In this document: positions 1 to 64,000 of the stretch, in pieces
Layout: each line of letters begins with the position of its first letter
Numbering within the stretch: the stretch's first letter is position 1
Assembly: GCF_020215665.1 (NCBI RefSeq)
Contig: NZ_CP084061.1
Coordinates: 6,174,501-6,238,500 of the forward strand
Origin: Blautia parvula
Lineage (GTDB): Bacteria > Bacillota > Clostridia > Lachnospirales > Lachnospiraceae
DNA: 64,000 bases
Reading direction: 5' to 3'
Notes under the pieces: model-generated
Told to the model about the DNA's origin: nothing
The model's database searches: none
What the model saw: only the letters and a program-made list of their open reading frames with translations
Made by a program: the position numbers and the translations under genes

Positions 1-3000
1 CAGGATGCCATTACAGGATTAGGAGAAGGCTATACGGAAGAACAGATAGCAGCTAATGATTATGTTCTCTATCTTGTAAACTGCGGAACTTCTGATGCCT
101 CTGTCGTTCCGGATGGTTACAGACGTGGTTTATATCAGTCAAATGTTGACCAGGAATACAGTGCAGATGCGGAAACAGGCTTAAGCTGGGGATATGAGCC
201 GAATGATGAAAATTCAAAGATCGTTAAAGGCGGCAGCGGTGCAGCGGATATCACAAGCAGTTATATCTATATGGCCGACACAGGCGTAACGTTTATCAAA
301 GATGTCAGTGGATTCAAATATAAATTTGAAGTTCCTCAGAGATCCAATAATGATTATGTTGTAACAGCCGGTTTCAAAAATCCGTGGGATACCAGAAATG
401 TGGATATTAAGCTGGAAGGAGAAACTGTTGAGAGCGATCTGAAACTCACAAAAGGCCAGTTAGTTGAGAAATCCTATAAAGTTGAGGTTCATGACGGAGA
501 ACTGAATGTGATGGTTCACAGCCCAAAACGTACGAACCAGTACGGAGACCCGGTTCTCAGTTATCTTATGGTAGAGGCAGTTGCAGCTTATACGGTGGAG
601 GGCCTTGAGGCTAAGATCAATTCCTATGAGGCATCAATGGATGGACACAGCTATTCTGACGCGACAAAAAAAGACTTTGATCTTGCTGTGACAGAGGCAA
701 GAAAATTGATCGAAGAGCAGTCAACAGACCAGAAAGCCATTAAAAATGCGCTGAATGCACTGGAAGAAGCATATAATGCGCTGAAAGAAGTATTCACCTA
801 CAGCTCTATCACAGGAACGAACGGAGCACAGCTTTTTGACAACAACGGTAATAAGATACAGGCACACGGCGGACAGATTCAGCAGTTCACCATCGATGGA
901 GAAACAAAATATTACTGGTACGGCGAAGATAAGACAAATGGATACCGTCCGGTAGTAGGTGTTCATCTGTATACCTCTACAGATTTGTATAACTGGACAG
1001 ATGAAGGTGCCGTTCTCAAGAGTATTCCGGTATCCGAAGAGGATTACGGTAAAGACCAGGAAGAGGGCTATGAGGCCGATCTTTCTATCTTTGAGACAGA
1101 CGAATATTTCAGCAGCCTGTACGGAGATTATAAAGACCAGGCACCGGATGATACAGAGAATTACAGCAGCAAACTGGAAGAGGTTTACTGGAATCTGGCT
1201 GAGGACAGAACCGTTATTGAGCGTCCGAAAGTTCTGTACAATGACGCAACAGGAAAATATGTCATGTGGTTCCATGCAGACGGACGTACACCGACCAACA
1301 CAGCAGACTACGGCAAAGCAAGAGCTGGTGTTGCCATCAGCGACAGCCCGACAGGTCCATTTAAGCTTTTAGGCACATACAAACTGCACGACAGCGCGGA
1401 TGCAAACCACAGTTGGGATAATGTGGGCGGAGCCGTGCGTGATATGAATCTGTTCAAGGACGATGACGGACAGGCGTATGTGATCTATTCTTCTGATGGA
1501 AACCTGACAACTTATATCGCAAAATTAAACGCAGATTACACAGGACTGATCGCAGATCCTGCGGATGCAGTGGAAGGAACAGGCAAAGAAGGAGAAGAAC
1601 TGACAGCGTCGGATTATACAAGAAACTTTATCGATGCTTCCAGGGAAGCTCCGGCTATGTTTAAGTACAAAGACAAATATTATATCATCAACTCCGGCTG
1701 TACGGGATGGAGTCCGAATAAAGCACAGTATGCAGTAGCGGATCATCCTCTTGGACCGTGGACCGTTATGGGAGATCCCTGCGTTGGCGATACAAAAGGT
1801 ACTACCTTTGATACGCAGAGCACCTGTGTATTCCCTGTGGATGCAGCAAACGGCAAATTTATTTACATGGGCGACCGCTGGTTCAATCCGGATTCCGGCG
1901 GGGATTTAAGTGATTCCAGATATGTATGGCTGCCGGTAGAATTCCTTCCGGGCAATCAGATTCAGCTGAAAAATTATGCAAACTGGACACTGGAAGAACT
2001 TGAGAATAAGGCAAGCTTTGAAGTGACTAGTGAACTTCCGACAGTTGTCAGTTCCGTATCCGAGATTGCAGACGTTCTGCCGGATACTGTTATGGTAGAC
2101 TTCGGAAGTGGTTCCGTTGAGAAAGAAGTGACATGGGATATCGGCAGTCTTGATGAAAATAAACTGGGTGTTGCCGCAGTGACAGGAATTTTGACTGATG
2201 GAAACAGAGAGTTTACACACGAGATCAGCATTGTAAATCCCAAGTTGATCTACTTCTTCGACAGTGGAGCAGATACATCAGAATACTATGACACTGTCAA
2301 TGCAAATCTGTTGGGAAGACTGAAAAATGCAGTACCGGACGAAGCCTATACGGAAGAAAACGGCGCCGGATATGTCGGTGTTACAAATTTAGTTGACAAA
2401 GATAAATTTGATCTGGGACATCATGCCGGTGATACTTACCTGTCAAATGGCTGGTGGGCTGCAGGCGGAAAGAATATTGTATATGCCTTCAATCTGGAAC
2501 CTGGTATTTATACAGTATCGGCTGGTTTCCAGGAATGGTGGAATACCGGCAGACCTTCAAAAATGACGATTACTTCCGGCGATAATTTATTGGCAGAAAA
2601 AGCATTTACCGTTTATAACACGAGCACAGACCTTCAGGTAAATCAGACATTTGAAGTGACAGAAGAAACCAAAGGAAAGGTCACAGTTACAATCAGTAAG
2701 ACCGGAAATCCGGATCCTGTAATCAGCTGGATTGGTGTAACTCATAATGATGCTGCTGTCAATAAAGACAAATTGAATACTCTGATCACTGCCGCAGATG
2801 CATTGAAAAAGGACAATTATTCAGAGGAAACCTGGGAAGCGCTGTCCATTATATTGGAAGAAGCAAGAATAGCTTCCGGAAATGAAGAAGCTGACCAGAA
2901 AGCCATTGATGAGGTGACAAAGGCTCTTGCAAAAGCCCTGGAAGATTTGGAAAGCACTGCAAATAAAGATGCGCTGAATAACCTGATCGCTGAAGTAGAT

Positions 3001-4452
3001 GCCATGGATAATTCCATTTATACATCTGCGTCCTGGGCAGAATATCTGTCTGCAGTAGAATCTGCCAGAGCAGAAGCCCAGACAGTGGCAGACAATAAGG
3101 CTGCATTAAAAGATGAAATTGATGCAGCAGTGGAAGCACTGCGCGCAGCATTTTACGCAGGCAAGGAAAAATTAGTTACGATCCAGTCCGTTCTGGAAAA
3201 AGGCATTGCCACAAATACAGTTCCGGAGAGCAGTAAAGACAGTTATACGGAAGAGAGCTGGGCTGATTATGCGGCAGCATTGGAAGCTGCGCAGGCATTG
3301 ATAGGCTCAAATGATGAGCAGGCTGTAAACGATGCAATCGCTGCACTTGAGGCGGCAAAAAATGCTTTGGAACAAAAACCTGAACATGTTGTAGATAAAA
3401 CAGCTCTTACAGAGGCAATTGAAAATGCGCCTTCAGAAGAAGAGGCAGGACTGTATACAGCAAAATCCTGGGCATTATATGCAGATGTACTTACAAATGC
3501 AATCGATGTACGTGACAGTGAACTGGCAACACAGCTCGATGTTGACAATGCAGTGACAGCACTGACCCAGGCGCAGGCTGAACTTGTAACACTGGAAGAG
3601 AAACTTGCCGTTATGATAGAAGGCTATGAATCCCATGTTTCTTCTGCAGAAAGTTACACAGAGGAAAGCTGGACAATATATGAAAATGCTCTTGCAGCAG
3701 CAAAAGCACTTCAGAATAAACCAGGACTTACAGAGGAAGAAATAGACACAGCAGATCTGGCATTGTCTGAGGCGTATAATGGCCTTACTCCGGTGGAAGT
3801 TACCGTAGTGGATAAAGGCGGACTGCAGGCAGTGATCGAGCAGGCAGAACAGCTGAACAAAGAAGATTATACAGAGGAAGCATGGAAGGCTTTTGAAGAA
3901 TCACTTAACAAGGCAAAAGCTGTTTATGATAACAAAGATGCATCTCAGAAGGATGTAAATAAAGAGATTACTGCACTGGCAGAAGCCATGGCAGAGCTTA
4001 AAAAACATCCTGCAAAGACAGAGGAAGAGACAGATAAATCCGCATTAAAAGCCCTGATAGATGAAGCTTCACAGCTGAAAAAAGATGACTATACAGGAAC
4101 AACATGGAAAAAATTCCAGAAAGCCTTTGATGATGCGGCAAATATCTATGAAAGTGAAACCGCAACACAGGAACAGATTGATGCAGCCACGGCAGCTTTG
4201 CAGGCAGCAATGGACCAGCTTGAAAAAGTTACAGCCGGACCAAATCCAAAACCCCAACCGCCGACTGACAACAATAAAGACAAAGGCAAAAATCCAAGCA
4301 GACCATCCGGCGGTGGAAGCCAGAAAGGAACCTCTTCTGCAAAAACAGGGGATGAGACACCAATCGGCATGTTTGCAGGTTTGGGCGCCGTTGCACTGAT
4401 CGCTATATTTGCCTGCACACTCAGTATCTTGAGAAAAAGAAAAAGGTCATAA
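1..4452 (+). CDS. Wall-anchored GH43-like glycosidase with FIVAR repeats (5' end outside window)
   Basis: The frame is open from base 1, so the N-terminus and signal peptide lie left of the window; at least 1483 residues are visible. Counting from base 1, the order is a beta-sandwich module (about 1-198), one FIVAR repeat (199-265), a GH43-type five-bladed propeller (about 267-655), a Big_4-like Ig domain (675-745), a second beta-sandwich (747-915), seven FIVAR repeats (919-1410), a Pro/Gly-rich spacer, and a sortase signal KTGDE near 1448 followed by a membrane segment and RKRKRS. In the propeller, QAHGG, YYWYGE, RDMNLF (Asp near 481) and EAPAMF (Glu near 549) fit GH43, most like exo-galactanase-type subfamilies. 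By inference it is an extracellular enzyme acting on galactan- or arabinan-like side chains and held on the wall. The exact substrate cannot be read from the sequence. Confidence 0.85.
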   Translation, partial: QDAITGLGEGYTEEQIAANDYVLYLVNCGTSDASVVPDGYRRGLYQSNVDQEYSADAETGLSWGYEPNDENSKIVKGGSGAADITSSYIYMADTGVTFIKDVSGFKYKFEVPQRSNNDYVVTAGFKNPWDTRNVDIKLEGETVESDLKLTKGQLVEKSYKVEVHDGELNVMVHSPKRTNQYGDPVLSYLMVEAVAAYTVEGLEAKINSYEASMDGHSYSDATKKDFDLAVTEARKLIEEQSTDQKAIKNALNALEEAYNALKEVFTYSSITGTNGAQLFDNNGNKIQAHGGQIQQFTIDGETKYYWYGEDKTNGYRPVVGVHLYTSTDLYNWTDEGAVLKSIPVSEEDYGKDQEEGYEADLSIFETDEYFSSLYGDYKDQAPDDTENYSSKLEEVYWNLAEDRTVIERPKVLYNDATGKYVMWFHADGRTPTNTADYGKARAGVAISDSPTGPFKLLGTYKLHDSADANHSWDNVGGAVRDMNLFKDDDGQAYVIYSSDGNLTTYIAKLNADYTGLIADPADAVEGTGKEGEELTASDYTRNFIDASREAPAMFKYKDKYYIINSGCTGWSPNKAQYAVADHPLGPWTVMGDPCVGDTKGTTFDTQSTCVFPVDAANGKFIYMGDRWFNPDSGGDLSDSRYVWLPVEFLPGNQIQLKNYANWTLEELENKASFEVTSELPTVVSSVSEIADVLPDTVMVDFGSGSVEKEVTWDIGSLDENKLGVAAVTGILTDGNREFTHEISIVNPKLIYFFDSGADTSEYYDTVNANLLGRLKNAVPDEAYTEENGAGYVGVTNLVDKDKFDLGHHAGDTYLSNGWWAAGGKNIVYAFNLEPGIYTVSAGFQEWWNTGRPSKMTITSGDNLLAEKAFTVYNTSTDLQVNQTFEVTEETKGKVTVTISKTGNPDPVISWIGVTHNDAAVNKDKLNTLITAADALKKDNYSEETWEALSIILEEARIASGNEEADQKAIDEVTKALAKALEDLESTANKDALNNLIAEVDAMDNSIYTSASWAEYLSAVESARAEAQTVADNKAALKDEIDAAVEALRAAFYAGKEKLVTIQSVLEKGIATNTVPESSKDSYTEESWADYAAALEAAQALIGSNDEQAVNDAIAALEAAKNALEQKPEHVVDKTALTEAIENAPSEEEAGLYTAKSWALYADVLTNAIDVRDSELATQLDVDNAVTALTQAQAELVTLEEKLAVMIEGYESHVSSAESYTEESWTIYENALAAAKALQNKPGLTEEEIDTADLALSEAYNGLTPVEVTVVDKGGLQAVIEQAEQLNKEDYTEEAWKAFEESLNKAKAVYDNKDASQKDVNKEITALAEAMAELKKHPAKTEEETDKSALKALIDEASQLKKDDYTGTTWKKFQKAFDDAANIYESETATQEQIDAATAALQAAMDQLEKVTAGPNPKPQPPTDNNKDKGKNPSRPSGGGSQKGTSSAKTGDETPIGMFAGLGAVALIAIFACTLSILRKRKRS

Positions 4453-4487
4453 TCAAAAACAGAACAGCATAAAACGCAGTTCTTTTA

Positions 4488-4530
4488 TCCCCCGGAAGAT
4501 GACAAAAGTTCATATGCCGGGGCCGGGGGA
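4488..4530 (+). terminator. Possible weak terminator after the GH43-like gene
   Basis: TCCCCCGG at 4488-4495 pairs with CCGGGGGA at 4523-4530, 36 bases after the stop codon. There is no T tract directly after the stem, so this is only a candidate 3' hairpin. Confidence 0.35.
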
Positions 4531-4539
4531 AATCAGGAA

Positions 4540-4743
4540 GGAGAAAGTACCCTTTTTTAAAAAGAAAATATAATTTCAATAGGTGCGAATCCCAAGTGAA
4601 CACAAAATTCCAGGGAGATTCGCACCTATATTTTTATGGAAAAAGGAGGATAATTATGTTAAAATAAAAAATAAGGAATTATATATGTGTAATATTTGTG
4701 CAAGATGTTCTAAAACGATGTTGGTATTTTGGGAGATTTTGCT
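4540..4743 (+). promoter_or_regulatory. CRISPR leader with perfect 13-bp hairpin
   Basis: AT-rich DNA directly before the first repeat. ATAGGTGCGAATC (4579-4591) pairs perfectly with GATTCGCACCTAT (4617-4629). From memory, a GGTGCGAA...TTCGCACC hairpin of this kind recurs next to type I-C arrays. The degenerate repeats lie at the far (right) end, so this side is the leader: transcription runs rightward and new spacers enter here. An AAGGAGG with an ATG at 4655 leads to only three codons and is not a gene. Confidence 0.75.
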
Positions 4744-7269
4744 GTCACTCTCCGCGAGGAGGGTGTGGATTGAAATCGGCATCATATGTGGCATATGACT
4801 GTCTGTATAAGTCACTCTCCGCGAGGAGGGTGTGGATTGAAATCGGTACCGGACAAGCTCAAAGAAGTGTTATTGCGTCACTCTCCGCGAGGAGGGTGTG
4901 GATTGAAATTATACCCATAAGGTGCAACACTTGAAATAAATTTGTCACTCTCCGCGAGGAGGGTGTGGATTGAAATCTATCAGGTAGACCGTGTGATTGC
5001 CAACATGGGAGTCACTCTCCGCGAGGAGGGTGTGGATTGAAATGATGGATACGGCAAGAGCGTTCCTGAACACTATCCTGTCACTCTCCGCGAGGAGGGT
5101 GTGGATTGAAATAGCAGAAAGCGCTGTTGAGTAGATACGAAAATCAGTCACTCTCCGCGAGGAGGGTGTGGATTGAAATTTATTTGATAATACTCTGTAT
5201 ACGCAATCTTTGTCACTCTCCGCGAGGAGGGTGTGGATTGAAATAGCGTAACGGAACCGTCAGAGTTTTGAGTGATTTCGTCACTCTCCGCGAGGAGGGT
5301 GTGGATTGAAATCCTTGATATAACCACCCTGCTCCTGTCCGGCGGTTGTCACTCTCCGCGAGGAGGGTGTGGATTGAAATATATTTACAAGTCCCCTTTT
5401 TAGTCACCTCGTATAGTCACTCTCCGCGAGGAGGGTGTGGATTGAAATACTGCCAGCAGTAAAGCAGACTATCCCCCTGAGGTGTCACTCTCCGCGAGGA
5501 GGGTGTGGATTGAAATGGAAGAGGAGCTTCCGGATATCGTACAAAGGTGGGTCACTCTCCGCGAGGAGGGTGTGGATTGAAATTTATCGGCATATAGTAT
5601 GGAGGCAGTATGAGAAGTCACTCTCCGCGAGGAGGGTGTGGATTGAAATTGAATTAGTGCATTAAGTAGCGGGGCAACCACAGTCACTCTCCGCGAGGAG
5701 GGTGTGGATTGAAATTCTGCTTTTTGGAAAACATTGAACGCATCCTGTAGTCACTCTCCGCGAGGAGGGTGTGGATTGAAATATGGGTACTTTGATACGC
5801 TTACTTGTAACAGGGGTCACTCTCCGCGAGGAGGGTGTGGATTGAAATCTGTCTCAAATCCCGTTTGTGGAGGACCCAGACGAGTCACTCTCCGCGAGGA
5901 GGGTGTGGATTGAAATCGATAAAAGCATTGATTGCGATAGTCTCGTCGCTAGTCACTCTCCGCGAGGAGGGTGTGGATTGAAATTTCCATGACTGTCCGT
6001 GTCTTACCTGCCCCCGTCTCGTCACTCTCCGCGAGGAGGGTGTGGATTGAAATATATTCAACCAGCGAGCGGATTTGGCGGTCTATCAGTCACTCTCCGC
6101 GAGGAGGGTGTGGATTGAAATTCTTTGCTTCTTCACTGCTTAGATGTCTTATCGGGTCACTCTCCGCGAGGAGGGTGTGGATTGAAATCGGATGGTAATA
6201 TAGACGCCTGGCATAAGGTTGTGGTCACTCTCCGCGAGGAGGGTGTGGATTGAAATTACGATCATCAACATTTTTATCTGTAGACCGCTTAGTCACTCTC
6301 CGCGAGGAGGGTGTGGATTGAAATGGTGCATAAATCTTTGCCATTATCTGCGCCTCCTTGGTCACTCTCCGCGAGGAGGGTGTGGATTGAAATTAACTTG
6401 CCCATGTCATAGTTACGTGGCAAAAAGGTCACTCTCCGCGAGGAGGGTGTGGATTGAAATTGCAACTCCACAAGGCTATACATGTAATCACCCGTCACTC
6501 TCCGCGAGGAGGGTGTGGATTGAAATTTTTTGGGTAAATCATAGTTAATACACGTTTTATGTCACTCTCCGCGAGGAGGGTGTGGATTGAAATGTATAGT
6601 TCTCCAGGTCAATGTCAACAATTGAGGTCACTCTCCGCGAGGAGGGTGTGGATTGAAATAATAGTCAAAAAGAAACAAAGTGGTTATCTCGATTGTCACT
6701 CTCCGCGAGGAGGGTGTGGATTGAAATGTCATAAATCATTATATAAGGGCTGTATCCCAAAGTCACTCTCCGCGAGGAGGGTGTGGATTGAAATTCCAAA
6801 CGGACTCGCGGACTTGTGGGCACAGGTGTGTCACTCTCCGCGAGGAGGGTGTGGATTGAAATAAAAGACGGTAATGGACGTTATGAGAAGACCATAAAGT
6901 CACTCTCCGCGAGGAGGGTGTGGATTGAAATTCCGCCTGATGACAGATTTACCAAATCAGAGTTGGTCACTCTCCGCGAGGAGGGTGTGGATTGAAATGT
7001 CTATGCCATCTGGCATTGTCATAAATCCGTCTGCGTCACTCTCCGCGAGGAGGGTGTGGATTGAAATAGAGCATCTAATCGTGCTTTTATATCCACAGTA
7101 TGTCACTCTCCGCGAGGAGGGTGTGGATTGAAATGTGTAACCGGTATTACATACCTTTTTCCCCTCACGGTCACTCTCCGCGAGGAGGGTGTGAATTGAA
7201 ATTCATCCTTTTGTACATTGCTCCGTTTGGCTCTGTGTCACTCTCCGCGAGAAGGGTGTAAACTGAAAC
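4744..7269 (+). CRISPR. Type I-C-like CRISPR array, 38 repeats and 37 spacers, no adjacent cas genes
   Basis: A 33-base repeat beginning GTCACTCTCCGCGAG and ending GTGGATTGAAAT recurs every 65-69 bases, with 32-36-base spacers. Repeats start at 4744, 4811, 4877, 4944, 5011, 5080 and so on to 7102, 7170 and 7237. The first 36 are identical. The copy at 7170 has GTGAATTG, and the last (7237-7269) has several changes, as expected at the leader-distal end. The ATTGAAAT end is typical of type I-C repeats and sets transcription rightward. No cas gene lies within 4.7 kb to the left or anywhere to the right in the window, so the effector complex must be encoded elsewhere. The many identical repeats and uniform spacing suggest recent activity. 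Spacers differ from each other, and I saw no match to the mobile elements here by eye. Confidence 0.98.
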
Positions 7270-7432
7270 AGCAATAAAACCAAATACCCAAAAAAGGAAA
7301 AATCCACTCTTTACAAATCAAGTGCAGAATAGAGCCATTTATATCAGCGCTGCATTTGGAGATACCGTAGTTGTTCACAAACAACCAATCTCCCGATTAC
7401 GCAAATCCCCTTGACCATCATGACAAAACCCA
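7270..7432. other. Spacer DNA between CRISPR array and LacI-type gene
   Basis: AT-rich non-coding DNA with no convincing ORF, repeat or hairpin. The regulator promoter begins at 7433. Confidence 0.6.
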
Positions 7433-7461
7433 TTGACACCAGCAAAAAATCTAACTATAAT
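7433..7461 (+). promoter_or_regulatory. Sigma-A promoter of the LacI-type regulator
   Basis: TTGACA at 7433-7438 and TATAAT at 7456-7461, both consensus, are separated by exactly 17 bases. The transcript would have a 5' UTR of roughly 105 bases before the start at 7575. Confidence 0.8.
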
Positions 7462-7574
7462 AATGGCACAGTAACCCGGTAATTTACCTACAGCGTTGGT
7501 CGTTGGGCTGGCGCTGTTTTGTTATGCAGGATTTATTCTTGGATTTGGGAGAATATAACTGTCGGAGGATGAAC

Positions 7575-8612
7575 ATGGCAACAATCAAGGAAATTGCAAA
7601 GGCATGTAACGTCTCAATCTCAACGGTTTCTAATATACTAAATGGCAAGGAAAAGGCCAGACAGGAGACAAAGGAACTGGTTTTGCAGAAAGCAAAAGAG
7701 ATGAATTACGTGCCAAATTATATGGCAAAAAATCTGAAACAAAAAAATACCAAAACAATCGGAATCATAGCAGAGGATCTGACTATATTCCATACCCCTG
7801 CCATTGTGGACGGCATAAGCGCCTGTCTGGAAAAAAAGGGCTATGCTCTGCTTATGGGCAACATGAGAATGTATCAGAAATACGGCAACGCTTTCTATAC
7901 GTATAAAGAATACAGCAGCCTGGTTCAGGGCGAAATGCAGGAGATGCTTGCGAAAAGAGTGGAAGGTATCATATATGTGGAAGGCCATTACCATGTGATG
8001 AAACAATTTCCGGAACTGTTAGCGGTCCCAACAGTAGCAGTATATGGAAAAGTGGACAGCAGTGAGGTACCTTCGGTTATTTATGATGATGAACAGGGCG
8101 GATATGAGGCAGCAAAAACACTTATTTCCATGGGACATAGAAAAATAGGAGTCATCACAGGAAATCATCAAAGCCACCATACAATGGAACGAATGAGAGG
8201 ATTTATGAAAGCTCTCTTTGACAACGGAATCCCATTCAATCCGTGTTGGGAAATAAGTGGAGAGTGGAATCGTGCGAACGGCTATACAGCTGCGGAACAG
8301 TTGATTCAGCAGGGAGTCACTGCGATTTTCGCTATGAATGACATTATGGCAGGCGGCGTATATGACTATGTCAATGAAAAAGGTTTGAAGATAGGAACGG
8401 ATTTATCAGTTATTGGTTTTGATAACAGAGAAATTAGTGAAGCGTTTTACCCAACGCTGTCTACGGTTGCACTGCCATTGAGCTATATGGGAAATATAGC
8501 GGCAGAACTTTTGACCATGAAGTTAGAAAATCAGGCAGGAGAGGCGGAAAAGAGGGAATATAAAATACCCTGCCAGGTAATATACCGCAATTCCATTTGC
8601 AGGATTCAGTAA
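7575..8612 (+). CDS. LacI-family transcriptional regulator
   Basis: A 345-residue protein. Residues 1-50 are a classic LacI helix-turn-helix and hinge (MATIKEIAKACNVSISTVSN, then NYVPNYMAKNLK). The rest is a periplasmic-binding-protein-like sensor fold, with the late DIMAGGVYDYV and LSVIGFDNREIS segments typical of the family. The start at 7575 is chosen because GGAGG lies seven bases upstream; the ATG at 7569 abuts that ribosome site, and the longer reading frame to 7503 adds unrelated residues. It has its own consensus promoter. A perfect LacI-type palindrome just after the promoter of the next gene (9060-9071) and a near copy at 8767 suggest it represses the giant surface glycosidase in response to a sugar. 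The inducer is unknown. Confidence 0.93.
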   Translation: MATIKEIAKACNVSISTVSNILNGKEKARQETKELVLQKAKEMNYVPNYMAKNLKQKNTKTIGIIAEDLTIFHTPAIVDGISACLEKKGYALLMGNMRMYQKYGNAFYTYKEYSSLVQGEMQEMLAKRVEGIIYVEGHYHVMKQFPELLAVPTVAVYGKVDSSEVPSVIYDDEQGGYEAAKTLISMGHRKIGVITGNHQSHHTMERMRGFMKALFDNGIPFNPCWEISGEWNRANGYTAAEQLIQQGVTAIFAMNDIMAGGVYDYVNEKGLKIGTDLSVIGFDNREISEAFYPTLSTVALPLSYMGNIAAELLTMKLENQAGEAEKREYKIPCQVIYRNSICRIQ

Positions 8613-8766
8613 TACTATCATCTGTTTCATAAAATCTACAAAGAACAAAAATATCATATCTCGATTCAACAGTCAAAAAACCGGTATATCACACTGACAT
8701 CAGCCGATATTTTATCCAATTGCAGAAGAGCACGGTACTATCCAGTGATATAAACAGGTGAAATAA

Positions 8767-8780
8767 GTAAAACGTTATAC
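8767..8780. promoter_or_regulatory. Auxiliary LacI-type operator candidate
   Basis: GTAAAACGTTATAC is a 14-bp dyad with one mismatched pair and the central CG typical of LacI-family sites. It matches the TAAAACGTTTTA palindrome at 9060 and lies about 290 bp away, a distance that would allow looping. Confidence 0.5.
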
Positions 8781-8864
8781 TAAAATATAAAATTTCATAC
8801 ACAAAGTTCCTTAAATTGTATTGTTATTTAGACAAAATAGTAGCGTAAATAGGAAAAATAATAT

Positions 8865-8905
8865 AAAAGGTACAAGTAGCCTGATGATTGCAGACTTGTA
8901 CCTTT
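8865..8905. terminator. Bidirectional terminator
   Basis: AAAAGGTACAAGT (8865-8877) and ACTTGTACCTTTT (8893-8905) form a perfect 13-bp stem with A/T tracts on both sides. It ends transcription from the regulator gene and isolates the next promoter. Confidence 0.8.
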
Positions 8906-9016
8906 TCTGTTTTCCATTGCCAAAGTAAAACGAATTAAAATTGTATAAAATGTACAATAATAGGGCGATAAAATTTTCTAATTATCACAAAAACCATATA
9001 AAATAAGAAAAAAATG

Positions 9017-9045
9017 TTGTACACGGTATTGTTATAAAGTATAAT
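9017..9045 (+). promoter_or_regulatory. Promoter of the giant surface glycosidase gene
   Basis: TTGTAC (9017-9022), a 17-base spacer and TATAAT (9040-9045). The predicted start of transcription is near 9052, immediately before the operator palindrome at 9060. Confidence 0.7.
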
Positions 9046-9059
9046 TCTTCCATAGTTAG

Positions 9060-9071
9060 TAAAACGTTTTA
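9060..9071. promoter_or_regulatory. LacI-family operator overlapping the transcription start region
   Basis: TAAAACGTTTTA is a perfect 12-bp palindrome with central CG, about 8-19 bases after the predicted transcription start and before the ribosome site AAAGGGAG. This position suits repression by the neighbouring LacI-type protein; a CcpA-like protein is the alternative. Confidence 0.65.
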
Positions 9072-9088
9072 AAGAAAGGGAGAATAAG

Positions 9089-12000
9089 ATGAAAAAGAAT
9101 CAATACGCACTCTCAGGATTGTCTTTAGCCCTGACAGCAGCCATGACTCTTGGAACCTGTCTGCCGTATCTCGGCCCAATAGAGATAAAGGCAGCAGCCC
9201 GGGAATTCATCGCAGAGAAGACAGATAAGGGATATCATCTCCGCAATGAATATTTTGATGTAGAGACCGGCAGGTACGGGGAAATTACATCCTTGAAAAT
9301 TGTCGGAGACGAATATGATACCAACTATGTCATGAACGTCAATGACAATCCAAAACAGGACACGCCTGCCCATGAATGGATGGGTGACCTGATGTTCAAG
9401 ACAAAGAAGAGCGGGGAGGAGAACTGGACAGAAGCGCTGACAAATTCCTCTGATGCGGGAAGAAGCGTGGAGTTAAAGGACAATAAGATTGTTGTAACCT
9501 ACGACAACACGAAAACGGAAGGGGAGAGAGCCATCAGGGATTTCAGGCTGGTGGAGACCTATTCCCTGGCGGATGACCAGCTTCGCTGGGAAATCACCGT
9601 AGAAAATACCACGGACTCAGATCTTATTTTCGGTGACTTTGGTGTGCCTCTGGCATTCCATGAAATATGGGTAAACCAGGGAGAGGCATACGAAACCTGC
9701 ACTGTGGACCACAGCTTTGTGGGAAAAGACTCTTCCTATGTGTATGCCACAAGACCAAGCGGTGAGGGGCATTTTCTGCTCATGACTCCGGATACGGAGA
9801 CAGGTGCAGGATTTGAATACCAGGACCACTGGCAGGTGGGACAGAGAAGAGCAGAAGAAAAAGAGTGGTGTATGGATCAGGCTGACTGGGCAAATGGTCT
9901 GAATGTATTTTATATTCACGCAGATGCTGTCAGTGCAGATGAGAAATCAGGCAATAAGGGCTATATGGACAGTACCAGTATGACGCTTGAAGCCGGAAAA
10001 AGCAAAACCTACGCGTTTGAATTCACAGGTGTGGCGGATGAAAAAGAGATGAAAGATACCCTGTATGAAGAGGGCATCATGGATGCAGTGGCAGTCCCGG
10101 GCATGACATTCGCCAGGGATATGCCGGCAAAAATGTATCTGCATACAAAGGTTCCGTCAGAGGATATATCCTTTGAATTCCGCTGTCCTCATACCAATAA
10201 CCTTCACCGGGGCACCAATACGGTATCCAATAACCTGCCCTGCGAAAAGACAGAGGATAACACCTATGCAGAGTTTACAGAGACAAAAGTGATTGACGGT
10301 GAGCAGTACCATATTTATAATATCGCTTTCGGAGATTTGGGACAGAATGATATCATTGTGAACTATAGACAGAACGGGAAAGAGAAGACAACCATGCTGC
10401 AGTTCTATATGATGGATGATTTACAGTCCGCTCTGAATCTGCACTCGGATTTTCTGCTGAAAACACAGTGGGATGCGCCGGGAGCTATCCAGGATAAAGT
10501 ATTTGATGACTGGATGATGGACAGCAAGTCAAAACGCGGTTCCTTTGACGGATACTGGGGCTGGGGTGATGACTGGGGATATGTCCATGGAGAGTATCTG
10601 GCGGAAATGAATTCCTATAATCCTGTGGAAGAGCAGGTACAGGCCCTGGACGAATATCTGGATACAGCTATCTGGGAGAATCTGATGCAGGAACACCAGG
10701 AAGATTTCCTGATACACGATTTCCTGATGCCGGAACCGAACGGTACACCGACATACAGAGGATTCGCATACCCCCATATTTATAATACTTACTTTTCCAT
10801 GTATAAAATCGCAGAGCAGTACCCGGATCTGATCGAGTACAAAGAGGATGCGGACACCTATCTGCTCCGATGTTATCATATTATGGATGCCCTCTATAAC
10901 GAAGGAAGTGTAGGATACAACTGGAATACAGGACTTATGGGAGAGTCCACTACACCATCTATTATCCAGGCTCTTAAAGAGAGAGGATATGAGGAAGAGG
11001 CAGAAAACCTGGAATCTGTCATGGAGAAAAAATTTAATAACTTTGCCAATGACAAATATCCGTACATTTCAGAATACCCATATGACAATACCAGTGAGGA
11101 AGCTGTATATACCATGGCAAAAATGTTCGGAAACGAGGAGGTCATGGCAAAAGTAAACGAAAAGACAAGGGCCTGCCGCGGTGTACAGCCAATCTGGTAC
11201 CATTACGGAAATCCAACTACCATCTGCGGCGAAAACTGGTTCAACTTCCAGTATACAGCCTCCCTGGCAGGATACTGCATGGATGACTGGCTGCGCATGC
11301 AGGATAACGGCATGTCATCTGAGGAGGCAGGACTTGCACAGCGCATTAACTATGCAGGTAAATTGGCTAACTTTACAGTCATCAACTCCGGCCAGATTGA
11401 CGCGGATGCGGAAAATGTGGGCACGGTTGCCTGGACATATCAGGCAGAGATGGGAAATGATACGGCACTGGGAACCGGAGGCGGAAAACTCCACAATGGA
11501 TGGAGGCAGATGTCAGGAGAGGCAGATCTGGCCCTGTTTGGAGCAATTAGGATCGCTTCCTCTGATGTGGCAGAAGATCCGGTATTCGGACTTTTTGGAT
11601 ATGGCTGTGAAGTCTCTGACAATGGCAGCAGCTATGAGGTGACGCCTCTCGACGGCGTATACCACAGACTGAACCTGATCAATGAGCAGGTTTCCCTGGA
11701 ACTGTACAGAGATCAGTACAGCAGCGCAGTAGTTTCCAAAGACGGAAGCAGTATTTCTTTGGATATCGTAAATGTGACGGGACAGGAACATGAATCAAAT
11801 CTGGACATTACCGGTATTCCGGCAGGTACCTATCAGGTTTTTGTCAACGGTCAGACAGCCGGAAGCTTTGAAGCTCAGGATCAGACCACGACCGTGGCTC
11901 TGCCTATTCCGGAAGGTGACAGCGCCGGGATCAGGATTCAGCCAGGGGAGCTTCTGAATGATACAACACCTGTTGTGGATGCAGGGGAGGATACCCGGGT

Positions 12001-15000
12001 TACCATGGAGGAAGAAACGGTTCTCCACGGTATGGCAAGAGATGCCGCATGGCTGCACAGAACCCCTGATGTGACGTGGACAGCAGAGGAGGCGCCAGCC
12101 GGTGCAAAAGTCACTTTTGCAAACGATAAAGTGGTTTCCACAAAAGTGGAATTTGACAAAGCGGGGGAATACACCCTGAAACTTACAGCAGAAGGCAGAA
12201 GCAATACAGCCAGTGATACGGTTAAGATTACAGTGGAAGGCATACCGCAGCTTCCCGAAACCATCGCTTCTTATGATTTTGAGGAGGCAAATGTTGATAC
12301 AGAGAATAAAACTGTAAAAGATATCAGCGGTTCAGGTATCAATGCTGAACTGAAAGCAAATGTGGAATTTTCCGAAGGAAAAGACGGCAGAGGTGTTTCC
12401 ATGGATGGAGAGATCGGCGGATACGTGAAGCTGAAAAGCGGCCTTACAAAATATACCAAAGAGGCCACCATATCCATGGATATAAAACTGAACGGCAAAC
12501 AGACAAACGGGACGAGACTTTTCGAATTCGGCGATATGGATGATAATTTGTTCTACGCTGCCTGCGAAAGCGCCAACGAACTGTCGCTGAATATAACAAA
12601 CCAGAAGACAAAAGAGGTCATAACAGCAAAATCAGGTGTGCTCCTCAACCCGGATGCATGGCAGAATATTGAAGTCACCCTGAAAGACAACAGGGCAGTG
12701 CTGTATATCAACGGGGAAGCATACGCAGAGATAGAGGATGCGGAATTTGATTTCAGCCGATTGGGTACCACCCAGCGCAGCTTCCTGGGACGTTCTTATT
12801 CTGAAAGCACTCCATGGCTGAACGGTACCTATGATAACTTTAAAATGCTGTCAAAAGCCATGAGCGCAGAGGAAATCAAGGCGGCGTATGGATCCGATGA
12901 GGCAGTTACCGTGACAGAGGTTGTGGTATCACCAGTCATCACCTCTGTAGGCATAGCACCTGAAATGCCGAAAACAGCCAAGGTGGAGTATTCCAACGGT
13001 CTGTGCCAATATGAACAGGTAACATGGAATGAGATTGACAAATCTTCCTACGCAAAGAAAGGGGAATTTGAGGTTTCAGGAAGAATTGATGCCCTGGAAC
13101 TGGAAGTTTCCACAATGGTTCAGGTAGTGGAGGGAAAAGAACAGAATATCGCTCTGCTGGCCGTACCCACAGCTGTTTTTGATAATCCGGATGACCTGGG
13201 CGGTGTAGCAGGCTTAAACGATGGATTTGACCCTGTAAACTCCAATGACAAGTCACACGGTGTATGGCACAACTGGCAGGGAGACCAGAAAGGAGAAGCC
13301 TGGGTACAGTACACCTGGAACGCAGAGGTTACCATTACAGGCACGGATGCTTATTATTTTACAGACGGCAACTTTGCGCCGGCCTCCGTCAATTTCCAGT
13401 ATCTTGACCGTGAAGGTAACTGGAGAGATGTGGAGAACGGGGACGGTTTTGGTACAAAATTAAATCAGTATAATAAAACCGTCTTTTCACCTGTGACCAC
13501 CACAGCATTCCGCATGATCATGAACCCGAAGACACTGGGATGCGGTGTGATCGAATGGAAAGTATACGGTTACTCTGATGAATCCGCAGCAGATAAAAAA
13601 CTTCTGCAGGCAGCTCTGGATAAGGCCAAAGCCCTGAATCTCCATATTTTTGAGGAAGGTGCTGAGGAAATCCTGAATACAGCCATAGCGGAGGCGCAGG
13701 CTGTCTTTGACAATACAGAAGCATCCCAGGATGAGGTGGATGCGGCAGCAGCCAGACTGGAGAGAGTGATGATCACCCTTCCTGTAATGGATGCAAATCT
13801 GGCGTATAGTGCAACACCGTCAACCAGCTTTATATCCGACTGGGAAAAATTATCGGCGGTAAATGACGCAGTTGTACCTGAAAGTTCACAGGATCCGGAT
13901 CCGTCATTGTATGCAAGATACGGTACATGGGGCAATGAAAGTGAATATGAAACGGTTACTTACACATGGGATACAGATGTGACATTAAACGAAAGTGATA
14001 TTTATTTTTGGTATGACGGAAGCACCACCACAAACGGTGGTATTAATATTCCGGAATCCTATAAATATGAATATCTGGACAAGGAAGGAAATTGGAATGA
14101 GGTAACAGAACCGACCGCTTACCCAACAGAAATTGACGGTTTCAACACTACATCCTTTGAGCCTGTGACAACGAAAGCTTTCCGGGTGACCATGATAAAA
14201 CAGGATGAAGATAAAAATGATAAAAATGGTGTTGGCCTGATGGAATGGAAGGTATACGGCACCATAGCAAAAGCAGATAAGACGGCCCTCACAGAAGCTG
14301 TGGAGGAGGCTTCAGGCATTGAAACAGAGATTTATACACAGGAGACAAAAACAGCCTTTGAAAAGGCACTGGCAGATGCTAAGGCTGTCCTTGCCGATCC
14401 GGATGTAAGCAGTGAGGAAGTGAAGTTAGCCCTTTCCAGGCTGGTAAAAGCACAGAATAATCTGGAAGAAAAGGGCGGAGAGGGTATCCGTAATCTGGCC
14501 TTGGGAGCCAAGACGGACGGCCTGTGCAATTATGACGGATTGGACGGACGGCTCAGTGATCTGGGCGGCCTTGCAGCCCTCAATGACGGCGCAGTACCCG
14601 AAAATTCTGCAGACCAGAGCAGCCCTGTATGGCACAACTGGCATGACCGTTACGGCAGTGAAAACCAGGTTCTTAACGGATGGGTATCCTACACCTGGGA
14701 TGAACCGGTGGTTCTTGACAGCACCAACGTTTATTATTTCAGGAACGGAAGCGGAGATTTCCTTCCAAAAGCAGTACAGTTTGAGTATCTGGATGAGGAA
14801 GGCATTTGGAACGCGGTTACAGGTGCAGAGGGACTTGGCTGTGAAGCTGACCGATTCAATACCACTACATTTGACAGAATCACCACCACAGCGATTCGTA
14901 TGAACATGGAACCGGCCCTCAGGGAAGAGAATCAGGAAGATCCTTCCAGAGGAACCGGAGTCCTTGAATGGCAGGTAATGGGCATTTACGCAAAAGAACT

Positions 15001-16996
15001 GCCAAACAAAGATACGCTCAGGAAAGCTGTAGAGGCGGCAGAGGAGAAACAGGAGACAGATTATACAGAGGACTCCTGGAAAATATTCGACCGGGCGCTG
15101 AAAAATGCAAAAGAAGTTCTGAATGACATATATACGGATCAGGAGCAGGTTGACAATGCTCTTGACAGCCTTATGGAGGCCATGGAAAACCTTACAGAAG
15201 CCGGTACTGAATCAGGGGTCAGAAATATGGCGGCCTGTGCGGCGGCAGAGGGATTATGCAGCTATGACGGACAGGACGGCAGACCATACGATCTGGGCGG
15301 ACTTGCAGCTTTAAATGACGGCGCCGTACCCGAGAATTCTGCGGATACAGCAAACGGTGCATGGCACAACTGGTTAGACCGCTACGATGAGAACGGCAGC
15401 ATACAAGACGGCTGGGTATCCTATACCTGGGAGAAACCGGTGGTTCTGGAAGGCAGCAGTGTATACTTCTTCCAAAATGGAAACGGGGATTTCCTTCCTG
15501 CATCCGCACAGATTGAGTATCTCAGTGAGGAGGGTACATGGCTTCCTGTTTCTGAAAATCGTATGGGATGCGATGCGGATACATTTAACACGATAACATT
15601 TGACAAGATTACCACAACCTCCATCCGGATGATTATGAAACCGGCTCTGCGGGAGGGCAGTGAGGAAGACCCGTCAAGGGGAACCGGAGTCCTTGAATGG
15701 CAGGCAATGGGCCGGTACGCAGATGAAATCAAGGAAAACGCGGATAAAACACTGCTGAAGGAAGCACTGGCTGAGGCGGCAGGAAAACAGCAGGCAGATT
15801 TCACAGGAGCAAGCTGGGAAGCGTTCCGAAAAGCTTATGAAAAGGCAAAAGATATTTATGCCGATACAGATGCGGACCAGACACTTGTGAATGCTGTACT
15901 GGCAGAACTGAACGATGCCATATCAGGCCTGACCGAAAAAGCAGATCTGACAGAGCTTAACAGTATGATCGCCCGGGCTGAGAAGAAGACAGAGGATGCT
16001 TACACAGAGGAAACCTGGAATCTGTTTGCAGAGGCTCTGACAGCAGCGAAAGCTGCGGCGGAAAAAGAAGATATCACACAGGAGGAAGCCGACAGCGCAA
16101 GAGATGCCCTGCGGTCTGCTATGGAGAACCTGGAGAAAAAAGATGCAGATGTGGTAAATAAAGAAGCCTTGAAAGCAGCGATTGAGGAGGCAGAGAAAAA
16201 AGAGGAATCCAAATATACAAAAGAGAGCTGGGAAGGATTTGCCCGGGCCTGGAAGGCAGCAAAAGAAGTCTTTGAGAATGAGGCCGCCACTGCGGAGCAG
16301 GTGGAGGAGCAGACAGCTCTTCTGAATGCAGCCATGGCAGCCCTGGTATTAAGGGAAAAAGATCCGGAAGACCCGGAGCAGGAGGCAGACAAGGCAGCAC
16401 TTGCAAAGCTTGTGGAGAAGGCCAATGGTTTTACAAGAGCTGACTATACGGAAGATACATGGGCAGTCTTTGACCTGGCACTGGTAAACGCCCAGAAAGT
16501 TCTGGCTGACAAAGCAGCGGACCAGGAGACTGTGGACAAGGCAGGTAAAGAACTGCAGGCAGCAATGAATCAGCTTGTGAAGGTAAACAACGAAAGCAGC
16601 CTGGATCTGAGCCGCATCAAAGCCCTGATCCAAAAGGCGGAAAAGCTGGAAAAAGAAGATTACACAGCAGCAAGCTTTCAAACCTTCAGCCAGGCATTAA
16701 AGGAGGCAAAGGCAATCCTGGACGCTGACGGCGCGTCACAGAGTGATGTAGACAAAAAAGCGCAGGCACTTGAAAAAGCCATGAAGAATCTGAAGAAAAA
16801 ATCAGGTTCCGGACCCAAGGCGCCCGGAAACACTGGAGGAAAAGGCAGTTCAGGCAAAGGAAGCGGTTCCGGTTCCGGAAATGGTGCCAAAAGTGTGAAA
16901 ACAGGAGATGAAACACCAATCCTTCCGTTTGCAGGCGTTGCTGTGCTCTCCCTTGCAGGAATCGTGTGTCTTCTCAAGAGAAGACGGACAGAATAA
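9089..16996 (+). CDS. Giant wall-anchored multi-domain carbohydrate-active protein
   Basis: A 2635-residue secreted protein. A signal peptide (about 1-36) is followed by a ~900-residue N-terminal region, rich in aromatic and acidic residues (such as GYWGWGDDWG), that resembles the DUF5695 type of putative glycoside hydrolase. Then come a PKD/Ig-like domain (about 970-1055), a LamG/concanavalin-like domain (1057-1270) and a Big_4-like domain (1275-1345). Four related F5/8-type beta-sandwich modules follow (about 1352-1492, 1569-1722, 1801-1963, 2044-2207), three of them sharing a LGGLAALNDG / LGGVAGLNDG motif and VWHNW or AWHNW. Single FIVAR repeats separate these modules, and five more (2215-2590) precede a Gly/Ser-rich stretch and the sortase signal KTGDE near 2604, with a final KRRRTE. 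It is probably a large polysaccharide- or glycoprotein-degrading enzyme displayed on the cell wall. The catalytic activity is not established. Confidence 0.85.
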   Translation: MKKNQYALSGLSLALTAAMTLGTCLPYLGPIEIKAAAREFIAEKTDKGYHLRNEYFDVETGRYGEITSLKIVGDEYDTNYVMNVNDNPKQDTPAHEWMGDLMFKTKKSGEENWTEALTNSSDAGRSVELKDNKIVVTYDNTKTEGERAIRDFRLVETYSLADDQLRWEITVENTTDSDLIFGDFGVPLAFHEIWVNQGEAYETCTVDHSFVGKDSSYVYATRPSGEGHFLLMTPDTETGAGFEYQDHWQVGQRRAEEKEWCMDQADWANGLNVFYIHADAVSADEKSGNKGYMDSTSMTLEAGKSKTYAFEFTGVADEKEMKDTLYEEGIMDAVAVPGMTFARDMPAKMYLHTKVPSEDISFEFRCPHTNNLHRGTNTVSNNLPCEKTEDNTYAEFTETKVIDGEQYHIYNIAFGDLGQNDIIVNYRQNGKEKTTMLQFYMMDDLQSALNLHSDFLLKTQWDAPGAIQDKVFDDWMMDSKSKRGSFDGYWGWGDDWGYVHGEYLAEMNSYNPVEEQVQALDEYLDTAIWENLMQEHQEDFLIHDFLMPEPNGTPTYRGFAYPHIYNTYFSMYKIAEQYPDLIEYKEDADTYLLRCYHIMDALYNEGSVGYNWNTGLMGESTTPSIIQALKERGYEEEAENLESVMEKKFNNFANDKYPYISEYPYDNTSEEAVYTMAKMFGNEEVMAKVNEKTRACRGVQPIWYHYGNPTTICGENWFNFQYTASLAGYCMDDWLRMQDNGMSSEEAGLAQRINYAGKLANFTVINSGQIDADAENVGTVAWTYQAEMGNDTALGTGGGKLHNGWRQMSGEADLALFGAIRIASSDVAEDPVFGLFGYGCEVSDNGSSYEVTPLDGVYHRLNLINEQVSLELYRDQYSSAVVSKDGSSISLDIVNVTGQEHESNLDITGIPAGTYQVFVNGQTAGSFEAQDQTTTVALPIPEGDSAGIRIQPGELLNDTTPVVDAGEDTRVTMEEETVLHGMARDAAWLHRTPDVTWTAEEAPAGAKVTFANDKVVSTKVEFDKAGEYTLKLTAEGRSNTASDTVKITVEGIPQLPETIASYDFEEANVDTENKTVKDISGSGINAELKANVEFSEGKDGRGVSMDGEIGGYVKLKSGLTKYTKEATISMDIKLNGKQTNGTRLFEFGDMDDNLFYAACESANELSLNITNQKTKEVITAKSGVLLNPDAWQNIEVTLKDNRAVLYINGEAYAEIEDAEFDFSRLGTTQRSFLGRSYSESTPWLNGTYDNFKMLSKAMSAEEIKAAYGSDEAVTVTEVVVSPVITSVGIAPEMPKTAKVEYSNGLCQYEQVTWNEIDKSSYAKKGEFEVSGRIDALELEVSTMVQVVEGKEQNIALLAVPTAVFDNPDDLGGVAGLNDGFDPVNSNDKSHGVWHNWQGDQKGEAWVQYTWNAEVTITGTDAYYFTDGNFAPASVNFQYLDREGNWRDVENGDGFGTKLNQYNKTVFSPVTTTAFRMIMNPKTLGCGVIEWKVYGYSDESAADKKLLQAALDKAKALNLHIFEEGAEEILNTAIAEAQAVFDNTEASQDEVDAAAARLERVMITLPVMDANLAYSATPSTSFISDWEKLSAVNDAVVPESSQDPDPSLYARYGTWGNESEYETVTYTWDTDVTLNESDIYFWYDGSTTTNGGINIPESYKYEYLDKEGNWNEVTEPTAYPTEIDGFNTTSFEPVTTKAFRVTMIKQDEDKNDKNGVGLMEWKVYGTIAKADKTALTEAVEEASGIETEIYTQETKTAFEKALADAKAVLADPDVSSEEVKLALSRLVKAQNNLEEKGGEGIRNLALGAKTDGLCNYDGLDGRLSDLGGLAALNDGAVPENSADQSSPVWHNWHDRYGSENQVLNGWVSYTWDEPVVLDSTNVYYFRNGSGDFLPKAVQFEYLDEEGIWNAVTGAEGLGCEADRFNTTTFDRITTTAIRMNMEPALREENQEDPSRGTGVLEWQVMGIYAKELPNKDTLRKAVEAAEEKQETDYTEDSWKIFDRALKNAKEVLNDIYTDQEQVDNALDSLMEAMENLTEAGTESGVRNMAACAAAEGLCSYDGQDGRPYDLGGLAALNDGAVPENSADTANGAWHNWLDRYDENGSIQDGWVSYTWEKPVVLEGSSVYFFQNGNGDFLPASAQIEYLSEEGTWLPVSENRMGCDADTFNTITFDKITTTSIRMIMKPALREGSEEDPSRGTGVLEWQAMGRYADEIKENADKTLLKEALAEAAGKQQADFTGASWEAFRKAYEKAKDIYADTDADQTLVNAVLAELNDAISGLTEKADLTELNSMIARAEKKTEDAYTEETWNLFAEALTAAKAAAEKEDITQEEADSARDALRSAMENLEKKDADVVNKEALKAAIEEAEKKEESKYTKESWEGFARAWKAAKEVFENEAATAEQVEEQTALLNAAMAALVLREKDPEDPEQEADKAALAKLVEKANGFTRADYTEDTWAVFDLALVNAQKVLADKAADQETVDKAGKELQAAMNQLVKVNNESSLDLSRIKALIQKAEKLEKEDYTAASFQTFSQALKEAKAILDADGASQSDVDKKAQALEKAMKNLKKKSGSGPKAPGNTGGKGSSGKGSGSGSGNGAKSVKTGDETPILPFAGVAVLSLAGIVCLLKRRRTE

Positions 16997-17027
16997 GAAA
17001 TAACAAAATAAAATAAGAATTTTTTAC

Positions 17028-17065
17028 AGAGCATCTGCGGCGACTGAGCCGGCAGATGCTCTTTT
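17028..17065 (+). terminator. Rho-independent terminator of the giant surface gene
   Basis: GAGCATCTGC (17028-17037) pairs perfectly with GCAGATGCTC (17052-17061), followed by TTTT. Confidence 0.85.
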
Positions 17066-17133
17066 GCATTAACCTGCGCAAAACAGTAAAATATTGTTAT
17101 TAAGATAATTTTATTAGACTATTTGCTGAAATC

Positions 17134-17142
17134 TGTTATAAT
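17134..17142 (+). promoter_or_regulatory. Extended -10 promoter of the phospholipid operon
   Basis: TGTTATAAT is an extended -10 element 30 bases before the PAP2 start; no clear -35 is visible. AAGGAG at 17158-17163 is the ribosome site for the first gene. Confidence 0.55.
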
Positions 17143-17171
17143 ACCTTTTAGATGTATTAAGGAGACAGACT

Positions 17172-17885
17172 ATGCAGAACAAACAGAAAAAGAATGCATG
17201 GATTCCCTCATACGCAGTATTTCCGCTGCTTTCCTGTGTGACAGTGAACTGTATTGTGTATTTTGGGATTGCCAAGCTTGCCGGCGAATGGAAGCATTAT
17301 GACCTGACGCTGCCCTTTGACAGGGCGGTACCTCTGGTTCCCGGATTTGTATCCGTCTATCTGGGTTGCTATCTGTTCTGGATTATAAATTACATACTGA
17401 TCGCAAGGCAGGGCGAGGAACATTGTATCCGTTTTGCCACGGCAGACATGATGTCAAGGCTGGTCTGCTGTGTGTTTTTTTTATTGCTGCCAACAACGAA
17501 TGTCAGGCCTGCGCTTGAAGGGGAGGGCATCTGGGTGACTCTGCTGCAGGCTGTATATAACATGGATGCGCCGGTGAATCTCTTCCCCTCCATCCACTGC
17601 CTGGTAAGCTGGTTTTGTTTTATCGGCATTCGGGGAAGAAAATCGGTTCCGAAGGCGTACCGGGTATTTTCCTGCCTGTTTGCCCTGCTGGTATGTGTGT
17701 CCACGCAGGTGACAAAACAGCATTACATAGTGGATGTGTTCGGCGGGATCGCCATAGCGGAAATTACTTATTATATTGCATTCCATACGAATATTTACAG
17801 GCTGTCTAAAAAAGTATTTGACAGATTATATGAAATGTTTTTTAGCAGGAGAAAAAGTGCCTGCGGGAAAGAGAGTGAAGTTTGA
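17172..17885 (+). CDS. PAP2-superfamily membrane phosphatase/phosphotransferase
   Basis: A 237-residue integral membrane protein with about six hydrophobic segments. The PAP2 signature blocks are NLFPSIHC (residues about 135-142) and TKQHYIVDVFGG (about 179-190), giving the catalytic His and supporting Asp. The arrangement is more like the inositolphosphotransferase/PAP2 branch than soluble acid phosphatases. It is the first gene of a five-gene run. Its stop overlaps the next start by four bases (TTGA), so the two are translationally coupled. With PssA and Psd downstream, a role in lipid phosphate turnover or in transfer of a phospholipid headgroup is likely. The substrate is unknown. Confidence 0.8.
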   Translation: MQNKQKKNAWIPSYAVFPLLSCVTVNCIVYFGIAKLAGEWKHYDLTLPFDRAVPLVPGFVSVYLGCYLFWIINYILIARQGEEHCIRFATADMMSRLVCCVFFLLLPTTNVRPALEGEGIWVTLLQAVYNMDAPVNLFPSIHCLVSWFCFIGIRGRKSVPKAYRVFSCLFALLVCVSTQVTKQHYIVDVFGGIAIAEITYYIAFHTNIYRLSKKVFDRLYEMFFSRRKSACGKESEV

Positions 17886-18919
17886 CAAGTAAAAAGAAAA
17901 AAATAGGAAACGGACTGTTTCTTGCAGCGGTTTTCATTTTGACCATATACAGTGTTTTCCACGGGGAGGATCTCCATGCTGTGCTGAAGGCCATCGTCAG
18001 GGTGAACCCCTGGTATCTTCTTCCGGCGGTGCTGGGCGTGATCATTTTTATCTGGGGAGAATCCATCATTATCCATTACATGCTGGGAACACTGAGTATC
18101 AGGACAAAGAAAAGGACCTGCTTCCAGTATTCCTGTATCGGGTTCTTTTTTAGCTGTATCACGCCGTCCGCAAGCGGCGGGCAGCCTATGCAGATTTATT
18201 ATATGAGGAAAAACAAGATTCCCGTTCCGGTGGCTACACTGGTGCTTATGATCGTTACCATCACGTACAAATCGGTGCTGGTGTTTATCGGCCTTTTTGT
18301 TGCATTTTTCCAGAGAGGGTTTGTACATAAATATCTGGAAGGAATTCTTCCGGTCTTTTATCTGGGAGTGGCTTTAAATGTATTCTGCTGCATTGCCATG
18401 TCTGTCCTGGTGCTGTGTCCCTCACTGGCAAAGTTCATTATGATGAAGGGACTTGCGATTCTGGAACATGTGCGGATTTTCAGGAAAAAAGAGGAGAGGA
18501 CCAGGAAACTGGAAGAGTCCATGAATCACTATACGGTTACTTCGGATTATCTGAAAGGACATGGGAAAGTGATCGTAAATGTGCTGCTGATCACATTTCT
18601 GCAGAGATTTGCCCTGTTTTTTGTGACATGGTTTGTTTACCGGGCCTTCGGTCTGCACGGGGCAAGTGTCTATGATGTGGTCATGCTTCAGGCGGTAGTG
18701 TCTGTGTCTGTGGATATGCTGCCTCTGCCGGGAGGAATGGGAATCAGTGAGAATCTGTTTCTGATCATATTCAAGACGATTTTTGTGGGCAGCCTGCTGC
18801 TGCCCGGCATGGTTTTAAGCAGAGGAATCGCTTTTTACGTGCAGCTGCTTTTCAGCGCGGGTATGACTGCAGTTGCGCATTTTACAATAGGACGTAAAGT
18901 CCAGGACAGTGCCGCGTAG
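17882..18919 (+). CDS. Flippase-like integral membrane protein (LPG-synthase TM domain / UPF0104 type)
   Basis: A 345-residue protein with about eight membrane segments, matching the lysylphosphatidylglycerol-synthetase transmembrane family without the aminoacyl-transfer domain. Family-like features are SASGGQPMQIYYM (residues about 97-109) and LPLPGGMGISENLF (about 280-293). It starts at TTG 17882, inside the end of the PAP2 gene, and has no better ATG nearby. Proteins of this type are thought to move lipids across the membrane, but few have been tested. Its place between a PAP2 phosphatase and phosphatidylserine synthase supports a role in moving phospholipids or lipid-linked intermediates. 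Confidence 0.78.
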   Translation: MTSKKKKIGNGLFLAAVFILTIYSVFHGEDLHAVLKAIVRVNPWYLLPAVLGVIIFIWGESIIIHYMLGTLSIRTKKRTCFQYSCIGFFFSCITPSASGGQPMQIYYMRKNKIPVPVATLVLMIVTITYKSVLVFIGLFVAFFQRGFVHKYLEGILPVFYLGVALNVFCCIAMSVLVLCPSLAKFIMMKGLAILEHVRIFRKKEERTRKLEESMNHYTVTSDYLKGHGKVIVNVLLITFLQRFALFFVTWFVYRAFGLHGASVYDVVMLQAVVSVSVDMLPLPGGMGISENLFLIIFKTIFVGSLLLPGMVLSRGIAFYVQLLFSAGMTAVAHFTIGRKVQDSAA

Positions 18920-18980
18920 GGTTTTGAGAACCGGCGCCTTATGTACCGGGAAGGATAAAGAAAAGAGGGACAGAAAAAAG

Positions 18981-19658
18981 ATGATAGGATTTTATAATTA
19001 TTCAGTGATATTGACTTATATAAGCCTGATTTCTTCCGTATTCGGAATGTCGCAGGCAATACACGGCAGATTTAAGGTGGCAGTGTTCTGCCTGGCTTTG
19101 TCAGGACTGTGTGATATGTTTGACGGAAAAATCGCCCGTTCCATGAAAAACAGGACAGAGGATGAGAAATCATTTGGCATCCAGATCGATTCCCTGTGTG
19201 ACGTGGTCTGTTTCGGTATATTTCCGGCTATGATATGTTACCTTTTAGGCGTGAGGGGGCCTGTGGGGCTGGTAATCATAGCGCTGTACTGTGTCAACTC
19301 TGTCATACGGCTCGCTTACTTTAACGTGATGGAAATGAAAGGCGCACTGGTCAGCGAGGAGGGGGAGAAATACTACAAGGGCCTTCCCATCACCTCCATG
19401 GCTGTGGTGCTTCCACTGGTGTTCATGATACAGTTTTTTGTGCCGGATTTTGTATTCATCATATGCCTGCACCTGGCGCTTCTGGTGGTAGGGACACTGT
19501 TCGTGGTGAATTTCCGGTTTAGAAAGCCAAAGAACTCCACGCTGGCAGTTCTGGTGGCAGTGGTGGCTGTGGCTCTCTGCATTATGATTCTCAGGACCAG
19601 ATACCGCATAGAATTCAGACACGGCTGGCCGTGGCTTCCCTGGCTGCGAAAGCTGTAA
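18981..19658 (+). CDS. pssA: CDP-diacylglycerol--serine O-phosphatidyltransferase
   Basis: A 225-residue membrane enzyme that joins CDP-diacylglycerol and L-serine to make phosphatidylserine and CMP. The CDP-alcohol phosphotransferase motif is intact: DGKIAR at about residues 47-52, then G and the two Asp of GIQIDSLCD, giving D-G-x2-A-R-x12-G-x3-D-x3-D with a spacer slightly longer than usual. Several membrane helices follow. The start at 18981 has an A/G-rich ribosome region upstream (AGAGGGACAG); the longer frame from 18909 overlaps the preceding gene and adds unrelated residues. The next gene is psd, so the pair makes phosphatidylethanolamine. Confidence 0.93.
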   Translation: MIGFYNYSVILTYISLISSVFGMSQAIHGRFKVAVFCLALSGLCDMFDGKIARSMKNRTEDEKSFGIQIDSLCDVVCFGIFPAMICYLLGVRGPVGLVIIALYCVNSVIRLAYFNVMEMKGALVSEEGEKYYKGLPITSMAVVLPLVFMIQFFVPDFVFIICLHLALLVVGTLFVVNFRFRKPKNSTLAVLVAVVAVALCIMILRTRYRIEFRHGWPWLPWLRKL

Positions 19659-19677
19659 GATACAGGAGGATAACGGG

Positions 19678-20550
19678 ATGAAATACATAGACAGAGAAGG
19701 AAAGATCACAACAGAGGATTCCGGGCAGGACAGACTCCTTCGGTGGATGTATACCCACAGGGCAGGACGTCTGGCTTTAAAGGTCCTGGTTTTGCCCGGA
19801 GTTTCCAAAGCAGGTGGATGGCTTCTGGACAGCAGGTGTTCCAGAGTGCTCATCAAACCCTTTGTGAAACGGCAGGGCATCGACCTTGACTTGTATGAGG
19901 GGCGGGAATATGCCTCCTACAATGATTTTTTTACAAGACAGATCAAGAAGGAACACCGGCCCATAGAGGGGGATGCAGGCACTTTGATCAGTCCCTGTGA
20001 TGGAAAGCTGAGCGTCTATCCCATTGACGGGAAAAGACGCTTTTCTATTAAAGGGACAGAGTATACCGTGGATTCCCTGCTGCGTTCCGGACGTATTGCC
20101 GGGAGATACCGGGGAGGATACGCGTGCATTTTCCGTCTGACCGTAGATGACTATCACCGCTACTGCTATGTGGATGACGGCGTCAAATCCGTCAATATCA
20201 GGATACCGGGTGTATTTCATACGGTGAATCCGGCGGCAAATGAGGTCTGTCCCATCTATAAGGAAAATACAAGAGAATTCTCTCTGCTGCAGAGTGAGCA
20301 TTTTAAGGTGGTGCTCATGATGGAAGTAGGTGCACTCATGGTGGGGCGTATCACCAATTATCATGAGGAGGGCAGCGTGAGAAGGGGAGAGGAAAAGGGA
20401 CGCTTTGAGTTCGGCGGTTCCACTGTGATCCTGCTCTTTCAGAAGGATGCGGTGAAGTTTGACCGGCGTTTTTTGGAAAATACAGAGAACGGTTATGAGA
20501 CCATTGTGAAAATGGGAGAGAGACTGGGGGAGGAAACGGACAGGGAATGA
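19678..20550 (+). CDS. psd: Phosphatidylserine decarboxylase proenzyme
   Basis: A 290-residue enzyme that decarboxylates phosphatidylserine to phosphatidylethanolamine. The self-cleavage site is the GGST at about residues 245-248 (FGGSTVILLF), where the usual form is LGST; cleavage before Ser gives the pyruvoyl prosthetic group. The His of DDYHRY and the block SPCDGKL are conserved family features. The ribosome site AGGAGG lies just before the ATG. It follows pssA by 19 bases, and its stop overlaps the ATG of the next gene (ATGA), so all are probably one transcript. Confidence 0.95.
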   Translation: MKYIDREGKITTEDSGQDRLLRWMYTHRAGRLALKVLVLPGVSKAGGWLLDSRCSRVLIKPFVKRQGIDLDLYEGREYASYNDFFTRQIKKEHRPIEGDAGTLISPCDGKLSVYPIDGKRRFSIKGTEYTVDSLLRSGRIAGRYRGGYACIFRLTVDDYHRYCYVDDGVKSVNIRIPGVFHTVNPAANEVCPIYKENTREFSLLQSEHFKVVLMMEVGALMVGRITNYHEEGSVRRGEEKGRFEFGGSTVILLFQKDAVKFDRRFLENTENGYETIVKMGERLGEETDRE

Positions 20551-21359
20551 CAGAGAGAAAAATAGCAGATTTGGATCTGCGGCAGATCGCAGAGTCCGGG
20601 CAGTGCTTCCGAATGGTCCAGAAAAGGGAAAATGTGTATGCCCTTACCGCTTTTGGAAAGTATCTGGAAATAGAACAGAATGGGGACATGTTTTCTTTTT
20701 CCTGCACAGAGGAAGCGTTTGGAGAAATCTGGGAGGATTATCTGGACCTGCATACAGATTACGGCGCGATCAAAAGATCGGTAGATGCGGAGGATACCTA
20801 TCTTCTGGAAGCGGTGCGGGAAGGATGGGGTATACGGATCCTGCGTCAGGATCTATGGGAAATGATAGTGACCTTTTTAGTATCCCAGAACAACAATATC
20901 TCCCGCATCAGAAAAAGCATTGAACTGCTGTGCAGTACCGTAGGAACAGAACAGTATACAGAGGAAGGGCTGCGGTATGATACATTTCCGGAACCGGAAG
21001 CGATCGCGCATGCAGGTATGGAAGTCCTTTCCACCTTGGGACTGGGATATAGGGATAAGTACATTTTAGGTGCAGCGCAGGCTGTCCTGGACGGCAGTCT
21101 GGACCTGGAAATGCTGCGTTTGGCAGATTATGAGACTGCCCACAAAGAGCTGGTAAAACAGTATGGGATCGGAAAAAAGGTGGCAGACTGTATCTGCCTT
21201 TTCGGACTTTACCATATAGAGGCATTTCCGGTGGATACTCATGTGAAAAAGATTCTGGAGGCTCATTATCCGGGAGGATTTCCCCATGAAAGGTATAAGG
21301 GATATGCGGGAATCCTGCAGCAGTACATGTTTTATCACGATTTAAATGCCGCGGCATAG
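20547..21359 (+). CDS. ogg: 8-oxoguanine DNA glycosylase/AP lyase (OGG1 type)
   Basis: A 270-residue base-excision repair enzyme. The N-terminal region has the OGG1-like SGQCFRM block; the HhH-GPD domain follows from about residue 105 (SQNNNISRIRKSIE). The catalytic pair is visible in GIGKKVADCICLFG (second Lys, corresponding to Lys249 of human OGG1) and FPVDTHVKK (Asp corresponding to Asp268). It removes 8-oxoguanine and nicks the resulting abasic site. The start overlaps the psd stop. Linkage to phospholipid genes looks like operon hitch-hiking rather than a shared pathway. Confidence 0.92.
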   Translation: MTERKIADLDLRQIAESGQCFRMVQKRENVYALTAFGKYLEIEQNGDMFSFSCTEEAFGEIWEDYLDLHTDYGAIKRSVDAEDTYLLEAVREGWGIRILRQDLWEMIVTFLVSQNNNISRIRKSIELLCSTVGTEQYTEEGLRYDTFPEPEAIAHAGMEVLSTLGLGYRDKYILGAAQAVLDGSLDLEMLRLADYETAHKELVKQYGIGKKVADCICLFGLYHIEAFPVDTHVKKILEAHYPGGFPHERYKGYAGILQQYMFYHDLNAAA

Positions 21360-21401
21360 AAAGGCAGCAGGCCTTATACATAGCCTGCTGTCAGATAACA
21401 G

Positions 21402-22070
21402 CTATAGATCGATGGAAGTGATTTTGGGATTTTTCCTGAGAAGCTCCAGGGTATGGAAGATATCATAGCTGTCCGGGAACTTTACGAAAAGCTTCACTTC
21501 CACCTGATTGTCTTTCAGGCGTTTTACCTTCATGCTGGTGATCTTGATCTCATCCAGGTGAAAGGTATTCTCCAGGATGCTGCGCAGATCATCCTCCTGC
21601 TCCATGATAAGGGTCACCTGCTCAATGCTGGAGGATTTCAGCCAGCGGAAATTTCGGTGGAAGAAAAACTGCAGAAGCAGTATCAGGACAGTGGCAGTGA
21701 TGCCGGGAACATACATACCTGCGCCCAGTGCCATGCCCACGCCGACCGTTGCCCACAGCCCTGCTGAGGTGGTCAGGCCGCTGATATTCATCTTGTGGGT
21801 GAAGATGACCCCTGCGCCCAGAAAACCGATAGCAGTGACCACACCCGCGGCGATACGGGATGGGTCCAGGTTTACGTGGGAGGACAGGACATCGAAAAAT
21901 CCGTATTTTGATACGATCATCATGAGTGCGGAGGCAAGGGACACAATGGAATGTGTGCGGATGCCGGCCATTTTCATTTGATTTTCCCGCTCGTATCCGA
22001 TGAGGGCACCACAGAGAATGGCGCCCAGCATGCGGAGCGGATACTTCAAATAAAGCAGAATAAGTTCCAT
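21402..22070 (-). CDS. mgtC: MgtC/SapB-family membrane protein with C-terminal ACT-like domain
   Basis: A 222-residue protein with about five N-terminal membrane segments carrying the family core (GALIGYERENQMKMAGIRTH, residues about 20-39, and GFLGAGVIF). The soluble tail (about 145-222) has an ACT-like beta-alpha pattern. MgtC proteins affect magnesium stress and, in several bacteria, membrane potential or ATP synthase; the role in commensal Clostridia is not known. GGAGGG lies eight bases before the ATG at 22070, which is why the longer frame to 22373 is not used. Transcription converges with the glycosylase gene and diverges from the ferredoxin-nitroreductase gene. Confidence 0.88.
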   Translation of the reverse strand: MELILLYLKYPLRMLGAILCGALIGYERENQMKMAGIRTHSIVSLASALMMIVSKYGFFDVLSSHVNLDPSRIAAGVVTAIGFLGAGVIFTHKMNISGLTTSAGLWATVGVGMALGAGMYVPGITATVLILLLQFFFHRNFRWLKSSSIEQVTLIMEQEDDLRSILENTFHLDEIKITSMKVKRLKDNQVEVKLFVKFPDSYDIFHTLELLRKNPKITSIDL

Positions 22071-22145
22071 ATAAATCCCTCCGTTTCTATTTCCATCTAT
22101 TATAACAGAATATGATTTCAATAGCCAGCAAAGGAGGATTTTGCC

Positions 22146-22937
22146 ATGATAGTGATCAATCAGGAAACTTGTGTGGGATGCGGGGCATGTGTGAAGGACT
22201 GCCCGGGCAGTGCCATTCATCTGGATGAGGGAATAGCTGCGGCCATTCGTCCGTGCATCCAGTGCGGCCACTGCGTTGCGGTCTGTCCGGTCAATGCGGT
22301 GTCCATCCCGGAATTTGATATGGAAGATGTGGAGGAGTATCGGGAGGGTGAGTTTTCCGTTTCCGGTGAACATTTTTTAAGAGCTGTAAAGTACCGCAGA
22401 AGCATCCGCAGTTTTAAGAAGGAGATTCCGGACAGAGAAACCATAGGAAAGATCCTGGAGGCGGGCCGCTATACAGCCACAGCCAAAAATATGCAGGACT
22501 GTACTTTCGTGGTGGTCCGAGAGCGGCTGGCAGAGTTTAAAAGCCTTGTCTGGCAGGAAATGCCGGGGATCATCCGGTCCTTAAAAGAGACAGGGCCGGA
22601 TTATGCCCGGGCATTTTCCTTATTCTATAAATTATGGGAGCGGGACAGGGAGAAGGATACATTCTTTTTCAATACACCTGTATTTCTGGTCATTGCTTCG
22701 GAAAATCCTCTGGATGGAGGCCTTGCAGCTGCCAATATCGAGAATATGGCCGTTACACAGGGCCTGGGAGTGCTCTACAGCGGCTATATGATGCGTGTTA
22801 TTAAGGAAAGCCCTGTTCTGCGGGAGTGGCTGGGAATCGGGGAAAAGATGGTTTCCTGCTGTATGCTGCTGGGATATCCGGATGTGAAATACAGACGCAC
22901 CGCGCCCAGGAAAAAAGCGGATATTCTGTGGAAATAG
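22146..22937 (+). CDS. Ferredoxin-nitroreductase fusion protein
   Basis: A 263-residue protein. The N-terminus has two 4Fe-4S motifs (CVGCGACVKDCPG and CIQCGHCVAVCPV, residues about 9-50), followed by a nitroreductase domain with an FMN-site start KYRRSIRSFKKE (about 82-93). This domain order is common in anaerobes. By inference, electrons pass from the clusters to FMN and reduce nitro compounds, quinones or similar acceptors; the natural substrate is unknown. AAAGGAGG precedes the ATG. A WYL regulator gene starts 23 bases after the stop and is likely co-transcribed. Confidence 0.9.
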   Translation: MIVINQETCVGCGACVKDCPGSAIHLDEGIAAAIRPCIQCGHCVAVCPVNAVSIPEFDMEDVEEYREGEFSVSGEHFLRAVKYRRSIRSFKKEIPDRETIGKILEAGRYTATAKNMQDCTFVVVRERLAEFKSLVWQEMPGIIRSLKETGPDYARAFSLFYKLWERDREKDTFFFNTPVFLVIASENPLDGGLAAANIENMAVTQGLGVLYSGYMMRVIKESPVLREWLGIGEKMVSCCMLLGYPDVKYRRTAPRKKADILWK

Positions 22938-22959
22938 TAAGTAAATATGAGGTAAAGAG

Positions 22960-23877
22960 ATGAAAATAGACAGGCTGATCGGCATACTCTCTATATTGCT
23001 GCAGCAGGATAAGGTTACAGCCCCTTATTTGGCAGAAAAATTTGAGGTTTCCAGACGGACCATTAACCGGGATGTGGAGGATATCTGCAAGGCGGGGATT
23101 CCGCTGGTCACGATCCAGGGGCAGAACGGCGGCATTTCCATTATGGAGGGATACCGGCTGGATAAGACGCTTCTGACTTCCGGGGACATGCAGTCCATTC
23201 TGGCAGGGCTCAGGAGCCTGGACAGTGTGGCGGGAACTAACCGGTATCAGCTTCTAATGGAGAAGCTGTCCGTGGGAAGCCGGGACGTGCTCACCAGCAA
23301 TGACCATATCAGAATTGATCTGTCCTCCTGGTATAAATCCGCCCTTGCGCCAAAGATAGAACGGATACAAAATGCCATTGAAGCCTGCCGCCTCATAAGC
23401 TTCCGGTATTATTCCCCAAGGGGAGAGGGGGAGCGGGAGATTGAGCCGTATCTTCTGATTTTTCAGTGGTCTTCCTGGTATGTGTGGGGATACTGCAGGC
23501 AGAGAAACGATTACCGGATGTTCAAATTAAACCGTATGGACAGTCTTCGGGATACAGGCGGGAAGTTTGAAAAAAGGCAGCTCCCTGACTGTGACTGGTC
23601 CCCCAGGCGTATCTATCCCGCTTCCATCCATGTGAAGGTACGGTGTGCATCCGGTATGAAATGGCGTCTCATTGAAGAGTACGGGGTGGAGTGTTTTACA
23701 GAACAGGAGGATGGATTCCTGCTGTTTGAATCAGATTTTGTGGACAGGAACAGTCTTTATGGATGGCTTTTAAGTTTTGGGGAACAGATAGAGCTTCTGG
23801 AACCGGAAGAGCTGCGGAAGGAACTGGCGGACATGTTCGGCAGAATGCAGAGACGTTATCAAAAAGAAACGGAATAA
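22960..23877 (+). CDS. YafY-type HTH-WYL transcriptional regulator
   Basis: A 305-residue protein: DeoR-like winged helix at residues 1-60 (LAEKFEVSRRTINRDVEDIC), then a WYL ligand-binding domain (about 135-215) with SWYVWGYCRQRNDYRMFKL and a C-terminal WCX-like region. WYL domains bind small molecules or nucleic acids and regulate metabolism or defence genes. Here the gene sits between the ferredoxin-nitroreductase gene and a GyrI-like gene, so local control is the simplest guess. The effector is unknown. Confidence 0.88.
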   Translation: MKIDRLIGILSILLQQDKVTAPYLAEKFEVSRRTINRDVEDICKAGIPLVTIQGQNGGISIMEGYRLDKTLLTSGDMQSILAGLRSLDSVAGTNRYQLLMEKLSVGSRDVLTSNDHIRIDLSSWYKSALAPKIERIQNAIEACRLISFRYYSPRGEGEREIEPYLLIFQWSSWYVWGYCRQRNDYRMFKLNRMDSLRDTGGKFEKRQLPDCDWSPRRIYPASIHVKVRCASGMKWRLIEEYGVECFTEQEDGFLLFESDFVDRNSLYGWLLSFGEQIELLEPEELRKELADMFGRMQRRYQKETE

Positions 23878-23998
23878 TCCCGGCAATGATGACAGACAGT
23901 TGTCATGGTTCATCTGTTATAGTAGCCTTATCCCGTATCCGGCGGTTCCTGCGGGTTCTGTCCGGGCCGGAAAATCAGAAGAGATGAGGCTGTTATAA

Positions 23999-24454
23999 AT
24001 GGAATATGAAATTGTGGAATTGGAAGAGAAAAAGGTTTTTGGCCTGAGAGCACGTACGAATAACCAGGCACCTGATGTGGGAGCCGTGATCGGCGGACTC
24101 TGGGATAGATTTTTTGTGCAGGGAATCCACGATACGATACCGGATAAGTGCAGCGGAATGCCGCTGGGGATTTATTCCGGATATGCCGGAGGGATTCTGG
24201 AGGATTATGATTTTACCGCGGGGTGCGAGACAGATGCTGAAGGGGAGGCACCGGAAGGTATGGTGAGCCTGCGGATTCCTGCGGGCAGATATGCCAGATT
24301 TACAGTAAAAGGCCATATGCAGCGTGCAGTGGCGGCATTCTGGCAGGAGCTGTGGAAAATGGATCTGGACAGGGTATTCGGCGCAGATTTTGAAGAATAC
24401 CGGAATCAGGATGTGGAGAACGCAGTCATTTATATTTATATAGGTCTGAAATAA
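23999..24454 (+). CDS. GyrI-like effector-binding domain protein
   Basis: A 151-residue stand-alone GyrI-like/AraC effector-binding fold (MEYEIVELEEKKVFGLRART at the start, RIPAGRYARFTVKG and FWQELWKM in the second half). Proteins of this fold bind amphipathic small molecules and act as sensors or, in some cases, hydrolases. There is no DNA-binding domain. It lies 121 bases after the WYL regulator on the same strand and may share its transcript. Confidence 0.8.
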   Translation: MEYEIVELEEKKVFGLRARTNNQAPDVGAVIGGLWDRFFVQGIHDTIPDKCSGMPLGIYSGYAGGILEDYDFTAGCETDAEGEAPEGMVSLRIPAGRYARFTVKGHMQRAVAAFWQELWKMDLDRVFGADFEEYRNQDVENAVIYIYIGLK

Positions 24455-24607
24455 AAATAAGAAGCTCAGTCTTTTCCGGGGACGAAAAATATGGTATACT
24501 GGCGTTGTTGTCCGCAGATGCATTTTGCGGCCAAAATATAGACCATAATATAAGACAATATGGCCGGAGAACGTGATATTCCGGTCAAAACAGGAAGGGC
24601 ATGAGAT

Positions 24608-25210
24608 ATGAAAAAATGGAACTGTTTACTTGCGGCAGTGACTCTGGCACTGTCTGTTCTGCTGACAGGATGCGGCGGACAGCAGGAGGAGCCGGTCAGC
24701 CAGGCATCACCTGAAGACCTGCATCATGTGAAGATCCATATAAAGGATTACGGCACCATCTCTGTGGAGCTGGACAGCTCGGCGGCGCCTGTGACCGTGG
24801 AAAATTTTATGGATCTGGCCGGGGAGGGTTTCTACGATGGCCTGACTTTTCACAGGATCATCAAGGGATTCATGATCCAGGGCGGTGACCCGAAGGGAGA
24901 CGGCACCGGCGGTGCGGATCAGACCATCAAAGGTGAGTTTTCCAAAAACGGAGTCAACAATCCTCTGAAGCATACGAGAGGAACCATCTCCATGGCACGT
25001 TCCAGCGATATGGACAGCGCCAGTTCCCAGTTTTTTATTGTACAGGAGACATCCTCACATCTGGACAAGGAATATGCCGCTTTCGGTCATGTGACAGAAG
25101 GCATGGATGTTGTGGACAAAATCTGTGATGAGGTGAAAACAACGGACAGTAACGGAAGTGTGGCGCCGGAGGACCAGCCGGTCATAGAGAGCGTAGAAGT
25201 GGTAGACTAG
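24608..25210 (+). CDS. Cyclophilin-type peptidyl-prolyl isomerase lipoprotein
   Basis: A 200-residue protein with a lipoprotein signal peptide (VLLTGCGG, lipidated Cys near 22) and a cyclophilin domain (about 40-198). The active-site core is clear: FHRIIKGFMIQGGDP, then SMARSSDMDSASSQFFI. It should speed proline isomerisation during folding of exported proteins on the outer face of the membrane. A candidate -10 (TATACT) lies near 24495 with a long 5' UTR, and AGGAAGG precedes the start. The gene converges with the minus-strand lipoprotein gene to its right across a shared terminator. Confidence 0.93.
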   Translation: MKKWNCLLAAVTLALSVLLTGCGGQQEEPVSQASPEDLHHVKIHIKDYGTISVELDSSAAPVTVENFMDLAGEGFYDGLTFHRIIKGFMIQGGDPKGDGTGGADQTIKGEFSKNGVNNPLKHTRGTISMARSSDMDSASSQFFIVQETSSHLDKEYAAFGHVTEGMDVVDKICDEVKTTDSNGSVAPEDQPVIESVEVVD

Positions 25211-25225
25211 ATTGTATTGAAAAGT

Positions 25226-25286
25226 AAAAACTGCCGCATCGGCGGACGGGAAGAATATTTCCCGGCAGCCGGTACGGCAGTTTTTT
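25226..25286. terminator. Bidirectional terminator between convergent lipoprotein genes
   Basis: AAAAACTGCCG (25226-25236) pairs with CGGCAGTTTTT (from 25275), with A and T tracts outside. A second inner hairpin sits in the loop. It serves both the cyclophilin gene and the minus-strand gene whose stop lies in the T tract. Confidence 0.85.
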
Positions 25287-26160
25287 ACTGCAAGATATTG
25301 GAACGGAACAGATACGTGTCACCGCTTCTCTCCAGCGTCAGCGCAGTGTGAATGTCGCCGCTCTCAGTCTGGCAGTCAAGATAGTACATGCCGTCCTCTG
25401 TCCATCCGCTGGTGCAGAGAAAGGTCACACGGTTGGTGTCTCCGTGCTGGACATAATAACTGTCAAACTGTTCCAGATAAGTCCAGCTAAAGCGGCTGAC
25501 TTCGCTCAGGCTGATTCCCATCTTGCGCTGAAGAAAGTCCTCGATCTGCTGTGAGGTCAGATGTGTCACATCTGTAAAGACCGGTTCCCCCTCCGCTGCC
25601 TGCAGTGCGGCGCTTTCCTCAAAGGTAAGCGGTTCAGAACTCATACCTGCGCCGGTGTATAAAACCTGATCCAGGTCAACCTCCTGAGGAACGCTGTAGG
25701 TAGAGCACAGAAAACCGTAATTCTCCATGTCACTGACAAAGGCGGAGAAAGCGTCCAGTTCCTCTGCAGTCAGATCACGGCGTTCTTCCGTGCCTGCCAA
25801 AGGGTCCGGAATCTCCTGAGGGCCGGTCTGGGTGCTGCCCGGAACTTCTGTCTCCGCTGACTCTGCAGGGACTTCTGTCTCCTGGGAAGGTTCCCCGTAT
25901 GACTGCGGCGTACCGGCATTGTTCTCCCCGTTATTCAGTGTAATGCCCTTTCCGTCCAGTATTTTTACGGTGCTTTTCGGAGCTTCCGTATTCTCTTCCT
26001 TCGTATCTTTGTCAGAAGGAGAATCCTTTTTCGTCTCTGCGGCCGCCTCCGTCTTCTTGGATGCTTCTTCTGCCTGACGGCTGCCGCAGCCGCTTACTGA
26101 AAAAAGCATGGCGGAAACCAGGATGGCCGAGAGCATCCGTGCTGCAATTTTTTTCTTCAT
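25285..26160 (-). CDS. Lipoprotein of unknown function
   Basis: A 291-residue protein with a lipoprotein signal (SVSGCGSRQ, Cys 25). A low-complexity Lys/Glu/Ser/Thr/Pro-rich linker (about 30-125) leads to a folded C-terminal region (about 130-291) that I do not recognise. That region has alternating hydrophobic and charged residues and ends in a beta-rich YYLDCQTESGDIHTALTLE segment. The start at 26160 is chosen because the signal peptide begins there and GGGGG lies upstream; the longer frame adds residues before the charged n-region. It is probably anchored on the outer membrane face. Nothing nearby assigns a role. Confidence 0.75.
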   Translation of the reverse strand: MKKKIAARMLSAILVSAMLFSVSGCGSRQAEEASKKTEAAAETKKDSPSDKDTKEENTEAPKSTVKILDGKGITLNNGENNAGTPQSYGEPSQETEVPAESAETEVPGSTQTGPQEIPDPLAGTEERRDLTAEELDAFSAFVSDMENYGFLCSTYSVPQEVDLDQVLYTGAGMSSEPLTFEESAALQAAEGEPVFTDVTHLTSQQIEDFLQRKMGISLSEVSRFSWTYLEQFDSYYVQHGDTNRVTFLCTSGWTEDGMYYLDCQTESGDIHTALTLERSGDTYLFRSNILQ

Positions 26161-26214
26161 TGGTATACCCCCTTTTGCCGGCAGCATGTAAATGCTGTAT
26201 TTCGGCATAAAAAT

Positions 26215-26258
26215 AATGTCTGTATCCCCTTATTTTATCAGGATACAGACATTTTAAC
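26215..26258. terminator. Strong bidirectional hairpin terminator downstream of the helicase gene
   Basis: AATGTCTGTATCC (26215-26227) and GGATACAGACATT (26241-26253) form a perfect 13-bp stem, with a T run after it on the plus strand and ATTTTTAT after it on the minus strand. It separates the helicase gene from the lipoprotein gene that follows. Confidence 0.82.
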
Positions 26259-26318
26259 ATACGATCGGATGATTGTACACCCTTTCGGGTGTTATGCAAA
26301 TCACGGCAGATGTTTTTC

Positions 26319-27908
26319 TTATCTTTGATTTGCAGGTTCAATGGCTATGGTATTTCCTTTGATCTTGGCGGTCTTCATGGCATTCAGCACATCTTTGGCA
26401 TACTCTCTGGGAACCTCCACAAAGGTGTATTTGTCAAACATATCAATGCTACCGATAAGTTTGCCGGGCATTCCGCTTTCCCCTGCAATGGCGCCCAGGA
26501 TATCTCCGGGACGGACACGCTGTTTTTTACCGATATTGATGAAGAGGCGGACCATGCCGGGCTCCTCAGCTCCGGTGTCACCGAAATCCACAACTTCCTC
26601 GTCCGGCTCCTCCTGCACCATGCCCATGTACATTTTCAGCAGGGCAGCAGCCAGGTCCAGAGTTGTGTAGTCAGAGTTGTTGACTTTCTCATCAATGGCA
26701 TCGATCATGAGAGAAAGATTTTCTCTTTCAATGACAGAGTCCACATTTTCCAGAATGTTTTCCATTTTGGTGTTGGCAACATCGTTTAAGGAAGGTACCT
26801 TCTGCGCATAGATTTTTGTCTTGCAGTAGCGCTGGATCTCTTTTAATTTGTAGAGCTCCCTTCCGCTGGCGAAGGTAAAGGCACGGCCTTCTCTTCCTGC
26901 ACGTCCGGTACGTCCGATACGGTGAACATAGTATTCATCGTCCTGGGGGAGATCATAATTAAATACAGCTTCAATGTCATCCACATCAATGCCGCGGGCA
27001 GCTACATCTGTGGCAACCAGAATGTCGGTTCTTCCTTTTCGGAAGCTCTGCATCACGCGGTCACGCTGGGCCTGTTTCATATCTCCGTGCAGGCCGGCAG
27101 CGAAGTAGCCCCTGCCGATCAGGGCATTGACCAGGAGGTCAACCTGCTTCTTCGTATTGCAGAACACTACGGAGAGTCTTGGGGAATAGAGGTCCAGAAG
27201 ACGGGAGAGCACTTCCTCCTTGTTCTTTGGCTTTACATCATAGTAGAACTGTTCAATATTGGGAACGGTCAGTTCTTTTTTCGTCACCTTAATGACCTCA
27301 GCGTCCTTCTGGAACTTCTTGGTGATCTCCAGGATGGGTTTGGGCATGGTGGCGGAGAAGAGTACCGTCTGGCGTTCTTCCGGAACTCCGCTTAAAATGG
27401 TCTCGATGTCTTCGCGGAATCCCATGTTGAGCATCTCGTCCGCCTCGTCCAGGACAACGGTGTGCACATCTTCCATTTTCAGGGTTTTTCTGCGCATGTG
27501 GTCCATGACACGGCCCGGGGTACCGATGATAAGCTGTGTTCCGCTTTTCAGGGAACGGATCTGTTTTACGATGTCCTGGCCGCCGTAGATGGGGAGCACT
27601 TTGATGCCGTGCAGGTATTTTGCCAGATTACGGATCTCATCCGCCACCTGAATGGCAAGCTCTCTTGTGGGACAGAGTACAATGGCCTGGAGTTTCTTGT
27701 TTTTAATATCTATCTTCTGCAAAAGAGGGATACCAAAGGCTGCGGTTTTTCCTGTTCCGGTCTGTGCCTGGCCGATAATATCACGGCCGCTTATCATTGC
27801 AGGAATCGCTTTGGCCTGAATGGGGGAGGCCTCCTCAAAACCCATGTATCTCACTGCTTTTTCAATTTCCGGGAATAAATCCAATTCTTCAAATTTCGTT
27901 GTTTCCAT
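26319..27908 (-). CDS. DEAD-box RNA helicase with DbpA-type RNA-binding tail
   Basis: A 529-residue ATP-dependent RNA helicase. Visible motifs are the Q-motif region, AQTGTGKT (Walker A), DEAD, SAT and HRIGRTGRAGR. The C-terminal ~80 residues (from MVRLFINIGKKQRVRPGD) form a DbpA-like RNA-binding domain, which in DbpA and its relatives targets 23S rRNA during ribosome assembly. The start is METTKFEEL at 27908; the longer frame from 27974 runs through the leader. A consensus promoter lies 160 bases upstream, with a terminator-like hairpin between promoter and gene, suggesting control by attenuation. Confidence 0.93.
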   Translation of the reverse strand: METTKFEELDLFPEIEKAVRYMGFEEASPIQAKAIPAMISGRDIIGQAQTGTGKTAAFGIPLLQKIDIKNKKLQAIVLCPTRELAIQVADEIRNLAKYLHGIKVLPIYGGQDIVKQIRSLKSGTQLIIGTPGRVMDHMRRKTLKMEDVHTVVLDEADEMLNMGFREDIETILSGVPEERQTVLFSATMPKPILEITKKFQKDAEVIKVTKKELTVPNIEQFYYDVKPKNKEEVLSRLLDLYSPRLSVVFCNTKKQVDLLVNALIGRGYFAAGLHGDMKQAQRDRVMQSFRKGRTDILVATDVAARGIDVDDIEAVFNYDLPQDDEYYVHRIGRTGRAGREGRAFTFASGRELYKLKEIQRYCKTKIYAQKVPSLNDVANTKMENILENVDSVIERENLSLMIDAIDEKVNNSDYTTLDLAAALLKMYMGMVQEEPDEEVVDFGDTGAEEPGMVRLFINIGKKQRVRPGDILGAIAGESGMPGKLIGSIDMFDKYTFVEVPREYAKDVLNAMKTAKIKGNTIAIEPANQR

Positions 27909-27995
27909 ATAAAATAAATAATCCTTTCTATCGGGGGACTGCCCCGAATCCTTCATTATATAAAGGTTCGTCACGCTGAAATGTGCTGCTGCATG

Positions 27996-28041
27996 AAAAA
28001 GGGGTGTCGCATAAGCGCAGTAAATGCTTATCGCGGCACCC
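27996..28041 (-). terminator. Attenuator-like hairpin in the helicase leader
   Basis: On the minus strand GGGTGCCGCGATAAGC pairs with GCTTATGCGACACCC (28002-28041), one bulged base, followed by CTTTTTC. It lies about 20 bases after the predicted transcription start and 90 bases before the helicase gene, so it could stop most transcripts early. Confidence 0.7.
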
Positions 28042-28065
28042 TCTTATACACAATCAGCAGCTTAC

Positions 28066-28094
28066 ATCATACCAGAATCAGAAACCAATGTCAA
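28066..28094 (-). promoter_or_regulatory. Sigma-A promoter of the helicase gene
   Basis: On the minus strand TTGACA (28094-28089), a 17-base spacer and TATGAT (28071-28066). Confidence 0.8.
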
Positions 28095-28256
28095 TTAGAA
28101 GATATCGACAGGATAAAGAGGCAAAAATGACGATATTGCATAAAAACAGCAGGTTTTCTTAAAAAACCTTTGCGGGTATTATACAAAACAATTACAATAA
28201 AGGAAAACGGAGAGAGAACTCCGGAAGAAAAAAAATTTTACAGGAGAGGATCAGAC

Positions 28257-30632
28257 ATGAGCGGAATCAATGAAAAGCTGGAAGCAAGGCCGATGGCCAG
28301 AAAAGAAAGCATTATTCAGGGGGAAAACTACAGAATCACAGTTCTGACGGAATCTCTTCTGCGTCTGGAATACAGCAGAGACGGAAGTTTTGAGGACAGG
28401 GCAACCCAGACAGTTCTCAACCGGGATTTTCCGGTGCCTGTATTCAAGGTGTCAGAGACAGAGGGGGAACTGAAAATCTTTACCAGTGCCCTGGAGCTTA
28501 CCTACAACAAACAGGAATTTGCCCCAAACGGTCTTTTTATCAAAGTGACAGGCGGAAAATCCAATGAGACGAACTGGCATTATAAGGACCCTGTAAAAGA
28601 TCTGGGAGGAACAGCACGCACTCTGGACGAGGCGGACGGGGCTATTCCTCTGGAAAGCGGTGTGGTGTCGAGAAACGGATTTTCCATTGTGGATGACAGC
28701 CGCAGTATGGCAGTTACAGAGGATGGATGGGTGGACTTGCGTCCGGAGGGAAGTATTGATCTCTATTTCTTCGGCTATGGCCACAGGTATCAGGAGGCAG
28801 TAAAGGACCTCTACTATCTCTGCGGCAGAACACCACTGCTGCCCCGATGGGTGTTCGGAAACTGGTGGAGCCGCTATCACAGATACACAGAGCAGGAATA
28901 CAAGGAGCTGATGGAGCGTTTTGAGCGGGAGCGGATTCCCTTCTCAGTGGCCGTTGTGGATATGGACTGGCATCTGGTGGATATTGATCCGAAATACGGA
29001 AGCGGCTGGACCGGATATACCTGGAACCGTGAGTTTTTCCCGGACCCAAAAGAGTTTATGGACTGGCTTCACAGCAGAAATATGAAGATCACACTGAATG
29101 TACATCCTGCGGACGGGGTACGTGCCTATGAGGAGGCCTACGAGCGGGTGGCGAAACGTATGGGAATAGATCCAAAAAGCGGGGAGCCGGTGCCGTTTGA
29201 TGTGACGGACAGGCATTTTCTGGAGGTGTACTTTGAGGAGCTGCATCATCCTCTGGAGGACGAGGGCGTTGATTTCTGGTGGCTGGACTGGCAGCAGGGA
29301 ACCGTCACAAAGATTCCGGGACTGGATCCGCTTTGGATGCTGAACCATTTTCATTATCTGGACAGTGCCAGGAGAGGAAAACGGCGTCTCACCTTTTCCA
29401 GATATGCCGGAATCGGAAGCCACAGATACCCCATCGGATTTTCCGGTGATACGGTTATTTCCTGGGAGAGCCTGAGATTCCAGCCCTACTTTACCGCAAC
29501 TGCCAGCAATGCAGGATATGGGTGGTGGAGCCACGACATCGGAGGCCATATGCACGGGGTTCGCGATGATGAGATGACTGCCCGATGGGTGCAGTTAGGT
29601 GTATTTTCACCGCTGAACCGCCTGCACAGCACGGATAATCCTTTCAATGGCAAGGAACCATGGAAATATAACAAGATCACGCAGAGCGTCATGGAAGAAT
29701 TTCTTCGCCTGCGCCATAAATTAGTGCCGTATCTGTACACCATGAACCGTTACGCCAGCAGGGACGGCCAGCCTTTGGTGCGGCCTATGTACTGGCTGGA
29801 GCCGGAGAGGGAGGAGACTTACCATGTGCCGAATGAATATTATTTCGGAACAGAGCTGATCGCAGCACCTATCACAGATCCGGCAGATACCTGCACCTGT
29901 ATGGGATGCGCGAAGGCATGGCTTCCAAAAGGCACCTGGTTTGATTTCTTTAACGGGCGCCGATATGAAGGCGGACGTCTGCTCTCTGTCTATAGATGTG
30001 TGGAGGAGATGCCGGTATTTGTCCGTGCCGGAGGCATTGTGCCCATGCAGGAGCTTCCGGAGCAGATGAATGATCTGAGTAATCCGCAGAATCTGGAGAT
30101 CTGTATCTTCCCGGGAGCTGACGGCAGCTTTTCCCTCTGGGAGGATGAGGGGGATTCACCGGAGGATGCAGATGAAAACTGGGTCTGCACAGAGCTGACA
30201 CAGAAAAACGGGGAGAGTTTCCTGATCTCTGCCGCGAAAGGAAATATTTCCGTGCTGCCTGAGAGAAGGACATGGACACTGCGCTTTAAAGGCGTGGAAA
30301 ATGCTGCTGCAGAGGTGCTGGCAGACGGACAGGCCATGGAAGCAGTGCAGTCCTATGATGCCGATACACGAACCCTTACGGTCAGGGCAGAGGAAGTACC
30401 GGTGACAAGTGAGATTAAAGTCCGGTTTATAAAAGGGCTCATGATGGCTGAAAAGGATATGACAGGAAGTGTATATGAGATCCTGGAGCGTGCGCAGATT
30501 GCCTATGATGTAAAAGAGGCTGTGCTGAAAACCGTGGAGGAGCTGGGTGAGAGAGCAGTTCCGGCCCTTTTTGCCATGGAGCTGGAGGAACCGCTGCTGT
30601 GTGCGGTTACAGAAGTGCTGACCGCCTGCTGA
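28257..30632 (+). CDS. Glycoside hydrolase family 31 (alpha-glucosidase/alpha-xylosidase type)
   Basis: A 791-residue enzyme without a signal peptide, so cytoplasmic. A beta-sandwich N-domain (to about 200) leads to a (beta/alpha)8 barrel. The barrel contains VVDMDWH, FWWLDWQQGT (about 341-350, with the probable nucleophile Asp), IGFSGDTVISWESL (about 398-411, with the acid/base Asp) and GYWWSHDIGGH-like WWSHDIGGHMHG. C-terminal beta domains and a helical tail follow. The WLDWQQG form replaces the WNDMNE of typical alpha-glucosidases and marks a distinct GH31 subgroup. It should cleave terminal alpha-linked glucose or xylose from imported oligosaccharides. ATG 28257 is chosen for the AGGAGAGG before it; the frame to 28170 lacks one. 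Confidence 0.9.
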   Translation: MSGINEKLEARPMARKESIIQGENYRITVLTESLLRLEYSRDGSFEDRATQTVLNRDFPVPVFKVSETEGELKIFTSALELTYNKQEFAPNGLFIKVTGGKSNETNWHYKDPVKDLGGTARTLDEADGAIPLESGVVSRNGFSIVDDSRSMAVTEDGWVDLRPEGSIDLYFFGYGHRYQEAVKDLYYLCGRTPLLPRWVFGNWWSRYHRYTEQEYKELMERFERERIPFSVAVVDMDWHLVDIDPKYGSGWTGYTWNREFFPDPKEFMDWLHSRNMKITLNVHPADGVRAYEEAYERVAKRMGIDPKSGEPVPFDVTDRHFLEVYFEELHHPLEDEGVDFWWLDWQQGTVTKIPGLDPLWMLNHFHYLDSARRGKRRLTFSRYAGIGSHRYPIGFSGDTVISWESLRFQPYFTATASNAGYGWWSHDIGGHMHGVRDDEMTARWVQLGVFSPLNRLHSTDNPFNGKEPWKYNKITQSVMEEFLRLRHKLVPYLYTMNRYASRDGQPLVRPMYWLEPEREETYHVPNEYYFGTELIAAPITDPADTCTCMGCAKAWLPKGTWFDFFNGRRYEGGRLLSVYRCVEEMPVFVRAGGIVPMQELPEQMNDLSNPQNLEICIFPGADGSFSLWEDEGDSPEDADENWVCTELTQKNGESFLISAAKGNISVLPERRTWTLRFKGVENAAAEVLADGQAMEAVQSYDADTRTLTVRAEEVPVTSEIKVRFIKGLMMAEKDMTGSVYEILERAQIAYDVKEAVLKTVEELGERAVPALFAMELEEPLLCAVTEVLTAC

Positions 30633-30653
30633 GAAGAAATTTTTTAAAAAGAC

Positions 30654-30701
30654 AGAAGAGCTGCTGTGCAGGAATTTATCCTGTACGGCAGCTCTTCTTT
30701 A
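30654..30701. terminator. Bidirectional terminator between convergent genes
   Basis: AGAAGAGCTGC (30654-30664) opens a 19-bp, nearly perfect stem closed by GCAGCTCTTCT ending at 30698, then TTTAT. It serves the GH31 gene and the minus-strand hydrolase gene. Confidence 0.82.
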
Positions 30702-31655
30702 TATGATATATTTGTCCAGAAATCTGTCCACGGTACGGAAATACAGTTTGGGGTCAGTGGCACAGGACAGCGCATGTCCGGCACCGTCCACAACCAGCTT
30801 TTCCTTTTCGCATTTGGCCGCGTGGTACAGCTTGTTCAGCATGTAGAAGGGAACAAAGGTGTCCTTTGAGCCGTGAATGAAGAGGATGGGGCGGTTGCAT
30901 TTTGCCACCTGCCGTATGGCACTGGCTTCCTTGAAGGAAAAACCGTAACGAATTCTGGAGGCCAGGGAGGACAGGTACAAAAAGGGGAAGGGCGGCAGGT
31001 GGAAATAATTGTGGATCTGCACGCTGAATTCTTCCCAGACACTGGTGTATCCGCAGTCCTCGATCACAGCCTTTACATTGGACGGAAGATTTTCGCCGGA
31101 AGTCATCATTACTGTTGCTGCGCCCATGGAAATGCCCATCAGGACTATCTGGGCCTTGGGGTCCTTTTGGCGGAGAAAGTCAATCCACTCCAGCACATCT
31201 TTTCTCTCCTGCCATCCCATACCGATGTATTTGCCTTCGCTGTCCCCGTGTCCTCTGGCATCGGGAAGAAGCACGGAATATCCTCTGTGCCAGAAGTGTC
31301 TGGCATACATGCCCAGCTCACAGCAGTTGTTGCGGTAGCCGTGGCATAGGATCACATAGCGTGTGCTTCCCGCCTGGATGGAGGGGAGAAACAGCCCGTT
31401 CAGCTTCATGCCGTCCCGGTTGATCAGAGTGACTGAGGAAGCTTCTTTCCGGATCCATTCCTTGCCTGGACGCAGGAAATCGCCCAGCGGATCAGGCTTG
31501 TCTGTATTTTTCCGCTCCGTCCGGTACATGGGAAATGTGCGGGAGAGGGCAAAACGCCTCAGAAAACTGGTGAGCACATAGGAGGCCCCTATACAGACAC
31601 CTGCCCCTGCGACCGCGGCATGTTTTAAAGTTTTGGAAGATAATTTTTCCTTCAT
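30699..31655 (-). CDS. Alpha/beta-hydrolase, membrane-anchored
   Basis: A 318-residue protein with an N-terminal membrane segment (about 12-33) and a serine hydrolase fold outside. LCHGYRNN is the oxyanion region, GISMG (about 174-178) holds the nucleophile Ser, GSKDTFVP the Asp and GAGHALS the His, so the triad is complete. It resembles the widespread BEM46/YqkD-type family of unknown substrate. It is the last gene of its strand block, 98 bases downstream of the aldo-keto reductase gene, and could be read together with it. Confidence 0.85.
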   Translation of the reverse strand: MKEKLSSKTLKHAAVAGAGVCIGASYVLTSFLRRFALSRTFPMYRTERKNTDKPDPLGDFLRPGKEWIRKEASSVTLINRDGMKLNGLFLPSIQAGSTRYVILCHGYRNNCCELGMYARHFWHRGYSVLLPDARGHGDSEGKYIGMGWQERKDVLEWIDFLRQKDPKAQIVLMGISMGAATVMMTSGENLPSNVKAVIEDCGYTSVWEEFSVQIHNYFHLPPFPFLYLSSLASRIRYGFSFKEASAIRQVAKCNRPILFIHGSKDTFVPFYMLNKLYHAAKCEKEKLVVDGAGHALSCATDPKLYFRTVDRFLDKYII

Positions 31656-31753
31656 AGTATTATCAATACTCCTTTTCTCTTTCCGGCGTTTACAGTATAT
31701 GAAAATCAGGAGGTGATTATTCGGTCAGGTCTGTGCATTGACTGTATAAAAAA

Positions 31754-32878
31754 TCAAAGATTCTCCATGGCTTCCTTAACGCGTTCCAGATCGTCGCGGA
31801 TGGACATGGCCTGGGGACAGACTTCCTCACATTTGCCGCATTTCTGGCAGTGGTCAGCCCGGGCATCTTCTTCCAGGTCATTAAAGTAGGCACGTTTGGC
31901 CTGTTCTTTATTTTCATACATGGACAAATCATTCCAGATGCGGAAATTCTGGGGGATGTTCACGCCAAAGGGACATGGCATACAGTATGCACATCCGGTA
32001 CAGCCGTTTTTGGTGCGCTGTTTGATGGCAGTGGCAACATCAGCTACGATTTCCTTTTCCTGCAGGGAAAGCGGCGTAAAGTTCTCAAATGTGCTCAGGT
32101 TGTCCTCCACCTGTTCCATAGTGGTCATACCGCTTAAAACTACTTTTACATTGGGTTTGCTTGCCACCCAGCGAAGCGCCCAGGAGGAAATGCTGGCATT
32201 TGGTTTGTAATCCTTGAATGGTTCTGTGACGGAATCCGGCAGAGTGGCGAGAGAGCCGCCCTTGACAGGCTCCATGATCACCAGAGGGATACCCAGCTCC
32301 TGTGTCAGCTCGTAGCCTTTGTCACCGGCCTGTATGTCTGTGTCCACGTAGTTGTACTGGATCTGACAGAAGTCCCATTTGCGGTAAGTGGCTATGGTTT
32401 TAAAGGTTTCAAAATCATCGTGGAAGGAGAAGCCGAAAAACTTGATCTTTCCTTCTTTTTTCAGCTCTTCCATATAAGGGATGATACCCAGATTCAGGAC
32501 ATTCTGCCATTTTTCTTTGTCCAGGCAGTGAAGCAGGTAGAAGTCCACATAATCCACATCCAGACGGTCAAGCTGTTCCTGGAAAATACGTTTTGCGTCA
32601 TCCAGGGTTTTTACATTCCATACGGGCAGTTTGGTTGCCAGATAGAAGCTTTTGCGGTCGTATTTTTTCAGGACTTTTCCTACAAAGGGTTCGCTGTCGC
32701 CGTTGTGGTATGGATAGGCTGTGTCTATGTAGGTGACTCCGGCCTTAAGTGCGCGGTCCAGCATTCTCTCAGCTTCCGCCTCGTCGATATTTCCGTCAGG
32801 TGTCTGCGGAAAGCGCATGCAGCCAAAGCCCAGAAGGGACGGAGATACGCCCAGATTTTCAAATTTACGGTATTCCAT
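31754..32878 (-). CDS. Aldo/keto reductase with C-terminal 4Fe-4S domain
   Basis: A 374-residue protein: AKR barrel (about 1-270) with catalytic residues in YIDTAYPYH (Asp, Tyr), LATKLP (Lys) and FYLLHCL (His), then a ferredoxin-like region with CTGCAYCMPCPFG and CQKCGKCEEVCPQ (about 285-360). This fusion is common in anaerobes and is thought to couple carbonyl reduction to ferredoxin. The start MEYRKFENLG at 32878 has GAGGAGG eight bases upstream; the longer frame does not. Substrate unknown. Confidence 0.9.
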   Translation of the reverse strand: MEYRKFENLGVSPSLLGFGCMRFPQTPDGNIDEAEAERMLDRALKAGVTYIDTAYPYHNGDSEPFVGKVLKKYDRKSFYLATKLPVWNVKTLDDAKRIFQEQLDRLDVDYVDFYLLHCLDKEKWQNVLNLGIIPYMEELKKEGKIKFFGFSFHDDFETFKTIATYRKWDFCQIQYNYVDTDIQAGDKGYELTQELGIPLVIMEPVKGGSLATLPDSVTEPFKDYKPNASISSWALRWVASKPNVKVVLSGMTTMEQVEDNLSTFENFTPLSLQEKEIVADVATAIKQRTKNGCTGCAYCMPCPFGVNIPQNFRIWNDLSMYENKEQAKRAYFNDLEEDARADHCQKCGKCEEVCPQAMSIRDDLERVKEAMENL

Positions 32879-32931
32879 AGTGTAAAACCTCCTCGTTTCA
32901 GTCAAAATGGTTTCATTAGTAGCTGATATCT

Positions 32932-32961
32932 ATTTTATCATTCTATGCAGGGGAATGACAA
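32932..32961 (-). promoter_or_regulatory. Promoter of the aldo/keto reductase gene
   Basis: On the minus strand TTGTCA (32961-32956), an 18-base spacer and TAAAAT (32937-32932), about 55 bases before the start codon. Confidence 0.55.
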
Positions 32962-33135
32962 GAGATTTCCTGAATTATTAGGGGTTTTTCGTGGAAATGT
33001 GTGAAAAAATAAAGTATACTGAACTTAATGGCCAGAATGCGCAGGAATGTCCCAAAAAGGAGGGGCAGCCCAGGCACGTACCGCCTGGGAAAGCGCATGG
33101 AAGAACAGGAATTACGGGAGAAAAGGAGAGAAATT

Positions 33136-34320
33136 ATGCAGGAATTTATTTATTACGCACCTACAGAAGTAGTGTTTGGAAAAGACGCGGAGAAGAAAAC
33201 AGCAGAGGAAGTAAAAAAATGGGGCGGGAACAGGGTACTCCTTGTCTATGGCGGAGGCAGTGTGAAAAGAAGCGGGCTGCTTGACAGGATCGAAGCGGAA
33301 CTTGAGAGGGCGGGGATCGCCTTCAAAGAGTGGGGCGGGGTGAAACCAAACCCGCGGCTGTCCTTTGCACAGGCAGGTGTGGAGGCTGCGGTTTCCTTTG
33401 GAGCAGACTTTATTCTGGCTGTGGGCGGGGGAAGCTCCATTGACACGGCAAAAGGGATCGCACACGGGACGGCGAATCCGGGAACTGCGCTCTGGGATAT
33501 CTGGACACAGAAAGTGCCTCTGACAAAGAGCCTTCCTGTGGGAGTGGTTCTGACCATTGCGGCAGCGGGAAGTGAGATGAGTGATTCCGCGGTGCTGACA
33601 AATGAGGCCATTGGAAGGAAGCAGGGACTGAGTACGGATTTTAACCGGGTGAAATTTGCCATTATGAATCCGGAGCTTACCTACACGCTGCCAAAATATC
33701 AGGTGACATGCGGAATCGTGGATATTATGATGCATACCCTGGACCGGTATTTTACCCATACAAAGGGAAATCAGATGACAGACGAGATTGCGGAGGCGCT
33801 GTTGCGGACTGTCATTGAAAACGGGAGAAAGGCGTGGAAGGACCAGACGGATTACGAGGCCATGAGTGAGCTGATGTGGTGCAGCAGTCTTTCCCATAAT
33901 GGAATTACGGGGCTTGGAGCGGAAAAAGATTTTGCACCCCATAAGATCGGACATGAGCTCAGCGCAAAATACGATGTGGCACACGGAGCCAGCCTGTCTG
34001 CTGTCTGGGAGTCCTGGGCACTGTATGTGTATATGGAGGAGCCGGGGCGGTTTGCGCAGTATGGAAGAAAGGTGTGGGGTGTGCAGGCGGAAGATGATGT
34101 GGCTGCTGCGAGAGAAGGGATAAGAAAAACGGTGGAATATTTCAGGGAACTGGGAATGCCGGTTTGTTTGGGAGAACTGGAGGCCGGGGTGCTGACGGAA
34201 GAAGAACTGGTGGATATGGCTGAGAGGGCAACGGGGAAGGATACGTTTACGGTGGCGAAGTTTAGGGAGCTGCATCAGAGGGATGTGTATGAAATATTGA
34301 AAGGGGCGAATCATTTGTGA
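33136..34320 (+). CDS. Iron-containing alcohol dehydrogenase (butanol dehydrogenase type)
   Basis: A 394-residue cytoplasmic NAD(P)H-dependent dehydrogenase. The nucleotide site is GGGSVKRSG and AVGGGSSIDTAKG (about 95-107); metal ligands lie in VDIMMHTLDRYF, HELSAKYDVAHGAS and nearby His residues. It resembles BdhA/YqhD enzymes that reduce aldehydes to alcohols and re-oxidise NAD(P)H during fermentation. The start at 33136 follows AAAAGGAGAG; a longer frame from 33028 runs through the leader and does not look like protein. A TATACT box near 33016 may be the -10. Confidence 0.9.
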   Translation: MQEFIYYAPTEVVFGKDAEKKTAEEVKKWGGNRVLLVYGGGSVKRSGLLDRIEAELERAGIAFKEWGGVKPNPRLSFAQAGVEAAVSFGADFILAVGGGSSIDTAKGIAHGTANPGTALWDIWTQKVPLTKSLPVGVVLTIAAAGSEMSDSAVLTNEAIGRKQGLSTDFNRVKFAIMNPELTYTLPKYQVTCGIVDIMMHTLDRYFTHTKGNQMTDEIAEALLRTVIENGRKAWKDQTDYEAMSELMWCSSLSHNGITGLGAEKDFAPHKIGHELSAKYDVAHGASLSAVWESWALYVYMEEPGRFAQYGRKVWGVQAEDDVAAAREGIRKTVEYFRELGMPVCLGELEAGVLTEEELVDMAERATGKDTFTVAKFRELHQRDVYEILKGANHL

Positions 34321-34366
34321 GTTGAAAATGCGGACGGGCCGGGAGAAAAAACTTTTGAATACATAG

Positions 34367-34395
34367 TTGACATATGCTAATAACATGAGTATAAT
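34367..34395 (+). promoter_or_regulatory. Consensus promoter of the DUF134-NifX gene
   Basis: TTGACA (34367-34372), 17 bases, TATAAT (34390-34395). The spacer and downstream flank are covered by an inverted repeat (see next entry). Confidence 0.85.
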
Positions 34396-34405
34396 AAGCA
34401 TATGT
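34370..34405. promoter_or_regulatory. Operator-like inverted repeat over the promoter
   Basis: ACATATGCT (34370-34378) and AGCATATGT (34397-34405) are perfect 9-bp inverted arms that enclose the -10. A dimeric repressor bound here would block polymerase. Since the protein it drives has a DUF134 (sigma-region-4-like) DNA-binding domain, self-regulation is possible. Confidence 0.6.
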
Positions 34406-34450
34406 TAATAATGAATGCATGAGAAGTGAGAGGCTGCGGGAGGTGGAGAG

Positions 34451-35200
34451 ATGCCGAGGCCGAGTAAGGAAAAGAGGATATGCAGGCTGCCGGGGTGCGG
34501 TTTTTTTGTGCCGGGTGAGGGTGGTCAGCCTACGCATCGGATACGGATGACAGTCGAGGAGTATGAGACGATTCGGCTGATTGATTATATGGGATATACC
34601 CAGGAAGAGTGTGCGGTGCAGATGGAAGTGGGAAGAGCCACTGTCCAGGCGGTCTATACGGAAGCCAGGAAGAAGCTGGCGCGTTTTCTGGTGGAGGCGT
34701 CATCTCTGGAAATCAGCGGCGGGAGCTACAGAATCTGCGGGCAGAGAGAACACCGGCAGAATGCGTGCGTTCAATCATTCAGGAGAGGAGATTCAAACAT
34801 GAAGATTGCAGTGACATATGACAATGGAGAGGTATTTCAGCATTTTGGACACACAGAACAGTTCAAGGTATATGAGGTGGAGGACGGTAAGATCGTATCC
34901 TCTGAAGTGATAGATACCAATGGCAGCGGACATGGTGCCCTGGCCGGATTTCTGAATCAGTGCGGTGCTCAGGTGCTGATCTGCGGAGGTATCGGCGGTG
35001 GCGCAAGGAATGCGCTGGCAGAGGCAGGGATCCAGCTTTATCCCGGAGCATGCGGAGATGCGGATGCCCAGGTGGAGGCATTTCTGGCAGGAAGCCTGAA
35101 TTATGATCCGGATACAGTCTGTGCACATCATGAGCATGAGCACGGAAGCGGCAGCTGCGGTGAGCATTCCCATGAGTGCGGCCATCACTGCGGAAATTAA
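34451..35200 (+). CDS. DUF134 DNA-binding domain fused to NifX/NifB-type metal-cofactor domain
   Basis: A 249-residue protein. Residues about 1-95 are DUF134: Cys-containing start CRLPGCGFF and a helix-turn-helix like sigma region 4 (YTQEECAVQMEVGRATVQ). Residues about 117-225 are a dinitrogenase iron-molybdenum cofactor-type domain (KIAVTYDNGEVFQHFGHTEQ), followed by a His/Cys-rich tail (HHEHEH, CGEHSHECGHHCG) suited to metal binding. GGAGG precedes the ATG. A second good ribosome site (AGGAGAGGAG) stands eight bases before the in-frame ATG at 34799, exactly at the domain joint, so a free NifX-like protein may also be made. There are no nitrogenase genes nearby; a metal-sensing or Fe-S-related role is more likely. 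Confidence 0.88.
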   Translation: MPRPSKEKRICRLPGCGFFVPGEGGQPTHRIRMTVEEYETIRLIDYMGYTQEECAVQMEVGRATVQAVYTEARKKLARFLVEASSLEISGGSYRICGQREHRQNACVQSFRRGDSNMKIAVTYDNGEVFQHFGHTEQFKVYEVEDGKIVSSEVIDTNGSGHGALAGFLNQCGAQVLICGGIGGGARNALAEAGIQLYPGACGDADAQVEAFLAGSLNYDPDTVCAHHEHEHGSGSCGEHSHECGHHCGN

Positions 35201-35223
35201 TTTTATACTCAAAGTCAGGAAAA

Positions 35224-35264
35224 AGGCATCGGCAGGTGAAGGTTCATCTGCGGATGCCTATTTT
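35224..35264 (+). terminator. Terminator of the DUF134-NifX gene
   Basis: AGGCATC (35224-35230) through GATGCCT (35253-35259) form a long stem with regularly spaced single mismatches, followed by ATTTT. Confidence 0.78.
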
Positions 35265-35285
35265 CATGGAATGAAATGCGGTGCT

Positions 35286-35795
35286 TTAATCTTCCAGATT
35301 GCTTTTTATTTCCCCGCACGCTATTTTGCTGCCGGAATCCCCTGAGGGCTGGGTTTTGAAGTCGTCAGGGTTTTCGTGGATCACAACCGTCCGGCCAATG
35401 ATTTCCTCCGGGACGAACCGGTTGGTATAAAACATGGAAAGGGCATAGCCGTCATTTTCAAAGAGCGGAGGCAGATCTCCGGCGTGTTCCGGGTGCGGAC
35501 AATCCTTTGGATTTAAATGGCTGCCGGTCAGTGGGAAATCCCCTTCTGCATTTTCTTCGCAGGAAGAACCTTCATGAATGTGAAAGGCGAAGATTTTTTC
35601 CCGGCAGGCAGCTTCCGATGTGGGAAGTCCGGCAACATCAGCAAGGACAACCGTACCTCCCCACAGCGGGAAAAAGTATACGAAACCTTTGATATGAGGA
35701 TATTTTTTTCCACCGTAAACAAAGGCGTAAGCTTCCGGTGCAGTGGTGATCACCTTTTGCATGGCTTCCAATAATTCCCGGCGCATGAATGTCAT
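35286..35795 (-). CDS. sodC: Cu/Zn superoxide dismutase family protein
   Basis: A 169-residue protein with the ligand set of Cu/Zn SOD: FHIHEG (two Cu His), GSHLNP (bridging His), HPEHAGDLP (Zn ligands) and VVIHEN (last Cu His). No signal peptide is visible, unlike periplasmic SodC of Gram-negatives. The start is the ATG at 35795, which overlaps the stop of cotJC (ATGA); the longer frame would run into cotJC. It was therefore the gene translationally coupled to cotJC and may act on or in the spore coat. The ICE insertion upstream cuts it off from the original cotJ promoter, so it may now be silent or rely on ICE-end transcription. Confidence 0.88.
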   Translation of the reverse strand: MTFMRRELLEAMQKVITTAPEAYAFVYGGKKYPHIKGFVYFFPLWGGTVVLADVAGLPTSEAACREKIFAFHIHEGSSCEENAEGDFPLTGSHLNPKDCPHPEHAGDLPPLFENDGYALSMFYTNRFVPEEIIGRTVVIHENPDDFKTQPSGDSGSKIACGEIKSNLED

Positions 35796-36025
35796 TTGCT
35801 GCAGCCTGAATCGCAGCTGCATTTGGCAGGCATGTCAAAGCTGGGATTGAATGCATAGAAGTTTTTGAAATCCAGTTCTTCCTGAACGGAACGGAGGGTT
35901 TCACCGAAACGCTGGAAATGCACAACTTCTCTTTCACGCAGGAAACGGATGGGGTCCACAACATCCGGATCTCTGATGACACGCAGAATGTTGTCATAAG
36001 TGGTCCGCGCTTTCTGTTCTGCTGC
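35792..36025 (-). pseudogene. cotJC: cotJC, 3' fragment (spore-coat Mn-catalase family)
   Basis: An open frame of 77 residues ending KCSCDSGCSK that matches the C-terminal third of CotJC/manganese catalase (EQKARTTYDNILR, FLREREVVHFQRFGE with metal-site Glu and His, NFYAFNPSFD). It begins at the ICE end with codons GCA GCA GAA. The middle of the same gene lies at 58844-59065, on the other side of the ICE. The stop overlaps the sodC start. With the ICE removed, the frame joins without gain or loss of a base. Confidence 0.92.
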
Positions 36026-36042
36026 AACCTCATAAGAACAAC
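36018..36042 (+). other. attL of the ICE (core TCTGCTGC plus terminal arm)
   Basis: Core TCTGCTGC at 36018-36025, repeated at 58844-58851. The arm TGCAACCTCATAAGAACAAC (36023-36042) is an imperfect inverted copy (16 of 20 bases) of the arm at the other ICE end, as expected for half-sites of a large serine recombinase. Confidence 0.82.
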
Positions 36043-36095
36043 ATAGGCGAAAAGCCTTATAAACACGTTGTTTTTCGTGGTACAGGCTTTCCCTT

Positions 36096-36116
36096 GCTGC
36101 AATTGCATAAGAACAA
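36096..36116 (+). repeat. Second copy of the ICE end arm, 75 bp inside
   Basis: GCTGCAATTGCATAAGAACA at 36096-36115 repeats GCTGCAACCTCATAAGAACA at 36021-36040 in the same direction with three differences. It could be an extra recombinase site or the trace of an older end. Confidence 0.65.
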
Positions 36117-36180
36117 AAACTACATTATATAGAAGATAATACAAACTATCCTGCAAAAATTCCATAGTTTCGATAGACCG

Positions 36181-36208
36181 GACGTTCAGAAATGAGCGTC
36201 TATTTTTT
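36181..36208 (+). terminator. Terminator upstream of the adhesin gene
   Basis: GACGTTCA (36181-36188) pairs with TGAGCGTC (36193-36200), one mismatch, followed by TATTTTTTT. It shields the adhesin gene from outside read-through. Confidence 0.75.
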
Positions 36209-36239
36209 TACCCCAAAATAAAAGGAGGATTTATTTCTT

Positions 36240-39200
36240 ATGAAAAAGATTATGAACCGCCTGCTTGCTGGCGTACTTAGTCTGGCTGCGGTTTTCACAA
36301 CCTTACCTGCTTCACAGGTGCAGGCTGCGGAAAAACAGTATTGGACGGACGCACAGGAAAAAGCAGGCTACGTGGAAAAGTTGATGAATGATGGCAGCAT
36401 AGGCTCTACATTCCACGAGGGCATTATGCAGGTGGAGGGTGAAACCGCCTACTGTATTGACATCAACACGGATTTTATATCTGGTTACAAGACCCGAAGC
36501 GACGCAAGCACACGTATGAGTGCCGACCAGATTGCGGACGTAGCCCTCTCCTTGGAATACGTCAAACAGTATGCGGCCAGTCACAAGGAGCTGAATTACA
36601 AACAAGTCTATCTGTTAGAGCAATGCGTTGTCTGGCAGCGATTGAGCGTACACCTCGGCTGGCAGTGTGACAACGTAAGGGCTGCTTATGATGAAATAGG
36701 CAAAGCAGTACAAAATGAGGTCTACGCTGGCGCAAAGGCTTTCGTCAAAGAAAACAAAGGCCGCTATGAGTGCGGGGGCTATATCTATACTGGCAACGGG
36801 CAGGACTTGGGACAGTTTTGGGCGAAGCTGGCGGTGGGAAATGCCACCTTGCAAAAATCATCAGCGAACACAGGACTTACAGAGGGCAGCACAATCTATT
36901 CTGTGGCAGGTGCGACCTATGGCGTGTTTGCCGACAAAGGCTGCACGGACAGGATTGCTACCCTTACCACAGATAAAAATGGGAACACGGAAACTGTGGA
37001 AGTCAAAGCTGGTACGGTCTATATCAAGGAACTGTCTGCACCAGCAGGCTTCACACTGGACAAAAACGTGTATCCATTGACCGTCAAGGCTGGAAAGACC
37101 GCTACCTTGAAAGTCAGTGATACCCCAAAGGCCACAACTACCCTTATTGAGCTGTTTAAGATTGATATGGATACTTCAAAATCTGTGCCACAGGGAAACG
37201 CTTCTTTAGAGGGTGCAGAGTTCACATGGAATTTCTATGCTGGCTACTACAACAAAGACAATCTTCCGAAACAGCCTACCCGTACATGGATAACAAAGAC
37301 GGTGGCTGAAAAAGGCAGCGACGGTAACATTCATTACATCACAAAGCTGGCTGACAGCTACAAGGTATCTGGCGACAGCTTCTACACACAGAATGGCGTT
37401 CCATGCCTGCCGCTTGGTACTCTGACTGTATCCGAAAGTAAGAGTCCGACAGGTTACTTACTGGACGGTGCATTTTTACAGGCAGATGGCAGCGAGGAAC
37501 AGATAAAAGGTATGTATCTGACACAGATTACCGAAGATGGGGAGCTGGCTGTCCTTACAGGCAGCAACCAATACTCCGTATCAGAAAAGGTTATCCGTGG
37601 CGGCGTGAAAATCCAGAAAAGAGATTATGAAACAAAGGATACCAAACCACAGGGCGGTGCAACCTTAAAGGACACTGCTTTTTCGATTACTTCCTTAAAT
37701 GACAATGCAGTACTGGTAGACGGAAAGCTCTATCAGAAAAACGAGGTGGTAAAGACAATCCTCACAGGGATTGACGGTATCGCTTCTACTGCTGCGGATA
37801 CTTTACCCTATGGAAAATACCGCATTGATGAAAGTAAAAGCCCGACAGGATACTTGAAAGATGGTGCAAAACCTATCGAATTTGAAATCAAGGAGAATGG
37901 AAAAATCGTGGATTTGACTGGTGAGGATACTTCCATCTATAACCAGATTAAGCGTGGCGACATTGAGGGCGTGAAAATCGGTGACGGTACACACAAGCGT
38001 CTTGCGGACGTACCGTTTCGGATCACCAGCAAGACGACTGAGGAGAGCCATATTATCGTGACAGATAAAAATGGGCAGTTTTCCACTGCTTCTGACTGGG
38101 TATCCCACAAACAGAATACCAATAAAGGAACGTCCAGCGAGGACGGTATCTGGTTTGGAACGTCTGAACCAGACGACTCCAAAGGTGCGCTTCTCTATGA
38201 TACCTACATGGTTGAAGAACTCCGCTGCGAAAGCAACAAAGGCTTCAAGCTCATTCCTGCTTTTGAGATTGTGGTGTCCAGAAACAACACGGTCGTTGAT
38301 TTAGGCACGCTTACAGACGACTACGAAAAAGAGCTTTCTATCCATACCACCGCTGCCAGCAAAGACGGTGAAAAGTCAATCACTGCTGCCAAAGAGGTCA
38401 CTATCGTGGATACCGTTGCTTTGGACGGTCTGAAAAAAGGCACAAAGTACCAGCTCAAGGGCTGGCAGATGGATAAAGCTGAAAATGCTGAACTTCTCAT
38501 TGATGGCAAGCGTGTGGAGAATGAATACACATTCACTGCTGACGGTGAGGAAATGAAAATCAAAATGGAATACACGTTCAATGCTTCTGCTCTTGGCGGC
38601 AGGGATTTGGTGACTTTTGAGGAACTTTACGACCTGTCCGACAAAAACGAGCCTGTCAAGGTTGCGGAGCATAAAGACATCACAGACGACGGGCAGACGG
38701 TTTCTGTCAAGGAACGTATCATCAAAATCCACACCACTGCTGCGGACAAGGAAACTGGTGAAAAATCAATCGTTGCTGGCAAAGAGGTCACAATCGTGGA
38801 CACTGTTACTTTAAGCGGTCTGGAAGTAGGTTCAAAATACCAGCTCAAGGGCTGGCAGATGGACAAGGCCGAAAATGCCGAGCTTCTCATTGATGGCAAG
38901 CGTGTGGAGAGTGATTACACATTTACTGCCGATAAAGAGGAAATGAAAGTGGAGGTTGTCTTTACATTCAACGCTTCTGCCCTTGGCGGCAAGAACTTGG
39001 TGACATTCGAGGAACTCTATGACGTAACCAATCCCGATAAGCCTGTAAAGGTCACAGAGCATAAAGACATAGAGGACGAGGGACAGACGGTTCTTATCAC
39101 CGAGCGTATCATCAAAATCCACACGTCCGCTGCCAGCATGGACGGTGAAAAAGTCGTGGAAGCTGGCAAAGAGGTCACAATCGTGGATACCGTCACTTTA

Positions 39201-39686
39201 GATGGTCTGGAAGTGGGCACAAAATACCAGCTCAAAGGCTGGCAGATGGACAAAGGCAAAAATGCCGAGCTGCTCATTGACGGGAAACCTGTGGAAAATG
39301 AGCTTACATTCACTGCAACCGATACCAAAATGGAGCTGGAAATCAAGTTTACTTTCGACGCTTCTTCCCTTGGAGGTAAGCAGTTAGTCACATTCGAGGA
39401 ACTTTACGACGTAACCAATCCAGATAAGCCTGTAAAGGTCACAGAACATAAGGATATTGAGGACAAGGGACAGACAGTGGCTATCAAGGAAGTGCCAGAA
39501 GAACCAGCGAAACCAGAGCAGCCAGAAACACCAGCTACCCCTAGCCATAAGCCAACGGACTCCCCAAAAACAGGCGACAACACGAATGTGGCTGGCTTTG
39601 CTCTCATGCTTGGACTTTCTGCGGTTGGCCTTGCATTTGCAGCCTATAAGAAACGCTATACTATGAAGCATGGCACGGATAAGTAG
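36240..39686 (+). CDS. Thioester-domain / VaFE-repeat surface adhesin with sortase signal
   Basis: A 1148-residue secreted protein. The signal peptide ends near Ala30. A thioester domain (about 32-205) has the Cys of AYCID (72) and the Gln of EQCVVW (about 128), the pair expected to form an internal Cys-Gln thioester that can bind host amines covalently. SpaA/Cna-B-like domains follow (about 218-690; ESKSPTGYL twice), then three near-identical VaFE-type repeats (about 700-826, 828-955, 957-1082), each with EVTIVDTV, YQLKGWQMDK and LVTFEELYD. The sortase signal is SPKTGD near 1107. It is the left-end cargo of the ICE and probably helps cells attach to host tissue or to mating partners. AAAAGGAGG precedes the ATG. 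No sortase gene is in the ICE. Confidence 0.9.
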   Translation: MKKIMNRLLAGVLSLAAVFTTLPASQVQAAEKQYWTDAQEKAGYVEKLMNDGSIGSTFHEGIMQVEGETAYCIDINTDFISGYKTRSDASTRMSADQIADVALSLEYVKQYAASHKELNYKQVYLLEQCVVWQRLSVHLGWQCDNVRAAYDEIGKAVQNEVYAGAKAFVKENKGRYECGGYIYTGNGQDLGQFWAKLAVGNATLQKSSANTGLTEGSTIYSVAGATYGVFADKGCTDRIATLTTDKNGNTETVEVKAGTVYIKELSAPAGFTLDKNVYPLTVKAGKTATLKVSDTPKATTTLIELFKIDMDTSKSVPQGNASLEGAEFTWNFYAGYYNKDNLPKQPTRTWITKTVAEKGSDGNIHYITKLADSYKVSGDSFYTQNGVPCLPLGTLTVSESKSPTGYLLDGAFLQADGSEEQIKGMYLTQITEDGELAVLTGSNQYSVSEKVIRGGVKIQKRDYETKDTKPQGGATLKDTAFSITSLNDNAVLVDGKLYQKNEVVKTILTGIDGIASTAADTLPYGKYRIDESKSPTGYLKDGAKPIEFEIKENGKIVDLTGEDTSIYNQIKRGDIEGVKIGDGTHKRLADVPFRITSKTTEESHIIVTDKNGQFSTASDWVSHKQNTNKGTSSEDGIWFGTSEPDDSKGALLYDTYMVEELRCESNKGFKLIPAFEIVVSRNNTVVDLGTLTDDYEKELSIHTTAASKDGEKSITAAKEVTIVDTVALDGLKKGTKYQLKGWQMDKAENAELLIDGKRVENEYTFTADGEEMKIKMEYTFNASALGGRDLVTFEELYDLSDKNEPVKVAEHKDITDDGQTVSVKERIIKIHTTAADKETGEKSIVAGKEVTIVDTVTLSGLEVGSKYQLKGWQMDKAENAELLIDGKRVESDYTFTADKEEMKVEVVFTFNASALGGKNLVTFEELYDVTNPDKPVKVTEHKDIEDEGQTVLITERIIKIHTSAASMDGEKVVEAGKEVTIVDTVTLDGLEVGTKYQLKGWQMDKGKNAELLIDGKPVENELTFTATDTKMELEIKFTFDASSLGGKQLVTFEELYDVTNPDKPVKVTEHKDIEDKGQTVAIKEVPEEPAKPEQPETPATPSHKPTDSPKTGDNTNVAGFALMLGLSAVGLAFAAYKKRYTMKHGTDK

Positions 39687-39776
39687 TATCTGAGGTATCT
39701 GCCTATGAAGTTGCCTATCCGTTCACCGCCACAACATCAATCAGACCACGGTTTCACCTTTACACTGTTTCTTTTC

Positions 39777-39846
39777 TATCAATCGTCTTTTTGATTGATA
39801 GAAAAAAACAGTCCACTAGGGGGTTTGGGGGAGTGTAGCTCCCCCA
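39777..39846 (+). terminator. Two hairpins after the adhesin gene
   Basis: TATCAATC/GATTGATA (39777-39800) and TGGGGGAG/CTCCCCCA (39826-39846). Neither has a long T tract directly after it; one or both may end or process the adhesin transcript before the transfer operon. Confidence 0.5.
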
Positions 39847-39893
39847 TGCTCTTACACCAAAAATAGATGAAGAAAGAAAAGAGGTAAAAATTT

Positions 39894-40208
39894 ATGGAAT
39901 TAAAACACGTCATCCCAAACATGGAAAAGACATTCGGAACACTGGAATTTGCTGGCGAGGGCAAGACCGAACAGCGTAGGGTCAATGGGCGCATGACGGT
40001 CATTTCCCGTAGCTTCAACTTGTATTCTGATGTACAGCGAGCCGACGACATTGTGGTTATCCTGCCTGCGTCCGCTGGCGAAAAAAATTTCGAGGTGGAG
40101 GAAAAAGTGAAGCTCATCAACCCGAAAATCACTGCTGACGGTTACAAAATCGGCAACCGTGGATTTACAAATTATATCCTGTCCGCTGACGACATGGTAA
40201 AAGCATAA
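39894..40208 (+). CDS. orf23: DUF961 protein, Tn916 Orf23-like
   Basis: A 104-residue soluble protein of the DUF961 family (KTFGTLEFAGEG, VILPASAGEK). Homologues always stand at the head of Tn916-type transfer operons and often occur in pairs, as here. In ICEBs1-type elements the related HelP proteins assist the host helicase in replication of the excised circle; that role is inferred here. AAAGAGG precedes the ATG. The second copy follows after 15 bases. Confidence 0.85.
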   Translation: MELKHVIPNMEKTFGTLEFAGEGKTEQRRVNGRMTVISRSFNLYSDVQRADDIVVILPASAGEKNFEVEEKVKLINPKITADGYKIGNRGFTNYILSADDMVKA

Positions 40209-40223
40209 GGAGGTCAAGAAACT

Positions 40224-40616
40224 ATGAGATTAGCAAACGGTATCATCATTGACAAGGAAAAAACATTCGGCGTATTGAAATTTTCAGCTTTGCGGCGTGA
40301 GGTACACGTCCAGAACGAGGACGGTACGGTATCCGAGGAAATCAAGGAACGCACCTATGATTTGAAGTCCAGAGGACAGGGACGCATGATACAGGTAAGT
40401 ATCCCTGCTTCTGTTCCCTTAAAGGAATTTGACTATAACGTCGAGGTGGAAATCATCAACCCTGTGGCGGACACGGTGGCGACTGCCACCTTTCAAGGTG
40501 CAGACGTGGACTGGTACATCAAGGCCGACGACATTATCTTGAAGAATAAGCAGAACCAGCCAGCAGGAAACCCACAGCACCAGCAGCCAAAGAAAGACAG
40601 CCCAAACGGGAAGTAG
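40224..40616 (+). CDS. orf22: DUF961 protein, Tn916 Orf22-like
   Basis: A 130-residue paralogue of the preceding gene product (KTFGVLKFSALRREV, IQVSIPASVPLKEF). It has an extra Gln/Asn/Pro/Lys-rich C-terminal tail that could bind nucleic acid. AAGGAGG precedes the ATG. It is probably a helicase-processivity-type accessory factor in ICE replication, like its neighbour. Confidence 0.85.
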   Translation: MRLANGIIIDKEKTFGVLKFSALRREVHVQNEDGTVSEEIKERTYDLKSRGQGRMIQVSIPASVPLKEFDYNVEVEIINPVADTVATATFQGADVDWYIKADDIILKNKQNQPAGNPQHQQPKKDSPNGK

Positions 40617-40624
40617 ACCTGTAA

Positions 40625-41440
40625 ATGGGGGCTGGTGATTTTGCAGAAAGGAGTCAAGGATTTATTGAGAATTTAACGATACAGGAAATCCCCAGAGAAA
40701 CAGCGGTTGCTTTCATTCGTGAGTACCACTATTCCAAAGTGATACCCCGTCTATGTGTCTATTTTCTGGGGATTTACCATGAAAACCAGTTGACAGGTGT
40801 GGTGGAACTTGGGTGGGGCACGCAACCCTTACAGACAATCCACAAGATTTTCCCACAGCATGAGCTTGTGACAGCGGATTACCTTGAAATCGGGAAAATG
40901 TGCTTTCTCCCAGAAATGAACCACAACCAGTATTTTGGCAGCCTAGCCCTTTCCACTTTGATTAAGTGGCTTCGGGATAATACAGGCTGCCTTTTTCTAT
41001 ATACCCTTGCAGATGGTATAGAGGGAAAATGCGGTTACGTATATCAGGCTTCTAACTTCTACTATCTTGGCAGCTTTAAGACCAGCGTGTACCGTGACAG
41101 CCAGACGGGGGAAAAGATACACCCCCGAAGTGCCAGAATACTGCTGGAAGAAAATGCCCGTATAGATGGAGTCAAAAAGCGGCACTGGCTGACCCATGCT
41201 TTCTGTGAGTACAAAGGGATTGAGAAGATCAACGGGCTTATGTTCCGCTATATCTACCCCTTAACAAAAGAAGCAAGGCAGATTTTAAGGGACTATCCCT
41301 GCTATGTGAGAAATAACTACCCAAAAGACCATAGCCTGCTGTTCCAAAAGCGGGTTTCCAACAGAGTCTATGAAACCATTCAGCAGCCGCAATTTGATAA
41401 AAACACCTGCCGCTACAATACACAAAATTACAACCGATGA
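40625..41440 (+). CDS. Mom-family adenine-modification protein (antirestriction)
   Basis: A 271-residue GNAT-like protein that fits the Mom family, named after phage Mu Mom, which converts adenine in DNA to N6-(methylcarbamoyl)adenine and so hides DNA from restriction enzymes. Features seen are IREYHYSKVIPRLCVYFLGI (about 30-49), GVVELGWGTQP, LEIGKMCFLP and ALSTLIKWLRD. The start ATG at 40625 lacks a strong ribosome site and lies eight bases after the Orf22 stop, so coupled translation is likely. It stands between Orf22 and Orf21, where Tn916 has no gene. Together with two ArdA proteins it gives this ICE three ways around restriction. The catalytic assignment rests on family resemblance recalled from annotation, not on proven activity. 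Confidence 0.72.
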   Translation: MGAGDFAERSQGFIENLTIQEIPRETAVAFIREYHYSKVIPRLCVYFLGIYHENQLTGVVELGWGTQPLQTIHKIFPQHELVTADYLEIGKMCFLPEMNHNQYFGSLALSTLIKWLRDNTGCLFLYTLADGIEGKCGYVYQASNFYYLGSFKTSVYRDSQTGEKIHPRSARILLEENARIDGVKKRHWLTHAFCEYKGIEKINGLMFRYIYPLTKEARQILRDYPCYVRNNYPKDHSLLFQKRVSNRVYETIQQPQFDKNTCRYNTQNYNR

Positions 41441-41453
41441 GAAAGGAGGACTT

Positions 41454-42842
41454 ATGAAACAGATACAGAGGAAAGGCAACCGTATCCGAGCCAGTGACAG
41501 GTCGCTGGTGGTGCGGTCAATCACCCTGCGGCTGGCAGTGCTGTTCCTTGGGATACTCCTGCTGCTGAATATCCCTGCCCTGCTGCACACCGACTGGAAC
41601 AGGGTTTCGCTGCTGCATGAGGGCAGCATAAAACTTACCGTCACGCCTTATATGGTGGTTTCCGTCATGGCTGCGGCTCTGGTGTGCGGCGTGGCTTCGT
41701 TCCTGTATGCCCGTTACTGTCCAGACAAGATAAAGCAGCTCTGCCACCGCCAGAAACTTTCCCGTATGATACTGGAAAATGGCTGGTACGAGTCCGAGCA
41801 GTCACAGGACAGCGGCTTTTTCAAAGACCTGCCAGCCAGCAGGTCAAAAGAGAAAATCACCCATTTCCCCAAAGTGTACTACCGCTTGGATAACGGACTC
41901 ATTCACATTCTGGCTGAAATCACGCTGGGGAAATATCAAGACCAGCTCCTGCACTTGGAAAAGAAGCTGGAAACAGGGCTTTACTGTGAGCTGGTTTCCA
42001 AAGAGCTGAAAGACAGCTTTGTGGAATATATCCTGCTCTATGACACCATAGCCAACCGTATCACCATTGATGAGGTACGGGCGGAAAATGGCAGCTTAAA
42101 GCTCATGGCAAACGTCTGGTGGGAGTATGACAAGCTCCCCCATATGCTGATAGCTGGCGGCACGGGTGGCGGTAAGACGTATTTTATCCTTACCATCATA
42201 GAAGCCCTCCTGCGTACCAACGCCAAAATGTATGTGCTTGACCCAAAGAACGCTGACCTTGCCGACCTGTCCAATGTCATGCCCGAAGTCTACTACCGAA
42301 AGGAGGAAATCACAGACTGTATCGACCGTTTTTATGAGGGCATGATGGAACGGAGCGAAACCATGAAGCAGTTAGAGGGCTACAAGACGGGGGAAAACTA
42401 CGCCTATTTAGGTCTGCCGCCCCACTTTCTGATTTTTGATGAATACGTGGCTTTCATGGAAATGCTGACGACAAAGGAAAACGCTGCGGTCTTGAATAAG
42501 CTGAAACAGATTGTCATGCTTGGGCGGCAGGCAGGCTATTTTCTGATACTCGCCTGTCAGCGGCCAGACGCTAAATACTTAGGCGACGGTATCCGCGACC
42601 AGTTTAATTTCCGTGTGGCTTTAGGGCGAATGTCAGAGCTGGGCTATTCGATGATGTTCGGCGAAGTAGACAAAGACTTTTTTCTGAAGCAGATCAGAGG
42701 GCGTGGCTATGTTGATGTGGGGACAAGTGTCATCAGTGAGTTTTACACTCCCCTTGTCCCCAAAGGGCATGATTTTATAGCTGTTATCGGAGAACTAGCA
42801 GGAAAGATGACAAAAAAAGAAGCTACGGAAAAATCCCCATAG
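41454..42842 (+). CDS. orf21: FtsK/SpoIIIE-type coupling ATPase (TcpA, Orf21)
   Basis: A 462-residue membrane-anchored motor that delivers the relaxase-DNA complex to the transfer channel. Two membrane segments lie near 25-45 and 60-85. The ATPase domain has GGTGGGKT (Walker A, about 237-244), a Walker B ending LIFDEY, and the LACQRPDAKYL motif typical of TcpA. GAAAGGAGG precedes the ATG at 41454; the longer frame overlaps the Mom-like gene. Confidence 0.93.
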   Translation: MKQIQRKGNRIRASDRSLVVRSITLRLAVLFLGILLLLNIPALLHTDWNRVSLLHEGSIKLTVTPYMVVSVMAAALVCGVASFLYARYCPDKIKQLCHRQKLSRMILENGWYESEQSQDSGFFKDLPASRSKEKITHFPKVYYRLDNGLIHILAEITLGKYQDQLLHLEKKLETGLYCELVSKELKDSFVEYILLYDTIANRITIDEVRAENGSLKLMANVWWEYDKLPHMLIAGGTGGGKTYFILTIIEALLRTNAKMYVLDPKNADLADLSNVMPEVYYRKEEITDCIDRFYEGMMERSETMKQLEGYKTGENYAYLGLPPHFLIFDEYVAFMEMLTTKENAAVLNKLKQIVMLGRQAGYFLILACQRPDAKYLGDGIRDQFNFRVALGRMSELGYSMMFGEVDKDFFLKQIRGRGYVDVGTSVISEFYTPLVPKGHDFIAVIGELAGKMTKKEATEKSP

Positions 42843-42844
42843 CT

Positions 42845-43045
42845 TTAACGTAGCTTCAATATGTCATTTGGCGTACAGTCAAGAAATTCGCATAATCTGG
42901 CAAGTATCGCAAGGTCTATTCTGGTGACTTTACCCTTGCAATAATTATTGAGTTGTGTTCGTTGCAGCTTACAGGCTTCACATACCTTATTTTTGCTAAT
43001 CTTCTTTTCTTTCAATAGCTGCTCTAAATCAATGTATATCATCAT
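42845..43045 (-). CDS. Small XRE-type HTH regulator
   Basis: A 66-residue Cro/CI-type helix-turn-helix protein (ISKNKVCEACKLQRTQLNNY, then LAILARLCEFLDCTPNDIL) with nothing else attached. It is encoded against the transfer operon and ends three bases after Orf21. It has no counterpart at this place in Tn916. It may regulate itself or the divergent secreted-protein gene at 43150. Confidence 0.85.
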   Translation of the reverse strand: MMIYIDLEQLLKEKKISKNKVCEACKLQRTQLNNYCKGKVTRIDLAILARLCEFLDCTPNDILKLR

Positions 43046-43149
43046 TCTTCTATACCCGTCCTTTTTGTTAATTATATATACAACTGTATTGAATAATAAG
43101 ATGTATTACAGTACACTGTATGTATATACAGGGTAAAGGAGTGTTCTGG

Positions 43150-43560
43150 ATGAGCAGTAAAAAATTATTAGGTCTTGCTACTATATTTATTGTGGCAGTA
43201 ATGGCGACAGATTATTTACAGAATGGACGGGAAATGTCTGTTTACAACAGCTATTCCCTCACAGCAGGCGTTTATAAAGAAGAACACCTTATTGTCGTGG
43301 TGAACAGACTATATATCCCCGATAAAAAGGATTGTGCAAAAGAGATCGTCAGAAAATGCAGGGAAAACAACTTCGGAAACGTGCTATTCAGCTATGATTA
43401 TGGTATTCCCAATGAACTGCACGCTTCGGTGTACCTGTCTGAACATGATGTAAAAAAAGGTGAACCCCTATTCACTTTTAGTTATACAGCAAAAGAAGGT
43501 GTGCTGACCGATTACAACATTGTGGATAATCCACAAGAATTTGAATTGACGGTTGAATAA
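43150..43560 (+). CDS. Hypothetical membrane-anchored or secreted protein
   Basis: A 136-residue protein with one N-terminal hydrophobic segment (LLGLATIFIVAVMATDYL) and an extracellular-type remainder that I do not recognise. Start at 43150 for the AAAGGAG upstream. It is divergent from the small XRE gene and precedes oriT. Genes at this position vary between ICEs, so it is probably accessory. Confidence 0.65.
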   Translation: MSSKKLLGLATIFIVAVMATDYLQNGREMSVYNSYSLTAGVYKEEHLIVVVNRLYIPDKKDCAKEIVRKCRENNFGNVLFSYDYGIPNELHASVYLSEHDVKKGEPLFTFSYTAKEGVLTDYNIVDNPQEFELTVE

Positions 43561-43627
43561 AAACGACCAAAGGCAGGACGGGCAGGCGGCGTGCAAAGCG
43601 AAAGCCGCTGGCACGGACTAGCCTTTG

Positions 43628-43690
43628 TTGGGGTGGCGCAAGCCACGCCAACCATAAGCCCCTCGGTATCTAACAGAGGGGCACAAATAC
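43628..43690 (+). other. oriT region of the ICE with MobT nick-site motif
   Basis: A hairpin (TTGGGGTGGC-GCAA-GCCACGCCAA, 43628-43651) is followed by CCCCTC at 43659-43664 and GAGGGG at 43676-43681 enclosing GGTATCTAACA. CTAACAG between C-rich and G-rich arms is the arrangement at the ICEBs1 nick site, and the position just before mobT agrees. Confidence 0.8.
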
Positions 43691-43714
43691 AATAGGAAAC
43701 AGTCATAAAAGTAT

Positions 43715-43754
43715 GGAAAGTCCTTGTGAAACGGGGACTTTTCCTGCTTTTTGA
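43715..43754 (+). terminator. Hairpin with T tract before mobT
   Basis: GGAAAGTCC (43715-43723) pairs with GGACTTTTCC (43735-43744), one bulge, followed by TGCTTTTTG. It may end the upstream transcript or act as a single-strand origin-type fold. Confidence 0.6.
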
Positions 43755-43809
43755 TGGTGTCAACAAGACCGCTTTCAGTTGACACTTCCGTTTCCAGATA
43801 GGAGGGATT

Positions 43810-45015
43810 TTGCTGAATGACGCTGGCTGGATAAAGGATTTCAAAGAAAAGCGGCTGGCATACGGTGTTTCACAAAACAAGCTGGCGGTGGCTGCTGGCA
43901 TTACAAGGCAGTACCTTAATAAGATAGAGTCTGGCAGTGCCGCCCCCAGCGAAGAACTGAAAGAAAACCTGCTGCAAGCTCTGGAACGGTACAATCCAGA
44001 AACACCGCTTACCATGTTGTTTGATTACGTGAGGATACGTTTTCCCACCACAGACGTGCGGTTCGTGGTAGAAACAATCCTTAAATTAAAGCTGGATTTT
44101 ATGATACATGAGGACTTTGGTTTTTATTCCTATCCAGAGCATTACTACATGGGGGACATCTTCGTTTTGGTATCCCCCGACGAGGAAAAAGGGGTGCTGC
44201 TGGAACTGAAAGGAAAAGGCTGCCGCCAGTTTGAAAACTTCCTGCTGGCACAGCATAGGAGCTGGTACGACTTCTTTATGGACGCTCTGTGTGAGGGCGG
44301 AGTATGCAAGCGGATAGACCTTGCCATCAATGATATGGTGGGGATACTGGATATTCCAGAGCTGACAAGGAAATGCAGGAACGAGGAATGTATCTCCGTA
44401 TTCCGTAGCTTTAAGTCCTACCGTTCTGGGGAGCTGGTTCAGAGCCATGAAGAAAACAAGTCCAGCATGGGACATACGCTCTATATCGGTTCGCTGAAAT
44501 CAGAGGTTTACTTCTGCGTGTATGAAAAAGACTACGAGCAGTATGTGAAATACGATATTCCAGTGGAGGAAACACCCATCAAGAACCGATTTGAAATCCG
44601 CTTAAAGAATGAGCGAGCCTATTATGCGCTGCGTGACCTGCTGACCTACCACGACGCTGAACGCACTGCCTTTTCCATCATCAACCGTTATGTGCGTTTT
44701 GCTGACAAAGACGAAACAAAGCGTCGTAGCGAATGGCAGACAAATGAGCGTTGGGCTTGGTTTATCGGTGAGAACCGTGGTCGGCTGAAACTGACGACAA
44801 AACCAGAGCCTTATAACTTCCAGCGGACGCTGAACTGGCTGGCAAGGCAGGTTGCCCCCACCTTACAGGTGGCTGAAAAGCTGGACAGACTCAACAACAC
44901 GACGATCATTAAGGACATGGTGAAAAACGCAAAGCTGACTGACCGACTGGAAAAGGTCTTACAGCAGCTATCCGTCACCGTGGAGGAAATGACCGTGGAC
45001 GACAAGGAGGAATGA
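43810..45015 (+). CDS. mobT: MobT relaxase (Orf20), Rep_trans type with N-terminal HTH
   Basis: A 401-residue protein: XRE-like HTH (about 5-60, GVSQNKLAVAAGITRQYLNK), then a rolling-circle replication initiator-type relaxase domain (RIDLAINDMVGILDI, RFEIRLKNERAYYALRDLL). It nicks oriT and starts strand transfer, and in this family also starts autonomous replication of the circular form. The TTG at 43810 is chosen for the AGGAGGGAT before it. Its predicted target lies 130 bases upstream. Confidence 0.92.
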   Translation: MLNDAGWIKDFKEKRLAYGVSQNKLAVAAGITRQYLNKIESGSAAPSEELKENLLQALERYNPETPLTMLFDYVRIRFPTTDVRFVVETILKLKLDFMIHEDFGFYSYPEHYYMGDIFVLVSPDEEKGVLLELKGKGCRQFENFLLAQHRSWYDFFMDALCEGGVCKRIDLAINDMVGILDIPELTRKCRNEECISVFRSFKSYRSGELVQSHEENKSSMGHTLYIGSLKSEVYFCVYEKDYEQYVKYDIPVEETPIKNRFEIRLKNERAYYALRDLLTYHDAERTAFSIINRYVRFADKDETKRRSEWQTNERWAWFIGENRGRLKLTTKPEPYNFQRTLNWLARQVAPTLQVAEKLDRLNNTTIIKDMVKNAKLTDRLEKVLQQLSVTVEEMTVDDKEE

Positions 45016-45018
45016 AAA

Positions 45019-45153
45019 ATGTGGCATTTATTGTTTGACCTGCTGCTGGTGTCAGTAGGAATGGGCATGGGTGTGGTGCTTATGTGTATCCTGCAAGTAG
45101 GAAAAGAAGCGGACACCCACTTAAAAGAAATGGAAAGGAGCAAAGACAGATGA
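45019..45153 (+). CDS. DUF3789-type small membrane protein
   Basis: A 44-residue protein with one N-terminal membrane helix (LLFDLLLVSVGMGMGVVLMC) and a charged tail (KEADTHLKEMERSKDR). AAGGAGG precedes the ATG, and its stop overlaps the next start (ATGA). Small proteins of this kind recur at this place in Tn916-like ICEs of gut Firmicutes. Function unknown; probably part of the mating channel. Confidence 0.8.
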   Translation: MWHLLFDLLLVSVGMGMGVVLMCILQVGKEADTHLKEMERSKDR

Positions 45154-45371
45154 ATTTCGGACAGAACTTATACAACTGGTTTTTAAGCAATGCACAGAGC
45201 CTTGTGCTTATGGCGATTGTGGTGATTGGCATTTACTTAGGCTTCAAACGTGAGTTCAGCAAACTTATCGGCTTTCTGGTGATTGCCTTGATTGCGGTCG
45301 GCTTGGTGTTCAATGCTGGCGGCGTGAAAGACGTGTTGCTGCAACTGTTTAACAAGATTATCGGAGCTTAA
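45150..45371 (+). CDS. TcpD-like small membrane protein
   Basis: A 73-residue protein with two hydrophobic helices (SLVLMAIVVIGIYLG and LIGFLVIALIAVGLVF) and a short amphipathic end. This is the layout of TcpD-like ICE proteins. It starts inside the stop codon of the DUF3789-type gene at 45150; longer frames overlap that gene. Likely a structural part of the transfer apparatus. Confidence 0.8.
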   Translation: MNFGQNLYNWFLSNAQSLVLMAIVVIGIYLGFKREFSKLIGFLVIALIAVGLVFNAGGVKDVLLQLFNKIIGA

Positions 45372-45377
45372 AATCAT

Positions 45378-45433
45378 AAGTTTGCGCTTGCCGCAAACTT
45401 ACCTATCCCCCTATGGGAGTTCGGGCATAGGGG
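45378..45433 (+). promoter_or_regulatory. Two hairpins before Orf19-like gene
   Basis: AAGTTTGCG/CGCAAACTT (45378-45400) and CCCCCTATG/CATAGGGGG (about 45415-45433) follow each other with no T tract. They may be mRNA processing or stability elements inside the transfer operon. Confidence 0.5.
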
Positions 45434-45454
45434 GAATGAAAAGGGGGTGACGGA

Positions 45455-45688
45455 ATGGTACAAAAAGACATATTTACTGATATACAGGGGAAAATCGGCT
45501 GCACACATATCTCCGACCTGCCGAGCTACAAACGTGAGGTCTGGCAGGAACTAAAAAAGCTGCCGCCCTCTGCCTATCCCCTCAACCAGTTAGAAAATTT
45601 TTCACGCTCTGTTTTCGGCGTAAGGTATTCCATCTTAACCGCTGTCATGGAGCAGCAGAAAGGACGTGATTTGATAACAAATGTATGA
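45455..45688 (+). CDS. Conserved small ICE protein, Orf19-like
   Basis: A 77-residue soluble protein (SDLPSYKREVWQELKKLPP, then YPLNQLENFSRSVFGVRYSI) found at this position in Tn916-like ICEs. Function unknown. GGGGGTGA precedes the ATG. Its stop overlaps the start of the first ardA gene by eight bases, so the two are coupled. Confidence 0.7.
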   Translation: MVQKDIFTDIQGKIGCTHISDLPSYKREVWQELKKLPPSAYPLNQLENFSRSVFGVRYSILTAVMEQQKGRDLITNV

Positions 45689-46184
45689 AATGAGATTATA
45701 TATCCTCGACATCAGAAAGCCCTACCATGAGGACGAGGACGGGTATGCAGGCGCATGGTTCAACTGCCCTGTGGACTTGGAGGAAATCAAGGAAAGGCTT
45801 GGTGTCGAACACGAGGAAGATTTTGAGATTGCAGACTATGAGCTGCCCTTTGCCTTAAACCCCGATATGCCCTTATGGGAAATCAATGTTCTGTGCCGCA
45901 TGATACAGGAAATCGAGGGCACACCTGTGGGAAATGAGTTGAAAGAAATACAGGCAAAGTGGTTTCAAAATATCGAGGACTTTATCGACCATAAGGACGA
46001 GATACGCCACTATGACGTGTCGGACTCGGCTGCGCTGGCTGAATACCTCATCATGGAGGAACACTGCTTCGGGGAGCTGCCGCCAGAACTGGTGCAGCAC
46101 ATTGACTTTACTTCCTACGGGCATGAGCTGGAACAAAGCGACGCTTACCTCTTTACTTCCAGCGGCGTGTTCCGTTACCCGTAA
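45681..46184 (+). CDS. ardA: ArdA antirestriction protein (first copy)
   Basis: A 167-residue very acidic protein of the ArdA family (MRLYILDIRKPYHEDEDGYA at the start, DYELPF at about 52-57, then many Asp/Glu). ArdA mimics about 42 bp of bent B-DNA and blocks type I restriction-modification enzymes when the ICE enters a new host. In Tn916 the equivalent is Orf18. A second, divergent ArdA gene follows after 12 bases. Confidence 0.93.
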   Translation: MYEMRLYILDIRKPYHEDEDGYAGAWFNCPVDLEEIKERLGVEHEEDFEIADYELPFALNPDMPLWEINVLCRMIQEIEGTPVGNELKEIQAKWFQNIEDFIDHKDEIRHYDVSDSAALAEYLIMEEHCFGELPPELVQHIDFTSYGHELEQSDAYLFTSSGVFRYP

Positions 46185-46196
46185 GGCGGTGTCCCT

Positions 46197-46694
46197 ATGG
46201 AGGAAATGAGGGTCTATATCGCCAACTTAGGCAAATATAGCGAGGGTGAGCTTGTAGGTGACTGGTTCATGCCACCTGTGGACTATGACGAGATGGCAGA
46301 ACGTATCGGCTTGAATGACCGTTACGAGGAATACGCAATCCATGACTATGAGCTGCCCTTTGAAATCGACGAGTACACGCCCATTGAGGAAGTGAACCGT
46401 CTGTGCGCTATGGTGGAGGAACTGGACTATCCGTTAAATGAAGTGATAGACGACCTGCTCTGCCAGTTTTGCAGCATAGAGGAACTTCACGACCACAAGG
46501 ACGACATCATTCAGTACCCTGGCTGTGACGACATGGTGGACGTTGCCTATCACCTCATTGATGAGTGCGAAGCTCTGGGTGAGATACCCGACCGATTGAA
46601 ACATTACATTGACTATGAAGCCTTTGCCCGTGACCTTGACTTGGAGGGCTGCTTCGTGGAAACAAGGTACGGAGTTTTTGAGTGCCTGTATTAA
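46197..46694 (+). CDS. ardA: ArdA antirestriction protein (second copy)
   Basis: A 165-residue acidic ArdA paralogue (MRVYIANLGKYSEGELVGDW, the same YELPF motif near 46-50). It differs from the first copy at most positions, so this is an old or imported duplication and may widen the range of restriction enzymes blocked. GGAGG is missing; GGCGGTG stands before the ATG. A terminator-like hairpin lies after it. Confidence 0.92.
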   Translation: MEEMRVYIANLGKYSEGELVGDWFMPPVDYDEMAERIGLNDRYEEYAIHDYELPFEIDEYTPIEEVNRLCAMVEELDYPLNEVIDDLLCQFCSIEELHDHKDDIIQYPGCDDMVDVAYHLIDECEALGEIPDRLKHYIDYEAFARDLDLEGCFVETRYGVFECLY

Positions 46695-46743
46695 CTGGCT
46701 GGCAGACCAACACAAAAGCGGTTCTGGCAGCTTATTTCATTGC

Positions 46744-46775
46744 ACAGCAGTCTGTAAAAAGCAGGCTGCTGTTTC
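46744..46775 (+). terminator. Hairpin between ardA and orf17
   Basis: CAGCAGTCTG pairs with CAGGCTGCTG (46744-46769), one mismatch, then TTTCTATTTT. A weak terminator or attenuator inside the transfer operon. Confidence 0.55.
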
Positions 46776-46805
46776 TATTTTCACAGAAAGGAATGGTACA
46801 CAACA

Positions 46806-47195
46806 TTGAAGAAAATAAGAAGCTATACAAGTATCTGGAGCGTGGAAAAGGTCATTTACGCCATCAATGATTTTCAGCTCCCGTTCCCCATCACGTTCAC
46901 ACAGATGGCATGGTTCGTGGTATCCCTGTTTGCGGTGATTGTGTTTGCCGAGCTGCCGCCGCTGAACATGATTGACGGTGCGTTCCTCAAATACTTTGGT
47001 ATCCCCGTGGCAGTCACGTGGTTTGCGAGCCAGAAAACCTTTGATGGCAAGAAGCCTTTCGGTTTCCTAAAGTCCAGTATCAGCTACCTGCTCCGCCCCA
47101 AAGTGACCTATGCAGGAAAGACGGTCAAGCTGAAAACGGAAACTTTCAATACCGCTGTCACAGCAGTTAGGAGTGATTTATATGTTCCCGATTAA
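46806..47195 (+). CDS. orf17: TcpE/Orf17 conjugation membrane protein
   Basis: A 129-residue protein with two membrane segments (about 33-50 and 58-75) and a basic C-terminal part, as in TcpE of pCW3 and ConD of ICEBs1. It starts at TTG 46806 after GAAAGGAATGG. The end overlaps the next gene by 14 bases. It is a structural part of the Gram-positive type IV channel. Confidence 0.88.
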   Translation: MKKIRSYTSIWSVEKVIYAINDFQLPFPITFTQMAWFVVSLFAVIVFAELPPLNMIDGAFLKYFGIPVAVTWFASQKTFDGKKPFGFLKSSISYLLRPKVTYAGKTVKLKTETFNTAVTAVRSDLYVPD

Positions 47196-49632
47196 ATATA
47201 TCGAAAACAACCTTGTATTCAACCATGATGGGGAGTGCTTTGCCTACTATGAGCTGACACCCTACAATTATTCGTTCTTATCCCCAGAGGAAAAGTACAT
47301 GGTGCATGACAACTTCCGCCAGTTAATCGCCCAGAACCGTGACGGGAAGATACACGCCTTGCAGATCAGCACCGAGTCCAGTATCCGAGCCACACAGGAA
47401 CGCTCCAAACAGGAGGTCACAGGCCGACTCCGTGAGGTCGCCTGTGCAAAGATAGACGAGCAGACCGAAGCTCTGGTGGAAATGATTGGGGAAAATCAGA
47501 TTGACTACCGCTTTTTCCTTGGCTTCAAGCTGCTGGTGAATGAGGAAGAAATCAGTCTGAAAAACGCAAGGAAGTCCGCTGCCATGACCTTTGCTGATTT
47601 TCTCTATGAGGTCAACCATCATCTGATGGGGGACTTTGTTTCCATGAGTAATGATGAAATCAACCGTTTCCGAAAGATGGAAAAGCTCTTGGAGAGCAAA
47701 ATCTCAAGGCGGTTTAAAATAAGGCGGTTGGAAAAGAAAGACTTCGGATACCTCTTGGAGCATATCTACGGGAAAACAGGGATTGCTTATGAGGACTACG
47801 CCTATGACTTTCCTGTAAAGAAGCTGAAAAAGGAAACGCTGGTAAAGCGGTACGACCTTATCCGTCCCACACGCTGCCAGATTACAGAAAACCAGCGATA
47901 CCTAAAGCTGGACAGTGAAGATCAGACAACGTATGTGGCCTACTTCACCATTAACAATATCGTCGGGGAGCTGGATTTTCCCTCAAGCGAGATTTTCTAC
48001 TACCAACAGCAGCAATTCACGTTCCCTGTTTCCACTTCCATGAATGTAGAAATCGTCACCAACAAAAAAGCATTGACGACCGTCCGCAATAAAAAGAAAG
48101 AACTGAAAGACTTGGATAACCACGCATGGGAGTCCAACAACGAAACCAGCAGCAACGTGGTAGAAGCCCTCGACTCGGTGAATGAGCTGGAAACTGCCCT
48201 TGACCAGTCCAAAGAGTCCATGTATAAGCTGTCCTATGTGGTGCGTGTGGCGGCTGATAGCTTAGACGAGCTGAAACGCCGCTGTGATGAAGTAAAAGAT
48301 TTTTACGACGACCTCAATGTAAAATTGGTGCGCCCGTTCGGGGATATGCTTGGGTTACACGGGGAGTTTATCCCTGCCAGCAAGCGGTATATCAACGATT
48401 ATATCCAGTACGTGACTTCGGACTTCCTTGCTGGCCTTGGCTTTGGTGCGACACAGCAGCTTGGGGAAAATGACGGTATCTATATCGGCTATAACCTTGA
48501 TACAGGCAGAAATGTGTACTTGAAGCCCAGCCTTGCGGCACAGGGAGTCAAAGGCTCTGTCACAAATGCTCTGGCTGCCGCTTTTTTAGGCTCACTGGGC
48601 GGTGGGAAATCCTTTGCCAACAACCTCATTGTCTATTATGCGGTGCTGTTCGGCGGCAGTGCGGTCATTGTAGACCCCAAAAGTGAGCGTGGGAACTGGA
48701 AAGAAACACTGCCAGAAATCGCCCATGAAATCAATATCGTGAACCTTACCAGTGAAGCAAGGAACAAGGGGCTGCTTGACCCCTACGTGATTATGAAGAA
48801 CCTAAAAGACGCCGAGAGCCTTGCCATCGACATACTGACCTTTTTAACAGGTATCAGCTCCCGTGACGGTGAAAAATTCCCTGTGCTTAGAAAGGCAATC
48901 CGCTGTGTGACACAGGGAAAAAGGCATGGGCTGCTGCTTGTCATTGATGAGCTTAGAAAAGAAAACACGCCCGTGTCCAACAACATAGCGGAGCATATCG
49001 AGAGCATGGTGGACTATGACTTTGCACACTTGCTCTTTTCCGATGGTACGGTGGAACAGTCCATCAGCTTAGACAGGCAGCTAAACGTCATACAGGTGGC
49101 TGACCTTGTGCTGCCCGACCGTGACACAAAGTTTGAGGAATACACCACAATGGAGCTGCTCTCGGTGGCTATGCTGATTGTCATTTCCACCTTTGCCCTC
49201 GACTTTATCCATTCAGACCGTAGCGTTTTCAAGATGGTGGATTTAGATGAAGCGTGGACGTTCTTGCAGGTGGCACAGGGCAAGGCTCTGTCCAATAAGC
49301 TCATACGTGCAGGGCGTTCCATGAACGCCGCTGTCTACTTCGTGACACAGAACTCTGGTGACGTGGACGACGAGAAGATGAAGAACAATATCGGTTTGAA
49401 ATTTGCGTTCCGTTCCACGGACATCAGTGAGATTAAGAACACCCTTGAATTTTTCGGCGTGGATAAAGACGACGAAAACAACCAGAAGCGTCTAAGGGAT
49501 TTGGAGAACGGGCAATGCCTGTTTCAAGACCTCTACGGTCGTGTGGGCGTTATCCAGATACACCCTGTATTCTCTGACCTGTTCGCTGCCTTTGACACCA
49601 GACCGCCAAAACAGAATGAAGAAACGAGGTGA
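47182..49632 (+). CDS. orf16: VirB4-like conjugation ATPase (Orf16)
   Basis: An 816-residue cytoplasmic ATPase that powers the mating channel. Walker A is GSLGGGKS (about 473-480), Walker B lies near VDLDEAWTFLQVA, and a late YFVTQNSGDVDDEK block is conserved in the family. The start at 47182 is chosen for AGGAG eight bases upstream; GTG 47173 overlaps that site. Overlap with orf17 on one side and GTGA at the other end points to a tightly coupled operon. Confidence 0.93.
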   Translation: MFPIKYIENNLVFNHDGECFAYYELTPYNYSFLSPEEKYMVHDNFRQLIAQNRDGKIHALQISTESSIRATQERSKQEVTGRLREVACAKIDEQTEALVEMIGENQIDYRFFLGFKLLVNEEEISLKNARKSAAMTFADFLYEVNHHLMGDFVSMSNDEINRFRKMEKLLESKISRRFKIRRLEKKDFGYLLEHIYGKTGIAYEDYAYDFPVKKLKKETLVKRYDLIRPTRCQITENQRYLKLDSEDQTTYVAYFTINNIVGELDFPSSEIFYYQQQQFTFPVSTSMNVEIVTNKKALTTVRNKKKELKDLDNHAWESNNETSSNVVEALDSVNELETALDQSKESMYKLSYVVRVAADSLDELKRRCDEVKDFYDDLNVKLVRPFGDMLGLHGEFIPASKRYINDYIQYVTSDFLAGLGFGATQQLGENDGIYIGYNLDTGRNVYLKPSLAAQGVKGSVTNALAAAFLGSLGGGKSFANNLIVYYAVLFGGSAVIVDPKSERGNWKETLPEIAHEINIVNLTSEARNKGLLDPYVIMKNLKDAESLAIDILTFLTGISSRDGEKFPVLRKAIRCVTQGKRHGLLLVIDELRKENTPVSNNIAEHIESMVDYDFAHLLFSDGTVEQSISLDRQLNVIQVADLVLPDRDTKFEEYTTMELLSVAMLIVISTFALDFIHSDRSVFKMVDLDEAWTFLQVAQGKALSNKLIRAGRSMNAAVYFVTQNSGDVDDEKMKNNIGLKFAFRSTDISEIKNTLEFFGVDKDDENNQKRLRDLENGQCLFQDLYGRVGVIQIHPVFSDLFAAFDTRPPKQNEETR

Positions 49633-49637
49633 AGCCC

Positions 49638-51827
49638 ATGAGGAAACAAAAAATCCTGCGCTATGCAGGTATCACCCTCTTGGTGGTGGTCGGTATCCTC
49701 GCTTTCTTATCCATCACAGGCACGGTGGCTCACGCCGCTGGTCTGGTGGACGACACAGTGGACGCTGCCAACCAGTATTCAAAGTACCCACTGGAAAACT
49801 ACCAGCTTGATTTCTATGTGGACAGCTCATGGGACTGGCTGCCTTGGAACTGGCTTGACGGTATCGGCAAGTCTATCCAATACGGACTCTATGCCATCAC
49901 AAATTTTGTCTGGACAGTGAGTATGTATATCTCCAATGCCACAGGGTATGTGGTACAGGAGGCATACAAGCTGGATTTTATATCGGACACCGCAAACGCA
50001 ATCGGCAAGAATATCCAGACCTTGGCTGGTGTGAGTGCTGGCGGCTTTTCCACACAGGGATTTTATGTGGGTTTCCTGCTTATACTTGTGCTTATTGTAG
50101 GTATCTATGTTGCCTATACGGGGCTTATCAAACGGGAAACCACAAAGGCTGTCCATGCGGTCGTCAACTTCCTTGTGGTCTTTCTTCTGTCAGCGTCCTT
50201 TATTGCCTATGCGCCCAACTACATCACTAAAATCAATGACTTTTCTTCGGACATCAGCAGTGCGGCACTGACGCTGGGAACGAAAATCACCCTGCCCAAC
50301 TCGGACAGTCAAGGGAAAGACAGCGTGGACTTGATACGGGACAGCCTGTTTTCCATACAGGTGCAGCAGCCTTGGCTGTTATTGCAGTATGGGACTTCCG
50401 ATATGGAGGAGCTTGGGGCTGACCGTGTGGACGGTCTGCTTTCTGCCAGCCCAGACACGGACACCAGAGAGGATAAGGTCATAGAGGAAATCGAGGACAA
50501 GGACAATCCCAACATGAGCGTCACAAAGACCATGAGCCGCTTGGGAACGGTGGTCTTTCTGTTCCTGTTCAATATCGGCATTTCCATCTTTGTATTTTTG
50601 CTTACAGGCATGATGATTTTTTCGCAAGTGCTGTTCATCATCTATGCCAGTTTCCTGCCTGTGAGTTTTGTTCTTTCCATGATACCTACCTATGAGGGCA
50701 TGGGGAAAAAGGCCATCACGAAACTGTTCAACACGATTATGATGAGGGCAGGTATCACCCTTATTATCACCGCTGCTTTTAGCGTGAGTACCATGTTCTA
50801 CTCCATTTCAGCAGGGTATCCGTTCTTTATGATTGCCTTTTTGCAGATCGTCACCTATGGCGGTATCTATTTCAAACTTGGGGACTTGATGGGAATGTTC
50901 AGCCTGCAATCTGGGGACACCCAGCAGGTCGGCAGGCGTATCATGCGTCGCCCTTATCTGTTACTAAACCGTGGGGCAAGGCGTTTGGAGCGTCGTGTCG
51001 GCAGGACGTTAGCCGCTGGCATGGCTGGCGGTGCGGTAGGTGCAGCGGTGGCTTCTCATGCAAAGAAGAATGACACCAGACAGGCCGCACGTCCGAACCA
51101 TGATACAGAGCAGCAATCTGGCGGCATTTCCAGCTTTGGCAAGCGTGCTGGCTCAAAGGTCGGTGCGGTTCTGGATACCAGACAGAGGGTCAAGGACAAA
51201 GCACAGACCGTCAAGGAGCAGGTCAAGGATATGCCGACACAGGCGGGCTATGCTGTCCATTCCGTCAAGGAAAAAGCGAAAGAAAACGTATCCGATTTCA
51301 AGCGTGGCATGATAGAGGAAAAAGCCACACGTCAGCAGGGACGGGCTGAAAAACAGGAAAAGCATAGGCAGACCATAGCCCAAAAGCGCATGGCACTGGA
51401 TAAAGCAAAAGTGACAGGATCAGCGCCGAAAGGGGCTGCCCCTGGCCATGAACGTCCAGCCACAAAGCCCGTGTCTGGTTCACCTGTTCCACAGGTGGCC
51501 ACTCCAAAAGGTTCAGCGGCTAAGACAGAGCCGACCATCAAGGAACGCCCTGCGGCAGTTACCAGAGATAGCCATGTGAAGCAGCAGCCTGTCAAGGCCA
51601 AAGAGCCAGCGGTCACGGTACAGGAGCAGCGGCCACAGGTGGCAAAAGAAGCGGCTGCCCGTTCCCAGACCAGCAAAGAACCGGTAAGACCACAGGCGGT
51701 TAAAGAACCTGTTTCTGCCATAAGTAAACCAGCCCGTCAGACCACTGCACAGAAATCCAGCCAAAGCACACATAGAAACACTGTGAAAAAAGCAACCCAC
51801 ACCCAAAAGAAAGGACGTAAGAAATGA
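49638..51827 (+). CDS. orf15: VirB6/TrbL-like conjugation membrane protein (Orf15)
   Basis: A 729-residue protein. A signal-like first segment is followed by about seven membrane helices in residues 1-440 and a long, hydrophilic, Lys/Ala/Gln-rich tail (about 470-729) with many PVK, AVKE and QTSK-type segments, probably disordered and cytoplasmic. It corresponds to ConG of ICEBs1 and TcpH of pCW3, the channel core. ATG 49638 follows GAGGTG; GTG 49629 is the alternative. Its stop overlaps the orf14 start. Confidence 0.88.
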   Translation: MRKQKILRYAGITLLVVVGILAFLSITGTVAHAAGLVDDTVDAANQYSKYPLENYQLDFYVDSSWDWLPWNWLDGIGKSIQYGLYAITNFVWTVSMYISNATGYVVQEAYKLDFISDTANAIGKNIQTLAGVSAGGFSTQGFYVGFLLILVLIVGIYVAYTGLIKRETTKAVHAVVNFLVVFLLSASFIAYAPNYITKINDFSSDISSAALTLGTKITLPNSDSQGKDSVDLIRDSLFSIQVQQPWLLLQYGTSDMEELGADRVDGLLSASPDTDTREDKVIEEIEDKDNPNMSVTKTMSRLGTVVFLFLFNIGISIFVFLLTGMMIFSQVLFIIYASFLPVSFVLSMIPTYEGMGKKAITKLFNTIMMRAGITLIITAAFSVSTMFYSISAGYPFFMIAFLQIVTYGGIYFKLGDLMGMFSLQSGDTQQVGRRIMRRPYLLLNRGARRLERRVGRTLAAGMAGGAVGAAVASHAKKNDTRQAARPNHDTEQQSGGISSFGKRAGSKVGAVLDTRQRVKDKAQTVKEQVKDMPTQAGYAVHSVKEKAKENVSDFKRGMIEEKATRQQGRAEKQEKHRQTIAQKRMALDKAKVTGSAPKGAAPGHERPATKPVSGSPVPQVATPKGSAAKTEPTIKERPAAVTRDSHVKQQPVKAKEPAVTVQEQRPQVAKEAAARSQTSKEPVRPQAVKEPVSAISKPARQTTAQKSSQSTHRNTVKKATHTQKKGRKK

Positions 51828-52828
51828 AACTGCGGCATTTAGCACTGCTTGGTGGGATTTTCACGGTGATTATCAGCCTGCTGCTGTTCCTGTTTATCGT
51901 CACATCAGACGACGAGGAAAGCGGCGGCGGTTCCCGATTTGACTATTCGGGCATGAACCTGTCAGCGGAGGTCTTGAAACACCAGCCCACTGTTGAGAAG
52001 TATGCGAAAAAATACGGGGTTGAGGACTATGTGAATTACCTGCTTGCCATCATGCAGGTGGAGTCTGGCGGCACAGCGGTGGACGTTATGCAGTCCAGTG
52101 AAAGTCTGGGGCTGCCGCCCAATTCTCTAAATACAGAGCAGTCTATCGAGCAGGGGTGCAAATATTTTGCTTCTCTGCTTGCTTCATCAAAAGCGAAAGG
52201 CTGTGATATAAACACCGTCGTCCAGAGCTACAACTATGGCGGCGGTTTTCTTGATTATGTGGCAGGCCACGGGAAGAAGTACACCTTTGAACTGGCAGTC
52301 AGCTTCGCAAGGGAGAAGTCTGGCGGTGTCAAGGTGACTTACAAGAATGAAATCTCCATCAAGGAAAATGGCGGCTGGCGGTATAAGTACGGAAATATGT
52401 TCTATGTCCGTCTGGTAGCCCAATATCTGGCAGTCCCCAATTTCAGCGACGCAACAGTACAGGCCATCTTCAATGAAGCCTTGAAGTATCAAGGGTGGAC
52501 GTATGTGTTTGGTGGCAGCAACCCCAACACCAGCTTCGATTGCAGCGGTCTGGTTCAGTGGTGCTATGGCAAGGCAGGTATCAGCTTACCCCGTGTGGCT
52601 CAAGACCAGTACGACGCAACCCAGCATATCCCACTGGCACAGGCAAAGGCTGGTGATTTGGTATTCTTCCACAGCACGTATAACGCTGGCACATATGTAA
52701 CCCATGTGGGCATTTACGCTGGAAATAACCGTATGTATCACGCTGGAAATCCGATTGGCTATACAGACCTTAACACCCCATACTGGCAACAGCACTTGAT
52801 TGGTGCTGGGCGTGTAAAATCCCATTAA
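51824..52828 (+). CDS. orf14: Bifunctional cell-wall hydrolase (Orf14, CwlT type)
   Basis: A 334-residue protein: one membrane anchor (about 8-25), a lysozyme-like muramidase domain (about 55-170, with the Glu of MQVESGG), then NlpC/P60 endopeptidase (about 215-334; Cys of FDCSGLVQW, His of THVGIY and a later His/Asn). It opens peptidoglycan so that the mating channel can pass. Start overlaps the orf15 stop (ATGA). Confidence 0.94.
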   Translation: MKLRHLALLGGIFTVIISLLLFLFIVTSDDEESGGGSRFDYSGMNLSAEVLKHQPTVEKYAKKYGVEDYVNYLLAIMQVESGGTAVDVMQSSESLGLPPNSLNTEQSIEQGCKYFASLLASSKAKGCDINTVVQSYNYGGGFLDYVAGHGKKYTFELAVSFAREKSGGVKVTYKNEISIKENGGWRYKYGNMFYVRLVAQYLAVPNFSDATVQAIFNEALKYQGWTYVFGGSNPNTSFDCSGLVQWCYGKAGISLPRVAQDQYDATQHIPLAQAKAGDLVFFHSTYNAGTYVTHVGIYAGNNRMYHAGNPIGYTDLNTPYWQQHLIGAGRVKSH

Positions 52829-52849
52829 GACAGAAAGGAAATGGTATCT

Positions 52850-53758
52850 ATGAGATTAAAGAAAAAAGAAAAAGAAGCAAAACCCAATAAGGCAAAGAAA
52901 GTGCGTGTGATGAAAGTAGGCACACACAGAAAGTCCATTATCGCCCTTTGGCTGGTGCTGATTGCCAGCGTCAGCTTCGGGGTGTATAAGAATTTCACTG
53001 CCATTGATATGCACACCGTCCACGAGAAAGAGGTCATAGAACAGCGTATCGTGGATACGAACAGGATTGAGAACTTCGTCAAGGACTTTGCAAAGTCCTA
53101 TTATTCATGGGGCAACAACAAAGAAGCCATTGAAGCAAGGACAGCCGCTATCAGCAGGTATCTCACAAAAGGTTTGCAGGATTTGAACGTGGACACAGTG
53201 CGGAGCGATATACCGACCAGCTCCATTGTAAATGAGGTAAAAATCTGGAACATAGAGCAGGCTGGAACAGACGAGTATGCTGTCCTCTACTCCGTAGATC
53301 AGACGGTGACGGAGGGCGAAAAGTCCGCTGTCCTCGTATCCGCCTATACGGTGGCTGTTCATGTGGACAGTGACGGGAACATGGTAATCACAAAGAACCC
53401 CACCATCAGCAGTATGCCAGCAAAGTCCAGCTATGAGCCAAAGGCGGCAGAAAGCGACGGAACGGTAGACGCTGCCACCACAGAGGAAGTGACGGAGTTC
53501 TTGGAAACATTCTTCAAGCTGTATCCCACCTCTACCGATAAGGAACTTTCCTACTATGTAGCGGATAGTGTGCTGAAACCCGTAAACATGGACTATCTGT
53601 ATTCCGAGCTAATCAATCCGCTGTTCACTATGGACGGGGATAAGGTCAAGGTGTCGGTGTCAGTGAAGTACCTCGACCAGAGGACAAAGGCAGCACAGAT
53701 TTCACAGTTTGACTTGGTGTTGGAAAAGAGCGTGGGTAATTGGAAGATTATTAGATAG
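52850..53758 (+). CDS. orf13: TcpC/ConB-like conjugation protein (Orf13)
   Basis: A 302-residue bitopic membrane protein: basic N-terminal cytoplasmic part, one helix (about 33-50), then two NTF2-like domains outside (about 85-195 and 205-302). This is the plan of TcpC, a VirB8-like scaffold. ATG 52850 is spaced correctly from AGAAAGGA; the ATG at 52841 is too close. It is the last gene of the transfer operon and ends at a shared terminator. Confidence 0.92.
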   Translation: MRLKKKEKEAKPNKAKKVRVMKVGTHRKSIIALWLVLIASVSFGVYKNFTAIDMHTVHEKEVIEQRIVDTNRIENFVKDFAKSYYSWGNNKEAIEARTAAISRYLTKGLQDLNVDTVRSDIPTSSIVNEVKIWNIEQAGTDEYAVLYSVDQTVTEGEKSAVLVSAYTVAVHVDSDGNMVITKNPTISSMPAKSSYEPKAAESDGTVDAATTEEVTEFLETFFKLYPTSTDKELSYYVADSVLKPVNMDYLYSELINPLFTMDGDKVKVSVSVKYLDQRTKAAQISQFDLVLEKSVGNWKIIR

Positions 53759-53760
53759 TT

Positions 53761-53789
53761 AAAAGGGGCTTTTCATTATAGCCCCTTTT
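53761..53789. terminator. Bidirectional terminator after orf13
   Basis: AAAAGGGGCT (53761-53770) pairs with AGCCCCTTTT (53780-53789). It serves orf13 on the plus strand and the TetR-type gene on the minus strand, whose stop codon lies in the loop. Confidence 0.85.
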
Positions 53790-54345
53790 CCTCTCTCTTT
53801 GAATTAAAAAGGGACGCTTCTTTAAAAACTTGCGTCAAATCAGCGCTGTTTTGTATTAAACCATTATCTATCCATCTCATGAGCAGGTTCCACATTCCAC
53901 CTGCATTAAAAGCCAACACAAGCTCAATATTCGGTTCACTTATCTTATATGGAAGTTTAGATTGAAATAGCTCATGTATGAATGGTAAACGCATATTGAA
54001 TGCTTCTAATAATAAATTAGATAACCCATTTCTCCTTAAAGAAATTATAAAATCTAAATTTACATTACAAAAGTCCAGAAATACTTTGAATATTTTTTGC
54101 ATATCAAGCTCATTTAATTCAGAAATTTTGCTTATATAATCCTGTGTTAATGAATCCAAGTGAAAATTTAATATATCCTGCTTTGATTTAAAATTCCGAT
54201 AGAATGTACTCCTATCTAAATCCGCCTTTCGAGCTATTTCTTTAATTGTAATACTTTTATATGCTTTCTTCTGCATTAACACTAATAACGCAGAAACTAA
54301 CCATTTCTGCGATTGAATGGCAATAGGATTTTGTGTCGAATACAT
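53776..54345 (-). CDS. TetR-family regulator (ICE cargo)
   Basis: A 189-residue regulator: helix-turn-helix at about 20-60 (SITIKEIARKADLDRSTFYR) and a C-terminal ligand-binding helical domain with Asn/Leu-rich composition, like the TetR proteins with a C-terminal DhaS/AcrR-like fold. The region 53776-54986 is clearly AT-richer than the transfer genes and so was probably acquired separately. It diverges from the HXXEE gene, which it may repress. The shared intergenic DNA has no perfect palindrome that I could see. Confidence 0.88.
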   Translation of the reverse strand: MYSTQNPIAIQSQKWLVSALLVLMQKKAYKSITIKEIARKADLDRSTFYRNFKSKQDILNFHLDSLTQDYISKISELNELDMQKIFKVFLDFCNVNLDFIISLRRNGLSNLLLEAFNMRLPFIHELFQSKLPYKISEPNIELVLAFNAGGMWNLLMRWIDNGLIQNSADLTQVFKEASLFNSKREEKGL

Positions 54346-54485
54346 TTTTTTACCTCCTCTTAAAACTGCAACAAACAGCTATGGTTTGTAGTAGTTATCA
54401 ATGAATTATTGACTTTCCACTAATGCTATTATACTATGCAGTTAGAAGTGAGACAAGTGTTGCACTTATAGAAAGGGGAAAAATA

Positions 54486-54986
54486 ATGAATGAAATATAT
54501 TGGATTTTACCAGTGTTGTTTATTTTCCATGATTTTGAAGAAATTATTTTTATGGAAAGATGGGTGAAACGATTGGATAGAGAAAAATTATATGAACGTC
54601 TACCTGTAAATTTGGTTAAAAAGATATTAAGACATTTCGATAACATATCAACAACTAAGTTCGCTATGAGTGTCTATATTTTATATATTATGTTAATCGT
54701 CTGCACATTTATATCGTATTTGTGGAATTTAAAATTGTTTTGGACTTCCATTTTCCTCTTTTTTACAATACATTTATTTATTCACTGTTTGCAATCTATT
54801 TTTTGGGGTGGATATATTCCGGCTGTATTTACAAGTATTATATGTATTCCTATATGTTTATGGATATTAAAATTTGTTTTCACTAAATTTCATTTCTCAT
54901 TATTTTCTATATCATTTATGACATTGATAGTTGCAATAGTCGCATTATTTGTCTTATGTGGTTTGCACAAAATAATGGAAGCATGA
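54486..54986 (+). CDS. HXXEE-domain membrane protein (ICE cargo)
   Basis: A 166-residue protein with about five membrane segments; the family's His-x-x-Glu-Glu motif is present as FHDFEE (about 14-19) after the first helix, and two further His in IHLFIHC (about 99-105). The HXXEE family is membrane-bound and of unknown function, possibly metal-dependent. Here it is paired with a divergent TetR-type gene, as many small-molecule resistance or modification genes are. GAAAGGGG precedes the ATG at 54486. It fills the slot where Tn916 carries tetM. Confidence 0.82.
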   Translation: MNEIYWILPVLFIFHDFEEIIFMERWVKRLDREKLYERLPVNLVKKILRHFDNISTTKFAMSVYILYIMLIVCTFISYLWNLKLFWTSIFLFFTIHLFIHCLQSIFWGGYIPAVFTSIICIPICLWILKFVFTKFHFSLFSISFMTLIVAIVALFVLCGLHKIMEA

Positions 54987-54997
54987 AATTGCATTAA

Positions 54998-55027
54998 AAA
55001 AACAGAGAATCAAATCTCCTCTGTTTT
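54998..55027. terminator. Bidirectional terminator between HXXEE and XRE genes
   Basis: AAAACAGAG (54999-55007) pairs with CTCTGTTTT (from 55019), with A and T tracts outside the stem. Confidence 0.8.
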
Positions 55028-55366
55028 CTTAGATTTGCATATTCCATCAGCTAGAGCTTCCATTAACATTAACTCTTTATCTGTAAAGCTATCCATTTGT
55101 TTTTCAATCTGCCTGCGCCTTGTACTTTTGGCTTGGCTGCTGGCAGGTAGGAAAAATTCATCAACGGACACATTAAGTAAAGTCACAAGGTCATAAAGTA
55201 CCTGTAAACTTGGGTGTTGTCCTTTATTCTCAATATTTGTTAAATAACGTGGGTCAATATCAATTTTTGCACCCACCTGTTCACGAGTCAGACCTTGTTT
55301 TTTCCTTGCTGCTTTGATGGCAAGTCCAAAGGCTCTGAAATCGTACCTATCTTCTTTTTTACGCAT
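55010..55366 (-). CDS. orf9: XRE-family regulator (Orf9-like)
   Basis: A 118-residue protein: HTH at about 12-65 ([20 protein letters not shown], then [20 protein letters not shown]) and a short basic C-terminal tail. In Tn916 the equivalent Orf9 is encoded against the regulatory genes at this point and is thought to repress transfer. It faces the leader/sigma region, consistent with that role. Confidence 0.87.
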
Positions 55367-55629
55367 AGTAAATCACCTCACTACATTTTACTGTTCCTAA
55401 AGAATAAGTAACAGGTGTAGTAAAACGTATTGTTAGGTTTTATAGTTCCTATTATGCGTAAATAACAGCTAAAAATACTGCTTGGCGGTAAATAAAAAAA
55501 ACCGTTGTCAGCAGTAATGCTTTTTTGCGCCCTTTTAGATAAGACGACGGTAAAACAAATGCCGCCGTTTTATTTTTTACCTAACGGTGACTAGGTTGTT
55601 TTGTTTTAGCGGCTATGGGAGGTAGCCGC

Positions 55630-55692
55630 ATGGAATATTTATTTATTCGACAACTTTCGACCATTGGCAATTTGTTAAAAAAATCCGTTTAA
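55630..55692 (+). CDS. 20-residue leader peptide candidate
   Basis: ATG at 55630 follows GGGAGG with seven bases between, and encodes 20 residues beginning MEYLFIRQL and ending LLKKSV, with a TAA at 55690. A strong terminator follows 63 bases later. Stalling or fast translation here could open or close that terminator, as proposed for orf12 of Tn916. The peptide is too short to judge by composition. Confidence 0.5.
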   Translation: MEYLFIRQLSTIGNLLKKSV

Positions 55693-55754
55693 ATTCAGCG
55701 GACTATAGCACCCTTGTATATGGTTTTTCACATCATATAGCAGGAATAATTTGG

Positions 55755-55797
55755 AAAGCACAAAGTCAATACACCCGTATTGTCCTTGTGCTTTTTT
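55755..55797 (+). terminator. Strong terminator/attenuator before orf7
   Basis: AAAGCACAAAGTCAATAC pairs with GTATTGTCCTTGTGCTTT with one mismatch, the loop being ACCC, followed by a T run. It would block transcription into the sigma-like gene unless relieved. Confidence 0.85.
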
Positions 55798-55927
55798 GCT
55801 GCAAAATATTTTTTAAAAAAGTTTTTGAAGTTGGGTATCAAAGCCCACCCCCACTGGTGAGTGTTAGTGCGAAAAGAGGTAGAAGCCTTTTCGCTTTAGC
55901 AACTTTCGCTGGAAAGGGGGTGAGATT

Positions 55928-56344
55928 ATGAAACCATCTTCTTTCGAGAACGCAATCAGACTTCAATTTGACTGTCTGGCTCGCAAGGTTATAGGCCGAA
56001 CTGTAAAGAACTACGACAGAGAGCTTGGCAGACGTGCAAGACGTGAAACTCCATTCTGTGAACTGTCTGAAATGGAACTAAACCATATGGGTATCATGGA
56101 CGAGTATTCCGTTGAGTTTACATCATTTGATGTATTCGGTTCAGAAGTCCGTATCTATGATGAACGCTTATGTGAAGCAATCAAAGAATTATCTGAAAGA
56201 CGACGTAACATTCTGCTTATGTCCTACTTTCTTGAAATGACCGACGCTGAAATTGCAGAGGTCGTGGGAATGGAACGATTTTCCGTTTGTAGAAACAGGC
56301 TGCACACATTAAAGCTCATAAGAGATATGTACGAGGAGGATTGA
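55928..56344 (+). CDS. orf7: Sigma-70-like regulator (Orf7-like)
   Basis: A 138-residue protein with a C-terminal region-4-type HTH (LSERRRNILLMSYFLEMTDA, then EIAEVVGMERFSVCRNRLH). In Tn916, orf7 and orf8 promote expression of excision and transfer genes once transcription reaches them. AAAGGGGGTGAG is the ribosome site. It is followed after four bases by orf8. Confidence 0.9.
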   Translation: MKPSSFENAIRLQFDCLARKVIGRTVKNYDRELGRRARRETPFCELSEMELNHMGIMDEYSVEFTSFDVFGSEVRIYDERLCEAIKELSERRRNILLMSYFLEMTDAEIAEVVGMERFSVCRNRLHTLKLIRDMYEED

Positions 56345-56348
56345 AAAC

Positions 56349-56588
56349 ATGATGAAGTCTACAAAGAAATGCCCATCATTTTCCACAATCAGCTCTGCTG
56401 CTGACGGTGATGAGGCGGCAATCGAAAAGATTTTAAATCACTATGACGCTTACATATCAAAAGCCAGTTTACGACCTTTCTATGATGAACACGGAAATAT
56501 GTATATCGTGGTTGATATGGAACTGAAAGGCAGAATAAGAGCTGCATTGATTAAGGCAATTTTAGATTTTGAAGTCAAAGTGAAATAA
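56349..56588 (+). CDS. orf8: Helix-turn-helix conjugation regulator (Orf8-like)
   Basis: A 79-residue protein of the HTH_16 type (FSTISSAADGDEAAIEKILN, then HYDAYISKASLRPFYDEHGN). It always accompanies the sigma-like Orf7 in Tn916-like ICEs and probably works with it. ACGAGGA precedes the ATG. Confidence 0.88.
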   Translation: MMKSTKKCPSFSTISSAADGDEAAIEKILNHYDAYISKASLRPFYDEHGNMYIVVDMELKGRIRAALIKAILDFEVKVK

Positions 56589-56635
56589 ATGGTATTTGGG
56601 AGTGTCCTACCACCTCATTTCAGCTCCCCAATAAT

Positions 56636-56887
56636 TGCTCTTTGAAAACTGAATAAAGTAATCAGATACGTTTGATATACGGTGAGCCGACGGACTGGAA
56701 CGCCATGACCCATGAAAGGAGGGACAAAAGAGCGAGCGACCACGCCAGTGATCCGTAAGCGACTGTTGGAAAAGTTGCTGCCATGACCCGTATATCAGAA
56801 TAATGATACACCCGTATGACACGGTTCACCCATCAGAATGGGAATGGTGAGAGTCCAGTGGAGCTTTCCAAAGCCATCTGATTACTT
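56636..56887 (+). ncRNA. Candidate structured RNA with boxA-like start
   Basis: A ~250-base block with no ORF. TGCTCTTTGAAAACTGAATA (56636-56655) looks like the boxA antitermination sequence found before Firmicute rRNA genes. The rest is closed by a perfect 12-bp inverted repeat, AAGTAATCAGAT (56656-56667) with ATCTGATTACTT (56876-56887). Inside it lie TGATATACGG/CCGTATATCA (56673-56682, 56788-56797), ACTGG/CCAGT, a CCCAT-CAGA-ATGGG hairpin and two GCCATGACCC copies. This nested pairing strongly suggests a folded RNA. I do not recognise a named class. Confidence 0.6.
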
Positions 56888-56966
56888 CTTATTTAATAGA
56901 CAAAATCTTTCATAATGTACAAGCATTTTTGCATACTTTGTAAATATAGTGTAGTGAGGTGGTTTC

Positions 56967-57110
56967 ATGGCAAATGACGCAAAAGTAGTTTGCAAGAATG
57001 TTTTTAAGAATACTGATACAGCGGCTCTGCAAAAAGTGTTTACTCTGAAATGGATAGAACTGATAAACCAATTTGAAAAAAGTAAGGGGCAGCCTACTCC
57101 TGCAAGATGA
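56967..57110 (+). CDS. Small ICE protein upstream of the recombinase
   Basis: A 47-residue soluble protein (MANDAKVVCKNVFKN, then LQKVFTLKWIELINQFEKSK), after GTGAGGTGG. It resembles small conserved ORFs next to serine recombinases in Clostridial ICEs. By position it could be an excision-direction factor, but there is no HTH to support this. Confidence 0.6.
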   Translation: MANDAKVVCKNVFKNTDTAALQKVFTLKWIELINQFEKSKGQPTPAR

Positions 57111-57140
57111 TAGACAAACTATCCTGCAAAATGTTATAAT
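57111..57140 (+). promoter_or_regulatory. Promoter of the ICE recombinase
   Basis: TAGACA (57111-57116), an 18-base spacer and TATAAT (57135-57140). It overlaps ACAAACTATCCTGCAAAA (57114-57131), an 18-base sequence that also occurs at 36141-36158 near the left ICE end. Confidence 0.7.
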
Positions 57141-57194
57141 AACATAAGCAGTGATAGTTTGTTTTGTCTTCTCTGAAAAGGAGAACAAAACATT

Positions 57195-58760
57195 ATGAAT
57201 AAGTCAAGGGTTGCTATATATTGCCGCTTATCAGAAGAAGATAGAAACAAACAATCAGAAACAGACGACAGTAACAGTATTCAAAATCAAAAGTCTATGC
57301 TGCTTCAATATTCTTTAGAACAAGGGTGGGAGGTCTATAACATTTACAGTGATGATGATTACACTGGTTCTGACCGACGACGACCAGAGTTCAACAAGTT
57401 ATTGAATGACGCAAAAGACCATAAATTTGATATTGTCTTATGTAAGACTCAATCCAGATTTACCAGAGAGCTTGAATTGGTGGAAAAGTATATCCACGGT
57501 CTATTTCCCATCTGGGGTATTCGCTTCATTAGTATTGTTGATAATGCGGATACCGCAAACAAAGGAAATAAGAAATCAAGACAGATTAACGGACTGGTGA
57601 ACGAATGGTACTTAGAGGATATGTCGGAGAATATCAAGAGCGTGCTAACAGACCGAAGAAAAAACGGTCACCACATTGGAGCATTTGCTCTCTATGGTTA
57701 CAAAAAAGACCCTGATATAAAGGGGCACTTGATTATTGATGAAGAAGCTGCACAGGTTGTCAGAGAAGTTTTTACACTGTTTTCACAAGGCTATGGCAAA
57801 ACTGCCATTGCCCGTATACTGAATGACCGAGGTATTCCCAATCCAACGGAATACAAGCGGCTTCATGGTTTACGCTGGCGAACACCACAAGGCAAGAACA
57901 GTACCCTATGGAAATATTATGCTATTTCCGATATGCTGGTAAATGAAATTTATATTGGCAATATGGTACAGGGAAAATATGGGAGCGTGTCTTACAAGAC
58001 GAAACAAAATAAACCACGTCCTAAAAGTGAGTGGTACATTGTTGAGGGTACGCACGAACCGATCATTGACCGTGAATTATGGGATAAGGTGCAAGCGTTG
58101 ATAGCTCAAAAGGCAAAACCTTTTACAGTAGGTACAATCGGATTATTCGCAAAAAAAGCCCGCTGTATGAACTGCGGTTATGTAATGCGTTCTAATAAAC
58201 AGTCTGATGGCAGACGATATTTAGGATGTTCCAGCCGCCACGTTTCTAAAGACGCTTGTATTGGTTCTTTTATCTCTGTACCTAAGTTGGAACAGGCGGT
58301 GATTACAGAAATCAATAAGCTGTCTGCCGCATATCTGGATAAGGACGAATTGGAACAAAGCGTAACCTTTAACAGTGACGTAAGAGGAAAACAGAAGGCT
58401 CTGAAAGAGGAAATTGCTGCATATCAAAGTAAGATTGCAGAATATACCAAAGGTATTCGTGAGTTGTATTTAGATAAAGTTAAGGGTATCTTGTCAGAGC
58501 AGGACTATTTGGATTTATCCAAAGACTTCTCAACCCAAAAGGAAAGGCTAGAAAAACTGGTTATTGATACGCAAAAACAGCTTGACGTTATTGAAAGAAA
58601 AATACAAGCTGGTGATAACAAACGCCAGTTAATCGAGCAATACACCAATCTTGAACACTTAAACAGGGAAATCGTTGAAAAGCTGATTGACTATATATTA
58701 GTTGGAAAAAAAGACCCTGTTACAAAAGAAGTACCTATTGAAATACATTGGAATTTCTAG
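57195..58760 (+). CDS. int: Large serine recombinase of the ICE
   Basis: A 521-residue site-specific recombinase: catalytic domain with Ser in AIYCRLSEED (about residue 13), then the resolvase Arg-rich blocks (TQSRFTRELELVEKY), a recombinase domain (YGYKKDP, ARILNDRGIPNP), a zinc ribbon (CMNCGYVMRSN ... CSSRHVSKDAC) and a C-terminal coiled coil (about 395-480). It should join attL and attR to excise the ICE as a circle. Encoded opposite to cotJC, 60-85 bases from attR. AAAGGAG precedes the ATG. Confidence 0.95.
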   Translation: MNKSRVAIYCRLSEEDRNKQSETDDSNSIQNQKSMLLQYSLEQGWEVYNIYSDDDYTGSDRRRPEFNKLLNDAKDHKFDIVLCKTQSRFTRELELVEKYIHGLFPIWGIRFISIVDNADTANKGNKKSRQINGLVNEWYLEDMSENIKSVLTDRRKNGHHIGAFALYGYKKDPDIKGHLIIDEEAAQVVREVFTLFSQGYGKTAIARILNDRGIPNPTEYKRLHGLRWRTPQGKNSTLWKYYAISDMLVNEIYIGNMVQGKYGSVSYKTKQNKPRPKSEWYIVEGTHEPIIDRELWDKVQALIAQKAKPFTVGTIGLFAKKARCMNCGYVMRSNKQSDGRRYLGCSSRHVSKDACIGSFISVPKLEQAVITEINKLSAAYLDKDELEQSVTFNSDVRGKQKALKEEIAAYQSKIAEYTKGIRELYLDKVKGILSEQDYLDLSKDFSTQKERLEKLVIDTQKQLDVIERKIQAGDNKRQLIEQYTNLEHLNREIVEKLIDYILVGKKDPVTKEVPIEIHWNF

Positions 58761-58800
58761 GTTCTCATAATCTGGCAGCTAATATGCCAGATTATCGGGA
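58761..58800 (+). terminator. Hairpin after the recombinase gene
   Basis: ATAATCTGGCA (58767-58777) pairs with TGCCAGATTAT (58785-58795), extended by GTTC/GAAC. There is no T tract, so it may stabilise the 3' end or bind a protein near attR. Confidence 0.6.
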
Positions 58801-58820
58801 ACATCTCTTATACAGTCAAT

Positions 58821-58851
58821 GTTGTTCTTACAAAGTTGCACCATCTGCTGC
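58821..58851 (+). other. attR of the ICE
   Basis: Arm GTTGTTCTTACAAAGTTGCA (58821-58840) is the inverted partner of the left arm; the core TCTGCTGC follows at 58844-58851. Confidence 0.82.
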
Positions 58852-59065
58852 CATATCCTCAAACAAATCCGTGATAGGATCACCCTTTGACTGGAACTCA
58901 CAGGCGTTAAAGGGGACACCCCCGGCAGCCTGAGGCCAGATGCCTACTGTATGGTCAATATAGTAGGGACCGAGGCCGGATTTCTCGATTTCTTCCATGG
59001 AAAGGTTGCGTGTAAGCTGGTGTACAATGGTGGCTACCATTTCCATGTGTGCCAGTTCGTCGGTA
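58844..59065 (-). pseudogene. cotJC: cotJC, middle fragment
   Basis: An open frame (TDELAHMEMVATIVHQL at its start, GLGPYYIDHTVGIWPQAAGG, GDPITDLFEDMAA at its end) matching the middle of CotJC/Mn-catalase, including the metal-binding Glu and His of the ELAHMEM helix. It lacks the N-terminus, cut off by a second element at about 59066, and the C-terminus, now at 35792-36025. Both breaks are clean, with no stop or frameshift inside, so the fragments may still be rejoined by excision. Confidence 0.92.
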
Positions 59066-59088
59066 CAGAGAGGTTATCAATGGTATTT

Positions 59089-60657
59089 CTATTGGATTTT
59101 GGGGTAGATATCCAGGGTGAAAGTGATCTCATCTCCGCGCTTAAAGTCATTTTTGTTATCTTTAAAGTAGTCAACTCTTTCAAGCAGCTCCTTCAGCACG
59201 GAGTTCCGGGTAGGTGCGTCCCAGTCCCAGTAATTGGATAAGAGGTGTTCGCATTTCGGGATAAAATTAAATTTTTGTTCCAGGAGTTCCCGGTCATGTG
59301 CCAGATCTGCGGCAATGCGCTCTATGGCAGCGGCGCAGTCATCTATCTGCTTTGCCGTGGCGCCTGATCGCTCCAGGAAAACCTCTGTGGTGTATATACC
59401 TTGTTCCAGTAGTTCATACTGCCTATTCTTCTGGGTGTTAAGATTCTCCAGCTCGGCGCGCTTATCCAAAAGGACTTTTTCCTTTGTGGCTATGATGTCT
59501 ACTCCGTTGGTATCATTGAGCGAGTCATTGATTTTATAACTCTGTACTAGATCTGCAAGGCCGGCAATGAGGGCTTTTTCTACCAGACTCAGCCGGCTGC
59601 TCACATTATTACATCCGGTGTAAGAGCATAGGAGCGTGTCTTCCTGTTTCCGGCTGTTATACGGCCGCCTGACCATGTTATGACCGCATTTCCCGCATTT
59701 TATTATACCGGACAGAGGATTCTTTACGGTGTTTGAAGCGCCTATCGGTCTGGGTGGATTCATGCTCCGGTAATTCTGGGCAAGATCATAGATCTCCTGC
59801 GATATGATCGCCTCGTGGAGACCGTCTGTTAATATGTAATCATTGCAACGAGGACGTGATTTTACCACATTTCCATTCTCAATCTTATTCATGCCCTTCC
59901 TTCGGTTCCACCTTATCTTACCGGTATATACAGGGTTTTCCAGTATGTTTGCAACTGTGGCGGTTGACCATGATTTTCCGGATAGAGATGGGACACCCAT
60001 GTCTATCAGCTTACGGGTTATCTTGCACATGCCGATGCGCTCGCCATCTATCCCGTATGTATACCAGTTATAAATCAGTTTTACAATTTCTGCCTGCTCA
60101 GGGATAGGCTCAAGAGAGTAACCTTTTGTGTGTTCCAGTTTCACCCTGCGGTATCCGTACGGAGGCTTGTTACCGCAATATTTGCCCTCCTGTACAGACG
60201 ATACCCGGCCTGCATTGAGGCGGCGCTTTATGGTCTTATACTCCCTTCTGGACATAAACAGCCCGAACTCAAAATATTCCTCGTCAAACTCATTGTTCGG
60301 GTCATATGTTTTTGTGGGGGTTATGATCTTGGTATCAGAATACTGGAATGCCCTGGCAACAACACCCTGATCTATGGAATCACCACGGGCCAGACGCTCC
60401 ACCTCCACAACAAGAACACCGTCCCACATACCAGATTCCACTTCCTGCAGGAGGCGCTGCATCACGGGCCGGGCAGATATTGTTTCGCCGGATACTACTT
60501 CCCGGTAAATGGCTCCAATGTGGCAGCTGCGGCGTTTGGCAAGGTCAAGCAGGATTCTTTCATGCCGGGCCAGGGTTTCCTCCTCGCCGCGTGCTTCGGC
60601 CTCCCGATCTGCACGGGACTTTCTTAAATAGATACAGTCTCTTTCAAGTGTGTTCAT
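59089..60657 (-). CDS. int: Large serine recombinase of the second element
   Basis: A 522-residue recombinase: catalytic Ser in DCIYLRKSRAD (about 14), then EVERLARGDSIDQG, recombinase domain (GYRRVKLEHTKGYSLEP), zinc ribbon (CGKCGHNMVRR ... CSYTGCNN) and a C-terminal coiled coil. It is unrelated in detail to the ICE recombinase, so the two elements came independently. GAGAGGTG precedes the ATG at 60657. Its 3' end abuts the cotJC fragment, as expected when attP lies next to int. Confidence 0.94.
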   Translation of the reverse strand: MNTLERDCIYLRKSRADREAEARGEEETLARHERILLDLAKRRSCHIGAIYREVVSGETISARPVMQRLLQEVESGMWDGVLVVEVERLARGDSIDQGVVARAFQYSDTKIITPTKTYDPNNEFDEEYFEFGLFMSRREYKTIKRRLNAGRVSSVQEGKYCGNKPPYGYRRVKLEHTKGYSLEPIPEQAEIVKLIYNWYTYGIDGERIGMCKITRKLIDMGVPSLSGKSWSTATVANILENPVYTGKIRWNRRKGMNKIENGNVVKSRPRCNDYILTDGLHEAIISQEIYDLAQNYRSMNPPRPIGASNTVKNPLSGIIKCGKCGHNMVRRPYNSRKQEDTLLCSYTGCNNVSSRLSLVEKALIAGLADLVQSYKINDSLNDTNGVDIIATKEKVLLDKRAELENLNTQKNRQYELLEQGIYTTEVFLERSGATAKQIDDCAAAIERIAADLAHDRELLEQKFNFIPKCEHLLSNYWDWDAPTRNSVLKELLERVDYFKDNKNDFKRGDEITFTLDIYPKIQ

Positions 60658-60755
60658 TGTATCACCTCTCTATAGGATATGATTTTTGGGTACAAAAATA
60701 ACAGCCAGCGAACTTTTGTTCCGCTTGCATGGCTGCTCCGAAGATGATACAATGT

Positions 60756-60828
60756 ATTTGCGATGTACATTTATCTCTTCGGAGATATGGGCCGTCCTGG
60801 TGCTGGTAACACCGGGGCGGTTTTTATT
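60756..60828. repeat. 73-bp direct repeat, copy 1 (with UUCG hairpin and terminator)
   Basis: Identical at 72 of 73 positions to 61681-61753. It contains ATCTC-TTCG-GAGAT, a stem with UUCG loop, and CCGTCCTGGTG/CACCGGGGCGG followed by TTTTT (60792-60825), a plus-strand terminator. It ends two bases before the stop codon of the minus-strand lipoprotein gene. Confidence 0.93.
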
Positions 60829-60830
60829 TA

Positions 60831-61628
60831 TCAAAAAACATAATAACCGTAAACTACTTCTATAAAACCGGCACTGTCAGTATCATTACCTACAGGCTTT
60901 AGAACTCCTCTTACAGCAAGCCTTGTGCCTTCTTCAAACTTTATTTCATCAGGGAAACAACAAAAAATATAATCACTATTTTCATCACCGTTTCTTATAC
61001 AGCAAAATGACTTATAAGATGACATTACGTCACTTATATTTTCGTATCCTTCGCCAAGAAAAAGCCAGGGGTATGGCGGAATTATTTGGCTCCAGCTCAC
61101 AGTTCCCATATACGTTTTTGGTGTTAACGTAAAATTATTATCAAGATTTGGTTTGAAATCCGGCGTTTCTAATTGTGGAGCTATAATTTTACAATTACTG
61201 AGGGTACAATTTTTATTATTAAGAAACATCCCCTTAACTTTTATATTTGAGTTATCATCAACAAAGAATAAACTTTTGTTATCGGATATGCAGTCAATCA
61301 TGTTCCTCATCGGATCGTCTGCACTCATTAATAAAAAATTAATTGTTCCATCTTCAAGAACAGTTATGAAACTTATTTTACCACTTATGGTCAATTCACT
61401 TCCGGGTGTCAATCCTTCTTTTTTTGCATATTTTTCCTTTAGCTGGAAAATTTCATTGTCAATGTCTGCAGAAGTTGAATACTTTGTTTCTTCATTCACT
61501 TTTTTTACAATAGGGTTCCATTTCTCCGCAAACTCATCAATTGTGTATTCTGTTTTAGATTTTCCACATGAGCACAGAATACCAGCAAAAAGAAATAAGA
61601 CACAAGTAAACAATACTTTCTTCTTCAT
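60831..61628 (-). CDS. OB-like lipoprotein of unknown function
   Basis: A 265-residue lipoprotein (signal ends ILCSCGKSK). Two similar halves each contain a strand-rich segment with a Gly before Lys/Ala-Val-x-Gly (NIKVKGMFL and TRLAVRGVLKP), as in small OB-type (tRNA_anti-like) extracellular domains. The gene product at 63567-64000 is a clear paralogue: TIDEFAEKW matches NIDEFMNDW, and DCISDNK aligns with DCMLCVG. It is framed by 73-bp direct repeats. GAGGGGATGG precedes the ATG. Outer-face location is expected; function unknown. Confidence 0.8.
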   Translation of the reverse strand: MKKKVLFTCVLFLFAGILCSCGKSKTEYTIDEFAEKWNPIVKKVNEETKYSTSADIDNEIFQLKEKYAKKEGLTPGSELTISGKISFITVLEDGTINFLLMSADDPMRNMIDCISDNKSLFFVDDNSNIKVKGMFLNNKNCTLSNCKIIAPQLETPDFKPNLDNNFTLTPKTYMGTVSWSQIIPPYPWLFLGEGYENISDVMSSYKSFCCIRNGDENSDYIFCCFPDEIKFEEGTRLAVRGVLKPVGNDTDSAGFIEVVYGYYVF

Positions 61629-61680
61629 ATTACCATCCCCTCACATTTATAATTCATCTCCATACAGTCTATGATGTTCC

Positions 61681-61753
61681 ATTTGCGATGTACATTTGTC
61701 TCTTCGGAGATATGGGCCGTCCTGGTGCTGGTAACACCGGGGCGGTTTTTATT
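61681..61753. repeat. 73-bp direct repeat, copy 2
   Basis: One mismatch to copy 1 (G for A at the 18th base). The plus-strand terminator part lies at 61717-61750, only five bases before a strong plus-strand promoter. With copy 1 it frames the lipoprotein gene as a 925-bp unit. Confidence 0.93.
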
Positions 61754-61755
61754 AT

Positions 61756-61783
61756 TTGACATTTTTGTATATTTTGCTATAAT
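61756..61783 (+). promoter_or_regulatory. Strong promoter for an antisense RNA
   Basis: TTGACA (61756-61761), 16 bases, TATAAT (61778-61783) with an extended -10 TGC before it. No ORF follows on this strand before the terminator at 61845-61888. Confidence 0.82.
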
Positions 61784-61789
61784 ATACTT

Positions 61790-61888
61790 AACAGAACAGC
61801 CGGAAGGTGAGTGCACGTCACCCGTCCCGGCGAAGGTTTGAACTAAAAAATAGTCGTCGGCTTTGCTAGGGCAGGACGGCTATTTTTT
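61790..61888 (+). ncRNA. Candidate antisense RNA antitoxin
   Basis: A transcript of about 100 bases is predicted from the promoter at 61756 to a terminator with AAAAAATAGTCGTC pairing with GACGGCTATTTTTT (61845-61888). Its start can fold as GCCGG-AA-GGTGA...TCACC...CCGGC. It overlaps the 3' end of the toxin-like gene on the other strand, as RatA does with txpA and SR4 with bsrG in Bacillus. Confidence 0.7.
61845..61888. terminator. Shared bidirectional terminator of toxin-like gene and antisense RNA
   Basis: A 14-bp stem (one T-G wobble) with A6 on one side and T6 on the other. The stop codon of the toxin-like gene lies in the stem at 61880-61882. Confidence 0.85.
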
Positions 61889-61963
61889 ATGCACATAAGT
61901 AAGAATTGCTACCAGCAAAATGCCAGCGGTCAAGATGACCATAAATTCCTCATAAGTAGTCAT
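61880..61963 (-). CDS. 27-residue holin-like type I toxin candidate
   Basis: A 27-residue peptide: MTTYEEFMVILTAG, then a single hydrophobic helix ILLVAILTYV, then HKK. The start MTTYE-, one membrane helix and a Lys end are typical of Firmicute type I toxins annotated as putative holin-like toxin (TxpA/BsrG group). AAAGGGGTGG stands ahead of the ATG, also typical. The candidate -10 is TAATAT at 62035-62030 on the minus strand with a weak -35. Together with the antisense RNA it forms a possible addiction module that would kill or arrest cells that lose the element. Confidence 0.78.
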   Translation of the reverse strand: MTTYEEFMVILTAGILLVAILTYVHKK

Positions 61964-62080
61964 AAGCACCACCCCTTTCTGCAGAACTCAGAACGGGTGG
62001 GAGCACGTCCCCCGGCTGCCCGGATAAATATATTATTTTGTACAGCCCCTGCAGTTACAGGGGCCAAGTTATTACAGTTA

Positions 62081-62893
62081 TTAATATCCAACAGCAGTAG
62101 CGCCGTATTCGGCCTGCTCTGCGGTAAAACCTTCATATTCCAGCTGCTCAATCAGCCCATCGCGAGAAAAGGAAGAGAAGTCTAAATAGCTCTTAGCTTT
62201 TTTGGCAGCCTGTTCATTCCAGTCTGCGCCGCAGTTATCAACTGCAAAGGTCGAGCTTTCATTTGAAAATCCCTCATATTCCAATTGTTCCACAAGCCCG
62301 CTGTAAGAGAAAGCAGTATAGTCCAAATAACTTTTGGCTTTATTTAATGCATTTTTTTGTTCTATTGACGCCTGTGCAACAGCCTGCTGTTTTGCTTCAT
62401 TTTCAGCAGCAGTCTGCTCAGCCTGGGTCAGGGCGTCTTCAGCCGCGGCTAAAGCTTCATTTAAAGAAGTCTTAAGGGCTTCATCTGTAACTGCATTGAC
62501 TTTATTTGTTGCTGCATCATAAGCTTCCCGTGTGGCACCTTTTGCCAGCGTGCCATTATCAAAGTCCCATACCTTTTTCACAGCGGCAGTTGCTTCATCT
62601 TGTGCCTTTTTGGCATTTGCAGCAGCCTCAGCCTCAGCTTTTTTTGCGTTTGCCTCGGCTTCTTCCATTTCTTCAAATGGTTTCATTTTTTCTTTGTAGG
62701 TATCAAATTCGGATTTTAACGAATCATAATCAGACTGGTATTTTTTAACCTCTTTTTTAGATTCCTCTAATTGTGATTCCAGTTTGCTGTTCTTTTCTTT
62801 GACAGAGTTATAATCAGCCTCACTGATTCCGCATGATGTGAACGTCAAGGATATTGAAATTGCAAGTAATAGTGCTACCATCTTTTTCTTCAT
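62081..62893 (-). CDS. Ltp-type lipoprotein with two host-cell-surface (superinfection-exclusion) domains
   Basis: A 270-residue lipoprotein (SLTFTSCGIS, lipidated Cys near 21). A long Lys/Glu/Ala-rich coiled coil (about 28-110) and a helical spacer lead to two Ltp repeats: KAKSYLDYTAFSYSGLVEQL and, about 47 residues on, KAKSYLDFSSFSRDGLIEQL, each followed by LEYEGF. In phage TP-J34 this family blocks DNA injection by other phages, and the lipoprotein form is made by the prophage. GGGGGG precedes the ATG. A 22-bp dyad 31 bases upstream of the start is shared with the next gene. Confidence 0.88.
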   Translation of the reverse strand: MKKKMVALLLAISISLTFTSCGISEADYNSVKEKNSKLESQLEESKKEVKKYQSDYDSLKSEFDTYKEKMKPFEEMEEAEANAKKAEAEAAANAKKAQDEATAAVKKVWDFDNGTLAKGATREAYDAATNKVNAVTDEALKTSLNEALAAAEDALTQAEQTAAENEAKQQAVAQASIEQKNALNKAKSYLDYTAFSYSGLVEQLEYEGFSNESSTFAVDNCGADWNEQAAKKAKSYLDFSSFSRDGLIEQLEYEGFTAEQAEYGATAVGY

Positions 62894-62923
62894 ACGTTTT
62901 CCCCCCGTACATTATGATATTTA

Positions 62924-62945
62924 TTAATACGCCGAAGCGGATTAA
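62924..62945. promoter_or_regulatory. 22-bp operator-like dyad before the Ltp gene
   Basis: TTAAT-a-CGC-cgaa-GCG-g-ATTAA, a dyad with CGC/GCG core and TTAAT/ATTAA arms. It lies within a 27-base block (62919-62945) that matches the block before the next gene at 23 of 27 positions. Confidence 0.68.
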
Positions 62946-62985
62946 ACAAGTAGGCGCAGAAATAATTTTATTCTTTATTTAATCT

Positions 62986-63411
62986 TCAGAACCTATGCTT
63001 TCCGCAGCTACATACGGAAGAACCGTTTGGGTTTAATCTGCCACATTTGGCACACAGCCATCCATCTTCCTCATCAGAGGTTCCCTGTTTTGTTCCGCCT
63101 AATAAAGATGCGGAACTATTGGAGCGGGATACTTTTGCGGATGAGGCTGGTGAAGATGTATTCGGATTTTCTTCGTGTTTTTCCAACTGCTTCATTATGT
63201 ATTCCTGATTATCCATGATTTCAGAAATGGAATAAAGGACGACGAAGAATACATAGGAAACTACCACACCTATTAAAAAGGTAAAAATGGTCGTGGTCCA
63301 GTTACGTCCTCCAGCATAGACATTTATCCCTGCGCCTTTGGCCAGGATGAAACTGCCTATCACACCCAAAATCAACTCCACAATTGCAATGATTCTACAT
63401 TGACTTTTCAT
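62986..63411 (-). CDS. Small membrane protein with C-terminal zinc ribbon
   Basis: A 141-residue protein: two membrane helices (about 8-27 and 38-62), a short coiled coil, a Ser/Asn-rich linker and a C-terminal zinc ribbon (WLCAKCGRLNPNGSSVCSCG, four Cys). Proteins of this plan sit in prophages and ICEs, but their role is unknown. AAGGAGG precedes the ATG. The 22-bp dyad at 63435 lies just upstream. Confidence 0.78.
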   Translation of the reverse strand: MKSQCRIIAIVELILGVIGSFILAKGAGINVYAGGRNWTTTIFTFLIGVVVSYVFFVVLYSISEIMDNQEYIMKQLEKHEENPNTSSPASSAKVSRSNSSASLLGGTKQGTSDEEDGWLCAKCGRLNPNGSSVCSCGKHRF

Positions 63412-63434
63412 AAAAACCTCCTTGAGATAATTTA

Positions 63435-63456
63435 TTAAAACGCTGTAGCGAATTAA
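63435..63456. promoter_or_regulatory. 22-bp operator-like dyad before the zinc-ribbon gene
   Basis: TTAA-aa-CGCT-gt-AGCG-aa-TTAA. The 27-base block 63430-63456 matches 62919-62945 at 23 of 27 positions and keeps the dyad through different bases, which suggests selection for protein binding. Confidence 0.68.
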
Positions 63457-63532
63457 TCTACATCACCGAAACTTAAATCCGCCAAAGGATTGTGCAGGAA
63501 ATCTAATACCATAAGATTCCCGGATATATTGG

Positions 63533-63566
63533 CCGGTCTCTATTGGCGCAGGGGCCGGTTTTTTGT
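63533..63566 (+). terminator. Plus-strand terminator at the end of the paralogous lipoprotein gene
   Basis: CCGGTCTCT pairs with AGGGGCCGG (two wobbles) around ATTGGCGC, then TTTTTT. Its place, directly next to the 3' end of a minus-strand lipoprotein gene, is the same as in the 73-bp repeat at 60756. Confidence 0.7.
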
Positions 63567-64000
63567 TTATTCAGATAATATTGTTTCAAAATTGGTTATC
63601 CAACCGCAATTCGATTCATCTGCTAAAATTACCCCTTTAAGTTTAAGATTTTTTTTGCCCATAATATAGTCTCCGTCCTTTATATCGGAATAATTCTTCA
63701 TTTCCCCAACACATAGCATACAATCTATATTTTGTTTACTGTAGTTATCATCTCCAAAAAGAACATAAGAACTCTGGCCTTTAATATCTGGCATTTGTTT
63801 GAGTTTCCCTTTTATAATAACTTCTTTGCCTTGCGTAAAATCATATTCTTTTCCATATTTAAGTAAAGCTTCAAAACGTTTTTTATCTATTTCGTCTTCT
63901 GATTCGTATTTAACATCATCGTCGGCTTTTTGCCAGACTTGACTCCAATCATTCATAAATTCATCAATATTATATTCTTTAATATCTTCTTTACCATTAC
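63567..64000 (-). CDS. OB-like lipoprotein paralogue, 5' end outside window
   Basis: An open frame of at least 144 residues that continues to the window edge (visible part begins NGKEDIKEYNIDEF); the ATG at 63956 is internal. It resembles the lipoprotein at 60831-61628 in the same order: NIDEFMNDW, a charged helix, EVIIKGKLK (Gly after a strand), DCMLCVG and KLKGVILADESN. The missing N-terminus should contain a lipoprotein signal. Function unknown. Confidence 0.78.
   Translation of the reverse strand, partial: NGKEDIKEYNIDEFMNDWSQVWQKADDDVKYESEDEIDKKRFEALLKYGKEYDFTQGKEVIIKGKLKQMPDIKGQSSYVLFGDDNYSKQNIDCMLCVGEMKNYSDIKDGDYIMGKKNLKLKGVILADESNCGWITNFETILSE

Follow-up and report, generated by a model that had tools for sequence, protein, structure and literature searches.

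The cotJC locus

The window, by which we mean the whole stretch of 64,000 nucleotides analysed here, belongs to a circular 6.25-Mb Blautia chromosome (contig C1) and contains two pieces, C and D, of the gene cotJC. CotJC is a spore-coat protein of the manganese-catalase family (PF05067 match), with cotJA and cotJB homologs directly upstream of its gene. The original prediction had described a gene interrupted twice, but we count four interruptions: the 633-nt ortholog is spread in five pieces (A, B, a 13-nt remnant, C and D) across 131 kb. The missing 5' part was indeed located past the second element, where A, B and the remnant lie beyond the contig origin. Four elements separate the pieces, and each encodes a large serine recombinase (LSR) of its own: E3 (6.8 kb), the metabolic island E2b (20.4 kb), the prophage E2a (80.6 kb) and the ICE E1 (22.8 kb). 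In this genome, G000, they occupy three sites, with E3 at S1, E2b and E2a together at S2, and E1 at S3. The features are the following (window coordinates unless C1 is given).

35792-36025, minus strand: cotJC piece D, the 3' end with the stop codon; translation plus the core copy at 36018-36025
36026-58843, no strand: E1, 22.8-kb ICE at S3, bounded by two core copies; Rep_trans relaxase, FtsK_SpoIIIE, AAA_10 ATPase, LSR1
56967-57110, plus strand: 47-aa ORF just upstream of LSR1, present in G007 too; candidate LSR1 partner
57195-58760, plus strand: LSR1, 521-aa LSR of E1, antisense to cotJC; PF07508, PF00239, PF13408; S3 clade
58844-59058, minus strand: cotJC piece C; E1 core at 58844-58851, E2a core GAA at 59056-59058
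59059-64000, no strand: right end of E2a (S2), running past the window over the contig origin to C1:67130
59070-59083, plus strand: inverted repeat GAGGTTATCAATGG of the E2a attachment arm; its partner lies next to the 13-nt remnant (C1:67131)
59089-60657, minus strand: LSR2a, 522-aa LSR of E2a, sense with cotJC; PF07508, PF00239, PF13408; S2a clade
60702-60736, minus strand: hairpin leader upstream of LSR2a, common to LSR2a and LSR3
C1:94583-94486: cotJC piece A, with cotJA and cotJB directly upstream
C1:87652-87553: cotJC piece B
C1:67143-67131: 13-nt cotJC remnant

Core-to-core joining of the pieces gives a whole 210-aa CotJC. The core repeats of the four elements are GGTGGACCGGA, AGGTA, GAA and GCAGCAGA, with lengths of 3-11 bp. 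The interruption of a sporulation gene and the short direct cores with a reading frame restored on joining are both what characterizes gene-intervening elements of the skin/SPbeta type. As predicted, the fragments in the window flank the ICE with an 8-bp repeat (TCTGCTGC at 36018-36025 and 58844-58851), and the D/C joint reads ...EDMAA-EQKAR... with no base lost. Such a repeat is weak by itself; chance is excluded because the D/C joint recurs in G005 and G007 as in G000, next to a recombinase that is 81-89% identical. The two S3 core copies of G007 differ by one base. The middle fragment had been drawn up to 59065. It stops at 59058, and the remaining bases are the E2a attachment arm, so that the 'TD' of TDEL in the window derives from E2a while the rebuilt gene reads TEEL.

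Two earlier assignments were discarded. The initial profile match at C1:235697, taken for the cotJC 5' end, is a complete, separate 176-aa ORF. A three-element model, with a single 101-kb element of core GTA at S2, fails on two grounds: G008 and G011 have two elements with different cores at S2, and in G000 and G007 a 13-nt host remnant stands between the two S2 elements.

A split of this kind might also reflect misassembly or contamination, and the genome does have a contamination estimate of 3.89%. We consider an artefact highly improbable, however: all pieces lie on a single contig with one ORF in frame over its ends (6246374..209), and C1 is therefore circular. Additionally, the IMG/VR contig L183 matches at 100% identity along 12.3 kb that span the E2a/C/E1 joints, although its source may be this very species or strain, and G007 independently has E2b, E2a and an S3 ICE in identical order on one contig.

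The elements and their recombinases

LSR1, LSR2a, LSR2b and LSR3 all carry Resolvase and Recombinase domains, and each adjoins a cotJC joint. Four insertion sites were found in cotJC, and the LSR tree resolves into one clade per site; the idea of a shared landing site thus comes out stronger than it had been put. The sites are reused in other species and genera, the match numbers at family level being lower bounds (at least), with S2 and S3 under-sampled among the matches listed. One more site may exist near codon 113 (L205). In IMG/VR, cotJC was found on 20 contigs; every one of them carries a partial gene, and in 17 the cuts fall at two of these sites. Within the genus, the comparison with related genomes that had been proposed reveals a broken cotJC in 9/20.

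By its genes E1 fits a Tn916-like ICE (compare Tn916/Tn5397) in which an LSR replaces the tyrosine integrase, with conjugation predicted. The 47-aa ORF upstream of LSR1 gave no Pfam match. This ORF and a 61-aa ORF of E2b are candidate directionality factors.

E2a occupies the attachment site of E2b and has an ICE-like block nested inside. Around its core GAA, the arms bear the inverted repeat GAGGTTATCAATGG / CCATTGATAACCTC. That its recombinase lies on the cotJC strand holds for LSR2a. Excision of this second element, likewise anticipated, finds support in the excised (attP) junction of an E2a-type prophage on a relative's IMG/VR contig (2808606725_000001) and, less directly, in the purifying selection described below. 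This record has no known sporulation link. A pattern search of IMG/VR found no attP for E1-, E2b- or E3-type elements, and the circular or excised form is thus seen for the E2a type in one contig.

The hairpin leader, common to two cotJC LSRs that are unrelated, was considered as a sporulation control module. We rejected this, as the leader also precedes a non-LSR ORF in L180, which we take to resemble a tyrosine integrase; the leader is accordingly taken as a general integrase leader. An Rfam search gave a single match with an E value of 0.39, far under the gathering score.

On the cargo examined, E2b fits a non-phage, gin-type intervening island with the serine recombinase LSR2b. The scan covered 10 of about 15 cargo proteins; these are without exception metabolic or transport proteins, and none is a phage or conjugation protein. 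The island is found at the identical core in three species (G000, G007 and G008). Its median dS values of 0.69 and 0.88 are at least those of the flanking genes (0.58 and 0.57), and E2b was therefore probably in place before the species split. E2b does diverge a little more than the genes beside it and may, less probably, have arrived separately in each species from diverged donors.

Selection on the split gene

We joined cotJC in ten genomes (G000, G007, G008, G006, G002, G018, G186, G279, G005 and G011) and obtained a full-length gene in all of them, with no stop and no frameshift. These joins follow from conservative recombination together with an absence of decay; because conservative recombination would leave the frame intact anyway, we do not take in-frame joining alone as evidence of selection. 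Among the three species split by E2b, G000, G007 and G008, dN/dS amounts to 0.011, 0.027 and 0.029, which resembles intact copies and the paralog. Through dN/dS and the lack of stops, the data indirectly indicate that split cotJC is alive and kept functional by the host. Since the pieces evolve like a working gene, the cell probably excises the elements and rejoins the gene when needed.

A complete second cotJC elsewhere had been named as an observation that would speak against the idea. Such a copy exists at C1:5434074, intact, 61% identical and with its own cotJA/B. It is only a paralog, and in our view it does not refute the idea, because the split gene is the ortholog present in 20/20 genus genomes under comparable selection, versus 5/20 for the paralog. 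The paralog could nevertheless supply CotJC function in G000, so that this strain may be able to do without the split gene. Cells with such a substitute might have abandoned cotJC altogether as a pseudogene and element dump, and an intact paralog with its own cotJA/B is indeed present in G000, G007 and G008. We think this very unlikely in view of the low dN/dS and the 0/10 joined genes with stops or frameshifts; moreover, the paralog was unmatched in the other broken genomes G002, G005, G006, G011, G017 and G018, several of which are drafts. Even less credible is that each piece is translated into a polypeptide of its own, acting alone or assembling with the others. A with B has a normal start and C has an internal ATG, but no own start region was seen for B, C or D, the break positions vary between species, and one piece is just 13 nt long.

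Proposed excision in the mother cell

We consider it likely that the locus undergoes a rearrangement like that of skin and SPbeta, but stacked, in which all elements are excised in the sporulating mother cell to rebuild cotJC. The gene is a multi-site landing hub for LSR-integrating elements. Insertion was conservative at the 3-11-bp core, so that each element's own recombinase with a directionality factor could excise it exactly. All four elements would most likely leave in the mother cell during sporulation, which would restore the cotJA-cotJB-cotJC operon there; we infer the timing, the removal of all four elements in one cell and the identity of the directionality factors. Because the mother cell has no descendants, the germ line would retain every element and the elements could accumulate in cotJC. 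On balance we lean towards a still broader reading, in which cotJC is a multi-exon gene put together in a terminal cell by splicing of its DNA: the prophage, the ICE, the domesticated island and the small element would contribute up to four independent recombinases, which would remove 131 kb in one mother cell and so restore a coat gene of 633 nt. This soma-only gene would then be a preferred harbour for LSR elements across the Lachnospiraceae, where the damage is self-repaired and excision is never inherited.

A sigma-K-type pattern lies upstream of cotJA in 3/3 genomes tested. Two sigma-factor genes match the sigma-K model, both under the cut-off, and the model also matches in 11/14 control genomes, where it never exceeds the cut-off; sigma-K is therefore not established. 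None of the eight stretches upstream of LSRs matched mother-cell promoter patterns. In SPbeta, according to PMC5595907, the recombinase is constitutive and the directionality factor is under sporulation control.

Alternatively, cotJC could be a safe harbour without programmed rejoining: a little-needed gene from which elements exit at random, by prophage induction or conjugation, with selection acting through element-free cells or lineages. We regard this as possible but rather unlikely. The prophage E2a and the ICE E1 have reasons of their own for excision, the sequenced attP of an E2a-type prophage comes from a record without known sporulation link, and the LSRs have no mother-cell promoter pattern upstream. 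Against it stand E2b, which has no phage or conjugation gene in the cargo examined and holds the same site in three species, and the cotJC dN/dS of 0.011-0.029.

Comparison with known systems

Excision in the mother cell, the reading we prefer, has precedents in split sporulation genes that are rebuilt there, as the excerpts of PMC5595907 and PMC10747680 describe. Like the cotJC elements, skin in sigK (B. subtilis, C. difficile) is a serine-recombinase element that interrupts a mother-cell gene and, once excised, leaves it whole again (PMC5595907, excerpt). However, skin is one element in a regulator gene, while cotJC is a coat gene with four, and we infer their sporulation timing. The same excerpt presents SPbeta in spsM (B. 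subtilis) as a functional prophage that intervenes in a gene, as E2a does; SPbeta is a single insertion, whereas E2a has entered another element's attachment site. It also lists gin in gerE (B. cereus), which lacks phage genes like E2b. Here three recombinases belong to one element, in contrast to the separate elements with one recombinase each at cotJC. Further sporulation-gene elements are yin in yabG (C. botulinum), known both integrated and circular, and vfbin in spoVFB (B. weihenstephanensis), which the excerpt of PMC10747680 gives as single insertions in genes other than cotJC. At a CotJC-family gene, the prophage phi027 of C. difficile R20291 lies at cotG (CotJC-like), but in the excerpts of PMC12122855 and PMC11222575 cotG adjoins attR outside the coding sequence, while the cotJC elements are inside. 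Distantly related LSRs also converge on one host gene at the magnesium chelatase-type gene and prolyl isomerase hot spots (PMC10083194, excerpt); the latter is one site, compared with four at cotJC, where elements are stacked in one genome.

As far as these excerpts go, described intervening elements split their gene once each, while cotJC bears four of unrelated origin. The locus makes testable the long-standing question of why mobile elements pick sporulation genes: if the terminal mother cell is safe, one expects elements to pile up in mother-cell genes that show no decay, as seen at cotJC. Its LSRs also form a set with distinct mapped attachment sites within one conserved gene. Finally, annotation would score cotJC as broken or missing in the 9/20 genus genomes.

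The window occupies positions 6174501-6238500 of the single contig C1 (6,247,046 bp) of the Blautia parvula genome G000. Because an ORF (6246374..209) spans the contig ends and the prophage genes on either side of them are collinear with a prophage of the relative G007, we conclude that C1 is circular. The original prediction placed the 5' part of cotJC to the right of the window, and there it was indeed found, as pieces A and B and a 13-nt remnant, with cotJA and cotJB homologs directly upstream of piece A. Joined at the cores, the pieces give 633 nt including the stop codon (210 aa), drawn from about 131.3 kb.

Pieces of the split cotJC
C1:94583-94486, minus, piece A
C1:87652-87553, minus, piece B
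C1:67143-67131, minus, 13-nt remnant, AGGTACTGAGGAA
window 59058-58844, minus, piece C
window 36025-35792, minus, piece D

Elements separating the pieces, with their large serine recombinases (LSR)
E3: site S1, core GGTGGACCGGA, 6.8 kb, LSR3 (480 aa)
E2b: site S2, core AGGTA, 20.4 kb, LSR2b (541 aa) and metabolic cargo
E2a: site S2, core GAA, 80.6 kb, prophage, LSR2a (522 aa)
E1: site S3, core GCAGCAGA (gene strand), 22.8 kb, the window's ICE, LSR1 (521 aa)

The 13-nt host remnant is accounted for by the position of E2a, which lies within the E2b attachment site. The ten E2b cargo proteins scanned were of the ROK, MFS, PHP, GH120-type beta-helix, MatE, cation ATPase, mandelate-racemase, DctP, DctM and zinc dehydrogenase types. 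Nested in the prophage E2a, between tail and lysis genes, is an ICE-like block (C1:30827-59563) whose genes match the S3 ICE of G007 and whose start adjoins an ORF (C1:30827-32017) that we take to be a Tn916-type integrase. E3 further encodes two lipoproteins, one of them of the Ltp type, and an HTH protein. The Ltp-type lipoprotein (C1:89769-90446, minus; Lipoprotein_Ltp, PF07553) presumably belongs to a superinfection-exclusion family, and a lipoprotein in E2a (window 62081-62893) looks similar to it. The ICE E1 carries a surface protein whose domains include SpaA and three of the TQ ester-bond type (window 36240-39686, plus). Directly downstream of cotJC lies a Cu/Zn superoxide dismutase gene (PF00080; window 35286-35822, minus), whose ORF overlaps the cotJC end. 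A 176-aa ORF (C1:235697-235915, minus; L017 15457-15987) matched the manganese-catalase model weakly and is not part of cotJC.

An ortholog of the split gene (at least 79% identity) was present in all 20 genus genomes searched, G000 included, and was whole in 11 and broken in nine. The breaks fall at S1 in G000, G002 and G006, at S2 in G000, G007, G008 and G011, at S3 in G000, G005 and G007, and at S4 (HFQRFGE) in G018 and, judged by its 5' part alone, G017. The pieces share one contig in G000, G006, G007 and G008 and lie on separate contigs in G002, G005, G011 and G018; a single piece was found in G017. A paralog, intact and 61% identical in G000, occurs in five of the 20 genomes (G000, G004, G007, G008 and G015).

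The joined genes were compared by the Nei-Gojobori method (G000-G007, dN 0.0061 and dS 0.533; G000-G008, 0.0153 and 0.571; G007-G008, 0.0132 and 0.456); dS of the paralog was 1.0-1.4. The median dN/dS was 0.015 for split-split (6), 0.016 for mixed (12) and 0.042 for whole-whole pairs (7), taken over pairs with dS 0.05-1.6 that share branches and are thus non-independent, G017 being excluded. E2b occupies the same core in G000, G007 and G008, with small cargo differences. Its 14 shared cargo genes have a median dS of 0.69 (G000-G007) and 0.88 (G000-G008), compared with 0.58 and 0.57 for seven chromosomal genes flanking the island. A recent transfer would have left a lower dS than this, so that E2b most likely predates the species split, with cotJC under strong selection while split. 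Separate arrivals of E2b from diverged donors, with which the somewhat higher divergence of the island than of its immediate flanks would agree, keep a small residual probability. The genes of E1 and E2a differ more between G000 and G007, with a dS of 1.3 for LSR1 and 1.2 for LSR2a, many others higher and some phage genes lower, and these two elements may have arrived separately.

The recombinases are 53-89% identical within a site and 21-31% between S1, S2a, S2b and S3; the S4 LSR fragment had no match in this comparison. A tree of 24 LSRs gave one clade per site (S1, 13 members; S2a and S3, three each; S4, two, all with support 100/100; S2b, three, 100/99). Joins between the long-branched clades may be false, and we build no claim on them. 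A near-identical hairpin leader of 25-35 nt precedes unrelated LSRs of the S2a and S1 types (window 60702-60736, minus; C1:89238-89272, minus; L137, L142, L146, L174 and L178-L184) and, in L180, also a probable tyrosine integrase. It occurs exactly twice in G000, in three of 397 family genomes and in seven IMG/VR contigs. With RNA fold z values of -4.57 at LSR2a and -1.89 at LSR3, it is possibly an integrase attenuator.

Regarding excision, the pattern of two prophage arms around a GAA core matched one IMG/VR contig, 2808606725_000001, in which the LSR end of a G007-type prophage (99.5%) is directly joined to its other end (99.8%). Judged by its sequence, this junction is the attP that the prophage has in its excised state. 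The attP patterns of the other three element types had no IMG/VR match. The contig L178 stops exactly at the core, as would be expected of an assembly in which the integrated prophage and its circle part ways; this is only suggestive. Upstream of cotJA, AC-N16-CATAnnnTA, which we take to be a sigma-K-type pattern, is present in 3/3 genomes, with an expectation of 0.04-0.07 per stretch in base-shuffled sequence. None of eight LSR upstream stretches matched any of three promoter patterns. This is not decisive, because SPbeta and the C. difficile skin express their recombinase constitutively and place the directionality factor under sporulation control (PMC5595907). Small ORFs precede LSR2b (61 aa, 3/3 species) and LSR1 (47 aa, 2/2 examined); they had no Pfam match and are candidates only.

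Among the split sporulation genes named in PMC5595907 and PMC10747680 are sigK, spsM, spoVFB, gerE and yabG. The arrangement works like a skin/SPbeta gene rearrangement; split cotJC shows the anatomy and selection expected of that type and may also share its sporulation control. No description of an interrupted cotJC was found in the titles, abstract openings and passages covered on cotJC with prophage or recombinase and on related subjects, a body of text outside most subscription journals, bioRxiv and supplements; those of an LSR survey (PMC10083194) may name such targets. The closest case in this text is the C. difficile prophage phi027, which lies next to cotG (PMC12122855, PMC11222575). 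New here are the four elements that have stacked up in a single gene, and a hub of four insertion sites that recurs across species.

The recurrence extends to the family, where at least 189 of 298 genomes had a cotJC match (90% completeness setting). Among the matches listed, 20 stretches from 20 genomes with a late-starting or early-ending match stop at S1 (14/20) or S4 (6/20), with a related LSR within the fetched stretch in 12; at least four further candidates (G230, G270, G124 and a second G040 match) lie outside this sample. Ten joints inspected as DNA (the eight stretches without a related LSR, G145 and G287) showed similar arm sequences in several cases. Tiny insertions, core to core, were seen in G186 (~2.2 kb, L163 552-2742) and G279 (~1.9 kb, L157 2568-4413), and both genes rejoin in frame. 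An LSR-like ORF is the only large ORF seen in either, as in a near-minimal recombinase element.

An IMG/VR scan with CotJC as the query turned up 20 loci, each holding only part of the gene. Eight are cut at S1 (L189-L192, L197-L199, L206) and nine at S2 (L193-L196, L200-L204), L195/L196 and L200/L201 looking like duplicates and L202 being nearly identical to G000; L207 ends at S4, and L205 and L208 fit none of the four sites. In L205 (2703719182_000005) the match does not begin until residue 113; the adjacent LSR is 34% like the S4 type, and a further insertion site is possible there. An LSR-like ORF accompanies 15 of the 20 loci, on both sides of the piece in L197 and L202. In L197 (3300029305_006352) the piece lies between an S1-type and an S4-type LSR; this is element stacking in cotJC outside the G000 genome. 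In a further IMG/VR contig, L184, piece B has an S1-type LSR on one side and an LSR2b-like gene on the other.
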